IMG/VR virus record: IMGVR_UViG_3300028840_006004
Coordinates: 1 to 64,000 of that record
DNA length: 64,000 nt
Strand: one strand, 5' to 3'
Origin: a virus
This document shows positions 1-64,000 of the stretch, piece by piece. Both the position numbers and the translations under genes were made by a program. A model generated the notes under the pieces. It saw nothing but the letters and a program-made list of their open reading frames with translations, was not told the origin of the DNA and searched no databases. Every line of letters starts with the position of its first letter. Position 1 is the first letter of the stretch.

Positions 1-90
1 ATTACAAAAACCGGAGAACATAGTCCCGGAAACCTCAAGAACTTTCTTGGTCCTGGCGATATACATTACTCTTCGGAGTATAAAATATAA
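1..90 (+). CDS. C-terminal end of a gene cut by the window edge
   Basis: Frame 1 is open from the first base and ends at a TAA (88-90), giving 29 residues that finish HYSSEYKI. A terminator follows 20 bases later, as expected for the end of a transcription unit. Frame 2 is also open to base 94, so the choice of frame rests on the terminator spacing and a more ordinary residue composition. Too little is visible to name a function. A cUUCGg tetraloop hairpin (67-80) lies inside the coding end. Confidence 0.45.
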   Translation: MTKTGEHSPGNLKNFLGPGDIHYSSEYKI

Positions 91-110
91 TTGATTTATA
101 AATGATTTTA

Positions 111-138
111 AGCCTCCATCCTAAGTGGAGGCTTTTTT
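111..138 (+). terminator. Rho-independent terminator just before a gene start
   Basis: Perfect 8-bp stem AGCCTCCA (111-118) with TGGAGGCT (126-133), 7-base loop, then six T (133-138). It ends only six bases before the ATG at 145, so it may end transcription of the preceding gene or attenuate the next one. Confidence 0.85.
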
Positions 139-144
139 AATGTT

Positions 145-333
145 ATGAAAAAAATAGGACTAAGAATATTAGGAATATCGTTTATGCTTGCCTTGATTGA
201 GAACGCATACTTTGGATGGAACATGGTACCAATGAGTCAGGCAGAATGGATTTTAGATATAATCATAGGATCCGGACTTGGTATTGGATATTCTATTTAT
301 GTCATCGGTTGGACAATATCAAAAACAAAATAA
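145..333 (+). CDS. Small membrane protein, unknown function
   Basis: 62 residues with two hydrophobic stretches (about residues 5-27 and 36-58), the second rich in Gly and Ile. This is a two-helix membrane protein. The ATG at 145 follows the terminator at 111-138. The stop at 331-333 is one base before the next start (335), suggesting coupled translation. Small membrane proteins of this shape are common in phage early regions, but no family is recognised. Confidence 0.6.
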   Translation: MKKIGLRILGISFMLALIENAYFGWNMVPMSQAEWILDIIIGSGLGIGYSIYVIGWTISKTK

Positions 334-334
334 A

Positions 335-748
335 ATGAGAGCTATAAGAGATATACAATCAGCGCTATTAGAGTGCTACGAATTTAAAACACAGCATGAT
401 CCAAATGATATTGCTGAAATTAAAAATAATGAAGGCTGGATTGAAGCTTTAAAATTTGTTCTTGCAAACGAAAGAATGCCAATTGATCCTGCTCGTTTAT
501 CAGATAAAATCAAATCAAGGATAAATCTGATCCGTGCAAATGTAAAATCGAATAATGCTTTGAATATGATTTCGGGCGGGTTTTGTTCAATAATTGTTTT
601 GGAACCAGAAGAAATTGAACGCAAAGAAGCAGACCACGAATTCTACATTCTCCAGATAAAATATGGAGTTCAAAGTGATGTTGAGAATACAGTTCACACT
701 GTTTACGCTAAGCTTGATGTCAAAACATTAGAATATCAATACTTATAA
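335..748 (+). CDS. Hypothetical protein, 137 residues
   Basis: Starts MRAIRDIQSALLECYEF. The ATG at 335 was chosen because it sits one base after the preceding stop; an upstream TTG at 278 would lie inside the neighbouring membrane protein gene. The N-terminal half is helical and charged, and the C-terminal half (about 75-137) alternates in a beta-like pattern. The next gene begins three bases after its stop. No recognised domain. Confidence 0.65.
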   Translation: MRAIRDIQSALLECYEFKTQHDPNDIAEIKNNEGWIEALKFVLANERMPIDPARLSDKIKSRINLIRANVKSNNALNMISGGFCSIIVLEPEEIERKEADHEFYILQIKYGVQSDVENTVHTVYAKLDVKTLEYQYL

Positions 749-750
749 TC

Positions 751-1134
751 ATGGGATATTACACTTATCACTATATGCATATTTACGATGTTAGAGAAGG
801 TGATTACAACAACTTTGCCAGTGATGAAGATGTTGAAAAAATAATGAAGTTTTTCCAGGCACATTGTGAAGATGCTAATTATGCTCTTGAAGAAGATGGA
901 AGCGGAGCTGATTCTTCAAAATGGTATGAAAGCGAACAGGATATGGCATTCATAAGCTCATTCTTTCCTGGATTTCTATTTGCATTGCACGGAGATGGAG
1001 ATGACAGAGAAGATCAATGGACATGTTTCGGTCTGAATGGCAAATCCTATGTTGAACAGGTCGAATTTGTTTACCCGGTATTTGATGTAGAAATTTTAAA
1101 TTACAACCATGAAATCAAAAAGAAAAAATCCTGA
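751..1134 (+). CDS. Conserved-type small acidic phage protein, unknown function
   Basis: 127 acidic residues. The order of features (ALEEDGSGADSSKWYE, then a segment ending PGFLFALHGDGDDREDQW, then FGLNGKSY) resembles a small acidic protein seen in many phages, with a YALxExG..S.KWY core and a GxG/D-W motif, usually annotated as hypothetical. The basic C-terminal tail KKKKS is encoded where the gene overlaps the next one by 26 bases. The role is unknown. Confidence 0.7.
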   Translation: MGYYTYHYMHIYDVREGDYNNFASDEDVEKIMKFFQAHCEDANYALEEDGSGADSSKWYESEQDMAFISSFFPGFLFALHGDGDDREDQWTCFGLNGKSYVEQVEFVYPVFDVEILNYNHEIKKKKS

Positions 1135-1294
1135 TTGCCCTCATTGCAGATCCTCTAATACATATTTCCTTGGAGAAGATAGTTGGATCCAATATTATCA
1201 CTGTACCTGCGGGCATGATTTTAAAGTAGATACCAAGGAATATGCATGGACTAAACAAGAAATCGATGAGCAGGAAAAGAAAGCTAAAAATTAA
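1109..1294 (+). CDS. Small zinc-ribbon protein
   Basis: 61 residues. CPHC (residues 10-13) and CTC (32-34) give a C-x2-C...C-x-C pattern typical of a single zinc ribbon. The C-terminus is a charged helix. It overlaps the genes on both sides in other frames, as is usual in this arm. A nucleic-acid or protein-binding adaptor is likely, but the partner cannot be inferred. Confidence 0.6.
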   Translation: MKSKRKNPDCPHCRSSNTYFLGEDSWIQYYHCTCGHDFKVDTKEYAWTKQEIDEQEKKAKN

Positions 1295-1592
1295 GTTTGA
1301 GCAATTTATCATAAGATGGAAAGTTGTTTTCAAAATATTGCTAAATCCTAAGAGTAGATGGTTTGTTGCATTTCTTACAGATCAACAGCTTATTAATTTG
1401 TACAAAGGTGATGAATTTCTTATTGTTTTTCAATACCATAGGATTCAAAAAGACATTCTTATAAAAATGCTCAGGAATCTAAATGAATCAATAGATGAAT
1501 GGGATGAACTGTATTATGATATAGAAGCAAGCGTTAAAGCAGATGAGTATAAAACCACTAACGGCGGAACAAAAAATAAAAATAAAAGCTGA
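1266..1592 (+). CDS. Hypothetical basic protein, 108 residues
   Basis: Starting at the ATG at 1266 (MSRKRKLKIKFEQF) the protein has a strongly basic N-terminus, an aromatic/hydrophobic stretch (WKVVFKILL) and an acidic C-terminal helix. An upstream ATG at 1242 is in frame but would lengthen the overlap with the zinc-ribbon gene to 53 bases, so 1266 is preferred. No recognised family. Confidence 0.5.
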   Translation: MSRKRKLKIKFEQFIIRWKVVFKILLNPKSRWFVAFLTDQQLINLYKGDEFLIVFQYHRIQKDILIKMLRNLNESIDEWDELYYDIEASVKADEYKTTNGGTKNKNKS

Positions 1593-1746
1593 CATCAAAG
1601 AAATGCATATCAGGCGCTACGGGACAAAGTTTGTTTTCGTTCCGGACCTCGATCGGCATTCTCATGTTCCAAAAAGAAAATCTTACGATATGGATCATTT
1701 GATGGATGATCTCGATTTCATATTTAACCATTTAACCATAGAATAA
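1543..1746 (+). CDS. Hypothetical protein, 67 residues
   Basis: Small protein overlapping its upstream neighbour by 50 bases and sharing its last base with the start of the next gene (TAATG at 1744-1748). Its first residues (MSIKPLTAEQKIKIKADIKE) look like a normal N-terminus. A basic middle (HVPKRKSYDMDH) is followed by a short acidic helix. Function unknown. Confidence 0.55.
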   Translation: MSIKPLTAEQKIKIKADIKEMHIRRYGTKFVFVPDLDRHSHVPKRKSYDMDHLMDDLDFIFNHLTIE

Positions 1747-2012
1747 TGGAATACCAAGTTGTATATACAATAGAAGTTGAAGCTGAAACAAATGAAGAAG
1801 CTGCAGCTCGAGTTATGGAAATTCTACAAGATCCGTATAATCAAGCCTGGAATTTTGAAGTTCGCGAAGAGCACGGCAAAGAAGGAATTTTGATTAATAT
1901 GGAGGAAGAGGGTTACTGTAAAGAATGTGACCTGTCAATGGAAGTTAAACCAGATGAGGGATACTGGATATGCCCACTGGGACATATTAAAAAATTTAAA
2001 AACCACGAATAA
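1746..2012 (+). CDS. Small protein with C-terminal zinc-ribbon-like Cys pairs
   Basis: 88 residues. The N-terminal half (MEYQVVYTIEVEAETNEEAA) looks like a strand followed by a helix. The C-terminal half has CKEC, then WICPLGH, a C-x2-C...C-x3-H arrangement compatible with one zinc site. The start is coupled to the preceding stop. It is the second putative zinc-binding small protein in this cluster, and its partner is unknown. Confidence 0.6.
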   Translation: MEYQVVYTIEVEAETNEEAAARVMEILQDPYNQAWNFEVREEHGKEGILINMEEEGYCKECDLSMEVKPDEGYWICPLGHIKKFKNHE

Positions 2013-2014
2013 GA

Positions 2015-2407
2015 ATGAAACGATTTACCGATTTGAAAATAGGATCTTCAGTATGGAAAACCCGCGGTTATAATATTGAACTCCATAAAGTAACTTACTT
2101 GATGTTGGAGCCTGTTAACGAACCGCCATTGAAAACAGTCTGTAAAGATTACAAGAGCCGATCGATCTATGTTGAACGTGGAAATTTTGATCCAGGTTGT
2201 ACTCAAATAAAAGGCGAATATGGCGGAATATACTTTTTCAATCTCGAAGAAGCGATCAAGCATGTAAAACAAGAAATGATCAAAGACGTTCTTGAAGAGA
2301 GAAGAAAAATCTTAAAGTCTTTGGATCAAATTGATGAAATTCTACCACGATTTCTGAATTACCATCACGATTTGAATGAGGAACGAGGCTTGAATGAGGA
2401 TTTGTAG
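2015..2407 (+). CDS. Hypothetical protein, 130 residues
   Basis: Starts two bases after the preceding stop. The first two thirds are mixed beta-like (MKRFTDLKIGSSVWKTR...), and a charged helix (about 85-130, EEAIKHVKQEMIKDVLEERRKIL) ends the protein. The C-terminus carries a short repeat, LNEERGLNEDL. It is the last gene before a 47-base gap, so it may end a translationally coupled group. No function recognised. Confidence 0.6.
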   Translation: MKRFTDLKIGSSVWKTRGYNIELHKVTYLMLEPVNEPPLKTVCKDYKSRSIYVERGNFDPGCTQIKGEYGGIYFFNLEEAIKHVKQEMIKDVLEERRKILKSLDQIDEILPRFLNYHHDLNEERGLNEDL

Positions 2408-2454
2408 TATCTTCGCTGAGTAGTCCAATTAATAATCATTTAAACAGTAATCAG

Positions 2455-2769
2455 ATGGAAAAAGTACCTATTAAATTTGTGGTAGAAATCCAAGTAGGAC
2501 AAAATGGTGTAGTCAACACCCAGATTAGCTCGATAGACGGGCAAGCAATTATGTACAACGAGATTATCGGCGCAATGGAAACCTCCAAATCAATGTTCAT
2601 ACGACAGAATATTGCACTGGAAGAACAAGCACCTCCTCCTCCGAAAAAAGAAATTCCGATGATGGATGGTCCAACTAAGCCAGCTGTATTGGAAGTATCC
2701 AGGCCTAATAAAGAGCCAGAACCAGTTCGTGATCCTGGTGATATGATAGAGTCTGAAAATAAAAGTTGA
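2455..2769 (+). CDS. Hypothetical protein with proline-rich, acidic C-terminus
   Basis: 104 residues. Residues 1-55 look like a small folded unit (EKVPIKFVVEIQVGQNG...). Residues 60-104 are low complexity, with PPPPKKE and many Pro and Glu, probably disordered. The stop overlaps the -33 element of the promoter at 2766-2795, so the coding unit ends where the small-RNA unit begins. No family recognised. Confidence 0.55.
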   Translation: MEKVPIKFVVEIQVGQNGVVNTQISSIDGQAIMYNEIIGAMETSKSMFIRQNIALEEQAPPPPKKEIPMMDGPTKPAVLEVSRPNKEPEPVRDPGDMIESENKS

Positions 2770-2795
2770 TAATCGGCAAAAGTTTTATACTTTTG
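2766..2795 (+). promoter_or_regulatory. Bacteroidota-type promoter of a putative small RNA
   Basis: TTG at 2766-2768 and TACTTTTG at 2788-2795, separated by 19 bases. This matches the known Bacteroidota primary promoter (-33 TTG, -7 TAnnTTTG). Predicted start of transcription is about 2798-2802, at the base of the long stem of the downstream RNA. It supports a Bacteroidota host. Confidence 0.65.
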
Positions 2796-2800
2796 TCATG

Positions 2801-2904
2801 TGGAATTTGTGATTGATTATAGTAACGTATGTTCTTTGAGCGCAAGCTCATCAGTCATAAATTCCCATACCTACCCTTCACCTGCAAAGCTGGAGGGTTT
2901 TTTT
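2801..2904 (+). ncRNA. Putative small structured RNA, about 104 nt
   Basis: The segment has its own promoter (2766-2795) and terminator (2873-2904). Bases 2802-2817 pair with 2850-2865 along 16 consecutive positions, with two G-U wobbles and no mismatch. The enclosed region holds a second hairpin, TGAGC-GCAA-GCTCA (2837-2850), with a GNRA tetraloop (its last A would compete with the long stem), and an unpaired segment around 2818-2836 that could be a target-binding or junction region. An open frame across it (2800-3060) has no credible protein character. No known RNA class is recognised; a trans-acting regulator is possible. Confidence 0.6.
2873..2904 (+). terminator. Rho-independent terminator of the putative small RNA
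   Basis: ACCCTTCA (2873-2880) pairs with TGGAGGGT (2891-2898) including one G-U pair, a short G-C extension closes the loop, and seven T (2898-2904) follow. Confidence 0.75.
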
Positions 2905-2905
2905 A

Positions 2906-3209
2906 TAGGCTGTTCTAAACATCGCTACAGCCAGGGAATTAGCCAACCCGAAACAAAAAGAGAATCAAAACCTGGTACTCGATCCCAACACGAACATAAC
3001 CCGAAGCAATGTCCCACCGCCGACAACTTCGTTGCGAAATATATGGTGGCCTTTAATTAGGTTTTCGCGAGAGTGTTACCTCGATAGAGGCGAGGAATGG
3101 ATTGTCACCAGTAGATTGGTTTGGCCGAAATGATTGCCAGTCGTCCCTATATTCTGACACCATGATCAGAGGGTAGGGCGGCTTGTATTTACTCGTAAAA
3201 TCTTAATAA
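2906..3209 (+). ncRNA. Structured non-coding segment, class unknown
   Basis: About 300 bases without a credible gene and visibly richer in G+C than the flanks. Several local hairpins are present: GGCTGT/ACAGCC (2908-2913 with 2927-2932); CCACC/GGTGG (3014-3018 with 3045-3049) enclosing CAAC-TTC-GTTG (3024-3034); CCTCG/CGAGG (3079-3083 with 3091-3095); and a 13-position stem (3145-3157 with 3166-3178) with two G-U pairs, one mismatch and an 8-base loop. It is not a tRNA and lacks the hallmark sequences of tmRNA or RNase P RNA. It could be a large phage RNA or the folded leader of the gene at 3210. No separate promoter was seen. Confidence 0.45.
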
Positions 3210-4001
3210 ATGAAAGAATCAGATAAATTAAAAAAGCAGTTAGATGCTGTGCTTAAAAATGAAGCCGAAGAAGCACACAAAAACAAAGTGGCTGAGGCTA
3301 CGAAATATGTCAAAAAGGCATATAAAAATGTAATAGTCAAAAGCAGATCGACTTACATTAATTACAAATGGTTTAAAGAAGTTAAGGTTGAAAATCCATA
3401 TAACGCCGGTGATCCTAAACGAATACTACTTGTGTACGAAACTGTTGCGGTTATGATAGATACTGCTTGGCGTACTGGTATCGAATATTATCGTAGAGGT
3501 AATGCTGAATTCTTGGATAAAGACATGTTCAGTTACGACAATATTTATAAATGGACCGAAATTCCGGAAGATGAATGGGGAGGAGTTGTTAAAGCTGTAA
3601 AAGCATTGACTAAAAACTTGATTGCTGAAATAGATGACGGCAAAATTAAACCTTTAAATCACATGTCCGGTGTAGAATATACATACCATAATGTTCGTGA
3701 AAAACAAAAACACTTGTTAGATCTACCTCACATAAAACTCGAAAAACGTGAACCCTTCTTGATAGGAGAAACGATCTTCCGTGTAGATGACCTGTACATC
3801 ATCTCACCACAATCTATCAAATACGCCATAGAGGTATTAGAAAGAAAGGCATATTCTGATCAAGACAGCACCAGAGTTCTCTCAGCAATGGGATATCGTA
3901 ATCGTCACGATGAATCAGCTGCTTGTTATAACCTAATCAATAAACTGGAAAACTATGAAAAATACCTCGTTCAAAGTGAGGATCAAAAAAGTGCATTATA
4001 A
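3210..4001 (+). CDS. Hypothetical protein, 263 residues
   Basis: The first long gene of the arm, preceded directly by the folded segment 2906-3209. The N-terminal 45 residues are a Lys/Glu/Ala-rich helix (MKESDKLKKQLDAVLKNEAEE), probably coiled coil. The rest is mixed alpha/beta with several aromatic motifs (YINYKWFKEVKVENPY; RRGNAEFLDKDMFSYDNIYKW) but no recognised catalytic pattern. It overlaps the next gene by 47 bases. Its position ahead of sigma-like, ParB-like and SSB-like genes suggests an early nucleic-acid-related role, but this is only inference. Confidence 0.7.
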   Translation: MKESDKLKKQLDAVLKNEAEEAHKNKVAEATKYVKKAYKNVIVKSRSTYINYKWFKEVKVENPYNAGDPKRILLVYETVAVMIDTAWRTGIEYYRRGNAEFLDKDMFSYDNIYKWTEIPEDEWGGVVKAVKALTKNLIAEIDDGKIKPLNHMSGVEYTYHNVREKQKHLLDLPHIKLEKREPFLIGETIFRVDDLYIISPQSIKYAIEVLERKAYSDQDSTRVLSAMGYRNRHDESAACYNLINKLENYEKYLVQSEDQKSAL

Positions 4002-4176
4002 ATACTCTGAAGTATTTAGTGTAGGAGATGTAGTTGAATTCAGCAAGAATGAGAAAACAGGAAACTATGTACTAAAGTCCAATGTCGATGGAGAGCTTTA
4101 TTCCGCTGAAGATTACGGGAAATGTTTCAAAATGCATGCAATTTACGATGAACTTTTCGAGAAGATTGACGAATAA
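3955..4176 (+). CDS. Hypothetical small protein, beta-rich
   Basis: 73 residues beginning MKNTSFKVRIKKVHYKYSEV. Alternating hydrophobic/polar residues and a central VGDVVEFSKNEKTGNYVL segment suggest a small barrel of the SH3-like kind, though this cannot be confirmed by eye. It overlaps the upstream gene by 47 bases. The -7 element at 4183-4190 begins just after its stop. Confidence 0.55.
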   Translation: MKNTSFKVRIKKVHYKYSEVFSVGDVVEFSKNEKTGNYVLKSNVDGELYSAEDYGKCFKMHAIYDELFEKIDE

Positions 4177-4182
4177 ATTGTA

Positions 4183-4190
4183 TAATTTTG
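4183..4190 (+). promoter_or_regulatory. Candidate promoter (-7 element only)
   Basis: TAATTTTG (4183-4190) matches the Bacteroidota -7 consensus TAnnTTTG in the gap before the sigma-like gene. No TTG lies at the expected 19-20 base distance upstream; the only nearby TTG is 14 bases away, so the match is partial. Transcription would begin about 4194, giving a leader of about 70 bases that ends in the hairpin at 4233-4260. Confidence 0.35.
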
Positions 4191-4232
4191 ACACGTACAT
4201 TTCTTATTAAATATTGTTGGTTTTTGATTCCG

Positions 4233-4260
4233 GGCTGGCCGTACACCAGCCTGGTTTTTT
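4233..4260 (+). terminator. Terminator or attenuator in front of the sigma-like gene
   Basis: GGCTGG (4233-4238) pairs with CCAGCC (4246-4251) around a 7-base loop, followed by TGG and six T (4255-4260). The T-run ends two bases before the ATG at 4263. This rules out the upstream in-frame ATG at 4188 as the usual start. It also puts expression of the sigma-like protein downstream of a termination signal. Confidence 0.65.
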
Positions 4261-4262
4261 CA

Positions 4263-4697
4263 ATGAAGAATTACGGGATATATAAAGGACTGGTCAGAAG
4301 AAGCATACATAACAAGCATGACGTAGATGATGTCTACCACAATGCTCTTCTAAAGTTCTATTCATACAATCCTGATCTAAACGACAGGTTCCCGCATTCA
4401 TTCTTATACCAAGCAATTCAATGGGCAATTACTGATTATTACAGGGATAAATACAGAATGCATCGTAAGTATTTACCGGAAGAGGTCTTAACACTGGCCG
4501 AATTTGATAGAGATTTCCGGGAATTATCCAACCTTGTATTATCAAAAGCTCCTCAACATGTACATTTACAGATCCAAGGATTTTCTCAAAAAGAAATAGC
4601 CAGGATTCTGAACACTACTGTAAATGCAGTAAAAGCAAAAAAATTCAAATTTATCAGGAAAGCAAGAAAATACTTGCTTAATGATATGTACGTATAA
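4263..4697 (+). CDS. RNA polymerase sigma-factor-like protein
   Basis: 144 residues from the ATG at 4263. An N-terminal segment (DVDDVYHNALLKFYSY, later SFLYQAIQWAITDYYRDKYR) follows sigma region 2, including the D-V-D-D-V-x-(Q/H)-(D/N)-x-(F/L) helix and the basic aromatic DNA-melting helix. A C-terminal segment (LQIQGFSQKEIARILNTT, then VNAVKAKKFKFIRKARKYL) follows the region 4 helix-turn-helix. Size and layout fit a short ECF-type sigma factor. It would guide host RNA polymerase to phage promoters. The gene sits behind a terminator-like hairpin, so its expression may depend on read-through. An alternative is a sigma-like DNA-binding regulator without promoter-opening activity. Confidence 0.7.
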   Translation: MKNYGIYKGLVRRSIHNKHDVDDVYHNALLKFYSYNPDLNDRFPHSFLYQAIQWAITDYYRDKYRMHRKYLPEEVLTLAEFDRDFRELSNLVLSKAPQHVHLQIQGFSQKEIARILNTTVNAVKAKKFKFIRKARKYLLNDMYV

Positions 4698-4718
4698 CAT
4701 TTATTAAAATATTTTGTA

Positions 4719-5537
4719 ATGAAAAACAACGAAGTTGAATTCGTGAGTCCTTCTACGATTATGGTTGATGAAAGGATCACAAGTGTATTGAAGCCTTTAC
4801 CTGATGAAAGCTATCAAAGACTTAAATTATCTATAAAAGAGAATGGTATTGAGCAAGCTATTATGGTATCAGCAGGAATGCTTGTTGATGGTAGACACCG
4901 GTTAAAAGCAGCCAGTGAGCTCAAGCTCGAACAAGTTCCAGTTGTCAGGATCCCGTTCACCTCGATCGAGGAACTCCAGAGAAAAGCAGTTTCCATTCAG
5001 TTGGACAGGAGAAATATTACTGCTGAAGAAAGAAATTTACTTATCCTAAAACATTATGAGGATGTCAAGTCTGAACGTGGTGAATCCAGGGGAAGACCTA
5101 AATTAGCATCAAGTGATGCTAATTTTGTAGAGCCTGATAACACTGATGTTTCAGCAAAAATTGTCTTCAAGGGAAAAACGTCCGAAGAGGTCGCAAAAAG
5201 AGTATCTGAAGACCTGGGCCAGGAAGTATCTCAAGCAACAGTTGAGCGTGTCATTGCAAAAGATAAACCGAAAAAGAAAAAAGAGTTCAAGGAAAAGGAT
5301 ACGATCAAGATCTGCATCATTTTCACACGTAACTCATCAAATGAATGGGAGGCCTTCCGAACATTATTCCATTCCAAGAAAGAAGCTGAGGAATTCATGC
5401 AGGAATACTACGATGACGGAAACGACATGTTCGATGGTGCCAAGACTCATACTACTGTGGTTGATTTCTTCGATAAGTTCGATCAACAAACACTCTTAGG
5501 ATATACTCAGGAGGTAGAAGATGGAGATCAAGAATGA
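4719..5537 (+). CDS. ParB-like (ParB/Srx fold) DNA-binding or nuclease protein
   Basis: 272 residues. Residues 9-66 give the ParB N-terminal pattern: a (P/S)STIMVDERI lead, LKLSIKENGIEQAIMV, then GMLVDGRHRLKAA (53-65), equivalent to the ParB nucleotide-binding box. The middle (about 110-185) is charged and contains EEVAKRVSEDLGQEVSQATV, which looks like a helix-turn-helix. The C-terminal third is mixed alpha/beta. In phages this fold is found in partition proteins, in nucleases and in regulators. No ParA is seen here, so a nuclease or transcription role is more likely than partition. It overlaps the SSB-like gene by 17 bases. Confidence 0.75.
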   Translation: MKNNEVEFVSPSTIMVDERITSVLKPLPDESYQRLKLSIKENGIEQAIMVSAGMLVDGRHRLKAASELKLEQVPVVRIPFTSIEELQRKAVSIQLDRRNITAEERNLLILKHYEDVKSERGESRGRPKLASSDANFVEPDNTDVSAKIVFKGKTSEEVAKRVSEDLGQEVSQATVERVIAKDKPKKKKEFKEKDTIKICIIFTRNSSNEWEAFRTLFHSKKEAEEFMQEYYDDGNDMFDGAKTHTTVVDFFDKFDQQTLLGYTQEVEDGDQE

Positions 5538-6090
5538 AAGAAGAGCCTATGGCTACTTGAAGTATAAAGGCCCGGTAGAAGAATTCAACGGAAACAAATT
5601 CCGGGCTTTTTCCATTCGTCATGTTCGTAAAACCGGTACGAGATATAGAGTTACTGATTACGGTTTTTCTGCAAGCAAAGGTGCTTTAGAATCTCTTCGC
5701 TTGATCGAGATTAATACTATGGTTCACGTCAAGTTCGAGATCAAGTCTAAAGAAGCTACAATTAAAATTGCTGGAAAAGAGAAATTAATATTTAAGACAT
5801 CTCTACGTGCACTGGATATATTTTCCTATGATGAGAAGGAAAAAGCTCCGGAATGGATTTGGAAACTGGATGATTATATGCTGATCAAGGATACCCAGGA
5901 AATAAAAAAACTTTTCCCGGAACCACCTGATATCTTAAAAAAAATGAAAAGCAATCCTGAACATCACGAAGCACATATCAATGAGTTTACTGACGTGAGC
6001 ACATTTAAACCAAAAGAAGTAGAAACAGCACCCGATTCAGAGGATCAGTTTCCTGACAGACCATCTGATGCGGATGATTTACCATTCTGA
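5521..6090 (+). CDS. Single-stranded DNA-binding-protein-like, with acidic DDLPF tail
   Basis: 189 residues. The N-terminal ~110 residues are beta-rich (YGYLKYKGPVEEFNG, KFRAFSIRHVRKTGTRY, TMVHVKFEIKSKEATI), compatible with an OB fold. The C-terminus is a disordered acidic tail ending SDADDLPF, which matches the DD(I/L)PF tip used by SSB proteins to dock replication and repair partners. The identification rests mainly on that tip plus a probable beta barrel, because the OB part does not closely resemble cellular SSB. Location among ParB-like, RuvC-like and HNH genes fits replication or recombination. Confidence 0.65.
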   Translation: MEIKNERRAYGYLKYKGPVEEFNGNKFRAFSIRHVRKTGTRYRVTDYGFSASKGALESLRLIEINTMVHVKFEIKSKEATIKIAGKEKLIFKTSLRALDIFSYDEKEKAPEWIWKLDDYMLIKDTQEIKKLFPEPPDILKKMKSNPEHHEAHINEFTDVSTFKPKEVETAPDSEDQFPDRPSDADDLPF

Positions 6091-6091
6091 T

Positions 6092-6496
6092 ATGGAAGAA
6101 AAATGGGAACAAATGATTGAAGATTGGATGCGTAATATCAAATACGACATTCATTTCAAAGTAAAGCCTGAAGCAGAAGAACTCGCCAAACAGATTGCTG
6201 AAAAACTTAATAAAGAACAAGATCTCTATATTGTTACAGTAAATAGAGGAACTGTTATTAAAAAAGACAATGAAGACAATCTGGACAATTATTTTCATAC
6301 AACAATTCCTGAGTGGAATCCAGCAATGGATGACTGGAAAGATAAATCAGTGAAAATAAGCCAACGTCATCAGCTTGCCAGAAAAATGTATCGTAAAGAT
6401 CCGAAAACAGGAAAAGAACTAATGAAAAAAGTTGTCTATCCTATTCCTGGTATTGAAAAATGGCAAGAGGAATATAATGAAATCATGGATTTATAA
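6092..6496 (+). CDS. Hypothetical protein, 134 residues
   Basis: The ATG at 6092 lies one base after the SSB-like gene's stop; an in-frame ATG at 6068 would overlap that gene. Highly charged with several aromatics: MEEKWEQMIEDWMRNIKYDI at the N-terminus and RHQLARKMYRKDPKTGKELM near the C-terminus. No recognised domain. Close coupling to the SSB-like gene suggests a related role. Confidence 0.6.
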   Translation: MEEKWEQMIEDWMRNIKYDIHFKVKPEAEELAKQIAEKLNKEQDLYIVTVNRGTVIKKDNEDNLDNYFHTTIPEWNPAMDDWKDKSVKISQRHQLARKMYRKDPKTGKELMKKVVYPIPGIEKWQEEYNEIMDL

Positions 6497-6526
6497 AAAC
6501 AATTACCAAACAAAAATGAAATTCAA

Positions 6527-7096
6527 ATGAGAGAAATTGATCCAGCACCAAAAGTGCTAACAATATGGCAACCCTGGGCATCATTACTGGTTCATGGAGT
6601 TAAAAAATATGAAACAAGGCCTGCTCCTACCAAACATAAAGGCAAATATTTAATTCATTCAGCTAAGACTTGGAATCGTAAATTATACGATGTTGCTATG
6701 AGTGACCCTTTTCTTAATCAATTAGTATTGTTAAATTATTATTTCCGTTCAGGAAAAACAATCGGATTCACATTTCCTGTGGGCCATATTATTGGTGAAG
6801 TAGAAATGGAGGCCTGTTATCGTATAGATCATCTTCAACGTGCTGGTGGAATGGGAGGGCCAGTGATTCAAGCTACTTGCGTTCTTGATATGGGAGGTAA
6901 AAATCCTAACGAAGTATTCACAATTAAAGAACCTGAATTAGCATACGGTGATTATACACCAGGAAGATATGTATGGGTAATGAAAAACCATCGATTATTG
7001 AAAAAGCCGATTCCTTATATAGGAAAACAGGGCTACTACAATCAATATAAAGGCGATTATGAGAAACTTGAATTTATAGAAGATGAAAATAATTAA
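6527..7096 (+). CDS. ASCH-domain protein
   Basis: 189 residues. Residues 9-50 carry the ASCH signature: LTIWQPWASLLVHGVKKYETR, a Lys/Gly turn and KYLIHSAKTW. The domain is a small PUA-like barrel that binds RNA or modified nucleotides. The middle includes GHIIGEVEMEACYRI and the C-terminal part GDYTPGRYVWVMKNH, both usual in the long ASCH proteins of phages. Its place just before a cytosine methyltransferase and a PAPS-reductase-like gene is suggestive of a nucleic-acid modification cluster. Substrate unknown. Confidence 0.8.
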   Translation: MREIDPAPKVLTIWQPWASLLVHGVKKYETRPAPTKHKGKYLIHSAKTWNRKLYDVAMSDPFLNQLVLLNYYFRSGKTIGFTFPVGHIIGEVEMEACYRIDHLQRAGGMGGPVIQATCVLDMGGKNPNEVFTIKEPELAYGDYTPGRYVWVMKNHRLLKKPIPYIGKQGYYNQYKGDYEKLEFIEDENN

Positions 7097-7097
7097 G

Positions 7098-7508
7098 ATG
7101 GCAGAATTTAAAGTAACAATAGAAACAGAAGGTGATTTCTGTGAAGATGACCTTCGTGAAGCACTAATTGATGGTATTGATAATGTAGGAAACTTTGAAG
7201 TACCTGAGAATTTTACGGTTCAGCGTATACTTCATCCTAAACAACAGCAGTTGCCGAGTGATGAGGAGATTGATATTTTACTCAAAAATCTGCACATTGT
7301 TTCAAAGGACGAAGCAAGAAAGGTTGTAGCAAAATGGCTTCGTGATAAGTACCAACCAAAGGAAGTTGAAGTTGATTGGGAAATGTTAAAAAGCATGATT
7401 AAACGTGAACATAATAAGTATTGTCGTAAAGCTATACACAACAGGAATGATGAAGAGGTTGATTGGCTACGTATAGCAATTAAAAGATTTAAACAACTCA
7501 ACACCTAA
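7098..7508 (+). CDS. Hypothetical protein sharing the QPKEVEVDW motif
   Basis: 136 residues from the ATG at 7098, one base after the preceding stop. Contains YQPKEVEVDW encoded by a 32-base sequence (7350-7381) that recurs exactly inside another small gene at 10518-10549. N-terminal half: strand-rich and acidic (EFKVTIETEGDFCEDDLREA). C-terminal half: helical and basic. Function unknown. Confidence 0.6.
   Translation: MAEFKVTIETEGDFCEDDLREALIDGIDNVGNFEVPENFTVQRILHPKQQQLPSDEEIDILLKNLHIVSKDEARKVVAKWLRDKYQPKEVEVDWEMLKSMIKREHNKYCRKAIHNRNDEEVDWLRIAIKRFKQLNT
7350..7381 (+). repeat. 32-base direct repeat, copy 1
   Basis: Identical over 32 bases to 10518-10549, about 3.2 kb downstream, and read in the same frame (YQPKEVEVDW). 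Flanks differ at once on both sides. Confidence 0.9.
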
Positions 7509-7512
7509 AGAA

Positions 7513-8958
7513 ATGATTTGGAATGATATGTTCGCTGGTGGCGGCGGTACAAGCCACGGATTACATAATGTGAAAGGAGTACAAGTTGCTGCAGCTTTGA
7601 ATCATTGGAAAAATGCAGTTAATACTCATAAAATAAATTTTCGTGATACAAAACATTTTTGGGCAGATGTTTACGATACAGATGAACATATTCTCCCTAA
7701 GTGTGATGGTTTTTGGGCATCAATAGATTGTACTGATCATTCTAATGCTAAAGGAGGTCAGCCTAAAAATGCTGGATCTTATATGTTGGCTGATGAATTA
7801 CCACGTTTTATCAAATACAGCAATCCTGCTTATATTGTAATTGAAAATGTAAGAGAGTTTCTTAAATGGGGACCACTCAAAAACGGTAAAAGAACTAAAG
7901 CGACCGAAGGGCAATATTATCTAAGATGGGTAGAAAAAATTAAAGCTTTAGGATATCCTAATTATGAATATTCATTATTGAATGTTGCTGATTATGGTGA
8001 ACGTACATCAAGAACCAGGTTGATTATTGTCTTTTCAAAAACAGGATATGATATTACATGGCCACAGCCTACACATAATAAGAATGGAACTGATGGTCTG
8101 AAACGCTGGAATGGTTGTCGTGAAAAGATCGACCTGTCAAATGAAGGTCACTCTATCTTTGGAAGAAAGTACAATACAAAGCTTGCAAAGCATGTTAGAA
8201 GAGAAGTTTCTCCTAACACAAAAAGAAGAATTGTGGGAGGCATATTCAAATATCATCCTGAATTTGCTCAATTCTTAATGAGCTACTACAGCTCTGGGCA
8301 AAATGTAACATCATTAGAAGAACCATGCCCGGTAATCACAACCAAAGATCGTCACGCACTGGTTACGCTTCAGGTAGAAAAAGAGAAAATGCAATTTGTT
8401 ACAGATTATATATGGGGTGTACAATTACAACACCTCGATGATCCAATGAAAGTTATCACCACAAGAGAAAGCAAACATTTTATTACACTATATTATGGTA
8501 GAGATGACGCGATATCAGACTTGGAAGATCCTCTCCAGGTTATACCAACAGAGAATCGACATGCCCTTACAACGCTCAAGAAAGAAATTGAACAGGAGAA
8601 AAAGCAATTTATCTCAAATTTCTTCTCCGGGAATGGAAATCCTGAAGCACAGAATTCATCTCTTGAAGATCCTTTAGGCGCATTGACCACTATTAATAAA
8701 CGAGCATTAGCTACTTTATCTCAGAATGGAACTTTTGATATTAAGATGAGATTTCTGGATCATAAAGAACTGGCAGCAATAACCGGTTTTCCTGATGAAC
8801 ACAAATGGTTTGGCAGTAAGAAGGATATAATCAGGATGATCGGTAATGCTGTTCCTCCTAAACTTTCAGAAATAGTAGCTACAGAATGTAAAAAGAACTT
8901 TGATAAATACAAGCTAAAGAAGTATGAAAACAAGATTGGGAATATATCTACAAAGTAA
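7513..8958 (+). CDS. DNA C5-cytosine methyltransferase homologue with a non-standard catalytic loop
   Basis: 481 residues. Motif I: FAGGGGTS (7-14), the AdoMet site. The motif IV position reads WASIDCTDHSNAKGG, where the catalytic Cys is C73 and the usual Pro-Cys-Gln is Asp-Cys-Thr. Motif VI: IENVREF (110-116). Motif VIII-like: DYGERTSRTRLIIV. Motif X: MIGNAVPP near residue 440. This places it in the phage branch of Dcm-like enzymes with an (S/P)-x-D-C-x-x-x-S-x-A-K-G-G loop. Between about residues 267 and 402 a unit like LEDPLxVITTxxRHALxTL occurs four times, occupying the target-recognition region. It probably methylates or otherwise modifies cytosine in phage DNA. Its 3' end overlaps the PAPS-reductase-like gene by 35 bases. 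Confidence 0.85.
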   Translation: MIWNDMFAGGGGTSHGLHNVKGVQVAAALNHWKNAVNTHKINFRDTKHFWADVYDTDEHILPKCDGFWASIDCTDHSNAKGGQPKNAGSYMLADELPRFIKYSNPAYIVIENVREFLKWGPLKNGKRTKATEGQYYLRWVEKIKALGYPNYEYSLLNVADYGERTSRTRLIIVFSKTGYDITWPQPTHNKNGTDGLKRWNGCREKIDLSNEGHSIFGRKYNTKLAKHVRREVSPNTKRRIVGGIFKYHPEFAQFLMSYYSSGQNVTSLEEPCPVITTKDRHALVTLQVEKEKMQFVTDYIWGVQLQHLDDPMKVITTRESKHFITLYYGRDDAISDLEDPLQVIPTENRHALTTLKKEIEQEKKQFISNFFSGNGNPEAQNSSLEDPLGALTTINKRALATLSQNGTFDIKMRFLDHKELAAITGFPDEHKWFGSKKDIIRMIGNAVPPKLSEIVATECKKNFDKYKLKKYENKIGNISTK

Positions 8959-9949
8959 ACGAGAACAACTACAATTATCACGCTCGGAATTTGTTCTCCA
9001 GATGCCGAAAGAAACACGCATCACTTCATCTACGCTTGGACAAATTGAGAGAGGTAAAATAAAAACTCCTCCAAAAAAGCGATTGCAAGGATTTGCCAAA
9101 GTTCTGGGTGTAAAACTTGAAACATTACAGAAATTACTCATAGTAACATCGGTAGTGCTTACAGTAAATTCATTATTTCCAAGAGAAATTTCAGCTATTA
9201 AGACTATTCGTCAATACGAACCTATCGAAGGATATCACGTTGCTTTCTCAGGAGGTAAAGATTCTATTGTTGTTTTAGATCTCGTTAAAAAAGCACAAGT
9301 TCGATATCGTGCTTATATGAGTTTAACTACTGTAGATCCACCAGACCTGATACATTTCATAAAAGAACACTATCCGGAAGTTAATTTCCTGAAGCCAAAG
9401 ACATCAATGTTCAAGCTGATCATTGAAAAGCATTCATTACCTACCAGAATTGGCAGGTATTGTTGTGGGCCATTGAAAGAATATGCCGGGAAAGGTGAAT
9501 TTACTATTACTGGTATTAGAGCTGAAGAAAGTTCAAAACGTAGTAAACGTAAAATGTTCGAGGAAGATACACGTCCTGGTATGAAAGGAAAAATGTATCT
9601 AAATCCAATCATTAACTGGACTACATTAGATGTGTGGGACCATATTGATCATTATAATTTACGGTTCCCGATAGCGTATGAGGAAGGTATGAATAGAATT
9701 GGCTGCATAGGCTGTCCTTTAGCCACTCCTATTACAAGAAGAAAAGAGCTGGAAAAATATCCCAGATTCAAAAAAATGTATTTAAAAGCGATCAGAATCG
9801 CTATGTCAGAGAAAAAACAAAATGGAGAATCCTATGCTCTTTCAGTTCATTTTAAGGATGAATATGAGGCTTTGGACTGGTGGCTCTCAAATTTAAGTAT
9901 TAAAGACTGGAAAAATAATAAATCAGTTAAACAATTAAAATTGTGGTAA
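8924..9949 (+). CDS. HTH domain fused to a PAPS-reductase / DndC-like sulfotransferase-type enzyme
   Basis: 341 residues. Residues 1-70 are an XRE-type helix-turn-helix (QLQLSRSEFVLQM, SSTLGQIERGKIKTPPKKRL). Residues 95-330 are a PP-loop PAPS-reductase-family domain: SGGKDS (109-114), Cys-Cys at 180-181 and CIGC at 261-264. The CC...CxxC set, about 80 residues apart, is the [4Fe-4S]-binding pattern of APS reductases and is also found in DndC-type proteins. Standing beside a cytosine methyltransferase, it may supply sulfur or use ATP-activated chemistry for DNA modification rather than assimilate sulfate. The HTH-enzyme fusion is unusual; the joining stretch (71-94) is hydrophobic and contains no obvious frameshift. 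Confidence 0.8.
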   Translation: MKTRLGIYLQSKREQLQLSRSEFVLQMPKETRITSSTLGQIERGKIKTPPKKRLQGFAKVLGVKLETLQKLLIVTSVVLTVNSLFPREISAIKTIRQYEPIEGYHVAFSGGKDSIVVLDLVKKAQVRYRAYMSLTTVDPPDLIHFIKEHYPEVNFLKPKTSMFKLIIEKHSLPTRIGRYCCGPLKEYAGKGEFTITGIRAEESSKRSKRKMFEEDTRPGMKGKMYLNPIINWTTLDVWDHIDHYNLRFPIAYEEGMNRIGCIGCPLATPITRRKELEKYPRFKKMYLKAIRIAMSEKKQNGESYALSVHFKDEYEALDWWLSNLSIKDWKNNKSVKQLKLW

Positions 9950-9963
9950 GAAAGGAAATTAAA

Positions 9964-10146
9964 ATGTACAAAATTTATAACAACGTAGAAGATAAGATTG
10001 TTTTCAATGGCAACGAAAGAGAATTTATTGAATTTATGAATACTATCAGAGATGAAAATGGTGATGTTGATTACAGTATTCTTGGAGTAAGTGATGCTAT
10101 TGAGTATGTGGAAGATTATTGTGGGAACTTAGACTTGATAAGTTAA
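9964..10146 (+). CDS. Small acidic hypothetical protein
   Basis: 60 residues from the ATG at 9964 (MYKIYNNVEDKIVF); a GTG seven codons upstream would overlap the PAPS-reductase-like gene by seven bases. Acidic throughout (YVEDYCGNLDLIS at the end). No domain recognised. Confidence 0.5.
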   Translation: MYKIYNNVEDKIVFNGNEREFIEFMNTIRDENGDVDYSILGVSDAIEYVEDYCGNLDLIS

Positions 10147-10193
10147 TTGCATATAACTCCAGGATAACAGGAACTTTATTAAACTATAAAACT

Positions 10194-10676
10194 ATGAATA
10201 AAGCAAAAGCAGAACATGATATTAAATTATTAAATGAAATAATTGGTGAGATTGGGGGAGTTGAATTATTAGCACTTAATGAAACAGAGCAAGATAAAAT
10301 AAGGTTGGTAATGATGGAGTATGCTAATATTTGTACTTCTGTTGAAAATAGACTTACCGACTTCGCCAACAACCAACCAAAGATAGTTGTAGGTCGAAGC
10401 GAAGTATTAACCGCATTTAACGAATGGATTGATGAGAACCACCATAGTTTCAAAATTCCTGATATGATTTTACAAGATTACATACGCTATGGTGAAGTTA
10501 TTTGTGATAACGACCAATACCAACCAAAGGAAGTTGAAGTTGATTGGGATAACAAAATAGATAATGCTCTAAGTGAATTTGAAAATAAGCACAGTTTACC
10601 TATAATTGATGTGGACAGAAAGAAACTAATTCAAATAATCAAACAACACTTAAAAAAATGGGATTCGCAGAATTAG
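10194..10676 (+). CDS. Hypothetical protein with the second QPKEVEVDW motif
   Basis: 160 residues from the ATG at 10194. Mainly helical, with two acidic helices. Contains YQPKEVEVDW from the 32-base repeat (10518-10549), which also occurs in the gene at 7098. The rest of the two proteins is different. It overlaps the next gene by 19 bases. Function unknown. Confidence 0.6.
   Translation: MNKAKAEHDIKLLNEIIGEIGGVELLALNETEQDKIRLVMMEYANICTSVENRLTDFANNQPKIVVGRSEVLTAFNEWIDENHHSFKIPDMILQDYIRYGEVICDNDQYQPKEVEVDWDNKIDNALSEFENKHSLPIIDVDRKKLIQIIKQHLKKWDSQN
10518..10549 (+). repeat. 32-base direct repeat, copy 2
   Basis: Identical to 7350-7381 and translated in the same frame; the two host genes are otherwise unlike. 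Confidence 0.9.
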
Positions 10677-10942
10677 CAGACCAGCGTTATGATGAATATC
10701 GTGACCGGTTATACGATGCTATTGACAAAATGAGAATGGATTTTGATAGCGAAAGCATTACTATCTATCTTGACAATGGTGAAGAAGAACCTACAATATT
10801 GTTTTATTGGCACACTGAAGAACTACTCGAAGATGAAGGTAGTGAACCAGAAGCAAGTGTATTTTTAGCAATGATGAATGCAGTACATTTGTTTCATACA
10901 GATAAAAAACAATTACTTAAGCTCAGTACTTATGTCATTTGA
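10658..10942 (+). CDS. Small acidic hypothetical protein, 94 residues
   Basis: Begins MGFAELADQRYDEYRDRLYD and is strongly acidic (DNGEEEPTILFYWHTEELLEDEGSEPE). It overlaps the preceding gene by 19 bases and the next by 11. Acidic small proteins of this type are often inhibitors or DNA mimics in phages, but nothing specific supports that here. Confidence 0.55.
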   Translation: MGFAELADQRYDEYRDRLYDAIDKMRMDFDSESITIYLDNGEEEPTILFYWHTEELLEDEGSEPEASVFLAMMNAVHLFHTDKKQLLKLSTYVI

Positions 10943-11255
10943 AGAATTGTTGAAAGAACAACTCAGCGGAGATATTATTAAAATTCTTAATGATGAATTC
11001 GCTATCGGTAACTATGCCATTGAAGGCAAACCCAAAGCGAGATCAGGCGCTTATGTATTTGCAAGGATTGGTGACAAATTAGGGCAATTTTGTGTTGTAT
11101 CTCCTAATTTCATATATTACAAACACTGGTTCAAGCTTCATAATATAGCTAATCTACCAGATGTTGATATCTACAAAAATGATTTACGTGAATGGCGTGA
11201 TAGAAACATACGTTTTATGAATTTAATAGCAAAAAATGAGAATTTTAGCAATTGA
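10932..11255 (+). CDS. Hypothetical protein, 107 residues
   Basis: The ATG at 10932 (MSFEELLKEQLSGDIIKIL) is preferred over an upstream in-frame ATG at 10878, which would extend the overlap to 65 bases. Helical N-terminus, then a beta-like middle (SGAYVFARIGDKLGQFCVV). It overlaps the RuvC-like gene by 20 bases, so it may be translated with it. Function unknown. Confidence 0.55.
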   Translation: MSFEELLKEQLSGDIIKILNDEFAIGNYAIEGKPKARSGAYVFARIGDKLGQFCVVSPNFIYYKHWFKLHNIANLPDVDIYKNDLREWRDRNIRFMNLIAKNENFSN

Positions 11256-11679
11256 TCCAGCTACTAAATGTGGCTGGTCCATGGGAGAAGGCCTCTATGG
11301 AACCTGGGATCTCCAGACCAGAAAAGATGAAAGCTGGGGAATGAAATTGATTCGTTTCAATAAGAAATTGGAAGAAACCTACTCATCAATGTACTTTGAT
11401 ATGATTGTTTACGAAAGACCTGCAGGTAGAAATGCTCAGGCTATTATTACACAATCGAAAATTATCTCTCAGTTAGAGGTATTCTGCGAAGAACGCGAAA
11501 TCGAGTACCGGGCATACTCAGCTGGTGAAATCAAAAAGTTTGCTACCGGCAAAGGCAATAGCAATAAACAGGCTATGTTGGATGCAGCAAAGAAAAAGTA
11601 TGGCTATGAAGGTAACGATGATAATGAAGCTGATGCCATGCACCTGTATTACTTAGCAATGAGAGATTATGGGGAGTAG
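11236..11679 (+). CDS. RuvC-like Holliday-junction resolvase / RNase H-fold nuclease
   Basis: 147 residues. RILAIDPATKCGW gives the first catalytic Asp (D7) of the RNase H fold. IVYERPAGRNA carries the second acidic residue (E60). NDDNEADAMHLYYLA near the C-terminus carries the last acidic pair (about D129 and D133). The size equals that of small phage RuvC-like proteins. It would cut branched DNA during replication, recombination or packaging. Located with HNH and SSB-like genes. The acidic set is complete, so it is probably active. Confidence 0.85.
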   Translation: MRILAIDPATKCGWSMGEGLYGTWDLQTRKDESWGMKLIRFNKKLEETYSSMYFDMIVYERPAGRNAQAIITQSKIISQLEVFCEEREIEYRAYSAGEIKKFATGKGNSNKQAMLDAAKKKYGYEGNDDNEADAMHLYYLAMRDYGE

Positions 11680-11863
11680 AAAATTGTATTATGAATGGTG
11701 GGCCGTTGATAAAGATGGCGTAAAGCATGCTGGTTATGTCGAAACCAAAAGTAATCGATATAATAAAGTACTGAAACAGCTTCAGGGAATTGTTGAATTT
11801 AACATCGATGAAGCAAAAGACTTCGGAATTCGCAAGATCAATAACCCACGTCCAGGAATGTAA
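11669..11863 (+). CDS. Hypothetical protein, 64 residues
   Basis: Overlaps the RuvC-like gene by 11 bases and ends two bases before the HNH gene. Basic with a beta-like start (MGSRKLYYEWWAVDKDGVKH) and helical end. Its context suggests a helper of neighbouring DNA enzymes. No family recognised. Confidence 0.55.
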   Translation: MGSRKLYYEWWAVDKDGVKHAGYVETKSNRYNKVLKQLQGIVEFNIDEAKDFGIRKINNPRPGM

Positions 11864-11865
11864 TT

Positions 11866-12453
11866 ATGGATAAATGTAGCGTAGAAGGTTGCTATCGAAA
11901 TATAGTAAACCAGACACATAAATTGTGTCAAGTTCACAATAAACAGCGACTTGAAGAAAGAAAGCTAAAATTGGTGGCTGAGGGACGTATGGAACTTCCT
12001 CCTGAACGATCTAAGAAAAAGAGTACGAATGGTCGCAGGCAGAAGAAGATCGCTCCTATGAGTGCTAAACGTGTCGAGGAGAATAAAAAATATAAGGAAA
12101 CTCGTGAGAAGAAGAGAGATTGGCAAAAGAAGAACGGATATTACAATTGTGTGTTTTGTAACAGCAGGTTGATTGATACAGATGATGAGGTTGCAGACTG
12201 TCATCACATGGTTGGCAGGGATGGGGATAACCTGGCGAAGTGGGCTAATCTTTTCTTCTCTCATCGAGATTGCCATACAAATTATCACGCTTGGAATATT
12301 GAACAGCTTATGGGTACATCTTGGTATTTGAAATTTGTTGATCGGTTGAAAACTTTTCACCGGGAAGGCTATAATCAGGAATTACGTAGGATGAACAAAG
12401 CAGGAGTGATCGATGATGATCAATATTTAAAGATGTATAGGCCTGAAAAATAA
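11866..12453 (+). CDS. HNH-type endonuclease-like protein with N-terminal zinc finger
   Basis: 195 residues. The N-terminus has C4, C9, C21 and H24, a small zinc-finger arrangement (CSVEGC...CQVH). A long basic helix (about 28-90) follows. The C-terminal half has CVFC (95-98), DCHHMVGRDGDN (111-122, with His113/His114 and Asn122) and HRDCHTNYH (133-141). That matches the His-Asn-His metal-binding core plus structural Cys pairs of HNH/NinG-type phage nucleases. Probably acts on branched or specific DNA sites together with the RuvC-like enzyme upstream. A free-standing homing nuclease is the main alternative. Confidence 0.75.
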   Translation: MDKCSVEGCYRNIVNQTHKLCQVHNKQRLEERKLKLVAEGRMELPPERSKKKSTNGRRQKKIAPMSAKRVEENKKYKETREKKRDWQKKNGYYNCVFCNSRLIDTDDEVADCHHMVGRDGDNLAKWANLFFSHRDCHTNYHAWNIEQLMGTSWYLKFVDRLKTFHREGYNQELRRMNKAGVIDDDQYLKMYRPEK

Positions 12454-12478
12454 GTATCTTGCAGTAAATTTCAGAAAA

Positions 12479-13063
12479 ATGGGAAAATCACTCGAACAAA
12501 GAATTGCGCTTTTGGAAAGAAGACTTGCGGGAACCAGAACGCAAGGAGAAATAGGTCAATTCAATTTTAAAAAGATTACTGCTGCGGAAATTATCGCGGG
12601 AACAGAAGAGCGAAAAAGAAGCTTTTCTCCAAAAGATGTAGCTGATATGGCTCTTGCACATGGACCGGCACCAGCTACTTTAGAATATATGGTTCCTATA
12701 TGGGCTGAAGAAAATTCTAATCTTAATGATAACACTTATGAATGGGCATTTGGTAATGGAGCAAATACACCAACAAATGCAGGTATTACTATTTATGTTC
12801 CGTCTGGATGGGCTTGTACAATAGTAGCAATGACAGCAACAACCAATGTAGCTACCGGTACAAGTATCATTGAGGCTGATATTAACGGAGTTCTGCAAGG
12901 AGCAAATTGTAATGTCCAGCTTTCAGGCAGAAGTGGTGTGAATGATAGCTTTACTCCAGTTGCCATATCAAGTGGTGACAGACTGACTTTTAGAACAACG
13001 GCTGCAGGAAACAACGCTACACCAAATACTGTGACAGCCTGGTTACGATACGTAAAAACTTAA
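12479..13063 (+). CDS. Fibre-like or decoration-like structural protein
   Basis: 194 residues. Residues 1-60 are helical and basic with a short heptad start (SLEQRIALLERRLAG). Residues 70-194 are Thr/Asn/Ala-rich and beta-like (NAGITIYVPSGWACTIVAM, DINGVLQGANCNVQLSG, TVTAWLRYVKT), resembling a small jelly-roll as found in phage fibre tips and head decorations. It is transcribed from the left arm, opposite to the other structural genes. The assignment rests on composition only. Confidence 0.5.
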   Translation: MGKSLEQRIALLERRLAGTRTQGEIGQFNFKKITAAEIIAGTEERKRSFSPKDVADMALAHGPAPATLEYMVPIWAEENSNLNDNTYEWAFGNGANTPTNAGITIYVPSGWACTIVAMTATTNVATGTSIIEADINGVLQGANCNVQLSGRSGVNDSFTPVAISSGDRLTFRTTAAGNNATPNTVTAWLRYVKT

Positions 13064-13068
13064 AAATT

Positions 13069-13323
13069 ATGAGTTATAAACTTTGGGATTATCTTGTAGA
13101 GCAACATGATCTAACTTTGTTAGATAGTGAACTTGCCGAAATTGTACATCATGTTCATAAGGAACATGGTTACGATGAATTAAAAGAAGCTGTAAAAGAA
13201 ATGCGAGATGCTCAAAAAAGGTTTTTCAATGTGAAAACAGATGAGCGTAGAAAAGAATTGCTTATACTTTCTAAAAAATTGGAGGCTCGTGTAGACGAGC
13301 TGATTAGTGATAAATTGTTTTAA
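13069..13323 (+). CDS. Hypothetical helical protein, last gene of the left arm
   Basis: 84 residues, almost all helix-forming (EVVHHVHKEHGYDELKEA-type segments, then FNVKTDERRKELLILSKKLEARVDELI), probably a coiled coil. It starts five bases after the fibre-like gene's stop and ends just before the bidirectional terminator. Could be a partner of the upstream protein. Unknown function. Confidence 0.6.
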   Translation: MSYKLWDYLVEQHDLTLLDSELAEIVHHVHKEHGYDELKEAVKEMRDAQKRFFNVKTDERRKELLILSKKLEARVDELISDKLF

Positions 13324-13330
13324 TAAATGG

Positions 13331-13360
13331 AAAAAGGCCCGCGAGGGCCTTTTTTTTACT
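13331..13360. terminator. Bidirectional terminator between the two arms
   Basis: AAAAAGGCCC (13331-13340) pairs perfectly with GGGCCTTTTT (13345-13354) around a GCGA loop; T-runs lie on the 3' side of each strand. It separates the plus-strand arm, ending at 13323, from the minus-strand operon, ending at 13376. Confidence 0.95.
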
Positions 13361-13375
13361 CTAAAAATTTTTGCA

Positions 13376-14575
13376 TTAGGCTGAAGAAAGAACTATCCAG
13401 TAATACGTACCATTTATATTGATACACCTGAATTTCCTTACTCTTCCATTATTAGTAGATGTCAATGTTGCTTGAGCTCCACCACTCCAGAATGGGTTTC
13501 CTGGACCCTGAAGCGTAATAACTTCTGAATTTATTGAGATCGAAATAGTTTCAAGTTCTCTTCCTTCATAAGCTACAGCTGGAGCAGGAAATGTAATTGA
13601 ATACGGATTTGTGTCATCTACATAAAGAACAATTGTATGATCAAATCCAGAAGCATCAACTACAACATTTGCATTCGATACATTTCTGGTTCTTTTTGCG
13701 ACACCTCCATTTACATAGAAATCAGCCTGAGCATGATCATCTGCATACGTTGAAGGATTAACCACAACACATCCTGTTCCTGATATATGCATCTGGGTAG
13801 TAGGACTAAGAGCGCTATTAATTGTTGAGAAGAACTCAACTACTGTTCCTGTACCAAGAGGTATCAAAGGATCATGTGTTTGAGTCGCAACAAGCCTCAT
13901 ACCACCACTGCTGGAAGTAGAATCACCAGCAATATATCCACTCATACCATATTGTGCAATTACATTACCAGGAGCAATAGAAGCTCCTAATGTATCGTAA
14001 GGCCTTAAAGCATGATACATTGGAATAGCGATTGTAGATCCTTCAAGTCTGAAAACATTGGTTCCTGTAAAGTATTTAAGTGTGGCTTGAGCTTCAAGAT
14101 TAGCTACCGCAGTTGCGCCTGAAAGCACAAGTCTTGCTATACCAGGATTATTAATACCAAGCCCACCACCTGCAGCTGCAATACTGGTAGGTTCCCATTT
14201 ACCGGTACCCGTATTATAAACCAAAGCTTGTCCATTGGTAGGAGGAGCCGGATAACTTACATCAGCAATATCTACAAGGTCTAAGTCAATTACTCCAGGT
14301 ATCCATTTTGCTGAGGATGAGCTCCAGATCATGTATTGCTTATCAGTTCCGGCGACAAATCCAGTAAAATCTGTATCTGTCAAAAGTTGTAATGTATCTG
14401 TTGCTAATGAACGATACGAAGTCCCATTATATACATAAGGAACTTTATCTGCTGTGTTATAATATAACTGACCTTCTACCGGTGTACCTATCGGTGTAGC
14501 ACTTGTATGAATTACAGCATTCTTTAATTCAAGCTTTTGAAGATCTATATTATTATGAAATTTTTTATCTGGCAT
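13376..14575 (-). CDS. Tail fibre-like protein A
   Basis: 399 residues. The N-terminal 60 residues (KKFHNNIDLQ, then VEGQLYYNTADKVPYVYNG) form the same adaptor as the next gene upstream, probably the part that attaches to the tail. The rest is Gly/Ser/Thr-rich with short beta repeats and ends in a Trp/Tyr-rich tip (FRCININGTYYWIVLSSA). It is the last gene of the late operon. Fits a receptor-binding fibre or spike; no enzymatic motif seen. Confidence 0.75.
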   Translation of the reverse strand: MPDKKFHNNIDLQKLELKNAVIHTSATPIGTPVEGQLYYNTADKVPYVYNGTSYRSLATDTLQLLTDTDFTGFVAGTDKQYMIWSSSSAKWIPGVIDLDLVDIADVSYPAPPTNGQALVYNTGTGKWEPTSIAAAGGGLGINNPGIARLVLSGATAVANLEAQATLKYFTGTNVFRLEGSTIAIPMYHALRPYDTLGASIAPGNVIAQYGMSGYIAGDSTSSSGGMRLVATQTHDPLIPLGTGTVVEFFSTINSALSPTTQMHISGTGCVVVNPSTYADDHAQADFYVNGGVAKRTRNVSNANVVVDASGFDHTIVLYVDDTNPYSITFPAPAVAYEGRELETISISINSEVITLQGPGNPFWSGGAQATLTSTNNGRVRKFRCININGTYYWIVLSSA

Positions 14576-14586
14576 TTTTCAAATTT

Positions 14587-15789
14587 TTAAGGGGTTAAGT
14601 CTTCGCCAAGCACTGTTACTGTCCATGCACCAGGAGATGCATCAACATCAGCTTGAACTGTATTGGCTGTTCGTGTAAATACTGCATCGATACTCTCACC
14701 TGTCGAGTTAAGATATGCGCCTACCTGGACATTGAGATTGTTGAAATTGTGAGTGACAGTAATTGTTGTACCTGCACCAGTGTTATTTGCCTCTTTGATT
14801 ACAGCTCGAACTGAATCAAGATAAGTTTTTAACTTCAATGGAGTAACAATACGTGTGTCATCTACACCAGCATCAGTTTCAACCTGTGTTGCTATTTCAG
14901 CAATACCTTGAACTGTTTCTGTGGCTGAGAGTACGGTAGCAGCTGCAATAATTGTCCAATTGGTTTCAGTCTGAGTTGCTGCTGCGTCTGCAGTTAGATC
15001 CAGGTTAGCAATGATTAAATCGTTTGGATTAACTGCTATGAGTGAAGCTCCAACCGTGCCGGCAGTTGTTACAACAAATTGATCGCCTTTTAAAATATCT
15101 TCAGATCCACCAAGAGCCTCTGGTGTATCGTATGATAAAGGCAAGTCATTTGTACCCGCCGCGCTTGTAGGATCAAATGGCACTTGCGGCCGAATCGCAG
15201 ATGGTATCATGTTATCCACATACCGCTTGATCGCATATTGCGAAGCTACTTTAAGATCAGATGGCGCACCTCCACCCAGGGTAGGATCTGTATCCAAATC
15301 TGATTGTTTTAATTCAAGGTGAGGGCGATTAGATGCCGGAGATCCTGAACCCATGTGAGCATATAAATATGCATCCAAAGCATTTACCGCAAGAAAACTT
15401 GTTGTACCGGTAATAATATTATTTCCTCCAGCAATAGGATCGTGAGGTACATCCTGGTCTGAAGATATTACTGACAAACTATCAAGCTTTGCTTTATCTG
15501 CAGCTGACATTGCACCATTAGTAAGAGTTGTAGCGTTACCAATCCCAATAATATACTGACCTGGAGCAGATAACGCCATTGTTATTGGTAATATCGGAGA
15601 AAGGCTTTGAACAAGTCCCATATATTGCCAAGAACTACCATTATAAAACATCGGTTGTTTATCTACCGTGCTGTAACAAAATCTCCCTTCTCTTGGAGCA
15701 ACTGGTAAAGGAGAACCTAAATTCTCAAGCACCACGGTTTGAATTTCGTGACTTTGTAAGTCAATATCGTTTAAGAATTTCTTTGCCAT
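14587..15789 (-). CDS. Tail fibre-like protein B, paralogous N-terminus
   Basis: 400 residues. Residues 1-58 (AKKFLNDIDLQSHEIQ, then REGRFCYSTVDKQPMFYNG) match the adaptor of fibre A. The middle includes HMGSGSPASNRPHLELKQSD and a segment typical of fibre shafts (VQGIAEIATQVETDAGVDDT, then RIVTPLKLKTYLDSV), a repeat known from many tail fibres. The C-terminus (TTITVTHNFNNLNVQVGAYL) is a beta tip. Likely part of the host-recognition apparatus. Confidence 0.8.
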   Translation of the reverse strand: MAKKFLNDIDLQSHEIQTVVLENLGSPLPVAPREGRFCYSTVDKQPMFYNGSSWQYMGLVQSLSPILPITMALSAPGQYIIGIGNATTLTNGAMSAADKAKLDSLSVISSDQDVPHDPIAGGNNIITGTTSFLAVNALDAYLYAHMGSGSPASNRPHLELKQSDLDTDPTLGGGAPSDLKVASQYAIKRYVDNMIPSAIRPQVPFDPTSAAGTNDLPLSYDTPEALGGSEDILKGDQFVVTTAGTVGASLIAVNPNDLIIANLDLTADAAATQTETNWTIIAAATVLSATETVQGIAEIATQVETDAGVDDTRIVTPLKLKTYLDSVRAVIKEANNTGAGTTITVTHNFNNLNVQVGAYLNSTGESIDAVFTRTANTVQADVDASPGAWTVTVLGEDLTP

Positions 15790-15800
15790 GATAATTTATT

Positions 15801-16532
15801 TTATGAGCAATAGACTTTACCAGTCTGAGCTGAGGTAAAACGAACTTCGAGATTATTTTCGTCAATGTGGACCCATTCGGTTTCGATGATCTCGCCACCA
15901 ATCTCGATGTTAATATTGGGCCTCCATCCTAATGCATGATTTACACTCCAGGTAGCTGCTGCTACATCCTGAGAATGTGTATAAGAGAGTGCGCTTGCAG
16001 GTGGATTGCTTCCATCACTATATAAAGCGACTCCTTGAGAACCGCCTGGTAATAATATTGGAACTAATGTGCCTATGCCCGGATTTGCAGTAACAGCGGT
16101 AGCGATACTGGCAATATCGAATTCAAGTTGATAGCCAATACGTTTTCCGCCACCGAAAGAATGTATTACTCCGGTGATTTTTATACCACTACCCGTAACA
16201 GGTGCGCCTGGTGTAGATTCGTCTACTGGTGTAGACTCAGTGTACGTTCCTGTTACAGGCACCCCTACACTGGGAGCTTGATGAGGTTTTAATACGTACT
16301 GATTTCCTTTGTTTACTGCAGCATTGTTTCTGTTATTAATGACATTTTCGTCAGTATAAACTTTTACAAGTCCTTGTTGTGACGAAGAGGCCATGTCATC
16401 ACCTTCAGCAACGAAGGCTACGGATCCGAACAACTTATCATAAACTTCCTCAGTAGGAATATTCTGGGTCCGGAACCTTTGACCAGAACTGTTCTGCGGT
16501 GCATCAAAGAAATAAGATCTTTTGTATCGCAT
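15801..16532 (-). CDS. Tail fibre / fibre-associated protein
   Basis: 243 residues. The N-terminus MRYKRSYFFDAPQN is unlike the adaptor of its neighbours. The middle is Gly/Pro/Thr-rich. The C-terminal ~50 residues (ATWSVNHALGWRPNINIEI, then VHIDENNLEVRFTSAQTG, then KVYCS) follow a small beta tip seen at the end of many phage fibre proteins (W-x-(I/V)-x-H-x-L-G...G-K-x-Y). Probably distal fibre or chaperone-like tip protein. Confidence 0.65.
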   Translation of the reverse strand: MRYKRSYFFDAPQNSSGQRFRTQNIPTEEVYDKLFGSVAFVAEGDDMASSSQQGLVKVYTDENVINNRNNAAVNKGNQYVLKPHQAPSVGVPVTGTYTESTPVDESTPGAPVTGSGIKITGVIHSFGGGKRIGYQLEFDIASIATAVTANPGIGTLVPILLPGGSQGVALYSDGSNPPASALSYTHSQDVAAATWSVNHALGWRPNINIEIGGEIIETEWVHIDENNLEVRFTSAQTGKVYCS

Positions 16533-16546
16533 GATTTTGATTTTAA

Positions 16547-16933
16547 TTAATTAACTCTATTTATTGGGATTGTTGTTCCAGATCCCTGAATTTGCATATA
16601 GCCTACTCCGTCAAGTCCTGATGTAGAATCGTCAAGGTCGCTACCGTCTGTATCGTCATACGATGGCGGAAAGATTTCTTCCATAACTGTAATATCTACA
16701 CCCATACAAAATAACCGCTCTCTTAGGCACTCCATATCCTCAGCCAGCGGTCTGCATGAGGCATAATTTTCGTTTCTCATCTGCATTAACAAATGAGCCA
16801 TTTGAAACAGGCCAATTCGATTTGGAATTTCCTTACCAATGATCATTGCATCAATAGCATCATTAATACCGTAAATCATCCATGATTCGTAAGCCTTATA
16901 AACCCTGTTCCGTAATTCATAATTATCTGTCAT
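16547..16933 (-). CDS. Hypothetical late protein, 128 residues
   Basis: The ATG at 16933 was chosen because it begins one base after the stop of the upstream gene (TAAGATG); a farther ATG at 16969 would overlap that gene. Helical N-terminal 85 residues with several Met and two Cys, then an Asp/Ser-rich acidic tail (DDTDGSDLDDSTSG). Lies between fibre genes, so a tail-assembly or fibre-attachment role is likely but unproven. Confidence 0.55.
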   Translation of the reverse strand: MTDNYELRNRVYKAYESWMIYGINDAIDAMIIGKEIPNRIGLFQMAHLLMQMRNENYASCRPLAEDMECLRERLFCMGVDITVMEEIFPPSYDDTDGSDLDDSTSGLDGVGYMQIQGSGTTIPINRVN

Positions 16934-16934
16934 C

Positions 16935-17903
16935 TTATTCAGTATTATCAGTGCAAGTACAATCTTCAATCAGCAAGCCAAGCTTTTTGATCATTAATCC
17001 CATAGTATTGATATATTCATCCCTGAGCGTTTCAGTTGAAACAAGCCCTATTCTTGCAGCCTGATCTACATAAATAGCATCTCTAAGCAACTGATAAGTT
17101 GTTACGAAATGCAATTGTTTATTATAAAGTGGACCAGGACAGTCATCACATTCTACACATTCGCAAAGAACGTTTTTGATGAGATCCAGATAGCATTGCT
17201 CTGCATCAGTAAAATCATAGATTTCTACATAATGAATAGAACGATCGTCAATTGTTAATTCTACATAATATGCTCCATCTTCAGTAAACGTAAACGTCAA
17301 TGTATTTGATGTAGCGCTTCCTGTTTCAACAAGTGCTCCCTGGTAATCACGAACAGTGTAAGAAAGAATATTTCCGCTTCCGTTCCATACTAAAGAAAAT
17401 TGATGATCATCAGTTTTGACCAATGTATAGTCGCCATCAGATGTGACATAGACAGCACGGAAGAAATAATCATTTTTCAGGTCATCAGGATGTGTATTTA
17501 ATTCATCAGTATTGGCATCAGTAATCTGAAGCCATAATGGATTCGATACTGAAGGAATTGTTGCTGTATTTGACAAACATTTCCATACAGCCTCGTCATA
17601 CCAAACGATATCACCAGTATTATATGTTGGCCCTATTGTAAAAATAGGCACACCATACATCCAAATATGATAATCATTGTTGACTGAGCTCAGGAATTTC
17701 TGATCCTCATTCCTGAAATAAACATTGTACGTTCCTGACGCACCCTCTTCTACTACCATACAGTCTACAACCTGCGACCTGTTATAGGTCAAAATTGGCC
17801 AGTCAATTGTACTGGTACCAAGCAAATCTTCATCGAACAGTTGGACATAAGCGCCTTCCTGGGTGATCAAGTGCTGGTATTTTTTAACTTTTGTGAGTGC
17901 CAT
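16935..17903 (-). CDS. Probable tail-associated protein with Cys cluster
   Basis: 322 residues. Residues 1-130 are beta-rich and contain YNTGDIVWYDEAVWKCLSNT, reminiscent of a small carbohydrate-binding (CBM5/12-type) module. An Ig/PKD-like region follows (SNTLTFTFTEDGAYYVELTI). Near residue 245 is a Cys cluster (CECVECDDCPG), and the C-terminus is helical ending CTCTD. First gene after the giant protein; could link fibres to the tail or bind surface glycans. Confidence 0.55.
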   Translation of the reverse strand: MALTKVKKYQHLITQEGAYVQLFDEDLLGTSTIDWPILTYNRSQVVDCMVVEEGASGTYNVYFRNEDQKFLSSVNNDYHIWMYGVPIFTIGPTYNTGDIVWYDEAVWKCLSNTATIPSVSNPLWLQITDANTDELNTHPDDLKNDYFFRAVYVTSDGDYTLVKTDDHQFSLVWNGSGNILSYTVRDYQGALVETGSATSNTLTFTFTEDGAYYVELTIDDRSIHYVEIYDFTDAEQCYLDLIKNVLCECVECDDCPGPLYNKQLHFVTTYQLLRDAIYVDQAARIGLVSTETLRDEYINTMGLMIKKLGLLIEDCTCTDNTE

Positions 17904-17928
17904 AATTTATTTTGTTTGTAAAGATAAT

Positions 17929-20900
17929 TTATTCAAATAGATGTTCTGCTATTGATTCACCGGTTATTATATCGATAGGCTCATCAACCCATTGGTAAGC
18001 CTTTCTTCCTGGAATAAGATTTCTGAGATTTCTATAATCAAGATCTCCATAAGCTGTCGTGAACCCGCGAGTAAGGATACTGGTACCTGCAAGAGGATTA
18101 GTAAGCAATTGGATCACTTGCGGAAGAACCAACAATGAGTTTATCGCAAGTTTAACTGGCTGCATTGGCCTAAGATCTGCTATCGGTATATCATCATCAC
18201 CAACTTTAATATACCTTAATGCAAGGAATATCAAATTCGCTGCGCCAAGGATACTCATAGTAATTCCAAACTTGGCAATATTACGTTTCTGCCATGCATC
18301 CATCTGACTCCATTTCACGCGATCAGGATTTTTCATGTTGCTTACTTGATAAAGAGCCCACTTCCAGAATGTATTTACATACCCTTCTGCGGATAAACGT
18401 TCCCATTTCGGTATATAGTTTCCTTCTTCATCTTTCAAAGGATTTCCTTGCGAGTCTTTCTCTAAAGTAAGCACACCTCCCTGTTGTTTAAATCTGCCAG
18501 GTTTACCAAAAGCATTATGCCACGCTGAAACCAGCCAACGATTCAAGAATAATATTGATTGTCCGAATGCGTAATTCGAAAGAATACTTGCAGTCTTTTT
18601 ATCAAATTCGCCCACGATATACATATCAGAAAGAGCTTTAAACGTATTAGATGATTCAGTGTCATATCCTAATGGTAACGCACCACTGACATCCTCACCA
18701 TCAAGCTGGAGTTTTTTTCGCATTGCTTCTTTCAATGTAGCTCCACCTTCACCTTTCCATCTTTCGTCTTTAGCCTCAGTATAAACCATATCCCCATCAG
18801 AGTTTATACTATGAGCATCATAAGATCCTTCCTTAATCATCTGGGCCACCATTGCAATTAATCTGGATTTGCTATCCACTGTCCAGTTCAAATAATTCGA
18901 CCAGTAATCACTCAAAATTGCTTTATCAAGCTTTTTCCATTTCTGAAAGTGAGCCATATCGAATTCGCTTCGGTTAATAACCCCGTATTCCATTCCTATT
19001 TGCATGATCTTAGCAAATTCATTTTTATTTAATAGTTTCAGGAATGCCTGGTTGACTTCCTTTGGACCAAAATAAGGAGTATTAGCAATTTTATTTGACC
19101 ATGCTTCAATGTAGGTTTTTGTGGTATTCGCTACACCAGAAATAACAGCAACACTTGGATTGATTGCCATTACAATTGGACGAGCAACCATATCAATTGT
19201 TGAGAGTACTTTATCTACGGATACGCCCGCAACTTTCATATTAAGATTTCGTTTACGGCCAAGTACTGATTGCTCAGTAGTCATCTCTATATACTCTTCA
19301 ATTTCTCTCAGCGTTTCTTCTCCCCTTATTTCTCTGCGATGTTCTAACCATAGCTTTACTCCATTGATTATTGGAAGAACGTCTATTTCATACATTGGTG
19401 TGCGAACAGTAGTAAGGATAAGATAATCCATCAAATTTTCAATATCATAAGATAAATTATCATTTGTATCCGCATTTTCCAATATCCATATATTATTCCC
19501 TTCTTTATCGGCTTCGAGTTTTAATCCAAGCAATTCTTCGGTTCTTTGAAGACTACCATATTCGGTAGCAGCCTCAGCATTATAAGTACCGTAAGCTATT
19601 TGACTAAATAACCTGTCTTGAATTTGACGAACCAGTTTTTCATCTTCAAAATTGGCTGCATAATTAGGTGACTCCTCGAATATGGTAGAAATATCACTCA
19701 TTTGAGTAATTTGCTTTTTGGTAGCCCTGTACAACCTTCCTCTCGCAATTTTCTCATCAACTGTACTGTCCATCATTGGAATGAATCCGCGATAAAAAGC
19801 ACTGTTTTCATACAGCTCTTTTTTAGCATCTTCATAAGTAAATTCCTTACCATTCTTCACATCGTAATTATAATTGGAATAGATGTTGTTTCGGTAATGA
19901 AGCACACTCTTAACCATCAGATCCTCTATCTGGTCCACAAGCATTTTACCTACCTCGAGTTCTTCTTTGGTCAGGTTTTTATCCCTGGCTCTTCTTGCAA
20001 GAGCTTTTTCCTGTTCGCTCATAGAATCATCAACAACATCTGTCCAGTATATTGCGCCAGTACGCCATGTCTTTCCATCCTGGGTAATAGTATCGAATAA
20101 TTTTTCGTAATTTTTTTTGGATTTATTCAATGCACTTACAGTAGATATACCAGTAATCTCTTGCCATCTGTCAAGAGCTTTATGCATAATCTTTTTCTGT
20201 TTATCCTGTTCACGAGAAATTTTCTTTTCTGCCTGCAAGATTAATGATTGAATTAGGATCGAATTTTCTTCACCAATATTTTGTACACCATACAGGTAAC
20301 GCTCGATGTTGCCTATCTCCTCATACGGGTTCAATTGACGTGCAGAAATATCAGGAAGCTTCAGTTCAGTAATTGCTCCTCTGAGATAATCAATTTCTTT
20401 CCAGAATTGTGGTGAGCCTTTCATACCTCCCTCTATATATTCATCCACGAGCTGTCGCATACGTTCTGTATAGAGCTTTATCTTTTCGTAAGGCGTGAGC
20501 TCATTTATATTTTTCATTGCATCTGGGAGATTGCCACGGCCTTTTATCTGGTATTCATCCCAAAGAGCCTTCAGATAAATAGCCCAATTGAAAGTAGGGT
20601 CTACTACACCTTTTCTGCTGAAAGATTTTTTAAGTTCATTTCCCAATAATCCTTTGAATGCAGGAATTTTGCCCATCTTTAGTATTTGGGTATTCATGTG
20701 AGTCAGGTTTACCGAATAGAAGTTTTTACGATTCTTCCACAATCTTGCATAACCGGCTTCTCTAACCTTTATACTGGGATCTGCCTTCATTATATGATTT
20801 GCAATCAGAGCCATTTTAATTCCTGATTGATCTGAAGCATTTTTCGAAAGTGATACACCAAGCAATCTCTGATCATTCTTTCCAATTAGCGGTTCAAGTA

Positions 20901-23900
20901 TACCATTATCCTTATTAGATTTTTGAGTCATCGTTTGTTCGAGATCAATTATAGATATTACTCTCTCATTCTGCTCTTCATTATTGTAATCAATAGAAAT
21001 AATGATATTGTCTTCAGCAAATTCTGCTGGTACAATATTGCCAAGTCCCAATTCAGCTTCAAGATCTTTCAGCTTTACATAAACTTTTCCTTCTACCCAG
21101 CCAATCTCATTCAGGAATTTATCAAATGCTGATTTTTGAACAACATTTTTCTTGTCAATCTTTCCGAAAATCCTGTTCAACCATTCTTGCTTATCGGATG
21201 ATGAAAAATATCCCCCAATATCAGATAGTGCCGTTGCAATATTGTTCGTAATCTTTTTGCTACGGTTTTTCATATCCTTATTAAACTTTTTCACTGCAGG
21301 TGAATTAATCGTCAATCCATCAAGATCGAAATTTTCCTTTTTACCAGTATAATAATCCGGAACTTTGCCTTGAAATCTGTTTATCGTGTTCAATGCGTAA
21401 ATCAACTCTCTACGCTCGATTTGTTCAGTACCTTCTTCGAGATCACCATTACTTACAATCCATCTAAGTAAATCTTTTACGGTACGGATCTGGTTAGGCT
21501 TATGTGTGACCATTGCATACATTAACCTGTTCAGGTCAGTAGAAGTTATCTGAGATATGACCTCATTATTATTCATCGCTCTCTGAGCTTTAACAGCGAA
21601 TTCTTTTATGGTGTTATGCGCTATATCTACCGATGGAGCGATTCCGAAAGCATTTTTCAAGACATCCAGGATTGATTTCCAGGCATCACGTAAAAAATTC
21701 TTAATCGCGTTCCATACACCAGTAGCCTGGTTTCTTCCATTACGAATATCCATTGCCTCATATTCAGCTATCAGCTCTTCTTCAGAGTCAATATTCATAT
21801 AAGCCACAATCACCTCTTCTACGATCGCATCATTTTCCAAAAAGCTATGTTTAACTGCTACATATTTAGCAAATGGATCATTATTATCAAGCAATGATAT
21901 CGCTGCTCTACGAAGTCTGTTGTAAGCACCGGGATTGGATTCCCTTAAAAATACCAGGTAAAGGTGTCGTATTTCGTGAGGCTTGGTATCAGGAGTAATC
22001 ATATCACGATTGATATAAACAATCCCTTTATCGATATAAGAAGCTGCACCTGGTATTAGAGTATTGGAATTACTAACCTCTACAACCTTTAGATTAGGGA
22101 ACAATCTCGCAACTTTTGATTTCATACTCGATACCAGGGTAGCAGCTTGTTGTCTGCTAATATTTTCAGCATTTGTAGGATCCGGCATGTGTGTTACATT
22201 CGGAGTTCCATGAGTTTTAGCTTTAGATTCCCTCTTAATTGTTACTGTATTTTTATCAGCATCTACAATTCTTGCGGTTCCTCCATCTATCAGAAAAACA
22301 AGATCTCCCTTGTAAATTCTATTAACTGCAGTTGATTTATTGCGGTCCCTGGCTCTTAAACTTACGCCGTGTTTAAAAATCTTCAAGGTGACCTCTTTTT
22401 CTCCTAATTGTTCAAGCTCTTCCATTGACAGTTTCCTGAATACCGGTATATGGTTATAAGTTTTGATATCAGGATCGCCAGGATATGTATTAATCAGCGG
22501 TGAATAAGGCACATTCAATGGGAAGAACTGGTTATCCACAACCTCTACTGATTCTGGTAACAGATTCTCTGATGATGATTTGAATTGTTTTCCGAATGGA
22601 TTTAATATATATGCCGCTCTTGCATACAATTCACGAGGATCTATTGAATCAAATGGATTAACATCAGCCTCTTCAATCCAATTAGTAAACTGTTGCTCAA
22701 ATTCACTGTCAGTAGCACCACTCATATTTCCATCCTTACGGGTAAACCCATATACAAGTGCATTATATATGCGGAATATCTGTTTATCATCATCTGTCAA
22801 TTTCTGGAATCCATTTTCTTTAAGATCACGAAGTGTTTCCATTGAGGCACCCTCGGATCCTGATAAGTTATATATAGGAATAGGTCCTTTGGATGCTTTT
22901 TTCTTCAGCTTGGAGATAAAACTATTCAGAGGATACTTGCCGATAGCACGGATTTCTTTTACGTAATCCTGCATATCGATAACGAACTGTTGTCTTGCAG
23001 CTGGATCAGATAGCTCGTATGTCTGATCACCCATCCTTACTATTTCAACCTCAGTTGACAGAAATTGTGATATTGCTACGTGCTCTAATTCACTCATAAG
23101 TGAATTGAATGCTTTTTCATTACGCAGTGTGCGTTGTCCGGAAGTTTCAAGAACCTCTTTAAAAAAGTCACTTTGAAATCCTATAATAAATGTTTCGCCA
23201 TAAACCTTCTTTAGGTTTGCTAACACATTAATGTACTGGATAAATTGCGGAGTAGCTTTAATAATTCCTCTCAAATCGAAACCGGTAGCAGTACTTCTGA
23301 TTTCGGCTTCAGCTCCACGATCTTTCTCGAGCTCTTCGTCCGAGATTTTATTCTGTCCGATGTAATTTATCTGTGAGTTAATATCAGGATCTTCACCGGC
23401 AATAAAATCTTCGACTGATTGACCCAGGGCCGATTCTACCTGGTTAATCGTATTGTAAAGTCCCCACTCATTACCATCGATACCTTGTTGTAGCCCTATG
23501 ATTGTATTCATACGGCGGAGTTTCTCTCCGATATAGGCATATTGTAACCATTCCTCATACTGATCTTTCTCTTCTTTAGTGCCTGCTTTTTCAACTTTTT
23601 TTGCTAATCCCTGATCACCTTTCCAAATTGATCTGGATACAAAACCAGTTAACCTGGCTTTATTTGCACTGTTTTCCATTGCTCGGATATCAGGATGATT
23701 AGTAACAGCAACAATTTCTTCCAGTGTTTTTCCCATATAAATCATTCCTGATACTAATGGTGAAGTATATTCAGTAAAGCCAATCTTACCAAGAGCGCCA
23801 CCAAGACTATCGTTATCGGTAGCAGCATTAATCATTTCAGAAACTCTTCCAATCAGTTTAAGAACGTCATCAAATGATACACCTGGATTACGCTCACTTT

Positions 23901-26900
23901 TTCCTCTAACTACAGATCCTTTTGTTGTCAACGTGAATCGTAAATCAGCGGGAATGTGAAGAATCTTTGACAATGCGTTCTGTAAGTTAGCATAGTGACC
24001 GACAAGCTTTTTACCTGCGATCGAACGATCCCTAAGCATTGCAGCCGAATAAAGATCATCCGGATAGTACTGATCAGCTTTTGCTTCTTGATCTGCAAGT
24101 TTCGATACAGTTTCAGTTGTTACTCGTTGAAGAACAGCTTTTACATTTTTTGGTTGATAATAATAATCCCACATGGCATTAAAAATGGTAGCCCTATGTT
24201 CATACAATCTTTGCTTATCAGTTGCCACCTCTTCGCCTGTTTCAGGATCTTCAATAGCTTCTTCGCCTCCCAAGTCTTGAAATAATGGTTTATGAAATGT
24301 ATGAAGTTCATCGATATCATAGTCAGAACCATCCAGGATATTTTTCTCTGGTGATGTGAATATAGTATTGTCATATCCATAAGAGAATTCAACAATCCTT
24401 GAAGGAAACCCGGACGAAGCATTCGTTGTCGGAATTCTTACGGTAAACACATCCATTGCGTGATTCAACTGAGAGAAATATTTTGCTATTTGATAGATAA
24501 CTTTTTTGCGATCACCTTCATCAACAACATTCGGAGCTTTTTTCTTAATATACCTAATGATATCTGGATCCAAGTTTTCAGGATTAAGGATTTTATCAGT
24601 GTCCCATCCTTCATAAAAACTGGTAAGAATTTCAGCTTCACGTTGAGATGAATTATGAATCATCTGGCTGATATCAGTCCTGCGATTCTTATATCCTTTT
24701 GCAGTTCTTATGGTAAATAATTTAGATGCAGATTTTCCTGTAGAAATACCAAACTTATGCTGATGTACGAATGGCATGATTACTTCCTGAGGAGTAACAT
24801 ATATTTTTAATCCTAAAGTGGAATCTTTCAAGAGCTCTTCCCGGCTTTCGTATGGAACCAGGGTATTACCTTCTTTTTTCCAAAACTTGATCGGATTAAG
24901 TGAACGCTTAATGTACCCTCTTTCTTTCCAGTCTGTTGGTTGATTGCCTTCAGTATAAAGCTTACCTTTTCTTGTAGCATATATAGCCTCACGATAAGGC
25001 ACTTGCACAAGTGCAGATCCCGGAAGAGTAGGTTTCAAATATTTATTGGAATCAGAAGCGAGTGTAGAAACAGCTTTTCTTCTCCAGACATCCAGTGTGA
25101 TTTCACCATCATTGATGATTTCAGCCATCTTGCTGGATTCATTTGTTCTTGACACATTCTTTGCTGCTTTGGCCCTGATATATTGTGAGGCAAGCGTTCC
25201 AAGTTTTTCATAAAACTTGGCACCGTCTTCAGCAATATTTGATAAAGCTTTATTTAGGATAGCTACACGTTCAGTATTATGCTCACCAACTCCAATTATA
25301 TACAACTCCTGTGTAGGGATTTGTTTTTGGTTGTCAAACACGAAGTTTCCTGTATAAAGCTGCAATCGTAAACTGTCGGCATCGAGAATGTCAACTTCTT
25401 TATCGTTGTTCCATTCTGGTTTGAATAATCCATCCTGGAGATAATGCACTTTTTCAGTTCCGTTTTTCATAGCCAGGTCAAAATTGATCCAGCCAATCAT
25501 ATTATTCATCGCTGCAGAAAATTCACCATCAGAACGACCAAGTTCATCATATATTTCATCTGCTAAGCGGTGAATATGAAATTCAAATTTTTCTTCAGAC
25601 TCAAGCATCTCATCTGTCCACTCAGAACCTAAAAATGTTTTCATCATTGACAGATAGAAAGGATCGCTCATTTTATCGAATTGAGGAGCGAACATAGACA
25701 TCTTTAACTGCTTAACTTTATCTTCAGTGATTTTATATCCGTAATAAATCGTTTTCTGAGATGATCGTGTTACAGGTCCCATCTCATATCCTTTGCTTCT
25801 CCTCATTAATTCGAGCAAAACCGGGTTCAACGGAACTAATCCATCTGTTGCTGCGGTCAATACATAATCCTTTTCATCCTGGCGAGTTGTTTTCTCAACT
25901 GTTTCAGAGAAAATCTTATTAAACATAACGGGATCCACTGTGGTCAATGAGCGAATTTTCTTGCCCATATATCTTCTGGAAAATGTTTTTCCGATAGCAT
26001 CAAATCCCTTACCCCTCTTAACGTAATCGGACAAATCATTAAAGTTCTCAACTCCACCCCTGATATTCTGATTAAGTGTCTTATTGAATATATGGTGATT
26101 CCAAAATAGGACTTTAGCCATGTTTAATGCATCAGTACTCTTATTCAAATTATCAGAAAAAAGAAGGTCACGGATTTCCGCAATGTGAGGGTAATATTTC
26201 TCATTAAAATCGTTTTTTCCTTTGTCAGATTTCAGTCTTGCTATATCAATATCGTACTCAGCTTTAATTGTCTGATAAATTTTAATAGCATCACTACGCT
26301 GGATGGTATTGTTTTTATATCCTGATACCATTTTTGCGAGAGAATCGTAAGTACGTTTTCTTCCTTTAATTTTGCTAAGTTCAGAGAGAGCTTTATTAAT
26401 ACTGTTGAATTTTTTAGTCGAAAGCATTTCGCTGGCTTCTTCACCTATAATAGCTTCACTATCTCCTACAAATACATCACCAAGCCATTTCTCAAACGCA
26501 AGTACACGATCAGCAAATGCAGACTCAATTACTTTCATCATACCAGCAACGTCACCTTTAGCCATCATCGATCTCCATTGAGCGAGATTTATTTTGGTAT
26601 ACGGACTGTATTCCTGGCTGTAACCATTACCGATAACATAATTATCACCTTGCTTTTTATAATCCCTAAACTTAACCAGAGCAAACTCCAGATCCATTGC
26701 TTTCCGAGTCTTGATATTCTTAACCTTATCTTCCCAAATCGGGATTGTTCCGTTTTCATCAAGACCGGTAGCCTTTTTCCAGTTTTTCAGCGTAAGCTCT
26801 TTCTGTTTATGATCATGCTCGACAAAATCGTTTAGTATATTGACAAGCTGAGCCTCGTCAATTTCCAATATTTTCAAATTTCTTTTACGATCAAGCTGGC

Positions 26901-29900
26901 CTTTAAATAGTGGATTTTCACCATATTTTATTTTGGTAAATGGTATTTTTCCTTTGTCACCAATCATTTCTGCGAATACAGGAAACCAGTTTACATCTTT
27001 CTTTTTAGCAAACTCATCTTTAGTAAGGATAAACATCGATCGAATATATTCATAAGCCGACATATCGTTAGCCATGATCACACGATTACCCATTGCGATT
27101 GAGTCATTTGTTCCAAGTGGTTGGATAAACACTTTTCTATTCATCAAAGGATCCCGCCAGGTAACTTTACCACGAATCATTGATACACCAGGAACCTCAA
27201 CTGAACTTTCTTGAGCGATTCTTTCTGCTTCCTGAATCATATTATTTACGTACTCATCAGAAGCACCATTTTCTCCATCAGTAAGGAAATATTCATAAAG
27301 ATTGGTTGTTGTTTCCCGGGACTGCTTAATTGTACCATCGTCCATCATCTGAACTTTATCCCTGGACTGGGACTCAACATTTGCCATTTGATAAGCGATA
27401 TTATTACGAATAAACCGGTGTGCATCAACTGGTGAGAATAACTGGATTCCATCTTCTCTTGCAGGATCAGATAATTGAAAATCGTTAGGGTAAACCTTAT
27501 AAATCTTTTCTAATTGAGCATCGATCGCTTTAGTTTTTTCAGATTTTGTCCATACAATTTCTTCGTTTTGTAGATCTCCTGTTTCATTAAAATCCTGAGT
27601 ATTCAGAACTGCAGAATATAACGCTAAGTACATTACATAGATATCTCGAGCATAATTCGGAATTCTGAATTCTTTTCCTTGATTAAGAATTATTGCTTCA
27701 GCAATATCAGCAGTAATGCTACTGTCATCTGTAATATATTGAAGGACTTGTTTTGCGTAATTATTAAGACTTTCTGTTTCTTCGTATCCGACAACCGGTT
27801 TTGAAGTGTCAAGTGATATTAACTGACGCATCTGGCCATCGATATTCATATACAATCCTGTGCCATCAATCCTGATATTTGGATTTTCTCCAGTAAAGTC
27901 ATCAATTACACTTTGGCTTACAGATCCGCTACGGCCCTGATAGAATTTATTTTGAATACCGTCACGAAGATCACCATGGATCATGGTTGCAACCTCATTT
28001 CCATACTCAGTGATATTTGAATATCTACCAGCGCGGGATATTTTAACTCTCCTCATATTCATAATACCGCGTGTGGCACTCTCAATCAAAGCAGAAACTT
28101 TCTTAAAATTGTATGCTTTTGCAATCAGCTGTTCAGTATAACTGGAAGGAGCATCGAATTTATCGAAATAATCTTCAATAAATGCTTCCAAATTCTTTTC
28201 AAGATAGTAGTATCCTACACCGCTGATTGTTCCCATTGGTGTAGCTAAATTGGTGGTATCCTCTAAAGGAGCCTGTTTATTTAGCTTCGTACTATTAGCA
28301 ATCTCTCCTCCGAATTCAACCAGAAAAGTGTGAAGGTTTCGTCTTACTTTACCAGGAGCTATATTATCACGTTTTTCACGGATCGATTCCAAAATCGTAT
28401 CAATATTAACATCTCTTCCCCTGGACACTAACCGTTCACTTGCTTTGAATAATTCATCAAGCATTAGATAAGCATCCATGTAATTATCATCTCCATAGAA
28501 ATCATCAGATACACCATTAGCGGTAAGCCTATATTCACGAAGACGTGTTGAGTTGAACATTGCAGTCAGAAAGGAAGAAACATTCTTAGAAGGGCTCTCC
28601 TGCTCTTTATCGGCTATTATATTTCCTTCTAATGTAAAGAAAGGATCCCCTGACTTAGTTGTTTTAGTCATATCCACATTACCGAATATGGTTTGAACCA
28701 GGTTATAAAAGATTGTTTTACCAGCAGGATTTGTTGCCTGTTTGGATGCAGGCCTGGTAAGCTCTTGAATAATGTAAGCATCAATGAGCTTTTTATTTTC
28801 AGCATAGGAAGCCTGTTCAACATCTTTATAAATAGATAAACTCTTATTCTTCAGCTCACGCATTGTTTTGCTAACAGCGATATATACAGAATTAGGGATC
28901 TCACCATAAACAACATAAGGCTTCTCTTCTCCTTCGATTATTTCAGACCCATCGAAATAACGGAATACTTTTCCAGCTTCACGCCTTGACATATAATAGT
29001 CGTGATATTCCATTAAGGTCTGATACACTTTCTGAACTGCACTTTGGAACGAATGTACTCCAGCAAACTTTTCTTTAGCAGATACGGATTTACCTATACC
29101 GTAGAAAGAGAAGATCATTGGAGCAATGTTTCGTTCTGCCCAGAAATCTATATTCTCATTACTACCGAACAGGAATGTTTTCTGTTTACGTACTATATCA
29201 GTGTTGAATTCATTTTCGATATCAGCTACTTTTGGGAAAATGATGGCTTCCGGATTAGATGGTATTTTATATTCGTTGTTGGCAAAGTATCCATCATCAA
29301 CCTGAGCCAAAATAGTCTGGATATCGCTGGAGAATAATTTGAATTTCGAGTACAACCATTTCTTAATCTGAAGAAGTACTCTGCCGATGTAGGTAGTTGG
29401 TCGATAATTTTCGTATTCAAACTTTTCGGCAAGATACTCATGCGCATCGCCATAAGTTGCACCTGCAGGTAATTCTTTCTTTGCAGCATTGATCAGAGAA
29501 ATTCTTTGTTTGTCACCCATTAAGTATTCGATAACAAAGTGAAGTGATTCGTGATCAGGAGTAGTTCCTTCAATTCCTTTACTTATCTGAGCGATCTTCA
29601 TCAGACCGTTCTTAACAATTCCCCAGTGAGCTGTTCCCTTATAAATAATCAGTCCATCTTCAAAACCAAGATACTTCTGAGCATTCTCACTACCGATCAA
29701 TTGTGCTATTCTCTGCAGTGCAGCTTCTTTTGAAATATAGGTAGTTTGACCTGGCACCCATTTCTTGCCATACTTTTTAAATCCAGTCTGGAATGGATTA
29801 TCGTTATCACTTGTTTGACCTATATCTTCTTGTCCAGTCTTTGCGTCTTTTGGTTTTGGGCCAATGTTTGCAGATTTGCTACGAGCAACAGATTGGTTCA

Positions 29901-32900
29901 CGCCAATAGTATTGGTTGTCAAATATTCGACATTAACCTTCTTGCTATCATCATCGCGAACAATAACTGGGTAATAAAAGCGTAAAGGCCGTGACCTTCC
30001 TGCAATCTTTGTTGTTGCGGTAAGATTTCCATTCTGATCAGCATAACGATTCTCAATCGCCTTAATAATATGCGGAACAGCTGCCTTGAGATTCAGGAGC
30101 CTTTGTTTATAGGTACCTCCTTTAACCTGAATATTTTTATAAGTTACCCCGCTTTTAGAGGTAACTTCTTTTGTTTTGAAAAAACGCTCAAGATTAGGAT
30201 CGGAAGCTATCATGGACGTAGCCATTTCTGAATTTGCATCCATCCATCTCGAGATTAACGATTCTCTTACAATACCATCCTGAGCACGTTTTGTTAACGC
30301 TTTAAATTCAGGATTATCTTCGATATCCTCATTCCACATTTCCTCTATTTCCTGGACCAAAGCATCATATTTTTTCAACTCTTGAGTAGCGCCGGTAAAG
30401 AAAGATTTAATCACATCGATATCGCTCTCATTCGATTTTGGTGCTCTTTTCATTGGAGCAGCATCAAATATTACATCCACAATATTACCATCTGGATCTT
30501 TGAAACTGATCAGGATATTAAACCTGCCTCCTCGTTTGTCCCTGCTATATTTCAACGGAGTAATAAATCCTTCATCATCGAGATCTTGAACTAAGCTAAA
30601 ACCATCATTTTGCATCTGTTCTAACAGACCGATAAAAGACATACGTTGCGCTCTGGAAGGCATCAGAAGATTTTTTTCAATCGTAACTTTCGTACCAGTA
30701 GTTCCCGGTGTTTGATTATTGTGAGCTTTATGAACCTGAACAAACTTGGCCACATTCATATCGATAGTATTCTCCAGTAATTCCTGGTTTTTAATTGACT
30801 TAGCAAAACTATCTTCCAAATATGCATAAACAGCTTGCTTTGCATCTTTAAATGGCATTCCTAACCATTTATTGAACTCAGGAACTTTAGACAGCCAGTT
30901 GTCAGAGAATTTTTTATCCTTATTATTAGGAACACGAGCCTCAGCCGGTGTATCGATACCAACGAAATCAAGGCCGAGCTCTTTCATTTGTTTTTTACTG
31001 ATACCAATTTCTTTTGCTACAAAATCTAATTGTTCTTCAGTAAAGCGTATTTCAAATACGTTATTATAGATCTCACCTTCATAGGACCTGGTGCTACGAT
31101 TTGGTACAGTATAAACTGCGCTTACACGATAAATCTTGTCCAGGACTGACATCTTAGCCGGAAGTTTAGTGATCGCATCCAGTGATTTTAATTTCAGATC
31201 GAACCATTTATTTTTCTTACGATTAAACATATTGGCACCTGAACCCATTTTCTTTTTCCACTCAGCCTCATTAAAATCAGGACTGGATTGTGGAGCAAGC
31301 ATGTGTGTAACATAGATCGTGCGATCTGTTTTATATTCAATTGCACTACGCTCACGAATAAGTTCCGGAGTTCCTTCGACAGGATTCCAGATATTATGTG
31401 TTAAATAACTTTGCGGAACTGTAATTATTTCTCCCGTTACCTGGTTTTCAAGATTAGCAATTAATCCGTTTTTATCAAGCAGAAGATCTCTAACAAAATA
31501 AGCTTCGCCCGTTTCTTTTTCTACAATAGGATCAGAGGTAAATATATCTACACCATCTCCAAGATGAGCAACATCGATTTTGCGTTTTAAGGCAAAGAGA
31601 ACGGTAGGATCCGCAATACGAAATTCAGTTCTTTTTAATCCAATTGCTTTGGCAACATCTTCAATAGGAACATCAGTTGATTCAACTTGATCAACAAAAT
31701 ATTCTGCTGGTAAATCACTTTTCTCAATTTCTATCCAGGATTTACTATCAGCGATATTAACGTTGTACACATTGTTAACAATCCATCCTTTTTCTTCAGC
31801 AATGAACCGGTAGGTGTGGGCCAATGCTTGACCGTACTTATTCAGTTCTCTCGGGTGGAGTGTATAAGTTCGTGTAAATATGTCTACGATAGGATTTCCA
31901 TTTTCATCATAACCGACAGTTTTGATCATATATGGACTTCCTTGAATATCCAGATCTTTTGGTTTAATATTTGGACGATGGACGCTGAATTCATTATAAC
32001 CCATAGTTTCTGCTACTTCTTGGGCAACAGCGATCATTCTACGCTTAAAACCATTAACCCTTCCGTTCCATCTTGCGGTTCCTTTACCCTGATTCTCTTT
32101 ATCAGCATCTTTCTCTTCCTTGTTCATTGGACGATACTTTCTGATTAAAGAATCGAGCAGGTTTTCAATTGATTCAACTTCATCTTCTTTCGCTATCACG
32201 CGCTGGAAAGCAACATCAAATATTGCTCGGCGTTCTTTAAGTTGTTTATTCTCGAGAATTTGGCTTTCAGTTTTTTCCTGCTTATCCTGTAACCATTGAG
32301 CAGCTATGTCAGAAGCGTGACGGAAACCGGGATATGTTTTTGTTTCAGTTGTTTTCTTGAATGCAGCTTCAGCATCATCAATATTATAACCACCATCTCC
32401 AAAATACATCTGCGAATCAACCTTATACAGGTCATCAAGTTTCGCTTTCTTTTTACCCTTACGTTTCTTTTTCTTCTTCTTTTTATCAGTGCCTTCTTCT
32501 TCGTCAGTAACTTCTTTTTCCTCAGTTCCAACGATTTCAAAATATGCAGCACGTTCCATTCGCTGTGCTGTTAAGCGGGCGAGCACATCCTCATCAGTTT
32601 CTATTGTTGTGGAATATCCACTGATAGGAGTATTGTCAGTAACTTTTCCTGAAATCTCAGGATTACCAAACATTTCAACATATTGTGAAGCGCGGGATAC
32701 AGCAGTAAGCATAATTGCTACAGCGTCACCTTCTCTGCCACCACTTTCAGGTAATGCAAAAAGACCGGCATCGCCTTCAAGCATTGAAGCCATATCAAAT
32801 GGAATGAATACCTGGTCAGCTTTCAATCCTGAAGCATTATACTTAAATCGTTTTGAATCCTGGCGGATCTTCTTAGCATCATATTCAAGAGTGAATATTT

Positions 32901-35900
32901 TATCTTTATGCATTCCAAGCCTGTCACCATACTTATCAATTAGCTGTTCCATATTTGCATAAGTAGGAACCAAAAGCATTTGTGTTTTACCGGTTTCATT
33001 TGCTTCAGCAAATTCAACTTGATCTAAAAAGTTTTGTACAATCTGATCAAGTCCCTCTGTCCTTTTAATATATCGAACACCGACATTACCATCAGGAGAT
33101 GTTTTCCATTTAGTTTCGGTAGTTCCGATAGCTTCATCAATTTGTTCAGTAGTTACTCCAAGAGCCCTGCGATATCCTTCCTGTAATGCACGGATATAAA
33201 TAATTCCTGTACGGAAAATCTGATTCAACGCATTTGTTTTCTCACCAAAATTATCAACAGGATATAATGCATGTGAGTTGTTTAAACTCTTTACCTGGCC
33301 TTCATCACCGAGAATAACTACACGTTTTTTATGTTCACGTTGCCATGATCTGAGTAAATTTCCTTCTTCTTTAGCATTTTCTTCAACTGGATCCGGAGCA
33401 GGAATGGTTGACCCTTCTTCATAAATAATGATATCAGCATCCTTATAAAGATCCTCATTATTTACCAGATCGTGTGCCGGGATAAAAACAGGATTAATTG
33501 TAGCTTCGGAACCTATTTCTGAAAGCCGTGTATTGATTTCTTCAACAGCATCACTATGAATTTTTTCTACTCCTTTTGTAGGAATAATGTAGAGTACATC
33601 AATAGCTTTGTTTTCCAGCGCTGCATAATATAACAAAGCATTCTTCGCTACCATTGCGCTTTTACCACTACCTGCATAACCACGTACAAATAGGGTATGA
33701 TCGATAAGCATTTCCCTGGTTCCTTCAGGATAGTTCCAGTCTTCTTTATCCTGGGACTGCATGAAAGCAACAACATCAACAATAGCATCCAGTTGCTCGA
33801 ATGTTTCCAGGTCGTCATTATTAGCTTTTGTAAGATTATTCAAGTTGAGCTTCTCAGCCTGAGCAAGCATCTGTCTTCTGGTATTGGTCTTTCCATTACC
33901 AAGTGAATTTGCTACTGATAAGAATTGGAAATAGCTAAAAGTATAGAGCGAATATTCATATTCTTCCTGTCTGAATTTTTGTTCCTGAATATATTCAGAA
34001 GCGCTTTTCTTTCCGCCTTCTTTTTTATAATCAGAGAAAGATTTCCATACAACTCTACCGTCATCATATTTTCTAACCGAAGCAAGTCCATCGTATGTCC
34101 CGGAAGACATATTGTATACAGGCTCATCGGCAATCTCGGTGCTTATGTAAGGAAGTTCATTATTGGAAGTTTTTTTAACATGCTCAATAAAACCACCAAG
34201 TTTACCCGAGAAAATCTCTTCGATGTCCATTAGCTCTTTATCAATTAAAGCAATAGCGGCTTTTACACTATTTTTTTCAGGAGATTTTCCATCTGACGTA
34301 TAAATGCTATTGTAATAGAGAGGGTATAATTGTTCCGGATAAACATGATCATTGTCAGCATTTTCAACATCAGAAGTGGTTTTGTACTTACTGATTGTCT
34401 TTTTTATGATTTCACTGATCTTTCTGCTTTTGTTGGTGACAGTAGCAATATCGTCCTTTGTGAGTTTATGTTTAATGTCATCGTTACCCGCATCGATAGC
34501 AACAGATCTCATGTGATGAAGCATCCTGGACTGGTTTCCAAGTTTAACTTTCACGCTTTCACGTTCAGTACTTGCTGACTCCAGCCGTTTATCCATCTTC
34601 CACGAATCATTGATCACTTTCTTGAACCGCTTAACGAATTCATCGATGAACTGACGTTCTTCTCCAAATGGATCCAATCGCCATTTTGAATTATCGTCTT
34701 GGTGATAAATCGAGTGCTCGTTGCCTTGACCTGAAGGTAATTTCTCAATATGATTCTGGGTAACATCTACCATTAATTCCATCATTGTGGTAATTGTATC
34801 CAGTAATTGATCAGCAATATCAAGTTTATTAATCCACTCTGCTCCATTGTCGATCGGGAGATTTGGATTTCCGAATACAATCTGAGCGTCATTGATGATA
34901 TCAGCAATGGAGGTTTCAGCTCCATTTGATAATGTGAATTTATTATTCAGCATTCCCAGTAAAAGTCCCAGCTTATATGTACCGATCTTTGCATCACGGA
35001 AAGCCTGCGATCTGCCATCCTCATCAATTTCAAATAGATCCTTGATAGTTTGAGGCGCATTACGAAGCATTTCTCTTAAATGTTCCTGCATAACAACTTC
35101 AGGCATCGCATCAATTGTACCCTCATATTTAGCCAGTATACCGGCATCACGCTTAGTATTGAATTGTTCGACATCAGCTACTCTCTGAGCAAGATCACCT
35201 TCATCTACAATATCATCACCTATTCCTGTTTCAACAGGTTTTCCTTCGATAACTTCAACTGCATTATCATAAATCAGATTCATTATTTCGACAGCTCTCT
35301 TACCCTGCTCAAGCGCACCGGTAAATACGCCAACAGCGGTTTCATCATAGAGCATCGCTTTTACATTGCCGAATACCTTAACAGCATTTTCGATATACTT
35401 ATTGATTTCAGTATTCAAACGCTGTCCCTTCTTAATCATTTGTCTGCCATATTCCCCTCTGGCAATAACTTCATTGATAGCATCCACTATCCCAAGACCA
35501 GTTTTCTTTGGAAATAATACTGCTGGTTTTCCTTCGCCTTCTTCAATTGTTGTTGCAACTTCACGACCAGCTGTTTCGGAAACACCTGCCTCTTCCTGAA
35601 TTCTAATTTCCTCTTCCCATTCTGCTATCTGAGCATCGAGCCCTTCATCCTTGCTTCCACGTTTTTTCCTGGCTTTCATATCAGCCAGTTCTTTACGTAA
35701 TACTGTCAATGGTTTTGCAACCTTAGCTGCAGCTTTTCCTTTTTTAGGAGGCTGTTCCAAGACTTCTTCAAAGTCAAATGTTTCACCCTCGATCCTTGCC
35801 ATTTCAGCAAGCGGTGACTGTAGGTCAAGATTTTCCAGATTACTTTCCTGCGCCCTGGAATTGTGAGCATCAATTACTGACTGAAGACCATTCGGTCCCC

Positions 35901-38361
35901 ATTCTTTAAGAGCTTTGGTCAGCATTTCCCATACAGGATATATTTTACGATCATTCAACGCCTCGAGTATTACCTGGCTGGTTGAATTTTTGATCTTTTT
36001 CATTTCCTTTTGGTAGGCATCTACTGGAACAACATCACCATAACGTTCCTCGATATTCTTCTTGGCTTTTTCAGAGATCAGTACATCAACTGCATACAGA
36101 CCGTTCATTTTTTCAGTGAATACTTGAGAGGTAGTAACCTCAACACCATCAACTACATTGGTCTTTTTTTCTGTAAGCATTTTCTCATAAGCATCATTAC
36201 GTTCAATCCAGGCTTGAATTTCCTTTTCGTCAGTAATACGCTTAACACCTATTTTATCCCATTCAGCATTAAGAGCCTGCTCTCTCGCTTCAGGTTCTAA
36301 TTGCTCATTATCCATAATCGCCAAAATCCCTTTAAGGGATTTGGTTGTTTCTTTTGTCTGTAAAAGGTCGAACAGAAAAGATTTATCACCTCCGAGTGTT
36401 TTTATTAACTCAGGATTATCCAGATTATGTTCATTGATTGCGGCAACATAATATTCAAGATCTTGACGGAAACCTACTTTAACATCATCTCCGACATTTT
36501 TTTCGAGATGGCCCATCTTAACCCAGCTGTCCACCATACCATCAATTTTATCGAATACGGTAGGATCATCTTTGGCTCTCATAGCAAGATCCATCATCTG
36601 TTGTCCCTGGCGATTTTGACCTGCAGTAATATTATGAGCGATACCCATAGTAAAAGTAGATGATAGAAACGCAATAGCAGGCTCCTCCCAACTGAAACTC
36701 TCATCAAGCGTTCTGGATCCATCGAGGATACCTTTAGAAAATTCGATTTGACGCTCAATTTTCCTCTTCTCTTTCTCGTTCACACGATCAATTGTAATAC
36801 CATTGGAATTCTTCATGGCATAATCACCACCAGGTAGCGGATCGAATGTAGCACCTCCATTCTTACGGAGATTATTTTTAGCCATATTCCTTTCAATAGC
36901 ATTAAAAAGCGAAGCGAAAGTCATGTGACCTACACCCTCAGCTGCCTCTTCAAAACCTTCTTCAACACCTGCGCCTACAGCTTTGCCTGCTCCTTTAAGC
37001 AATCCTTTTCCCGCAGCCATCTTATGAAAGTTCCTTCTCAAAGCTCCAGTATATTTATTGGCCCAGAATCCTTTTGCCGGCATTTCTAATGCTTCAGCTT
37101 CAGCTAATCCTTTTACCATTCCTCCGGACACATCCTCGATTACTTCGGCTGCAGAAACTCTACTGAGATTATTAAATATTCTCTGTCCTTGCTTCACACC
37201 AAATCTTTGTACAAGGTTAGCTGAGATAATATTTTCTGAACCGTGAGTAATAAGTCCGAACATTAATCCCATTGCTTCAGCCTCCTGGGCTGAGTATCCT
37301 TTTCTGACAAGATCATTACGTGTAAGATCATATACTGTAAGAGATCCTATACTGATTGACATTTGAGTAGCAAGTTTGGTTCCGACACCAGCTGCGCCCA
37401 GGGAGAAACCTGATGCGATCATCGGTAAGAATTGACCAACTCCGTCCCAAAATGAATACAATATTGAATTGGCATTATCAAACACACCTACAGCTTCGTC
37501 ATAATTTTGACGTTGCATTGCTGAGGCTGCATTTGACCATTGGTTCGCAAGATCATTTAATTGACTTGCGTTGACCGCTTCTGTATAAGAACGATCTGTA
37601 CCGACCATCAAAGCCGGTGCTGCAACAGCATTAAGTACATGGAGTAATCCACCTCCAGCCTGAACAGTTTTTCCTACTGCGCCAGAAATAGTACCTCGAG
37701 ATGCAGATCCTAACCAGGTAGAGTTTAGCTCCCGCGCTCCTCCTACCCATTCATAAGGTTTAATCTTAGCAGGATCCCCGAGCTCACCATCCTTGAGCTC
37801 CCGATAAACCCATGTATTTAGTTTTTCATCCCACTCATTCTGAAGTTTATTTGTGTTGGAACGTTTGTCGTATTCCTCTAATGGAAGAAGAATACCATTA
37901 CGATCATAATAAAGCTCATTCTTTTCAGCGATCTGATCCTGATGTTCTATGATTACTGGTTGTTCAAGTCCAAGAAAATTGGCATAATTGGAAGGGCCTG
38001 TATTAATCCAGGATTCATCTTTATCGAACCATTTTAACTGGCCTTTCTCAGCCTCGGTTCCACCACCCGTATCATAAGTGCCTTCATAATCATAAAGATT
38101 CCACCTGCGGTTTTTATAAATATCAAATTCCGCCTGCGCATGACCATAAGCAAATTTAAGATCTTCTTCAGGTATTTCCTTATCGGTTTTTGACTGCATT
38201 AAGGTAGAGAATTCCTCGTATGATTCGAGCTCTACCGGTAAATTGAAGTTTTTTTCTGCCTGGTAGATTGCTGTCAAGTCATGTTCCTGCATACGCGATT
38301 GGACATAATTGATCGCTGTTGGCTGCCTACCCTGGCCGTCACTTCCTGCTAATTTTGTCAT
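17929..38361 (-). CDS. Giant 6810-residue multi-enzyme virion protein (helicase, zinc-protease-like, RNA polymerase)
   Basis: One uninterrupted frame of 20.4 kb, about 0.75 MDa at 110 Da per residue. Its ATG overlaps the upstream stop by four bases. Regions in order: (1) 1-560, N-terminal segment with Ala/Gly-rich hydrophobic stretches, as in ejection proteins; (2) about 1555-1900, SF1 helicase with GYAGSGKS (1561-1568), DIIIYEEGS (near 1642), VILGDEGQ (near 1683) and TAVSRAS (near 1887); (3) a Lys-rich linker near 1955-1970; (4) HESLH (2937-2941), an HExxH zinc-protease motif, with EYLAEKF following; (5) a two-barrel RNA polymerase with PGSALVQVP (near 4444), SDYDID (4679-4684) and AGKKLVGHYAN (near 4779); (6) HEIRH (5462-5466), a second HExxH, with Glu-rich helix after it; (7) a C-terminal part with two hydrophobic segments near 6700-6740. 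Matches the virion RNA polymerases of crAss-like phages and the polyvalent-protein concept. Most of the chain has no recognised domain. Confidence 0.9.
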   Translation of the reverse strand: MTKLAGSDGQGRQPTAINYVQSRMQEHDLTAIYQAEKNFNLPVELESYEEFSTLMQSKTDKEIPEEDLKFAYGHAQAEFDIYKNRRWNLYDYEGTYDTGGGTEAEKGQLKWFDKDESWINTGPSNYANFLGLEQPVIIEHQDQIAEKNELYYDRNGILLPLEEYDKRSNTNKLQNEWDEKLNTWVYRELKDGELGDPAKIKPYEWVGGARELNSTWLGSASRGTISGAVGKTVQAGGGLLHVLNAVAAPALMVGTDRSYTEAVNASQLNDLANQWSNAASAMQRQNYDEAVGVFDNANSILYSFWDGVGQFLPMIASGFSLGAAGVGTKLATQMSISIGSLTVYDLTRNDLVRKGYSAQEAEAMGLMFGLITHGSENIISANLVQRFGVKQGQRIFNNLSRVSAAEVIEDVSGGMVKGLAEAEALEMPAKGFWANKYTGALRRNFHKMAAGKGLLKGAGKAVGAGVEEGFEEAAEGVGHMTFASLFNAIERNMAKNNLRKNGGATFDPLPGGDYAMKNSNGITIDRVNEKEKRKIERQIEFSKGILDGSRTLDESFSWEEPAIAFLSSTFTMGIAHNITAGQNRQGQQMMDLAMRAKDDPTVFDKIDGMVDSWVKMGHLEKNVGDDVKVGFRQDLEYYVAAINEHNLDNPELIKTLGGDKSFLFDLLQTKETTKSLKGILAIMDNEQLEPEAREQALNAEWDKIGVKRITDEKEIQAWIERNDAYEKMLTEKKTNVVDGVEVTTSQVFTEKMNGLYAVDVLISEKAKKNIEERYGDVVPVDAYQKEMKKIKNSTSQVILEALNDRKIYPVWEMLTKALKEWGPNGLQSVIDAHNSRAQESNLENLDLQSPLAEMARIEGETFDFEEVLEQPPKKGKAAAKVAKPLTVLRKELADMKARKKRGSKDEGLDAQIAEWEEEIRIQEEAGVSETAGREVATTIEEGEGKPAVLFPKKTGLGIVDAINEVIARGEYGRQMIKKGQRLNTEINKYIENAVKVFGNVKAMLYDETAVGVFTGALEQGKRAVEIMNLIYDNAVEVIEGKPVETGIGDDIVDEGDLAQRVADVEQFNTKRDAGILAKYEGTIDAMPEVVMQEHLREMLRNAPQTIKDLFEIDEDGRSQAFRDAKIGTYKLGLLLGMLNNKFTLSNGAETSIADIINDAQIVFGNPNLPIDNGAEWINKLDIADQLLDTITTMMELMVDVTQNHIEKLPSGQGNEHSIYHQDDNSKWRLDPFGEERQFIDEFVKRFKKVINDSWKMDKRLESASTERESVKVKLGNQSRMLHHMRSVAIDAGNDDIKHKLTKDDIATVTNKSRKISEIIKKTISKYKTTSDVENADNDHVYPEQLYPLYYNSIYTSDGKSPEKNSVKAAIALIDKELMDIEEIFSGKLGGFIEHVKKTSNNELPYISTEIADEPVYNMSSGTYDGLASVRKYDDGRVVWKSFSDYKKEGGKKSASEYIQEQKFRQEEYEYSLYTFSYFQFLSVANSLGNGKTNTRRQMLAQAEKLNLNNLTKANNDDLETFEQLDAIVDVVAFMQSQDKEDWNYPEGTREMLIDHTLFVRGYAGSGKSAMVAKNALLYYAALENKAIDVLYIIPTKGVEKIHSDAVEEINTRLSEIGSEATINPVFIPAHDLVNNEDLYKDADIIIYEEGSTIPAPDPVEENAKEEGNLLRSWQREHKKRVVILGDEGQVKSLNNSHALYPVDNFGEKTNALNQIFRTGIIYIRALQEGYRRALGVTTEQIDEAIGTTETKWKTSPDGNVGVRYIKRTEGLDQIVQNFLDQVEFAEANETGKTQMLLVPTYANMEQLIDKYGDRLGMHKDKIFTLEYDAKKIRQDSKRFKYNASGLKADQVFIPFDMASMLEGDAGLFALPESGGREGDAVAIMLTAVSRASQYVEMFGNPEISGKVTDNTPISGYSTTIETDEDVLARLTAQRMERAAYFEIVGTEEKEVTDEEEGTDKKKKKKKRKGKKKAKLDDLYKVDSQMYFGDGGYNIDDAEAAFKKTTETKTYPGFRHASDIAAQWLQDKQEKTESQILENKQLKERRAIFDVAFQRVIAKEDEVESIENLLDSLIRKYRPMNKEEKDADKENQGKGTARWNGRVNGFKRRMIAVAQEVAETMGYNEFSVHRPNIKPKDLDIQGSPYMIKTVGYDENGNPIVDIFTRTYTLHPRELNKYGQALAHTYRFIAEEKGWIVNNVYNVNIADSKSWIEIEKSDLPAEYFVDQVESTDVPIEDVAKAIGLKRTEFRIADPTVLFALKRKIDVAHLGDGVDIFTSDPIVEKETGEAYFVRDLLLDKNGLIANLENQVTGEIITVPQSYLTHNIWNPVEGTPELIRERSAIEYKTDRTIYVTHMLAPQSSPDFNEAEWKKKMGSGANMFNRKKNKWFDLKLKSLDAITKLPAKMSVLDKIYRVSAVYTVPNRSTRSYEGEIYNNVFEIRFTEEQLDFVAKEIGISKKQMKELGLDFVGIDTPAEARVPNNKDKKFSDNWLSKVPEFNKWLGMPFKDAKQAVYAYLEDSFAKSIKNQELLENTIDMNVAKFVQVHKAHNNQTPGTTGTKVTIEKNLLMPSRAQRMSFIGLLEQMQNDGFSLVQDLDDEGFITPLKYSRDKRGGRFNILISFKDPDGNIVDVIFDAAPMKRAPKSNESDIDVIKSFFTGATQELKKYDALVQEIEEMWNEDIEDNPEFKALTKRAQDGIVRESLISRWMDANSEMATSMIASDPNLERFFKTKEVTSKSGVTYKNIQVKGGTYKQRLLNLKAAVPHIIKAIENRYADQNGNLTATTKIAGRSRPLRFYYPVIVRDDDSKKVNVEYLTTNTIGVNQSVARSKSANIGPKPKDAKTGQEDIGQTSDNDNPFQTGFKKYGKKWVPGQTTYISKEAALQRIAQLIGSENAQKYLGFEDGLIIYKGTAHWGIVKNGLMKIAQISKGIEGTTPDHESLHFVIEYLMGDKQRISLINAAKKELPAGATYGDAHEYLAEKFEYENYRPTTYIGRVLLQIKKWLYSKFKLFSSDIQTILAQVDDGYFANNEYKIPSNPEAIIFPKVADIENEFNTDIVRKQKTFLFGSNENIDFWAERNIAPMIFSFYGIGKSVSAKEKFAGVHSFQSAVQKVYQTLMEYHDYYMSRREAGKVFRYFDGSEIIEGEEKPYVVYGEIPNSVYIAVSKTMRELKNKSLSIYKDVEQASYAENKKLIDAYIIQELTRPASKQATNPAGKTIFYNLVQTIFGNVDMTKTTKSGDPFFTLEGNIIADKEQESPSKNVSSFLTAMFNSTRLREYRLTANGVSDDFYGDDNYMDAYLMLDELFKASERLVSRGRDVNIDTILESIREKRDNIAPGKVRRNLHTFLVEFGGEIANSTKLNKQAPLEDTTNLATPMGTISGVGYYYLEKNLEAFIEDYFDKFDAPSSYTEQLIAKAYNFKKVSALIESATRGIMNMRRVKISRAGRYSNITEYGNEVATMIHGDLRDGIQNKFYQGRSGSVSQSVIDDFTGENPNIRIDGTGLYMNIDGQMRQLISLDTSKPVVGYEETESLNNYAKQVLQYITDDSSITADIAEAIILNQGKEFRIPNYARDIYVMYLALYSAVLNTQDFNETGDLQNEEIVWTKSEKTKAIDAQLEKIYKVYPNDFQLSDPAREDGIQLFSPVDAHRFIRNNIAYQMANVESQSRDKVQMMDDGTIKQSRETTTNLYEYFLTDGENGASDEYVNNMIQEAERIAQESSVEVPGVSMIRGKVTWRDPLMNRKVFIQPLGTNDSIAMGNRVIMANDMSAYEYIRSMFILTKDEFAKKKDVNWFPVFAEMIGDKGKIPFTKIKYGENPLFKGQLDRKRNLKILEIDEAQLVNILNDFVEHDHKQKELTLKNWKKATGLDENGTIPIWEDKVKNIKTRKAMDLEFALVKFRDYKKQGDNYVIGNGYSQEYSPYTKINLAQWRSMMAKGDVAGMMKVIESAFADRVLAFEKWLGDVFVGDSEAIIGEEASEMLSTKKFNSINKALSELSKIKGRKRTYDSLAKMVSGYKNNTIQRSDAIKIYQTIKAEYDIDIARLKSDKGKNDFNEKYYPHIAEIRDLLFSDNLNKSTDALNMAKVLFWNHHIFNKTLNQNIRGGVENFNDLSDYVKRGKGFDAIGKTFSRRYMGKKIRSLTTVDPVMFNKIFSETVEKTTRQDEKDYVLTAATDGLVPLNPVLLELMRRSKGYEMGPVTRSSQKTIYYGYKITEDKVKQLKMSMFAPQFDKMSDPFYLSMMKTFLGSEWTDEMLESEEKFEFHIHRLADEIYDELGRSDGEFSAAMNNMIGWINFDLAMKNGTEKVHYLQDGLFKPEWNNDKEVDILDADSLRLQLYTGNFVFDNQKQIPTQELYIIGVGEHNTERVAILNKALSNIAEDGAKFYEKLGTLASQYIRAKAAKNVSRTNESSKMAEIINDGEITLDVWRRKAVSTLASDSNKYLKPTLPGSALVQVPYREAIYATRKGKLYTEGNQPTDWKERGYIKRSLNPIKFWKKEGNTLVPYESREELLKDSTLGLKIYVTPQEVIMPFVHQHKFGISTGKSASKLFTIRTAKGYKNRRTDISQMIHNSSQREAEILTSFYEGWDTDKILNPENLDPDIIRYIKKKAPNVVDEGDRKKVIYQIAKYFSQLNHAMDVFTVRIPTTNASSGFPSRIVEFSYGYDNTIFTSPEKNILDGSDYDIDELHTFHKPLFQDLGGEEAIEDPETGEEVATDKQRLYEHRATIFNAMWDYYYQPKNVKAVLQRVTTETVSKLADQEAKADQYYPDDLYSAAMLRDRSIAGKKLVGHYANLQNALSKILHIPADLRFTLTTKGSVVRGKSERNPGVSFDDVLKLIGRVSEMINAATDNDSLGGALGKIGFTEYTSPLVSGMIYMGKTLEEIVAVTNHPDIRAMENSANKARLTGFVSRSIWKGDQGLAKKVEKAGTKEEKDQYEEWLQYAYIGEKLRRMNTIIGLQQGIDGNEWGLYNTINQVESALGQSVEDFIAGEDPDINSQINYIGQNKISDEELEKDRGAEAEIRSTATGFDLRGIIKATPQFIQYINVLANLKKVYGETFIIGFQSDFFKEVLETSGQRTLRNEKAFNSLMSELEHVAISQFLSTEVEIVRMGDQTYELSDPAARQQFVIDMQDYVKEIRAIGKYPLNSFISKLKKKASKGPIPIYNLSGSEGASMETLRDLKENGFQKLTDDDKQIFRIYNALVYGFTRKDGNMSGATDSEFEQQFTNWIEEADVNPFDSIDPRELYARAAYILNPFGKQFKSSSENLLPESVEVVDNQFFPLNVPYSPLINTYPGDPDIKTYNHIPVFRKLSMEELEQLGEKEVTLKIFKHGVSLRARDRNKSTAVNRIYKGDLVFLIDGGTARIVDADKNTVTIKRESKAKTHGTPNVTHMPDPTNAENISRQQAATLVSSMKSKVARLFPNLKVVEVSNSNTLIPGAASYIDKGIVYINRDMITPDTKPHEIRHLYLVFLRESNPGAYNRLRRAAISLLDNNDPFAKYVAVKHSFLENDAIVEEVIVAYMNIDSEEELIAEYEAMDIRNGRNQATGVWNAIKNFLRDAWKSILDVLKNAFGIAPSVDIAHNTIKEFAVKAQRAMNNNEVISQITSTDLNRLMYAMVTHKPNQIRTVKDLLRWIVSNGDLEEGTEQIERRELIYALNTINRFQGKVPDYYTGKKENFDLDGLTINSPAVKKFNKDMKNRSKKITNNIATALSDIGGYFSSSDKQEWLNRIFGKIDKKNVVQKSAFDKFLNEIGWVEGKVYVKLKDLEAELGLGNIVPAEFAEDNIIISIDYNNEEQNERVISIIDLEQTMTQKSNKDNGILEPLIGKNDQRLLGVSLSKNASDQSGIKMALIANHIMKADPSIKVREAGYARLWKNRKNFYSVNLTHMNTQILKMGKIPAFKGLLGNELKKSFSRKGVVDPTFNWAIYLKALWDEYQIKGRGNLPDAMKNINELTPYEKIKLYTERMRQLVDEYIEGGMKGSPQFWKEIDYLRGAITELKLPDISARQLNPYEEIGNIERYLYGVQNIGEENSILIQSLILQAEKKISREQDKQKKIMHKALDRWQEITGISTVSALNKSKKNYEKLFDTITQDGKTWRTGAIYWTDVVDDSMSEQEKALARRARDKNLTKEELEVGKMLVDQIEDLMVKSVLHYRNNIYSNYNYDVKNGKEFTYEDAKKELYENSAFYRGFIPMMDSTVDEKIARGRLYRATKKQITQMSDISTIFEESPNYAANFEDEKLVRQIQDRLFSQIAYGTYNAEAATEYGSLQRTEELLGLKLEADKEGNNIWILENADTNDNLSYDIENLMDYLILTTVRTPMYEIDVLPIINGVKLWLEHRREIRGEETLREIEEYIEMTTEQSVLGRKRNLNMKVAGVSVDKVLSTIDMVARPIVMAINPSVAVISGVANTTKTYIEAWSNKIANTPYFGPKEVNQAFLKLLNKNEFAKIMQIGMEYGVINRSEFDMAHFQKWKKLDKAILSDYWSNYLNWTVDSKSRLIAMVAQMIKEGSYDAHSINSDGDMVYTEAKDERWKGEGGATLKEAMRKKLQLDGEDVSGALPLGYDTESSNTFKALSDMYIVGEFDKKTASILSNYAFGQSILFLNRWLVSAWHNAFGKPGRFKQQGGVLTLEKDSQGNPLKDEEGNYIPKWERLSAEGYVNTFWKWALYQVSNMKNPDRVKWSQMDAWQKRNIAKFGITMSILGAANLIFLALRYIKVGDDDIPIADLRPMQPVKLAINSLLVLPQVIQLLTNPLAGTSILTRGFTTAYGDLDYRNLRNLIPGRKAYQWVDEPIDIITGESIAEHLFE

Positions 38362-40907
38362 TCTTCTTTATACTTTAAACTAAATGCATTTGTTAATGAT
38401 TTTGGAGTTTCGTCTATTTCAGCTCCTCTTACTTTTCTGTTTTCTGCCCATTGCTCTGTGGTGAAATTCTTGTCCCTTATTAACCAGAACGGAATCATGT
38501 ACATACCCTCAAAGGCATCTTCTTCAGCCTTCAGACTTTCTGTAATACCGAACCGGCCTAAAGCCTTCAGATATTCGCGTATTTCAGGTCTTCCTGATTT
38601 GTACATACTGGCAACTGAATATTTATCCACATCACCATAGATCTCATGGTATTTATGCTCTTTTCCTTCACGATCAGTCCAGCCGTACTTTTCAAGATCA
38701 TCTTCACTAACGACAACCATAGTTTCTGTGTACAACTCATTTTTACCTCCGAATCCGAGCCCTATTGATTTTTCTCCTGCAACAAAGAAACCTGACTTCA
38801 TAAGTTCCTTCTGTCTTGTTACAGGATCATAATAATAAACATCACCTGCACCGGAATATTCGCCTATATATGGTGAATACTCATTCATGCTGGTAATATC
38901 TTGTCTGATGATATCTATTGTACCACCTTTACTTGCTTCCATTATAATTTTATCGCCAATATCCTGCTCAGCTGACGGGCCAACTGCAGCTGCAATATAG
39001 TTGTCAACTGACCATAATTGCTTTTGTTCTTGAGTTGAAAGATTTTCTTTTGCCCATTTCTGAAAATCGGGATGACGCATCACTGAACCCCAGTCCATGT
39101 GTGCAATGTTATCCAATATAAAACCGTGTTTTCCGCTTACTTGGATACCAGCATCATATTTAGTCTGAACTTCTCCTACTTTACCAGCAACACCTGGTCC
39201 GGATCTTCTATCGATACCACGATCGATACCGCCACTGATTGTTCCCTGATGGATTTCAACGAATGTTTCTCCTTGAAGAATTTTAGGATTTTTTGTTAAC
39301 GCAGTAATAAATTTATCCAGGATATCACCCTTGCTTTCTTTTATCAGATAAGGTGATATTCTTTCCTGATAACCATTATCACTCCAGAATTTCATTTCAT
39401 CAAGTTTGTTACCCTGAGTAGCAACATACTCCATTGCTCTGTCAACTTTTCGATCGCTACTCAATGTATATGCGGCAGCATTACCAGCTAAGTAGTCATC
39501 AGCTATTTTTACACCTGTACCATCAACAACTTTGCGATAAGGTGAAGCGAGAACCGGAAACTCAAATTTACCTGTCTGAGCAAGCCTGATCAGTCTACCT
39601 GCAGCATACTTAAATTCTTTTCCTCTTGGGATTTTATAATATGATGATAGAGCTGTGATCTCATCTCTCATCTGCTCTTCCAAAAAGATTTGTCCTTTTG
39701 CATTTGAGGTGATTATTGATTCTTCAGCATTGGCAAATAGCAAAGAATTTTCTACAAGAAGTCTGTTGGAAAGCAATTTCTCGTACTGGGCTTTTTGTTG
39801 TTCAGTAAGAGTTTCATCTGCTTTGACAAGATCAATTATTCTTCCAGTGTTTCCGAGCAGGAATTCATCAAATGATTCTATTCCAACCTGGTCCTTGATA
39901 TCAGAAAGCATTGTAAAAGCATTATTGTAACCATCTCGTTCTATCTGTGTGGCTTTTCTCAGGTTATAGGCTCTCTCATCAGCTTTGTTATTCAGCATTA
40001 CTGAACGATTCCTTTGTAAGGTAGGATCATTTGGAACATAGTTTTCGTGGAATTGCTGTATCAGGTTTCCAATTTGCTCTGAATCCATTGTAACAACATA
40101 TCTGTCACCATCTTCTCCGACTTTTGTTGTGCCATGCATTTTAGCAAGCTCTTCCATTGCTGCATAATATTCTCCAATATCCAGGGCCATCACGTCATCA
40201 AAACCATAACCAAGCGGAAGAAGATCTTGCATCGCTATACGGGCTTCCTTATTCAGATAGAATGGATTTTTATTCTCAGCGATATAATTTAACAACTGTT
40301 CACCCTTTAAGTTTTTCACCTCAGGATCTTTGCCGTCAATTCCAAGATATGCAAGCGTTGTATTTCTTTCTCTATCAAGTGCAGTAACAAGAGCTTCGCC
40401 TTTAAGTACATCATCAGATCTCATACGATTTCCAATTGCATCATACAATGGTGTACCTGGTGCCATCTGATAAAGATCACTCTCTTTAAACTCGCTCATT
40501 TCTTTTTGAGCCAGAGCGTGATATTGCTGAACCCTGTTTCTTTCCTGGATAACTTTTGCAGTTGCATTATGGACAGTTCCCTGTTCGTTTTTCCAGAATT
40601 CCTGGAAGTTTCCTCCATATTGATCAAATGTTGCTTGTAATGCAATATTAACATCAGCTTCAGCCAGCTCAATATTTGTCTTCATATTAAAATAATCAGA
40701 AACTCGGCTGTCAAAAGCATCAATTTCTGCAGTAAGATCATTACCCGGTGTTTCGATAAAATCTGAAATATCGAAAGCCTGTTTTTGAACTGCTTGCGAT
40801 CCTGATTTTTTACTACTTGATTGCCTCAAGGCTCCTGCTCCTGAAGGAATACTAAGAGCGTATGATCCATGGACCAGACCTGAAGGGCTATTTTGCTGTT
40901 GTGCCAT
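38358..40907 (-). CDS. Ejection-type virion protein, 849 residues
   Basis: Gln/Ser-rich start (MAQQQNSPSGLVHG), then long helical, charged stretches with heptad-like spacing. No enzyme motif is visible. Its position directly before the giant protein (ATGA overlap at 38358-38361) and after two smaller helical proteins is that of the cargo/ejection proteins of crAss-like phages. It probably lies inside the capsid or tail and enters the host with the DNA. Assignment by size, composition and gene order. Confidence 0.65.
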   Translation of the reverse strand: MAQQQNSPSGLVHGSYALSIPSGAGALRQSSSKKSGSQAVQKQAFDISDFIETPGNDLTAEIDAFDSRVSDYFNMKTNIELAEADVNIALQATFDQYGGNFQEFWKNEQGTVHNATAKVIQERNRVQQYHALAQKEMSEFKESDLYQMAPGTPLYDAIGNRMRSDDVLKGEALVTALDRERNTTLAYLGIDGKDPEVKNLKGEQLLNYIAENKNPFYLNKEARIAMQDLLPLGYGFDDVMALDIGEYYAAMEELAKMHGTTKVGEDGDRYVVTMDSEQIGNLIQQFHENYVPNDPTLQRNRSVMLNNKADERAYNLRKATQIERDGYNNAFTMLSDIKDQVGIESFDEFLLGNTGRIIDLVKADETLTEQQKAQYEKLLSNRLLVENSLLFANAEESIITSNAKGQIFLEEQMRDEITALSSYYKIPRGKEFKYAAGRLIRLAQTGKFEFPVLASPYRKVVDGTGVKIADDYLAGNAAAYTLSSDRKVDRAMEYVATQGNKLDEMKFWSDNGYQERISPYLIKESKGDILDKFITALTKNPKILQGETFVEIHQGTISGGIDRGIDRRSGPGVAGKVGEVQTKYDAGIQVSGKHGFILDNIAHMDWGSVMRHPDFQKWAKENLSTQEQKQLWSVDNYIAAAVGPSAEQDIGDKIIMEASKGGTIDIIRQDITSMNEYSPYIGEYSGAGDVYYYDPVTRQKELMKSGFFVAGEKSIGLGFGGKNELYTETMVVVSEDDLEKYGWTDREGKEHKYHEIYGDVDKYSVASMYKSGRPEIREYLKALGRFGITESLKAEEDAFEGMYMIPFWLIRDKNFTTEQWAENRKVRGAEIDETPKSLTNAFSLKYKEE

Positions 40908-40909
40908 GG

Positions 40910-41881
40910 TTAATATATCGATGGTTTAACTGATTTTCCTCTTAACATATTTGTTACAATACGCTTCTCTCTATCTGTGAGCTGTTCATAAGGTATGTTA
41001 GGCCTAACACCGGGAATACCTTTCTTAATTTCTTTGTCTGCCTTAATAACTTCTTCGGTGCTGAATGGTATATCGTCAATTTCTTCTTCCTGATCAAGAT
41101 TAAATTTAGTTGCGTCCTGAGTGTAAACATAATCATTCTTGTCAAGTCCGATATTTTTCATTTCTCTGTTCATCACCTCAAAATTAAATAACCCGCTTTC
41201 ATCCGCTGTTTGATTTTGAGGATGTGCCGACCTCCAAAGATTATAATCATCAACTTTTTTCATTTTATTAAAATCGTAATCTATAAGCTTTTGGCGTTCA
41301 GAAAGTCCTTTTATTCCAAGCTCCGCACTCAAGCGATTAGCAGCGTCCCTTGAAATAATATTCGACACATTTGCAATCCTGCCGGTAAAGTCTGACAGAG
41401 CTTTGGATTTCATTCCAGCCCTGGCTCCTTTAGCGCGAAATTCCATTTCTGCATCTTTAGCAGCCATTTGAGTATTTACAAGGTCTGCTTTCATTCCAGC
41501 TTCAAAGTTAAGCTGAGCTTCAGTATCCCTTCTTTGAACATCAAGCTTTGCCTGTTGCTCATCAATCGCTGCTACGCCTTTCTGGAACCCTGCGATCAGA
41601 CTTGCTCCAACATCCTGACCTGTTTCTCTTGAAAACTTCAGGTTTGTCAAAAGAGCTTTGTTCAGATCTTTCATTGCTTCTCTTCTCACATCAATACCGG
41701 TAAGGCTGATTGTGCGGGGAGTCATTCTGGCTGGTGGCTCATATTTGACTTGATTGGCAAGATTTGTTTGGCCCAGATAATCACCTATGCCAAGAGCGGT
41801 CTGGAGTGTTGCTCCAGCTAATGTAGCATCCTTGCTATATTTCTCATAGTCTTTAAAAATATCTTCGTATTTACGTGCCAT
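40910..41881 (-). CDS. Helical ejection-type virion protein, 323 residues
   Basis: Mostly helical with many Ala and Met (QLNFEAGMKADLVNTQMAAK, then DAEMEFRAKGARAGMKSK). It has a repetitive low-hydrophobicity middle and a charged C-terminus with KKGIPGVRPNIPYEQL. This composition is usual for internal virion proteins of podovirus-type phages. It sits two bases upstream of the 849-residue protein. The exact role is unknown. Confidence 0.6.
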   Translation of the reverse strand: MARKYEDIFKDYEKYSKDATLAGATLQTALGIGDYLGQTNLANQVKYEPPARMTPRTISLTGIDVRREAMKDLNKALLTNLKFSRETGQDVGASLIAGFQKGVAAIDEQQAKLDVQRRDTEAQLNFEAGMKADLVNTQMAAKDAEMEFRAKGARAGMKSKALSDFTGRIANVSNIISRDAANRLSAELGIKGLSERQKLIDYDFNKMKKVDDYNLWRSAHPQNQTADESGLFNFEVMNREMKNIGLDKNDYVYTQDATKFNLDQEEEIDDIPFSTEEVIKADKEIKKGIPGVRPNIPYEQLTDREKRIVTNMLRGKSVKPSIY

Positions 41882-41892
41882 AACGGTATTTT

Positions 41893-42216
41893 TTATGCTG
41901 TTTCTTCTTCTACAAGCTCTTCATCAGGTTCAGGTTCTTTAACCTGCTTGGTTCCCATATTCATTAATCCACCAAGAGCAACGGTGAATTGTCCAGTTCC
42001 CATTAAACCTCTTTTGAGCTTTTCGTTTTCATCAATTATGTTACTATGAACCTGTTCGTTTAATGAAGCAACCTGGTTGCCGAACAGACCTGCATTTCTC
42101 AACGATATCGGATCTGGAGAGAATGTTTTGTGCGTTTCGGTTACATTCTTAGTACCAATCGCTCCAGCAGCTATTTCTGCAGCTGTTCCTACTGCCTGTG
42201 TTATTAATCCTATCAT
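41893..42216 (-). CDS. Small late protein with hydrophobic N-terminus
   Basis: 107 residues. The first 22 (MIGLITQAVGTAAEIAAGAI) form a hydrophobic Ala/Gly helix that could insert in a membrane. An acidic tail (KEPEPDEELVEEE) ends it. The start overlaps the nozzle gene's stop by four bases (ATGA). Likely a minor ejection or tail-tip component. Confidence 0.55.
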   Translation of the reverse strand: MIGLITQAVGTAAEIAAGAIGTKNVTETHKTFSPDPISLRNAGLFGNQVASLNEQVHSNIIDENEKLKRGLMGTGQFTVALGGLMNMGTKQVKEPEPDEELVEEETA

Positions 42217-45200
42217 ACAAAACTCTGTTTAAATTGTGTAAAGATATCGCTGATATAAAATTTAGAATTACCTCTGAAATATAAGCTTATTTTTATCCAC
42301 TTTCCGCGGAAAACACTGTCATCTTCATAATATTCATCATCACTATCTTCTATTTCTCTGATAATCGGTGTATACCAAGCGCCTTCTTGCCATTCGCTAT
42401 CTTTCCAAAAATCGCTACTATCCTCGCTGAACGTGTAAGTGCCGGTTTGAAGTTCGGTTTCGTATTCAATACGATCAAGTACCTGATGAGGAGAATGAAT
42501 CTCTATGCTTTCAAATATTTTCGTCAATGCAGATGTGTTCTCTTTTTCTGTATTACCATTAACAATGAATGATAAAGTATTTAGCTTGCTTTGACCATAA
42601 AAAGTTGGCAATGCATTTTCAGCATCATTTTTATAAACATCGTGGGAAGAAGCTCCATTTCCATTTAAGGTCATCAGCTGACCTTTTTTAAACTTAATGA
42701 AAGTCGAAGATATGTCGTCAGAGGTTCCGATAAAGAAACTCAGTCCTTCACTGAAAATCAAATTCTGAGATGACTCTCCATTAATGAAAGAAAAATACAC
42801 CTCATCGTAATCCTCATTATAACCGAGCGAAATTCCGTTCATATCCATCGGAGTAGTTCTATTTTCATTCAGTGTAGCAATAATTTCTTTTAGCTCTTTT
42901 TCTATCATCAGGGTCTTTGACAACTGGTTTACTTTTGGTGTAGTAGCACCAGTAGTGGTTCTCTCAATCGATATCCTGGCAATCATCTCATATTTGGTAT
43001 CAACGATATAAATCGCATCTTTTGTTTTCAGGAAACCATGCCAGTCTTGTAAACCATAATAAGCTAACGGGACAGCTTCATCTGAGAGATATATTAATGA
43101 ATCATCGTATTGCAGATTTTCAGTTATTTTCTTCTGACCAACCGAGTGACGCATGATTGCTTCATTTCTGATTGTGATAAGAAATCCATACAATTCCTCG
43201 ATACGTACAATTTCTCCATAATTAGTTTCAAAATCCTCTTTGTTTTTGATGTCCATGGACCGGTACCCATCACGGAAAGAATCTACTATTCTACGTTCAG
43301 AAAAAGCGATTCTGGTTTTCTTATTCTGAGAATCAAATGGAAGATCAGTATCTACTCCAATAGCTTCAACATAAGCATCAGTCTTGTTATACCCATCATT
43401 AATATTAACAGATTCGACCAAGTCTTGCAGTTGGGATGAAGAGAATATCCATGAGAGCGGATCCAGTGAATCTGCTACTTGAGGAAAAAATGTGTAGATT
43501 ACATCGCTTCCGTCTTCATTGGTGATCTCAAGAACTGATCTTAACGAAACATTTCTTCTGTTCTGAGTAAACATACCATACATTATTCCATGACCATAAG
43601 CTGCATCAAGCAGGTATGCGCTTTTCAAATATTCTTTCTCTGAAAATACACCGGTATCCTGGAATACTTTCCTGTACCATGAACGAAAACCATTGGAAGC
43701 GTATCCGGAATCAGTATTATCATCATAATCTACTTGATGGGACATTCTGAACCAGGACATTGATTTAAAGTTATCGCCTTTATACAGCGTTTTCTCAATA
43801 TCAGTATCATCTATTTTGATCATATTAGAAATAGACCAATACCTCGAGTATTTTGGATTATATGCATTAAGCGAATTGTTGAAGAAATCAGCTCCACGAG
43901 GATCATCTTTATAAACTCTGACCATATAGGATTTTCCATCTTCGTAAACAATACGTCCTTCATTGACAATCACACCCATATAAGCTGGAGTCTGATAAGA
44001 TCTGTTATAGTGCACCAGTGCAAAGGATCCTTCGACCGCACCAACTGGTGCAGCGCAAGTATGGATCAATCTTCCTTCAAGCGTATAATATCCTCGTTTT
44101 CCCTGGATATTGTATTCTTTACCATCTTCAGCGTATGAAGAGAATTTGCCTCTTCCTTTATGAACTCCTTTTTCGATATTATATATACGAACTGAATGAT
44201 ATTCCGGAATAAATGAAGGCGGAAGTGATTCAGGCGGAATTTCATAAGGGCCGTCACTGGCACAGACTGGTCTTACCCAGTTATCACCATCTCTGACTGA
44301 CATAGGAAATTCGTAAACTCCTCTTTCCTGACTGTAAACTTCCATTGTAAGAACTTCAGCCCAATATGGTCCTGCTGATGGAGATCCACCTGGCTCAAAA
44401 TCATCAATTGTTTCACGCTGAATTATAACTTTAATACAAACCCAAATTTTACCGGCATGAGTAACAAAACTGTCCAGGTTCGCATTATATGGCAATGTAT
44501 AAACTCCACTTCCGATTGGCTTTGCTATTGCAGGAACATAATCACTACCTTCTGTCCATGCCAAAAGACCAATATAATCAGTCGGACAACCTGCAATCCA
44601 CTCTAATGGATTTTTCTGGCTTACACCTCCAGCTGTTAATGCCTCAATTTCTTTATAAATAAATGTATTGAATGTTGCAGGCTCCAGAGAAGTTCCACTG
44701 CCAATTTCAAATACGCGAGTTCTCGAAGGTTTTAAATGCACATGTTCATTTCCCTGGGGAGTTAATCCATAAGTTCCCTGAGAATAATCAGGATAGTCTA
44801 TTCTCCGATAAATTTCCAACCAGTAATCACTACCGCTTTGAGTGAGGTGATCTTCTTCAGTCATAAAGTCTGGTGAAAATATCGCAAAATGATCATCAGA
44901 TATTTTTAATCGTGTATCAATTGCTTCCTGGACTGTAAGATTAACGCCTGCGTCACCTTCAGTACCAGTATCATTGCTATCCTGAATTGCTGCAGGAACA
45001 TCAACAGCAAGTGAATATTCCCATTTTGGCCTTTCTTTACCAGTAAGCAGATCTTCTATAAAATCAGGAACAGCTGAAGTAAATTCAGAACGTTCATTAC
45101 CGTTGTCATTATAAACAGCGTGAGGAAATATGTACTTAGTTTCACTCAATGGATATTGTTGATTCTCGATAACGTGATTTATCTTGAATACAGGAACATG

Positions 45201-46865
45201 GTAAGCACCATTTTCGTCTTCAGAAGCAAACCATAAGTCTTGCTGATTGTAATACCAGCATTGTTTACCATTATTTTTACCAGTAACTTCCTTCAAGGTT
45301 TTACGATTTTGACTAAGCCTTATACCGTTTGCTGTTTTTTCCAGCATACCATCATAGAGCATATTTACGATACGTTCACCACGCAGGATGTAAATACCCC
45401 TTATTTTAGTATACCTACTGTCCGAATTGATGAGATCTACTGCTTCCTTGATCCTGGCTTTAACTCCAATAATATTGATCTCTTTGTTAGGAAGGTATGG
45501 CCGAAATAAACCTTTAATATTTGTCGTACCGTATTTTTCATCTTTTCCTTTTACAGGATATGCGTCTGTTATCGTTCCATCACTCAGTAAGAACTTGGCT
45601 GCAAATGGATATATTTCCTGATCGAAATAACCCAGGTACTTATAAATATTTGCCGGATCCTGGTAAGTCATCAACTCAGTCCTCGAAAGATTGACAATAT
45701 CATTATAACTCGCTCTGGATACTTCGTTTCCTTCGTGAGATGATAATGTAATTAATTGCGCAAGCTCTTCAAAAATGGTCTTATCGTAAACATTCGCCTT
45801 TAGGTTGGCTTTCCAGATCCGTGAATTGTAAAAACAGTGATCACCACTGATTCTTTCCTTCAGGTATAAATTGTAAAGCGTACCTGCATCCAGGATAACG
45901 GTATCTTCATTACCGGTTATCTCGATCTCGAGTGTATCGCCATCGATGAAATGATCCTGGGCCACCTCATATTCTTCATGGAAGAGATTTCCATCTCCAT
46001 TCCCAAAGAACCGCATAATACCAACTGATACATATTTATAGTCTTCATCGATATTTGAAAGATTCAGAACAATCTTTTTATTGGTATAGTTAATGTTGTC
46101 ATCGGAATCTTTATCAAGTTCACCGTATGTATCTGTGATCGAATCGCCATAAGCTACGCTTATTGGAAAAGACTCGGTACCATATTCAGTACGATCGAAT
46201 GAGGCTGTTTTGTAGGCAAAGAAAATATGGTATTGCCCGGGACGTAATGTTCCTCCTCTTGGAACGGAAACATCTTCTATCTTCGGAGGATCCAGAGAAT
46301 ATAGAACATGGTTGATTTTTCCATCAAAATCACTTGCCGTGTAAACAAAATCATTTATGGTGCCATCAATTCTGAAGCCAGAGTTGACTGCTTTATCCAT
46401 ATTTACCCCATCACAGAGGTAAAGATTTACACTTTCATCAAAGGCATCATCGATAATAAGTTTTAATTTCGATTGAGCAGTGTATCCAAAAAGTTCGGTC
46501 CGGAAGTCAATTCTTGATATTGGTTTTGCCAGGGAATAATTCTTCAGTGCGCGATATTCATCCGAAAACCCATCGGTTCCATTTATCCACTGATTAGGGT
46601 ATGGATAGCACCCGATTTCAGTATTAGTGCCATCAGAGCTAACCAAATAAACTATTCCACGATGTTCTTCGGCTGCTACTACAGTAAAACCTTCACCAAT
46701 CTCAAAGAGCTTCTCGTTACCGAGTTTTGATGAAACGACAAATCCCTGACCTCTTTTATTGTATATACGAATATTGTGAGTAGGAAATACCCAGTTATCA
46801 GGCTTCACATGATTATAAGCAAGATCAGCAACGATACCTTTTATGAATGCGTTGTTCTGTTTCAT
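42213..46865 (-). CDS. Tail nozzle/muzzle-like protein, 1550 residues
   Basis: A long beta-rich protein with few charged helices, starting KQNNAFIKGIVADLAYNHVK. Many repeated beta segments (e.g. EHRGIVYLVSSDGTNTEI, RPGQYHIFFAYKTASFDRTE) suggest stacked beta-propeller or barrel domains. Size, position after lysozyme and before the ejection proteins, and the N-terminal motif placing DNA/capsid-proximal residues fit the tail nozzle (T7 gp12-like, muzzle of crAss-like phages). ATGA overlaps link it to both neighbours. It would form the distal tube through which DNA and the ejection proteins pass. Confidence 0.7.
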   Translation of the reverse strand: MKQNNAFIKGIVADLAYNHVKPDNWVFPTHNIRIYNKRGQGFVVSSKLGNEKLFEIGEGFTVVAAEEHRGIVYLVSSDGTNTEIGCYPYPNQWINGTDGFSDEYRALKNYSLAKPISRIDFRTELFGYTAQSKLKLIIDDAFDESVNLYLCDGVNMDKAVNSGFRIDGTINDFVYTASDFDGKINHVLYSLDPPKIEDVSVPRGGTLRPGQYHIFFAYKTASFDRTEYGTESFPISVAYGDSITDTYGELDKDSDDNINYTNKKIVLNLSNIDEDYKYVSVGIMRFFGNGDGNLFHEEYEVAQDHFIDGDTLEIEITGNEDTVILDAGTLYNLYLKERISGDHCFYNSRIWKANLKANVYDKTIFEELAQLITLSSHEGNEVSRASYNDIVNLSRTELMTYQDPANIYKYLGYFDQEIYPFAAKFLLSDGTITDAYPVKGKDEKYGTTNIKGLFRPYLPNKEINIIGVKARIKEAVDLINSDSRYTKIRGIYILRGERIVNMLYDGMLEKTANGIRLSQNRKTLKEVTGKNNGKQCWYYNQQDLWFASEDENGAYHVPVFKINHVIENQQYPLSETKYIFPHAVYNDNGNERSEFTSAVPDFIEDLLTGKERPKWEYSLAVDVPAAIQDSNDTGTEGDAGVNLTVQEAIDTRLKISDDHFAIFSPDFMTEEDHLTQSGSDYWLEIYRRIDYPDYSQGTYGLTPQGNEHVHLKPSRTRVFEIGSGTSLEPATFNTFIYKEIEALTAGGVSQKNPLEWIAGCPTDYIGLLAWTEGSDYVPAIAKPIGSGVYTLPYNANLDSFVTHAGKIWVCIKVIIQRETIDDFEPGGSPSAGPYWAEVLTMEVYSQERGVYEFPMSVRDGDNWVRPVCASDGPYEIPPESLPPSFIPEYHSVRIYNIEKGVHKGRGKFSSYAEDGKEYNIQGKRGYYTLEGRLIHTCAAPVGAVEGSFALVHYNRSYQTPAYMGVIVNEGRIVYEDGKSYMVRVYKDDPRGADFFNNSLNAYNPKYSRYWSISNMIKIDDTDIEKTLYKGDNFKSMSWFRMSHQVDYDDNTDSGYASNGFRSWYRKVFQDTGVFSEKEYLKSAYLLDAAYGHGIMYGMFTQNRRNVSLRSVLEITNEDGSDVIYTFFPQVADSLDPLSWIFSSSQLQDLVESVNINDGYNKTDAYVEAIGVDTDLPFDSQNKKTRIAFSERRIVDSFRDGYRSMDIKNKEDFETNYGEIVRIEELYGFLITIRNEAIMRHSVGQKKITENLQYDDSLIYLSDEAVPLAYYGLQDWHGFLKTKDAIYIVDTKYEMIARISIERTTTGATTPKVNQLSKTLMIEKELKEIIATLNENRTTPMDMNGISLGYNEDYDEVYFSFINGESSQNLIFSEGLSFFIGTSDDISSTFIKFKKGQLMTLNGNGASSHDVYKNDAENALPTFYGQSKLNTLSFIVNGNTEKENTSALTKIFESIEIHSPHQVLDRIEYETELQTGTYTFSEDSSDFWKDSEWQEGAWYTPIIREIEDSDDEYYEDDSVFRGKWIKISLYFRGNSKFYISDIFTQFKQSFV

Positions 46866-47827
46866 CCTGTAAGTAAATCTTTAATTTTTCGCATATAGCC
46901 ACCTTCATCAAATTCGACCTCTTGTCCAGGTTCAGCCATGAATAATCGTTGTTCATTTTTCCTTCTTCTGACTAGTCCGCGTAATCTCTCACCAGAACCA
47001 TAAACAAATCCTTTCTGAGGGTCAAATGCTTCAACATTAAATTCTTCCATGTTTCCTTCAAGCAATGCTTTCCGTGCATTTGATTTATACCAGCTTTCAG
47101 GACTTACGTTATAAAGCATTGAAACCAATGCAGCACGTTGGTTGTAATTTAACTTACCTCCAAGGGCATCGTTGATCTTGTCAACCTCATTTATCCTCAT
47201 TGACAAATCCCGGTTAAGCCTATCGAGAGCTTCTTCTTCAGTTATGGTAAAACCCTCTTTAATATCATCATAATTTAAGCTGGTAGATCCATAACCTATT
47301 GAAACAATCCCTCTCTCCTTTTCCTTTTCAGTAGCATAGTAAGCATTAGGACGGAACAACTCGTGTTTTTTGATGTAGTCAGTAGCAATTTTACGCATAT
47401 ACTCATCTTCCCTGGCTTTGATCAATTGCTCTCTTTCAAGCGCCTCCTTAGTTGGTATTTTTGGTTTAGGCAATACCTCAATCGGAGGACTCGGCACAAT
47501 TGGATTAGGATCATAATCTTCTTCAGCTGAAGGGTCGATTATTTCTTGCACTTGGTTTTCTGGCTCAGTTTTTTTAACCGGCTCTGGCTTTGGTGTTTTT
47601 TCAATGATTTCATTGTTTCTTTTTAATTCATTAACTTTTTCGTTTGTAATTGCACCGATGGTATTATCAAGCTGTAACATTCTTTCCTCAGAAATGGTAG
47701 AGATGATATCTTCACCAACCCTGTTCCATAAACTATTGGTTATGGTTTCCCTGGCTACATCTTCGGTTACACCGGTTATATCTTTATCAACAGGAATTAT
47801 TCCTGATTCTTCAAACAGAGGTGGCAT
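46862..47827 (-). CDS. GH24 lysozyme (muramidase) with long Pro/Glu-rich N-terminus
   Basis: 321 residues. Residues 1-140 are charged and Pro-rich, probably disordered or a virion-binding arm. Residues 141-305 match phage T4-type lysozyme: the catalytic Glu in HELFRPNAY (Glu156), SIGYGST (176-182) for the Thr/Gly loop, and LNYNQRAALVSMLYNV for the conserved helix. It cleaves peptidoglycan. The position between connector and nozzle genes suggests a virion-associated enzyme for entry, though lysis at the end of infection is also possible. Confidence 0.85.
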   Translation of the reverse strand: MPPLFEESGIIPVDKDITGVTEDVARETITNSLWNRVGEDIISTISEERMLQLDNTIGAITNEKVNELKRNNEIIEKTPKPEPVKKTEPENQVQEIIDPSAEEDYDPNPIVPSPPIEVLPKPKIPTKEALEREQLIKAREDEYMRKIATDYIKKHELFRPNAYYATEKEKERGIVSIGYGSTSLNYDDIKEGFTITEEEALDRLNRDLSMRINEVDKINDALGGKLNYNQRAALVSMLYNVSPESWYKSNARKALLEGNMEEFNVEAFDPQKGFVYGSGERLRGLVRRRKNEQRLFMAEPGQEVEFDEGGYMRKIKDLLTG

Positions 47828-48446
47828 TGTTTGTGTATTTATGTGCTAATGGTTGAAATCCGATTTTGGGTATCTCGTCACCCATTATAATGGTCATGTC
47901 AGCAAACTCTTGCGCTCCCCAATCTCTAACATCTGCTTTTGGAGCCTGGATCATACCATCAAAACGTTGTTCCCAAGTGTTGTAGGTTGATAGGTTGATT
48001 CCTGACTGAGTATAAAGACTCTCGGCCTTGAATCCATTCAACTGGCAGAGTGTAACACAAGCAATGAAGTGTGTTTCGTGGATATAAGGGATACAGGTTT
48101 TGGTATTCATTGGAGTGCCAATATAATTTACCCAAATCACGTCACCCTCGAAATTATACAAATTTTTTACAACATTCCCTTGTCGATTGTATCTTACCCT
48201 CACATTATTATTATTCTTATCGAACACATCCAATAATTTGTAAAGGTTATCAGGAAGATAAAACTTGCTATTATTAACCACATTGAGAGGAATTTCCATG
48301 TATTTCCACATCGCATCAGGATCAGCAATATAAAGAGTTTCTATTTGCTGACACCAACGGTAGACCATGGCTTCATCCCATTTTTTATCCGGGAACTGAT
48401 CTTCCAGTTCTCGCAAAACTGCTTCATGTGTTATATAACTCGGCAT
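47811..48446 (-). CDS. Head-tail connector / ring protein candidate
   Basis: 211 residues. Contains MYRWCQQIETLYIADPDAMW-type segments: an N-terminal helical part, then beta strands (NNNVRVRYNRQGNVVKNLYN), then an aromatic HETHFIACVTLCQLNG core. Its size and place just before lysozyme and nozzle resemble tail-tube adaptor (gp4/gp11-like) proteins of podoviruses. Overlaps lysozyme by 17 bases. Assigned from order and size. Confidence 0.5.
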   Translation of the reverse strand: MPSYITHEAVLRELEDQFPDKKWDEAMVYRWCQQIETLYIADPDAMWKYMEIPLNVVNNSKFYLPDNLYKLLDVFDKNNNNVRVRYNRQGNVVKNLYNFEGDVIWVNYIGTPMNTKTCIPYIHETHFIACVTLCQLNGFKAESLYTQSGINLSTYNTWEQRFDGMIQAPKADVRDWGAQEFADMTIIMGDEIPKIGFQPLAHKYTNNATSV

Positions 48447-49063
48447 TATTTCTGTTTTTTAAGTATCGTATACCATTCTTTGCTAAAGATCATTCGCTCT
48501 TTTTCAATCTTATGAGAAATCATTCCTGACATCAGTGGTGTATAAAAAGCATCGATTCTCATTACCCGGTGATGAACCCTCTTTTTGATGGCCCTGGGAA
48601 ATAAGATAATCGGTGAAATTGCTACCCTGATTACAGGATAAATCCCTCTAAGCTTTCTAAAATACTTATAAGGGACATTTCCCAATTTTCTATGTGTTGG
48701 AAGCTGTGTAATATGCATTGACATGAAGGAGTTATAAAAAAGGATCCTGTTACCCTTGAGTAACTGATCAAGCAGGATCCTGACTAACACTCTGGCATAA
48801 ATACCAATTATTACTCTCCTTACCTGTCTGTACCTTACACTATCACGCTTCAATCGTTTATTGTTACGCGACAAAACCTTTTCCATGAATAAATGGAACC
48901 GGTTATTAAAATCTTCCGTTTCAAAGAACTCTTTATCAATAATATTTTTTTCGATCGCACCATCCTGTTCCGTCAACCTGAGCTTTTTTCGCTTATCCTT
49001 AATATATACTATTCCTTTAGGATGATCCGCCGTATCTTTTATCAATTCGCCGTTTAGTTTCAT
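48446..49063 (-). CDS. Strongly basic hypothetical late protein, 205 residues
   Basis: Very basic (KRLKRDSVRYRQVRRVIIG, IKKRVHHRVMRIDAF) with a hydrophobic stretch around IGIYARVLVRILLDQLL. Its stop and the next start share a base (TAATG). The basic surface could contact DNA at the connector. No family recognised. Confidence 0.55.
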   Translation of the reverse strand: MKLNGELIKDTADHPKGIVYIKDKRKKLRLTEQDGAIEKNIIDKEFFETEDFNNRFHLFMEKVLSRNNKRLKRDSVRYRQVRRVIIGIYARVLVRILLDQLLKGNRILFYNSFMSMHITQLPTHRKLGNVPYKYFRKLRGIYPVIRVAISPIILFPRAIKKRVHHRVMRIDAFYTPLMSGMISHKIEKERMIFSKEWYTILKKQK

Positions 49064-49442
49064 ACCATTCTCCTCGATAATCGGATTGATCTGCCCTCTT
49101 TTTAACTGGGTCAGCGATATTAAATGTTTCTTTCCAAGCTTTCACATAATTCCCATCTTCAACATACGCATCAGTGGTGATCTTTTGATTCCATGCTGGA
49201 TGTGTATAATCATTGTTGTATATTTCTGCTTCAGCATCACTGAGCTCTGCAATATAAGTTCCAGGAATGGTATAAATCACACCATCTACCTGTAATCTGA
49301 ATTTCCATTTTATCTTATCTGCACAATCAGTACACGGATCCGTATCAACGAACTCGTATTTATCCAAGTATTCCCAAATAGAATTTCTCAGGAATGTTAC
49401 CTGGCGGTCGATCGTGTAGTTTTCATGGAATTTAATCTGCAT
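49017..49442 (-). CDS. Hypothetical connector-region protein with CxxC
   Basis: 141 residues from the ATG at 49442 (MQIKFHENYTIDRQVTF); a longer in-frame start at 49490 would overlap the upstream gene by 59 bases instead of 11. Contains DPCTDCADK, a lone CxxC, and alternating strands after it (KWKFRLQVDGVIYTIPGTYI). It overlaps the next gene by 47 bases. Likely a small connector or tail-completion protein, by position only. Confidence 0.5.
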   Translation of the reverse strand: MQIKFHENYTIDRQVTFLRNSIWEYLDKYEFVDTDPCTDCADKIKWKFRLQVDGVIYTIPGTYIAELSDAEAEIYNNDYTHPAWNQKITTDAYVEDGNYVKAWKETFNIADPVKKRADQSDYRGEWYETKRRIDKRYGGSS

Positions 49443-50109
49443 CTCTTTCTTTTTGTTTTGGTGGTTGAGCCAAAACTCTTTGCGCATCACTGATCAGGTC
49501 AGGAGGAAATCCCAACGCTTGACCAATATGTTGTACAGTTAATATTTCCAGGTTCCTTTCGGAAGGTGTAGGGAATTCATCATCAGCACTCCAGCTACTC
49601 ACCTGCCGTGGATCTCTCCATAACCCATTTACGTTAACATATTTTTGTCCTGCAATATCAGATTTTCTGAATAGCAGGTATTCTCTTGAAAAAGCAAAGG
49701 AAGGTTTCGGAAGATCTAAGTACCCGGTAGGGCCTCTCAGGAGGCTTTTAAGCGACTTTTCTACAAAGAGGACCGAGTAATCAACATTGGAAACGAAATC
49801 AATCGCTTTACCCTTTAATCCGCTGATCAACGGCTTTAAGTCTGCATAACAGAACAGGGTGTGATTGTTGATTGAGATACCTTCGATCTCGAATGACTGA
49901 TTGAATGATTTAATTTCGAGTTTCTCATCCAGCATATACAAAGTCTGATCAAGCCGGCGTTCATCGTTTGCCTTCCTGATCAGTGTCATATTCTGAGTGA
50001 TGAGTTGATCCTCTATCCAAAGATTTGTAATAGGAAAATCGTCTGTATGATTGAAACTTGATACTGCTTCAAGTACACTATAAGTTAACTCTTTCAATGA
50101 TTTTGACAT
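49432..50109 (-). CDS. Connector-region protein, 225 residues
   Basis: Starts SKSLKELTYSVLEAVSSFNH. Helix-rich N-terminus, then strands and a C-terminal helix ending PPKQKERDAD. Placed after the terminator at 50123-50156 and before three further connector-type genes. No signature found. Its position fits a head-completion or tail-ring component. Confidence 0.5.
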   Translation of the reverse strand: MSKSLKELTYSVLEAVSSFNHTDDFPITNLWIEDQLITQNMTLIRKANDERRLDQTLYMLDEKLEIKSFNQSFEIEGISINNHTLFCYADLKPLISGLKGKAIDFVSNVDYSVLFVEKSLKSLLRGPTGYLDLPKPSFAFSREYLLFRKSDIAGQKYVNVNGLWRDPRQVSSWSADDEFPTPSERNLEILTVQHIGQALGFPPDLISDAQRVLAQPPKQKERDAD

Positions 50110-50122
50110 AGCTGCAGATTTG

Positions 50123-50156
50123 AAAAAAGGGTGGGCGAAATATTCCGTCCACCCTT
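50123..50156 (-). terminator. Minus-strand terminator inside the late operon
   Basis: On the minus strand, AAGGGTGG (50156-50149) pairs with CCACCCTT (50134-50127), extended by three more pairs, with a short loop and T-run to 50123. It lies between the 450-residue gene and the gene at 50109, so it would reduce read-through and make the upstream capsid block more abundant. Confidence 0.75.
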
Positions 50157-50179
50157 AAATTACGAAATTAAACTATCGT

Positions 50180-51532
50180 TTATACGGCTGCAGCCCAGGC
50201 ATCAAATAATGTCTTCAGGTCAGCAACACAACCGGCGACACCAGTGGTGGCACCGTTGTCAGCAACATATAGAACGAGCCCGTTAAGGTAATCGTTTCCA
50301 TGTGAAGCTCCGTGCATATTCCCGACTGATTGCGTGGTCTTCAGAATAAACTTAGACCAGTTGTACACATTAGCCGGTTTCTCCTTAGCCCAGTGATTAC
50401 TCAGCGGAACATCGTGTCCCATGTGAGTGAATTCACGATACACATCTTTCCATGGCATTAATTCAAATGCTCCCTGGACTTCAATGGTGGCTACACCATC
50501 AACTTCCTGTAATTGGAAAGTGGTTTCATCCTGGTACTCATCCTTGGTTACTAAATGGATGCTATGCTCAACCAGAGTTTCAGCTCCGGGAACGTGAACG
50601 ATAAATCCGTAACCAGGATTAGTAATACCGGCAGCGCGGTTGACTACTGTTTCTGGCTCTGCAGCAACAGTAACGGTAGCGCCAGCGGCATTTGTCCATG
50701 GCTGACTTACAGTAAGCACGGTATTCACGGCTCCAACCTCAATTTTGGTAATAACCTGAGAAGCTGGAGTAGCTACACCAATGGTCAATTCCTGTCCAAC
50801 ATACAATGACGCGGCAAACGCATTGGTCATTGTTAAGGTATTATCACCAATAACTGTATTACCTACAGTAGCAACACCAGCTTTTACGAGCGGGCTGTCA
50901 ATGTAAGCAGCGGCAGCGGCAAGGGTAACTCCATAAAGACCTGCAGCTGGAATATCAAATGTACCGGCAGCTACAGTACCGCTGAACTCCATTCTCACGG
51001 TAGGCTCAACGATCGCCTCAACATTTCCTTGCATGTGACCGTTGTAACGGCCAGCGTCATCAGTGATTTGCTGTGAGATGTCCTCGTAGGCTCTCATTAC
51101 ATCAAGATCGGAAATATATCCGCCTGATAATGGATCAAGTGCTTTAAATTTATGAGAATAAGTACGGAGCTGACCATACAGATTATCATTCATAACACCA
51201 GGTTTGCGGTTAATTGCTTTCACAATAAAACCAAGTTCGTGATCGCATTCGTCACATGGACCACGATCATCAAGAACAGCTTTTATCATTCTTGCGATTG
51301 AATCTTCGTGATCTACCTGAACTACGGTAGCTCCGCGAGCTGCTCCGCCAGGGATATAATCGCCCGAACCCTCAATAAAGAGAACGCTTGCGGCTACAAC
51401 GCCTGGATTAATACCGGCATCAACAACGAGCCTGAACTCCTGTGGTGCCACTCCTGGGTTTGCAATGATCCCAAAAGAATTCCTGAATTGTTTGTTTTCA
51501 GGATAAGTTAAATTTCCTCCGTATCCTTTCAT
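50180..51532 (-). CDS. Abundant-type structural protein, 450 residues, possible head auxiliary
   Basis: Gly/Ala/Val-rich, beta-like throughout, starting KGYGGNLTYPENKQFRNSF. A Cys pair in GPCDECDHE (near residue 95) and an Ig-like stretch (TKIEVGAVNTVLTVSQPW) near the middle. It is followed by a terminator, as expected of a highly expressed structural gene. Could be a head auxiliary or outer capsid protein, or a tail protein; composition alone does not decide. Not similar in sequence to the capsid protein candidate at 53240. Confidence 0.55.
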   Translation of the reverse strand: MKGYGGNLTYPENKQFRNSFGIIANPGVAPQEFRLVVDAGINPGVVAASVLFIEGSGDYIPGGAARGATVVQVDHEDSIARMIKAVLDDRGPCDECDHELGFIVKAINRKPGVMNDNLYGQLRTYSHKFKALDPLSGGYISDLDVMRAYEDISQQITDDAGRYNGHMQGNVEAIVEPTVRMEFSGTVAAGTFDIPAAGLYGVTLAAAAAYIDSPLVKAGVATVGNTVIGDNTLTMTNAFAASLYVGQELTIGVATPASQVITKIEVGAVNTVLTVSQPWTNAAGATVTVAAEPETVVNRAAGITNPGYGFIVHVPGAETLVEHSIHLVTKDEYQDETTFQLQEVDGVATIEVQGAFELMPWKDVYREFTHMGHDVPLSNHWAKEKPANVYNWSKFILKTTQSVGNMHGASHGNDYLNGLVLYVADNGATTGVAGCVADLKTLFDAWAAAV

Positions 51533-51618
51533 TTTTTCTTTTTTTAAGGATAAATAAATCTATTTAGTTACCGTTGCGTTTATAAAAACGTCTTCCATCT
51601 GGGCACTAACTGTCTGTA

Positions 51619-52347
51619 TTATTTAGGTATCGAACCCTTGACTGGTATTGCAGTCTGTAAACGAGGATTCTCGACCACTTCAAGATATTGCACTACTGCA
51701 AGATCAACTATTTCTTTATTTTGTGCGGGTTTAAAACTTCCTGCTTCATCTACTCCGTCACCGTATTTGATCTCATCGGGATAACTGTAATATTCGAGTA
51801 TCAATCGGTTGAACTCCTTTTCCTTTGATATCCCATATATATAACCTCCACGATTCTCGAAATACATCCAGGTTTCATCATCTGGCTGACGATAAGGATT
51901 GTCCTTCCGGACAACCCTGTTATCAGCTCTAAGAATCTTTCCTGGTACCTGATAATTCAAAGAAATAACAACGCTATTAGGGACTCCCCTAATATCATCG
52001 TCACCATCATCAACAGCATCACTGTTAATGTTGCCAAACTCCGCTGATAAGCCATGCATATAAGCAGGATGATCTTCTGAACTGTAAGGTATTTGAAAAA
52101 TATTCGAGATATTGTTGAAAGCTTTTATATATGGATACTGGCGACCATCGGTGAGGACTTTGATAGCCTCCAGGTCGTCAATACGCTTCTGAGTAAATTC
52201 ATTTTCTGGCAATTTTGTTTTTATCCAATCAATTACGACAGGATTAATAAAATCAGTCCACCTCTGAGGTGTAATGACTATCGTTCTCGTTTTCCTGATT
52301 TCTTGCAGGAAATACTTGAACATTTTTTCGCCAGTGTCCAGTATCAT
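51619..52347 (-). CDS. Head-to-tail connector candidate, 242 residues
   Basis: N-terminal helical part (LQEIRKTRTIVITPQRWTDF, INPVVIDWIKTKL, QKRIDDLEAIKVLTDG) and a beta-rich remainder with NSVVISLNYQVPGKILR. This helical lead followed by strands is typical of adaptor proteins that sit beneath the portal. It starts one base after the preceding stop. Confidence comes from gene order and secondary-structure pattern. Confidence 0.5.
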   Translation of the reverse strand: MILDTGEKMFKYFLQEIRKTRTIVITPQRWTDFINPVVIDWIKTKLPENEFTQKRIDDLEAIKVLTDGRQYPYIKAFNNISNIFQIPYSSEDHPAYMHGLSAEFGNINSDAVDDGDDDIRGVPNSVVISLNYQVPGKILRADNRVVRKDNPYRQPDDETWMYFENRGGYIYGISKEKEFNRLILEYYSYPDEIKYGDGVDEAGSFKPAQNKEIVDLAVVQYLEVVENPRLQTAIPVKGSIPK

Positions 52348-52348
52348 T

Positions 52349-53197
52349 TTAAGCCTCTATTTTTGCTTTCATTTCTTCCAATAAACGTCCCCATTTTGAC
52401 ACACTCGAATCATTATCTCTCTTGGCAATGAAGCGAAGGAATTCAGTTGAATCAGAGCAAATGAATTTCTGACCATCATAATATCCGTCAGGACGGCGGG
52501 CAAGGATCTTTTTCTCTACCAATTGGGAGAAGAAAATAAGATCTTTACCTTGTTCTGAGAATATTCTTACGATCGAAGCAGGATCCCGCTCGGCTTGTTT
52601 GAGCAGAACCTCTTTGAGCCTGTTTGAATTCATTGGCCTCCAGTCAACATGGAAACCCTGTACTGAAAGGTTTAAAGCCATTACAAGTTCTGAGTACTCA
52701 CTAACATTAGCCTCCTCGTGAATCTTCTTCTGAGCCGCGTAGACTTCATCGGCCTGTGAAACAAAGAGCTTGGCAGCCTCTTCTTTATCATCGAGATAAA
52801 ACTTGTGCGTTGACTGTGCTTTAGCTTCAGTCGGCGCAACCAGGCTTGTCTGCTCAATAATAAATTGTGCCTCCCAATAATCTTTGGGATTCACCGGTAT
52901 ACCCTTGTCGTCTAACCGACAATCGTATGGCTTGTTATGAATAATCAGAACAGTAGTATGCTGATCTATCCTGGGCGAGAATTTAGCCTTTCTTGCTTTA
53001 GGAGCGACTTCAATCTCTCCGATGATCTCTTCTTGAGTCAGAAAACCTGTTCTATCCGGATCTGATGGATCAGCATGCTGTCCTGTAACGTAAATGTTCA
53101 ACTTTGTGTCTAACGGTGCTACTGCAGGATAGGGTGTTGAACGATACTTCCTATCGTGTGCAATGAAGCGTACAATCTTTCCGTCTAATTTTCTCAT
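52349..53197 (-). CDS. Hypothetical head-region protein, 282 residues
   Basis: Begins MRKLDGKIVRFIAHDRKYR. Beta-like first 110 residues, then a Lys/Glu/Ala-rich helical segment (AKAQSTHKFYLDDKEEAAKL, AAQKKIHEEANVSEYSELV) and a C-terminal part ending SKWGRLLEEMKAKIEA. The gene lies directly after the capsid gene. Possible head-completion or decoration protein; no signature. Confidence 0.5.
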   Translation of the reverse strand: MRKLDGKIVRFIAHDRKYRSTPYPAVAPLDTKLNIYVTGQHADPSDPDRTGFLTQEEIIGEIEVAPKARKAKFSPRIDQHTTVLIIHNKPYDCRLDDKGIPVNPKDYWEAQFIIEQTSLVAPTEAKAQSTHKFYLDDKEEAAKLFVSQADEVYAAQKKIHEEANVSEYSELVMALNLSVQGFHVDWRPMNSNRLKEVLLKQAERDPASIVRIFSEQGKDLIFFSQLVEKKILARRPDGYYDGQKFICSDSTEFLRFIAKRDNDSSVSKWGRLLEEMKAKIEA

Positions 53198-53239
53198 TTT
53201 TTCTCTGTTAATCTAAGTTATAATTAAAATAATCAACTA

Positions 53240-54712
53240 CTATGAGTTGTAAGGTCTGAATATACGATAAATTTTGTGACGTGAAATAATACCTGACTGT
53301 ACAAGTACATGTTTTGAGGTACCATCAACTGAAGAAGCCATTTCACCACCTTTGTCAATACCGCTCACGGTACCAGACTTAGCTGGACGAAGCTGGATCA
53401 ATTCCAGTCCTTTGTCACCTGTTTCAGTCATTCCCATAGGAACAACGAAACCGTCCCATGAACCTTTGGTAGATCCATCAGACAAATATTTGTTTGGACG
53501 CTCAATTGAGTCGAACCAGCGAATGCGTTTTGGAATGATGCGAACATCACCATACTGATAGTATGCGTAGTCCATATTAACGCCTTTGTCAGAACCGTCA
53601 CCAACAACATTGTTATTCTGTGTGACAAAACCTTTGTCGGCCATATAATCAGCAAATCCCTGGATCAGCTCCCATCCACCTGCAAGCAGGACTTCTTTAT
53701 GCCCGTCTTTACCGGCACGAATGTCGATATCACGTAGCAATCCATGGAGGAATTTCTGTGTCCAGCCATTCATCGGTTTGTCATAAGCACCTTCACCTTG
53801 GTACAACAGTCCGTCACCACCCATGATCTCACGACCACGTTTGTCTTTCAGGATTGTTTCACCGTCAACTGTTACAGTTGAACGACCAAAGATCATTTGG
53901 TACTCGTGATACGCTGCAATGCGTTTCCACATTGTTTTCTCAGCATAATCGATGTAACCGGTAACATTTTGACCTTTCGCATTCTGGAAAGCATACCAGG
54001 AAGCATCAGCACCCATAGCAGCTGCGGTACCTGAATAGCTCATCTTAACCCTTTGCAGAGTCATGTAAGCGTGTCCCCAACCATCATAAGTATACTTCTC
54101 GTGGCCTGTTTCTGAAAAGTCGTGCTCATACATGGTCATACCAACACCTGTTTCATTTCCTTCTTCGAAGAGAGCAGTATTAAATGAATCGGATTTTTCG
54201 TTGGTGACAAGCTTGATAGCATAGATCCATGCACCATTGACCTCAATCGGTTCTTCATGGTCATAAATGAATCCTTTGGTTTCGTTATCATTGAACTCAA
54301 GAACTTCATTTGGGCGAGCCCAGTTCGAGTCAAGAGCAATATAAACAACGGATTGGTATTTACCTGGCTCAGTTGTATAAGCTGGGCAATAATATGTGGC
54401 TGATGCAGCTCCACCAACTACTGTCATGTCGGCTGCGATCAGACGAGGTTTACGAACATCACTGTTCTTGATTGGATACATTACATGGTTACTCTTAACC
54501 ACGCGATATGCGCTTGTGTTCATTCCGTCCACAAGACCTTTCGATGTCAGCCCTTTGGCTGCAAGCAGCGCTGATAAAGGAGCTTCTTCATCTGCAAAAA
54601 CCTGCCACACACGAGGGAGTACATCAGGATTGTTAACCGCGGCACGAATCAGGGAATACGAACTTATACTCTCACCTGCAACGTCTAACGGTTGACCTGG
54701 TAATAATCTCAT
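53240..54712 (-). CDS. Major capsid protein candidate (HK97-type)
   Basis: 490 residues, within the size range of crAss-like capsid proteins. It follows the scaffold-like gene, has a leading helical arm (SYSLIRAAVNNPDVLPRVWQ), a central Gly/Tyr-rich beta part, and ends GIISRHKIYRIFRPYNS, as capsid proteins of this phage group do. Position in the order terminase, portal, scaffold, capsid is the main support. It would form the icosahedral shell. The 450-residue protein at 50180 is a less likely alternative. Confidence 0.75.
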   Translation of the reverse strand: MRLLPGQPLDVAGESISSYSLIRAAVNNPDVLPRVWQVFADEEAPLSALLAAKGLTSKGLVDGMNTSAYRVVKSNHVMYPIKNSDVRKPRLIAADMTVVGGAASATYYCPAYTTEPGKYQSVVYIALDSNWARPNEVLEFNDNETKGFIYDHEEPIEVNGAWIYAIKLVTNEKSDSFNTALFEEGNETGVGMTMYEHDFSETGHEKYTYDGWGHAYMTLQRVKMSYSGTAAAMGADASWYAFQNAKGQNVTGYIDYAEKTMWKRIAAYHEYQMIFGRSTVTVDGETILKDKRGREIMGGDGLLYQGEGAYDKPMNGWTQKFLHGLLRDIDIRAGKDGHKEVLLAGGWELIQGFADYMADKGFVTQNNNVVGDGSDKGVNMDYAYYQYGDVRIIPKRIRWFDSIERPNKYLSDGSTKGSWDGFVVPMGMTETGDKGLELIQLRPAKSGTVSGIDKGGEMASSVDGTSKHVLVQSGIISRHKIYRIFRPYNS

Positions 54713-54735
54713 TTTTTTAAGATTTAAAAATTAAA

Positions 54736-55767
54736 TTAAGCAAAATCCTCCGGCTTCGGAACTGCAACTGTATGCAGCGAGCCATCTTGTTTTCTTGGAG
54801 CAAGTCTGGTTTTGTCTAATAATTCTTGCTTATACTCTTCTTTGAAGTTGCTGAGAAAATTCTTCAGCCCTCCCTCACTCTGTTTCAATTTATGATAAAT
54901 GAAAAGAGTGTCATATAAGACTTCATCATCACTGAATAATTCGCGTGTCCTGGAGTAACCTGTTTCAGGATTAATCTCAACAGCATCAGTGAAAATTTGT
55001 TTGAACGCTTCCTGTTCCTGTGGCGTGTGTGGAATTCCTCCGATATCCGTAGCGGAAGCTTTTTTTGCGAACAGCGCATCGACTGTCTGTTTCACCGTAG
55101 TAGCATTTGCTTTCTCAGCTTCAACCCGGATATTCTCCGATAACTTTGCCTGGTGCTTTTCGTTTTCCAGGTCAATGTTTTGATATAACTGATTTTTACG
55201 CTCATTGGCTTTCGTATCCCTGTCAATGGGGTTCATATTGTCTACATAGGATTCAACATCTTCCCTGGTCCATCCATTAGGATTTTCCTCTGTTTTTCCA
55301 TTTTCTTGAATCAAACTCTGAATGAGAAAATCTCTGCTCGGCATTGCTTTTACCGTTTCGGCAAGCATTTGCTGACGGATAAACTCTTCAGAATTTAAGC
55401 CTTGTTCTTTTGCCTTGTTATAAGACTGAACAAATGGATCATCAGTTGAAGATGTTACCCCGCTGGTAACATTCTGTTTAAAAAAATCATACTGCTCCTG
55501 AGGTGACATTGTTGAAAAGTTTTCAGGGAGAGTAAACTCTTTCCCATTAATTTTCATGTCATTCAAAAACGCAGTATTAAAGTCTGCAGCCGGTGTTGGA
55601 TCCGCTGGCGGGTCTTTTGGCGGGTCTGCGGGTGGAGTTGCCGGTGGATTAGCTGGTGGGCTTGCCGGCGATGTTGGATTAGGATCTGGTGTCGGCGGAT
55701 TTGCCGGGCCTGGAGGCTGTGGTCCGTTAATGGACTCCTCAATAGAAATAAATTTACTTCCTTCCAT
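54736..55767 (-). CDS. Scaffold-like protein with proline-rich N-terminus
   Basis: 343 residues. Residues 10-65 are a Pro/Ala/Asp low-complexity arm with PPANPP- and PPADPP-type repeats. The rest is charged and mainly helical (ENGKTEENPNGWTREDVESY, then ANERKNQLYQNIDLENEKHQ), with a basic end (DKTRLAPRKQDGSLHTVAV). This composition and its place between portal and capsid match a phage scaffold protein, which shapes the shell and is removed before maturation. A promoter of the Bacteroidota type lies immediately before its start codon. Confidence 0.65.
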   Translation of the reverse strand: MEGSKFISIEESINGPQPPGPANPPTPDPNPTSPASPPANPPATPPADPPKDPPADPTPAADFNTAFLNDMKINGKEFTLPENFSTMSPQEQYDFFKQNVTSGVTSSTDDPFVQSYNKAKEQGLNSEEFIRQQMLAETVKAMPSRDFLIQSLIQENGKTEENPNGWTREDVESYVDNMNPIDRDTKANERKNQLYQNIDLENEKHQAKLSENIRVEAEKANATTVKQTVDALFAKKASATDIGGIPHTPQEQEAFKQIFTDAVEINPETGYSRTRELFSDDEVLYDTLFIYHKLKQSEGGLKNFLSNFKEEYKQELLDKTRLAPRKQDGSLHTVAVPKPEDFA

Positions 55768-55771
55768 GGTA

Positions 55772-55802
55772 CAAAATTAATTTAAAATTTAAAAAATATC
55801 AA
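55772..55802 (-). promoter_or_regulatory. Candidate Bacteroidota-type promoter inside the late operon
   Basis: On the minus strand: TTG (55802-55800), a 20-base spacer and TAATTTTG (55779-55772). Predicted start of transcription is about 55767-55769, at or next to the scaffold gene's ATG (55767), so the transcript would be leaderless or nearly so. It would give extra supply of scaffold and capsid. The local DNA is AT-rich, so chance match is possible. Confidence 0.45.
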
Positions 55803-55823
55803 TAAGTGTCATAATTTATAATT

Positions 55824-58376
55824 TTAACCAACCTGAATGCCTCTCGACACTCCAGTTGTTTTTAACAATGCTTCTAATTGTAATTCGGAAGTTTTCAAGA
55901 TCTCATCTGCCCTGTTTGCTCTTTCAACTTCTGACTGCTTACGATCTTCAGCCATTATATCGCTCGCGTCTTTATTTGCTTTTAGTGCAGTATCGCTCGC
56001 ATCCTTCTGGATTTTTGCATCTGTTTCTCTCTCCTTGATATCGAGTTCGCGGTTCTTCAGATATTCATCGATTTTTATCTTGGCTTCCTGCAGTTTGGTT
56101 TCCATTGCTTTCATCTGAGCCTCGAACTGTTGTTCCATTGCAGTTTGCTTTTCTTTTGCTTTCGCCTCAGCCTCGATTGTGCCAAGCGCATTCAATCTTG
56201 CGATTTCCTGCTGTTTCTCTGTCTGCAACTCAACCAGGTGCTCCATTTCTTTAATAGAATCAATGGAAAATATATTGAATAGAAATTCAAATGGAAGATT
56301 TCCGTTTGCAGTCATTTGAGCTGACATGCGTTTAAGTTCATCAAGGTCCATATCCTGTTTTGATGAATTCAAAAGCTTCATTCGGAATTTTCTGTCAGGC
56401 ATATCCCAGGGAATCCTGATTAGTTCAGTTTCTTCATCGGATACATCAACAACCTGGTTTGGCTTATATCCATACTGCATGGCCAGATTAAGTAACGCTT
56501 CTTGTGCCTTGATCTCAATCTGGTCATGTTCAGCATAGAGGATCTCTGTAACCAACGCAGCCTGACGGTTGCTTTGATCAAAAGTTCCAACTTGGTCTGT
56601 TGCTTGCACTTCTCCTTGCCGTTGACGTGGCACACCCATTATAGTACCAATTTGGTATTCGATGCCCTGCAAGATTGCCTCGAAATACTGAATTGAATTG
56701 GTTAGCGTCTGATCTACACGGCTGAATTGATTATATGAAAGATTTTTCCTTGCTCCTGTTTTTGTTAAAGTCTGAATTAGGTAACGGCCAAGCTTCATGT
56801 GATAAAACCATTCTTCTTTAGTCATACCATCAGGTTTCTGGCTGAGGTCAAAGACAACACCAGAAGCACCTGCGAGAGCGAATGTCAGTTCCCTATGGTA
56901 TGTTACTATCCAGTACTGTTTTTGCAGTTCTGTCGTGGCCCATATAATTGAATAAGGAAACTCACCGATACCATTATATGTTCTGCCGACTATCGGCAAT
57001 GGAGTGTAGTGGTAATTGTCGTGAGGATGTGGCTGAACCATATCCTCTCCTTCTAAAAGAAGAACATTTCCAATATTTACTCCCCAGTATCGTTTATCAA
57101 AATACCTGGTTTCCTTAGTTTGTCCTTTGGATGAGTTATAGGTTTTTACTTCATCTTTTTTTCTTTCGATGCCTGTCTTTTTATCCCGGTAAATATTTTC
57201 TTTCTGATCAAATTCGTTTTCCTGGGTATCGATCAGATCCCTGTCGGTAACGAACATTGTAAGCTTTTGATCTTTGTTGTATTTATTTGGTGATTGAATT
57301 GCCTCGAGCTTTTGATCACATCTCCACCATACCTGACGTACACGGATACCTTCTCCGGTAATATTGTATTTGCGGGACTGGTCATCTCTTTTGTTATCAA
57401 GAACAACAACCTGTCCAGGACCAGTAACGAATGCTCCCTGCTGGGAACTTTCGATAAAGGATATTCCATCGAGCGTTTTCAATTGAGTTGCATCAAGATT
57501 CCAGTTGTTGCGGATCTGCTCTTTGGTCATGTGGGACTCAACCATAATCCAGGGAAGATCCTGTGTCCATTTGATTGATTCGATATTTGGATAATAAACA
57601 CGATATGGGTTAACCGCAGCATATTCGAGCTCATCTAACCTGGCATTGTAATTCACATAATAATACTCCCTTCCAACAACAACCTTATTTCTCATATTCT
57701 CAAGGCTGACATCTTTGGCATCCATTTCCTCGCGTATTTTCACCAATAATTTATGAGCATATACCTCATATAAATCCTGATAATCGTCTTTTATCTTGTT
57801 TTGAAATTTATCATGCTCTTCTTTAGTCAACTCCATTGCCGTTGTCATATTATCAGTAACAAGTTGTATGTTGAACTTAATCTGAGGAAGAGCTTCGCGA
57901 ATCATGGATTGCTGCTGTTGAATTTCTGCATTTTCAGCTGGCTCTTGAAGAACCTGCTCCATTTGAGCTACTTGTTGATTTAATTGCGTGATTTGAAATT
58001 CTATTGTGCGATATTTTTGGTTTAGAAGAGATGTGTACATCATCATCATTGCCTTGTAAAGCCGGCTGATCTTTTCGTTGATCCCATGCTTATCGATGAT
58101 TCTTATACCGTATCGTGGATTTCGTAAGGATTGTTGTGATAGCAGGATATTTGCCTTAGATCGTTGTATTGGAATTCTGCGGATCTTTGCCGGTAATGAG
58201 AATTCACCGACCTGGGTAAGAAAAGTAAATTCCTGTTCATCACCCGTATTATTAAACATTTGCCAGCATTCATCATCCCGGGCCCTTAAATAACTATTGT
58301 CTACTCTTTCAGTAAGCTGTTTGACGACTTTTTTCCTGCCGTCAGAGGTTTTGGATAATTTTTCAATATTGTCCAT
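55824..58376 (-). CDS. Portal protein
   Basis: 850 residues, close to the length of crAss-like portals. Residues 1-130 include the N-terminal wing; the long middle (Tyr/Trp-rich, with VAVNPYRVYYPNIESIKW-type segments) is the stem/crown core; residues 700-850 are a long Glu/Lys/Ala coiled coil (EAKIKIDEYLKNRELDIKER, DASDTALKANKDASDIMAED), the C-terminal barrel/crown region. It follows the terminase gene with a 15-base gap. The portal is a 12-mer ring through which DNA is packaged. Confidence 0.85.
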   Translation of the reverse strand: MDNIEKLSKTSDGRKKVVKQLTERVDNSYLRARDDECWQMFNNTGDEQEFTFLTQVGEFSLPAKIRRIPIQRSKANILLSQQSLRNPRYGIRIIDKHGINEKISRLYKAMMMMYTSLLNQKYRTIEFQITQLNQQVAQMEQVLQEPAENAEIQQQQSMIREALPQIKFNIQLVTDNMTTAMELTKEEHDKFQNKIKDDYQDLYEVYAHKLLVKIREEMDAKDVSLENMRNKVVVGREYYYVNYNARLDELEYAAVNPYRVYYPNIESIKWTQDLPWIMVESHMTKEQIRNNWNLDATQLKTLDGISFIESSQQGAFVTGPGQVVVLDNKRDDQSRKYNITGEGIRVRQVWWRCDQKLEAIQSPNKYNKDQKLTMFVTDRDLIDTQENEFDQKENIYRDKKTGIERKKDEVKTYNSSKGQTKETRYFDKRYWGVNIGNVLLLEGEDMVQPHPHDNYHYTPLPIVGRTYNGIGEFPYSIIWATTELQKQYWIVTYHRELTFALAGASGVVFDLSQKPDGMTKEEWFYHMKLGRYLIQTLTKTGARKNLSYNQFSRVDQTLTNSIQYFEAILQGIEYQIGTIMGVPRQRQGEVQATDQVGTFDQSNRQAALVTEILYAEHDQIEIKAQEALLNLAMQYGYKPNQVVDVSDEETELIRIPWDMPDRKFRMKLLNSSKQDMDLDELKRMSAQMTANGNLPFEFLFNIFSIDSIKEMEHLVELQTEKQQEIARLNALGTIEAEAKAKEKQTAMEQQFEAQMKAMETKLQEAKIKIDEYLKNRELDIKERETDAKIQKDASDTALKANKDASDIMAEDRKQSEVERANRADEILKTSELQLEALLKTTGVSRGIQVG

Positions 58377-58391
58377 AACTCATTTCGAGAT

Positions 58392-60485
58392 TTACCATGT
58401 TTGAACTATTTTTCCTCCTTGCATTTTGAAGACAGGCATGCCTTCATCAGCTTCAATCTCGGATTCTGAAATAACTTCCATTTCTCTAATATCTTCTGCA
58501 TAGGTTTCACAAAGTGATGTAGAAATGGTAATATCACAATTGTACCTGATCCTACCCGGTGCATATTTAAACTTAGCCCAGGCTTTCAATAACTCAGGAA
58601 ACATGCATTTTTCAATATTTTCTCTCACGTTCAGGTATTCTGCCATCATCGTAAGCCAATGTATCTTAGTCGAAGGATCAATTCCATAAAAATTGGCACC
58701 CTTTGATTTCTCGATCATCTTTGCAAGAACGAATTCAGGACGCTCTTTAAGCAGTCCTTCAAGCCCGTTTCTGATGTACCATTCTGTAATCAGAATTTTA
58801 CTCCACTCAACGAGATTTTTACAAAAGTAATACATTGTTAATAGAGCTGTATGCTCGTAGAATAAATTTTTACCTCCCTCAGCTGTCTTAGGCCTTTCAA
58901 CAACACCTGCTACATAAGTATTATAGGTCGATTCAGAGTTCAAGAATCTTTTTTTCACCCAACAACTTCCCTGAGATGTTGTTGTGTAGCTTTCATCCTG
59001 ATCATAACTGTCAGTAGCGGCTACATATAAATTATGGTATGGATTTCCATCTCTATCACGAATAGGATGTTCAGCGATCATAAACGGACCTTCCGGATCA
59101 GCTTCAAAATAAACACCTTTCCATGGATCCTTACGATCTTTCCACCTTAACCAGCCACGCTCGACAATCTGTTCTTCGCGGTGAGTCTGAATGTGAGCAA
59201 GACGCTCGTTGCACCAGTTTGCGACTTCTTCGCCGAAGAAACCACCTGTTTTGATGAGAAAAGCGTCTGATGCATAGAGCGCCTGCTGTGTGATATGAGT
59301 ATAACGATCTTTTGGCTTTTTAGTCTTTCGATCTGCCAGGACTTTTTCTCTTCCAAGCTGTTTGAATGAATTACCATCGTCATCGATAATCGTAAACAGA
59401 TCTGCTGGAGTAAAGTGGCCTGTCCTTGCAGTAACATTTTCATCACGGTCCCATTCGTTTTCAAAACTCAGCGCATTGATAGCATCAGGATCGTAGTGGA
59501 AATCCTGAAGATCCTGGGCACCTTCTTCCATATCACCACCGGTTCCGATATAGAGGGCGTAACCGGTCTTTACACCCTCTGCATTCAGTGAGGCTTCAAC
59601 AAATTCCCTTGCTTCTTTGATCAGACCGGCCTTCCATTTTCCTACCTCTTCGTATACAACGAAAGATGGAGAGAAACGTGAAAGGGCTTGCGCGTTATCC
59701 TTACAGGATATCGAGCGGATCTCAGAGCGGAAGTTCTTGGCCCTCCAGTAATCAGATTTATTTTTATCTCTTTCTTTATAGAATTGAGTATTGACTAATT
59801 GACGTAAGCCACGTTGGGTTCTTTCCATGGTATAGTCAGCATCATCTGACATACCACCAGCAACAATATTGAGAGAGGATCTATGAAACGTATAGTTATA
59901 TCCCAGTTTGCAGGAGAGCTTCTCTGACATCCCCTGCTGGCGGGACTTTGCCTCTATACCGTCTTTTTCCTGTTCGACCATCATATCCAGCCTTCGCCAG
60001 AAAAAAAAATCAGTGTCCAGAAACTTTGGCGGAAGCACGTCTTTCCGCTTGGCATCATCCATCTTACGATAGATCTTCCAGAAATTTAGGTAAAAATAAT
60101 GTTCGCCCGTGATGTGAACTTCTCGATTGCGAATAAGTAAATCGTATTGCGGAATGTAGCAAGAATTTGGAGGGATTGTGTAATCGTATTTTTTAAGGTA
60201 TCGTGTTTCGGTTGTGCTATCATTCCAAAAACAGTGTTTTTCGTCAACGTATGCGTCACCTCCCTTTTCAATAGCCGCTGGCACAGTATAACCCTCAACA
60301 CATCTTCGATATTGTTCATTCCACCACTCTGTATCAGTTACTATATTATGAGTTTCGATATAATCCTGATATCCTTTGGAAGTTTCAGGCACAGATTCAG
60401 GTTCATGGTGAAACAAATCGTATTCCCATGGCTTATCATCTCCAAAGATGACGGGTGAAAATCTCTTAGTGTCAACAAATCTCAT
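58392..60485 (-). CDS. terL: Terminase large subunit
   Basis: 697 residues. ATPase part: a degenerate P-loop SRQQGMS (181-187), with no Lys at the usual place, and Walker B FVVYEE (275-280) with Glu-Glu. Nuclease part: LYVAATDSYDQDE, with Asp491, followed by the acidic patch. This is the order expected of the packaging motor and headful nuclease. The Lys-less P-loop is seen in some phage terminases where an upstream Arg/Lys replaces it. It docks on the portal, cuts concatemers and drives DNA into the head. The gene lies downstream of the small basic protein. Confidence 0.9.
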   Translation of the reverse strand: MRFVDTKRFSPVIFGDDKPWEYDLFHHEPESVPETSKGYQDYIETHNIVTDTEWWNEQYRRCVEGYTVPAAIEKGGDAYVDEKHCFWNDSTTETRYLKKYDYTIPPNSCYIPQYDLLIRNREVHITGEHYFYLNFWKIYRKMDDAKRKDVLPPKFLDTDFFFWRRLDMMVEQEKDGIEAKSRQQGMSEKLSCKLGYNYTFHRSSLNIVAGGMSDDADYTMERTQRGLRQLVNTQFYKERDKNKSDYWRAKNFRSEIRSISCKDNAQALSRFSPSFVVYEEVGKWKAGLIKEAREFVEASLNAEGVKTGYALYIGTGGDMEEGAQDLQDFHYDPDAINALSFENEWDRDENVTARTGHFTPADLFTIIDDDGNSFKQLGREKVLADRKTKKPKDRYTHITQQALYASDAFLIKTGGFFGEEVANWCNERLAHIQTHREEQIVERGWLRWKDRKDPWKGVYFEADPEGPFMIAEHPIRDRDGNPYHNLYVAATDSYDQDESYTTTSQGSCWVKKRFLNSESTYNTYVAGVVERPKTAEGGKNLFYEHTALLTMYYFCKNLVEWSKILITEWYIRNGLEGLLKERPEFVLAKMIEKSKGANFYGIDPSTKIHWLTMMAEYLNVRENIEKCMFPELLKAWAKFKYAPGRIRYNCDITISTSLCETYAEDIREMEVISESEIEADEGMPVFKMQGGKIVQTW

Positions 60486-60686
60486 TTATTTCTTTTTCCA
60501 CTTTCTTGCATTAGCGGCAAATGTGGCTTTTTTTCTTATTGCCGATGAGGATGACCTTTTTCCTGCAGCAATACAGTCTGAAGTTACTCCCCCATATCCT
60601 TTCTTTTTACACCAGTTGGTGAATGTTCCGCGTTTACTCGGTTTTATATAGATTGTTGACTTAGCTTTATTATTATGTAAGGCCAT
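60486..60686 (-). CDS. Small basic protein next to terminase
   Basis: 66 residues, highly basic: IYIKPSKRGTFTNWCKKKG near the start and IRKKATFAANARKWKKK at the end. The pattern (IKxSxRGTFT...K-K-A-x-F-A-x-N-A-x-K-W) resembles a small conserved protein found beside packaging genes in several phages. Its stop directly abuts the terminase start. It probably binds DNA or the capsid interior. The exact role is unknown. Confidence 0.7.
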   Translation of the reverse strand: MALHNNKAKSTIYIKPSKRGTFTNWCKKKGYGGVTSDCIAAGKRSSSSAIRKKATFAANARKWKKK

Positions 60687-60696
60687 GTCACTTATT

Positions 60697-61314
60697 TTAG
60701 TTGTCGAATTGTCGTGTTAAGGAAGTCTTTTTCAAATCATTTTCAATCTGCTCTTTTTTCAGAGCTTCTTTTAGAACAGCTTCACGCTTGAGCAGCTTAT
60801 CAATAACGTCCATCGCTTTAATTTTTTCTTCCGAATTATCGATTGTCACACGAACCGATAATGGAATAGTTTCCGTTTCCTCTTTCTCAGTTTTTTTCGA
60901 GTACCAGGTGACTTCCTTTTCTCCGATAACTCGAGCTGTTTTTGTCAGTTCAATCTTGGAAAGTTTATCCATCATTACTTCGATATCATTCAAGAGGCGG
61001 ATATAAATCTTCTCCTTAAAAGAATAACACATATCGATGTAAACATCGATGAGATCTTTCATTCCGGATATTCCTTTGAAATAACTCACGGTTTTATCCG
61101 GAAAGACCATCGTGACCACTTTTTTCTCTCTTTCCTTTGGCATGTAGTTTCGATATATCGAATCCCTGTGCCATACGTGATACACGAACCGCATCCATTT
61201 CTCAAAGGATACTTTATGATTACTTTTATCGGCTTTATAGACTTTTTTAACGATAGCGAGTTCCATGCCCTGCTCGTTTACTACTGCTTTTCCTTCTACC
61301 AGGCTTATAAACAT
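60697..61314 (-). CDS. Hypothetical protein, possibly packaging-related
   Basis: 205 residues. N-terminal part includes WHRDSIYRNYMPKEREKKVV, then VTWYSKKTEKEETETIPLSV, and the C-terminus is a Lys/Glu coiled coil. It is placed two genes before the large terminase, where a small terminase subunit would be expected, but it has no recognised DNA-binding motif of that family. The start shares a base with the spanin-like gene's stop (TAATG). Confidence 0.5.
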   Translation of the reverse strand: MFISLVEGKAVVNEQGMELAIVKKVYKADKSNHKVSFEKWMRFVYHVWHRDSIYRNYMPKEREKKVVTMVFPDKTVSYFKGISGMKDLIDVYIDMCYSFKEKIYIRLLNDIEVMMDKLSKIELTKTARVIGEKEVTWYSKKTEKEETETIPLSVRVTIDNSEEKIKAMDVIDKLLKREAVLKEALKKEQIENDLKKTSLTRQFDN

Positions 61315-61937
61315 TATTTCTTCTTCCTCCCCTTATTAAAGCACCAATACATAGTAACATACAGATCCCTGTTGAGTATATCATAATGAGCTGAATAAGC
61401 ATTTCTTTTCTTTGAAATGAACATAAAGGACGGTGCCAGTCCAAACTCGGTCGGCGATCGTCCAAGTCCGATTCCTCCGTAGAATTCAGCTTTATAAATT
61501 CTCTCAGTTCTTTCTACATAATGTGTATGAATGACAGGTTCATATAAAAAAGAACGGTGAACGATCCTATTCTCGCTCACCGAATCTTTGACTATTACTC
61601 TTCCATTGGTATCGTCTACCAATACATCTTCATAATAATTTATTGCATAATACTCAACGAATAATTGTTCGCATTGTTTAATGAATTCCAGTGTATCAAT
61701 ATTCTGCTCTTTCCATTGTATCAGAATCTTCGTAGATCCTGTATCCCTATACTTGATTTCCGGCACCTTCTCTATAACTGGATACGGAATGAGAGAATCT
61801 CTCCACTCGATAACATATTCAACATTATCATCACACGGCTCTGGTGAACTACATTCTCGTAAGAACATAATATAAACAAAGGCTGCTACAAGTAGCAACC
61901 CCATCACCATATTCATTGATTTACTTAGACTGATCAT
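61314..61937 (-). CDS. Spanin-like or outer-membrane-associated lysis protein
   Basis: 207 residues. One N-terminal hydrophobic helix (MGLLLVAAFVYIMFL, residues 12-26) followed closely by Cys30 (RECSSP), then a long Glu/Arg/Tyr-rich, partly coiled region. It ends in a short beta-type stretch (YGGIGLGRSPTEFGLAPSFM, then SAHYDILNRDLYVTMYWCF). An N-terminal membrane anchor plus a beta-rich C-terminus fits a one-protein spanin that joins the inner and outer membranes during lysis. It sits beside the holin-like gene. A minor virion membrane protein is an alternative. Confidence 0.55.
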   Translation of the reverse strand: MISLSKSMNMVMGLLLVAAFVYIMFLRECSSPEPCDDNVEYVIEWRDSLIPYPVIEKVPEIKYRDTGSTKILIQWKEQNIDTLEFIKQCEQLFVEYYAINYYEDVLVDDTNGRVIVKDSVSENRIVHRSFLYEPVIHTHYVERTERIYKAEFYGGIGLGRSPTEFGLAPSFMFISKKRNAYSAHYDILNRDLYVTMYWCFNKGRKKK

Positions 61938-62160
61938 TACGCATAGCTTTTTCGAGAATCTTAGTCTTGTCAGAACTTCCTTTTGAGCTACCGTAATGAT
62001 AATTGATTATTGTAGTGAATGCTGCGATTACTGCGCCTATCAAAAGATTGACTGCAGATTCATACTTTCCGGTGCTGATCAGATAGAACATGACTGAAAA
62101 AAACCCGAGGGTGACTACAATGGATAAACTGATCTTTATCCAGGATGTTACTTTCTCCAT
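61921..62160 (-). CDS. Holin-like small membrane protein
   Basis: 79 residues. Two hydrophobic helices (about 7-28 and 36-53, with a short STGKYES turn), then a charged C-terminus (YHYGSSKGSSDKTKILEKAM). Size and two-helix shape match phage holins. Overlaps the spanin-like gene by 17 bases. It would open the inner membrane at the end of infection. The lysozyme lies 14 kb downstream in the same operon. Confidence 0.65.
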   Translation of the reverse strand: MEKVTSWIKISLSIVVTLGFFSVMFYLISTGKYESAVNLLIGAVIAAFTTIINYHYGSSKGSSDKTKILEKAMRNDQSK

Positions 62161-62165
62161 AAGAT

Positions 62166-62642
62166 TTAATTTATTGGTAAACTATTATAATTCCACCAGA
62201 TCAGTCCGATTCCGACCAACAGGAAAAATACTTTGATCGCAATCTGTAATCCAGTGCTTTTTGTTACTTGATCAGTCTTGGCAACTGTACCCGTATAAAA
62301 GGGAAGCATGCCTCTAAACCAATTTAAATTCAGATCAAACCAGAACCATCTTATCGCAAAGGCGAGTTCTGCAAATATTAAAATCCACCAACTCAACCCA
62401 ACAAATGCAAAAATAAGCCAAGCGACAACCCATCCTTTGACAATAGAGTCAATTAGGTGCCATCGCTTGTTAGCCTTTAAAGATTTTTCTTGAAAATCTT
62501 TTTTAATATCAGGCGTTTTGAATTTTGCAGCCTTTACCGCAAACTGTTTGTCTTTTAAGACTTCTGAATCATGCCATGCATCCAATGTAAAATAACCCAG
62601 CAGGAAGACCACCAGGTAAATAATGATAAGTAAAATTGTCAT
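62166..62642 (-). CDS. Membrane protein, several helices
   Basis: 158 residues from the ATG at 62642, chosen because it overlaps the cupin gene's stop as ATGA; a farther start would overlap it by about 70 bases. Hydrophobic helices at about residues 2-19 (TILLIIIYLVVFLLGYF), 70-105 (WVVAWLIFAFVGLSWWILIF) and near the C-terminus (FFLLVGIGLIWW). Could be an accessory of the lysis cluster. No family recognised. Confidence 0.6.
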   Translation of the reverse strand: MTILLIIIYLVVFLLGYFTLDAWHDSEVLKDKQFAVKAAKFKTPDIKKDFQEKSLKANKRWHLIDSIVKGWVVAWLIFAFVGLSWWILIFAELAFAIRWFWFDLNLNWFRGMLPFYTGTVAKTDQVTKSTGLQIAIKVFFLLVGIGLIWWNYNSLPIN

Positions 62643-63094
62643 TTGCCATTCTTTTTGTACACTACGATAATGTAAGTTTCTTCTTGCGAAGATAATACGA
62701 AATGCCATTCACCGGGTTCCACAATTTCAATTTCACCAATTTCTGTCAATGAAGCTTCCCTTACAATCTTTAACATATCAGCGTCTTCATAGACTTTTAC
62801 TGTAAATTTTCCTTTGATTAAAATAAATTTTTCCACCATGTTATGATGGTGGTGAAAGATTGATTTTGAATTTGGATAAAGTTTTGTAATTGAGTAACTC
62901 CAATTTGAGCTGTCTTCGCCTAAACCCATTATCTTCATGTAACCGCATTCAATAGCCTCCCTCGGCACCGGCATCCACATATCCTGACGAATTTCAGCAA
63001 TAGGTCTTCCTTTGGCCTCAAGTGTTATTTTTTCCATGACATTATCAAGGGCTTTTACAGCTTCTCTTGATGCTATTTCAGGATCGTTACACAT
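62639..63094 (-). CDS. Cupin-fold protein
   Basis: 151 residues from the ATG at 63094 (MCNDPEIASREAVKAL), which falls just after the upstream gene's stop; an ATG at 63124 would overlap that gene. The core shows SIFHHHHNMVEKFILIKG, the His-rich metal-binding start of a cupin barrel, then GEIEIVEPGEWHFVLS, the second motif with a His. A small metal-binding barrel; in phages it may modify or bind a small molecule or sugar. It is placed between membrane/lysis genes and the rest of the late operon. Substrate unknown. Confidence 0.7.
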   Translation of the reverse strand: MCNDPEIASREAVKALDNVMEKITLEAKGRPIAEIRQDMWMPVPREAIECGYMKIMGLGEDSSNWSYSITKLYPNSKSIFHHHHNMVEKFILIKGKFTVKVYEDADMLKIVREASLTEIGEIEIVEPGEWHFVLSSQEETYIIVVYKKNGK

Positions 63095-63098
63095 AGGT

Positions 63099-63485
63099 TT
63101 AATTTTTAGTATTGTTTTGAACATTGATCAGTATTTCGTGATCTCTGTCCTGGTTATTCAAAATCTTTTCATGCTCTCTTGATATCATATCGCTTTTAAC
63201 ATCGTAAAGTGAAGCGACTGAAAGAGCTTTGTCAGCAAGATCATTTATTCTGTCATCCCTTTTTTTTAATTCCTCTTTATGAGCATCACAGGTTTCCAGA
63301 CAGGCTTTCTCATGCTTATCAATAATGTCTTTGATCATTTGTTTATGCTCTTTTTTTAATTGCTTGGTATCCTTATACTGATACCACGCAATGAGCCCAA
63401 GCAAGACAATTATTGGAGGCTGCATAAACAGCCAACCCCACTGGTCCGACACAGGAACCTGCAATATGACGAACAATTCATCCAT
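63099..63485 (-). CDS. Membrane-anchored coiled-coil protein
   Basis: 128 residues. One hydrophobic helix (about 20-36, MQPPIIVLLGLIAWYQY), then a long charged coiled coil (KDTKQLKKEHKQMIKDIIDK, then HEKACLETCDAHKEELKKRD). This shape is like inner-membrane lysis proteins (Rz-type i-spanins) or holin-associated proteins. It is close to the holin-like and spanin-like genes. The fine function is uncertain. Confidence 0.55.
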   Translation of the reverse strand: MDELFVILQVPVSDQWGWLFMQPPIIVLLGLIAWYQYKDTKQLKKEHKQMIKDIIDKHEKACLETCDAHKEELKKRDDRINDLADKALSVASLYDVKSDMISREHEKILNNQDRDHEILINVQNNTKN

Positions 63486-63502
63486 AACAAAATTAACCCA
63501 AT

Positions 63503-64000
63503 TTACTTTATGTATTCATTCCTGCTTCCCCAGGAATCTATTTGATAGTGAATATCAAATTCAAGAAGTTTTGCATCTGCTCCATAACCATCTCCACCAT
63601 CACCACCAATCCTGGCAATTTCAACTTTCATCATGGCACTTACAGAATCGATACCAGTCATGTCAATATCTCCAAGCTCTGTTAATAAATGCTCTCCTGC
63701 AGTATCATTATCAGTAATGATAGAGGTGGTTTTAATACCAAGATCAGTCCATGTTCCAGGATAAACATCTCCAAGTTTAGCAATCTGATATCTCATCCTC
63801 CATGCAACATTTCCTGTTGCTGAGGTTGTTTTATGCCAGTGAACATGTGGACTTACTATTGATTCTAATTTCCATTTATGTGGAAACTGCACCTGAAAAA
63901 ATAGAAGCTCAGTAGAGCCAGGATCAAACAACCAGCATCCGTCAGTTGGATCAATATCAGGATCCGAAGCAGCTCCCGGTGGATTTACTGCTGAAGCGGG
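63503..64000 (-). CDS. Partial structural protein, cut by the window's right edge
   Basis: At least 165 residues; the frame is open to base 64000, with no start reached, so the N-terminus lies outside. The visible part reads ...TELLFFQVQFPHKWKLESIV, PHVHWHKTTSATGNVAWRMR, then GDVYPGTWTDLG and a Gly-rich tail (RIGGDGGDGYGADAKLL). A His-rich, beta-like protein with the order F-x-x-Q-x-P-H...H-V-H-W resembles a structural or tail protein of many phages. Function cannot be fixed. Confidence 0.65.
   Translation of the reverse strand, partial: PASAVNPPGAASDPDIDPTDGCWLFDPGSTELLFFQVQFPHKWKLESIVSPHVHWHKTTSATGNVAWRMRYQIAKLGDVYPGTWTDLGIKTTSIITDNDTAGEHLLTELGDIDMTGIDSVSAMMKVEIARIGGDGGDGYGADAKLLEFDIHYQIDSWGSRNEYIK

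Follow-up and report, generated by a model that had tools for sequence, protein, structure and literature searches.

INTRODUCTION

The closest described counterparts of the locus studied here are the cargo proteins of Crassvirales phages. In crAss001, gp47, gp49 and gp50 were identified as virion proteins by mass spectrometry, and their storage in the capsid and ejection through the tail were modelled (PMC10172136). Similarly, gp76, gp77 and gp78 of phi14:2 are virion proteins by mass spectrometry according to their record notes; gp77 is the protein of PDB 6VR4, a DNA-dependent RNA polymerase (RNAP), and a passage of PMC7886860, citing Drobysheva et al., states that the phi14:2 RNAP transcribes early genes. 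A review describes Crassvirales RNAP proteins of 'up to ~6000 aa' (PMC10136315). For fusions of a virion RNAP (vRNAP) to a giant virion protein, a coupling of DNA entry and transcription has been proposed, crAss-like phages included (PMC10770324).

Here, we analysed a giant gene in bases 1-64000 of the virus record IMGVR_UViG_3300028840_006004 (this whole stretch is called the window). From profile comparisons, we consider it likely that the gene represents the Crassvirales cargo trio A-B-C fused into one, with an SF1 helicase inserted in A, in an uncultured environmental crAss-like clade. By homology, part A is assigned the N-terminal region and a first zincin-like domain, part B the two-barrel RNAP, and part C a second zincin-like domain and the C-terminal domain. 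Within the open-licence literature searched, the new features are the inserted helicase and the completeness of the fusion, with all parts in one chain, while the zincin-like sites flanking the polymerase and the long RNAP proteins are already known and old in Crassvirales.

RESULTS AND DISCUSSION

The giant gene and its genomic setting

The open reading frame (17929..38361, minus strand) begins with ATG and runs over 6810 codons without an internal stop; at its base composition, the chance of a frame of this length is ~10^-203. The initial annotation had claimed an unbroken frame with SF1 helicase motifs, one GSDYDID and two HExxH sites, and all of these were indeed found in the 6810-aa ORF. 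The gene occupies 22% of a 92,626-bp genome, which is taken to be complete because a 144-bp direct repeat is common to both record ends. It was also suggested that the product may be among the largest phage proteins; for all its size, it is exceeded by proteins of up to 7,694 aa described in huge phages (PMC7162821).

The terminase, portal and major head protein could each be assigned to PHROGs families, and from TerL through portal, MCP and muzzle to cargo the genes are ordered as in crAss phages, with the structural block upstream of the giant gene. The muzzle/stabilisation-type tail protein (1550 aa; 42213..46865, minus strand) is crAss001 gp44-like (hhalign prob 94.8, E 5e-8). The gene directly upstream (849 aa; 38358..40907, minus strand) lies at the position of the crAss cargo genes gp45/46, and its product showed no detectable similarity to gp45/46; its stop codon is overlapped by the start of the giant ORF by four bases (ATGA). 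An endolysin-like gene is located inside the tail block (46862-47827, minus strand). Elsewhere in the window, two adjoining tail-fibre-like genes (13376-15789, minus strand) have N-termini that match the same PHROG (8309) and are probably paralogues sharing an anchor. On the plus strand, a C-5 cytosine methyltransferase (7513-8958), an adjoining HTH/PAPS-reductase protein (8924-9949) and a nearby ParB-like protein (4719-5537) may form a DNA modification cluster. Two proteins with YadA head-repeat matches are encoded just outside the window (genome 64533-68378; L002 4533-6047 and 6840-8378).

The terminase large subunit (58392..60485, minus strand) is of Crassvirales type by its PHROGs match, its 23-28% identity to Crassvirales terminases and its place in a quick tree. 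In this tree, a split with full SH-aLRT support divides 51 environmental rows from the seven named Crassvirales (Suoliviridae, Steigviridae); a single further environmental row falls on the side of the latter. The tree is midpoint-rooted with long Steigviridae branches and does not fix the exact position of the clade. Judged by its terminase, the phage belongs to a clade of uncultured environmental phages that lies next to the named families of Crassvirales. Members of this clade occur in genome bins labelled Bacteroidales, Bacteroidetes, Neomarinimicrobiota and Bacillus, and because bins can be contaminated, these labels point no more than weakly to Bacteroidota as hosts.

Conservation of the frame in environmental relatives

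Is the unbroken frame shared by related phages? Environmental relatives were picked by their terminase similarity to the window phage, the terminase alignment gathering 80 contigs of uncultured relatives, so that the counts given here are not shares among all crAss-like phages. With residues 2601-5600 as query, we found homologues in nine contigs; seven were read out as single ORFs of 6685, 6585, 6603, 6690, 6790, 6381 and 6369 aa, one of at least 5733 aa was ended by the contig edge, and one was split (see below). Two more contigs contain full frames of 6627 and 6663 aa. Full single frames of 6369-6790 aa with the same domain order are thus present in nine relatives, and Walker A, HExxH, DxDxD and the second HExxH recur at similar places. 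The overall identity among the giant homologues is only 17-30%, which points to an old, fast-evolving family. In a motif alignment of the window and 16 other rows, a few contigs being represented more than once, the Walker A Lys, the motif III Asp/Gln, the motif VI Arg and the Asp triad of DxDxD were invariant in every covering row, as were the H, E and H of the second HExxH and its later Glu.

These relatives bear directly on whether adjacent genes were joined by an assembly error that removed stop codons, which the initial annotation had named as grounds against its own reading. In related phages this region does comprise two or three genes, and in one relative (G001, L137) the frame is split between RNAP and zincin 2 into ORFs of 5301 and 2695 aa (contig 12288-28193 and 4188-12275), the second of which has two HExxH sites; the split point lies at about the position of a cr1_1 gene boundary. 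However, the homologous frame is uninterrupted in nine other, independent contigs, and we therefore reject mis-assembly as practically impossible.

Correspondence with Crassvirales cargo proteins

In a tblastn search against 50,697 phage records, the giant protein had no match below E 0.1; the matches at E 0.1 lay in crAss proteins, at their zincin 1 and DxDxD sites, and provided the first lead. Pfam and PHROGs gave no family above the cut-off for the window giant protein alone, and scans of viral contigs with the single-protein RNAP or helicase region as query returned no match. A profile of the clade was then compared with one of eight crAss-like phages, whose cargo proteins had been joined in order. 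In this profile-profile comparison, in which, as in hmmsearch, E-values refer to very small target sets, residues 193-488 aligned with cr1_1 175-472 (E 1e-4), 2877-3028 with 1940-2100 (E 2e-11), 4085-4359 with 2877-3190 (E 4e-8), 4530-4898 with 3319-3802 (E 5e-15), 4834-5224 with 3740-4151 (E 4e-8), 5445-5557 with 5051-5167 (E 9e-4) and 6330-6763 with 6087-6500 (E 6e-16). The co-linear blocks thus span residues 193 to 6763, all in order. Column-shuffled controls scored far lower for all blocks but zincin 2, which exceeded them by a modest margin (38.9 vs 22.5). Clade-only profiles in hmmsearch matched the corresponding crAss proteins at the same sites, i.e. zincin 1, RNAP, zincin 2 and the C-terminus.

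The conserved N-terminal region (residues 193-488; 36898..37785, minus strand) is Gly/Ala-rich and hydrophobic, aligns co-linearly with the N-terminal end of crAss protein A (hhalign score 44 vs a shuffled maximum of 13) and is possibly membrane-active. At the other end, the conserved domain at residues 6330-6763 (18073..19374, minus strand) aligns with the C-terminal end of crAss protein C, its profile matches phi14:2 gp76 (hmmsearch, 3.8e-10), and it contains a hydrophobic helix at 6695-6713.

In order, A, B and C are equivalent to gp47, gp50 and gp49 of crAss001 and to gp78, gp77 and gp76 of phi14:2. The match to residues up to ~5224 is encoded by one or two genes in crAss phages, and that from 5445 on by another. 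In Suoliviridae, RNAP proteins of 4.5-5.8 kaa are accompanied by a partner of 1.5-2.1 kaa, and the order HExxH-RNAP-HExxH is the same in most. The earlier view that a crAss-like vRNAP is usually a shorter, separate protein needs correction as to length, as long RNAP proteins are normal in Crassvirales. In this light, the separate virion cargo proteins of crAss phages are parts of one conserved A-B-C module, with the order and relation of its parts given, which a whole lineage makes as one chain.

The predicted two-barrel RNA polymerase

Profile homology places the two-barrel RNAP core at residues 4301-5000 (23362..25461, minus strand), with DPBB-B at ~4430-4560 and DPBB-A at ~4630-4720, positions likewise assigned via homology. 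The single RNAP site is GSDYDID, in which the predicted catalytic DYDID (residues 4680-4684; 24310..24324, minus strand) carries the Asp triad 4680/4682/4684 and aligns with DFDID/DFDVD of crAss phages. A bare DxDxD is expected ~2 times by chance in the giant protein, so that the motif is meaningful only because it is conserved.

The assignment as a crAss-like virion RNAP, made initially from the motif, is well supported by the profiles. The RNAP profile matched cr130_1 (6.7e-20) and crAss001 gp50 (2.3e-11) and recovered crAss RNAP genes in whole genomes; a clade-only profile reached 7.8e-19 to crAss RNAP by plain hmmsearch; and the profile-profile comparison with the phi14:2 region gave E 3.5e-15 and a score of 136 (highest shuffled score, 23). 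Each of the two barrel regions aligns with phi14:2, the first of them weakly. An N4-type polymerase was considered and rejected: there was no T7-like RNAP match in Pfam, and by homology the RNAP belongs to the two-barrel type of crAss phages.

Structure prediction contributed less. The AlphaFold model of residues 4400-5595, comprising RNAP and zincin 2, was poor (pLDDT 55, pTM 0.36); its fold search against the PDB found no match, and in a viral library it matched crAss-like proteins with E-values down to 1e-7 among the named records, at TM-scores of only 0.2-0.3. The RNAP and zincin profiles had no true match among PDB sequences. The double barrels expected at 4440-4780 are therefore supported by profile homology to phi14:2, but not by a confident model.

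The zincin-like domains

The two zinc-protease-like sites noted at the outset are both present in the one chain. Zincin-like domain 1 (residues 2851-3040; 29242..29811, minus strand) contains HESLH at 2937-2941 and Glu 2975, and domain 2 (residues 5380-5700; 21262..22224, minus strand) contains HEIRH at 5462-5466 and Glu 5516. At the composition of the giant protein, HExxH is expected 0.08 times by chance and is seen twice, and the downstream Glu, at +38 and +54 in the window, is conserved at both sites, which is a gluzincin signature. The zincin 1 profile (A6) matched crAss A proteins, among them cr112_A (6.5e-17), cr1_1 (3e-12) and crAss001 gp47 (2.8e-10), and the zincin 2 profile (A5) matched phi14:2 gp76 (1e-7) and, weakly, the cr1_1 C protein (0.004) at the HExxH. 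In AlphaFold (AF2) models, zincin 1 (overall pLDDT 40) formed only two local helices, around HExxH and Glu (pLDDT ~60-77), and zincin 2 a local strand-strand-strand-HExxH helix-Glu helix arrangement (pLDDT ~60-80). Neither both zincins searched against PDB sequences nor the model of RNAP and zincin 2 searched against PDB folds gave a credible peptidase match, the models being weak.

Ahead of the RNAP, HEA(F/Y/W)H sits in one and the same alignment column in crAss001 gp47, cr112, cr1_1, cr10_1, cr60_1, cr273_1 and cr130_1, and a second HExxH follows the RNAP in cr1_1, cr273_1, cr130_1 and phi14:2 gp76. The HExxH sites flanking the polymerase are thus widespread Crassvirales features with a predicted peptidase role only. 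Among the environmental relatives, G009, G012 and G011 (L126, L128 and L134) have lost the first HExxH while the second is kept in every covering row, and the two sites therefore probably have different jobs, the catalysis of zincin 1 being dispensable in some relatives. A weak likeness of the two sites in profile comparison suggests a duplication.

Do the zincins serve to cut the fused chain? The giant protein could be a polyprotein from which its zincins release A, B and C before or during packaging; the virion would then contain the three proteins found in other crAss phages and the fusion would set stoichiometry only. Two signatures HExxH...Glu flank the RNAP, zincin peptidases have been proposed to process polyvalent phage proteins (PMC5512222), and the homologues are separate genes with about the same junctions in other crAss phages. 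However, the zincins are retained in crAss phages whose parts are already separate genes, so that processing of a fusion is not their only job; the ORF is still fused in the three relatives in which zincin 1 has lost its catalytic motif; and the N4 vRNAP, which bears an HExxH too, is described as a ~3,500-residue virion protein (PMC12633501). Such a complete dissection of the chain appears rather unlikely to us.

The SF1 helicase

The SF1 (RecD/AAA_30-like) helicase core is assigned to residues 1520-1960 (32482..33804, minus strand). On the same strand follow Walker A, GYAGSGKS (1561-1568; 33658..33681), motif II or Walker B, YEEGS (1647-1651; 33409..33423), motif III, GDEGQ (1685-1689; 33295..33309), and motif VI, LTAVSRAS (1885-1892; 32686..32709). 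The SF1 set of Q-motif, Walker A, DE (EE in the window), GDxxQ and motif VI Arg is present. A Walker A of this form is expected 0.02 times by chance in the giant protein. Nine of the ten members of the helicase profile (A4) matched AAA_30 (best 1.5e-13), and the profile matched RecD in the PDB (2.5e-5). Motif II is EE in the window, G006 and G010, and DE in most relatives; because the Walker B Asp is replaced by Glu, activity of the window helicase is not certain. The SF1 motifs claimed initially thus hold for the conserved Walker A, III and VI, with the reservation of the EE at Walker B.

No match to the helicase profile was found in any of seven complete reference crAss genomes, the hhalign score of the helicase against the crAss cargo profile (13) was within the shuffled null, and the clade-only helicase profile had no hmmsearch match in crAss proteins. 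The interval from the N-terminal block to zincin 1 measures 2,389 residues here vs 1,468 in cr1_1, which leaves room for an inserted module. By these comparisons, the helicase is special to the environmental clade and inserted into part A.

What would such a helicase do? Every environmental contig covering both has helicase and RNAP in the same open frame, amounting to 14 lineages with near-copies merged. The phage has separate DnaB-type and DEAD/ResIII helicases (genome 77345-78625 and 82498-83994; L003 3345-4625 and 8498-9994), which makes the one in the giant protein its third. A partnership of helicase and polymerase seems possible to us, and we propose it tentatively. Alternatively, the helicase could be a counter-defence or host-takeover module directed at the nucleic acid of the host or inhibiting its nucleases. 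Polyvalent phage proteins often join SNF2 ATPases, methyltransferases and zincins (PMC5512222), and with the two separate helicases, replication would not need that of the giant protein. This reading nevertheless seems rather unlikely, since the helicase is kept in the RNAP chain in all 14 lineages. Defence modules usually turn over fast.

Proposed mechanism

Based on the homology to virion cargo, the early transcription by the phi14:2 RNAP, the coupling proposed for vRNAP fusions and the HExxH of N4-type polymerases, the most likely reading is that the giant protein acts as an ejected entry-and-early-transcription machine. By analogy with the homologous cargo proteins, it would be packaged in the capsid, ejected with or ahead of the DNA and so delivered into the host together with it. 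Its hydrophobic N- and C-terminal parts may aid docking at, or crossing of, the membrane. The RNA polymerase part would transcribe early genes, while the helicase, on the polymerase's own chain, would open or translocate the entering DNA for it. The zincins may cut their own chain (junctions at ~3100 and ~5225-5445) or a host target, at maturation or after entry. The single ejected unit and the protein processing proposed in the initial annotation are likewise inferences, and the chain may be cleaved before packaging or afterwards. We speculate, with some doubt, that an entire family-level clade of environmental crAss-like phages delivers its components for entry, an SF1 helicase that opens the template and a two-barrel RNAP as one ~6,800-residue chain, with an obligate coupling between helicase and polymerase. 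The clade-restricted helicase raises the idea that such polymerases are aided in opening or pulling in double-stranded DNA.

Comparison with known systems

The N4-like (Schitoviridae) vRNAP is likewise a giant ejected RNAP chain; an HExxH domain follows the polymerase, and the C-terminal part is large and helical (PMC12633501, PMC5512222), but its polymerase is T7-like, its length ~3,500 aa, and a helicase is not reported in these two papers. In P23-45, a two-barrel vRNAP forms part of a fusion with a giant virion protein of 5,002 aa (PMC10770324); there, the fusion is to a siphovirus tape measure and the polymerase is N-terminal. Polyvalent proteins of phages and conjugative elements also combine many enzymatic domains per injected chain, with zincins as hubs (PMC5512222). 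Indeed, the giant protein unites unrelated enzymatic domains, a zincin included, in one polypeptide as they do, but its base is Crassvirales RNAP cargo; an SF1 helicase with a two-barrel RNAP is not described in PMC5512222, the text of which contains neither 'SF1' nor 'crAss'.

The closest resemblance is to the Crassvirales cargo of phi14:2, crAss001 and Suoliviridae. It comprises chain-long homology, domain order, the DxDxD site, the position after the tail module, and the HExxH before the RNAP (absent from phi14:2 gp78) and after it (absent from crAss001 gp49). At ordinary tblastn cut-offs these proteins show no similarity to the giant protein, and it differs from them in being a single ORF with an SF1 helicase in part A.
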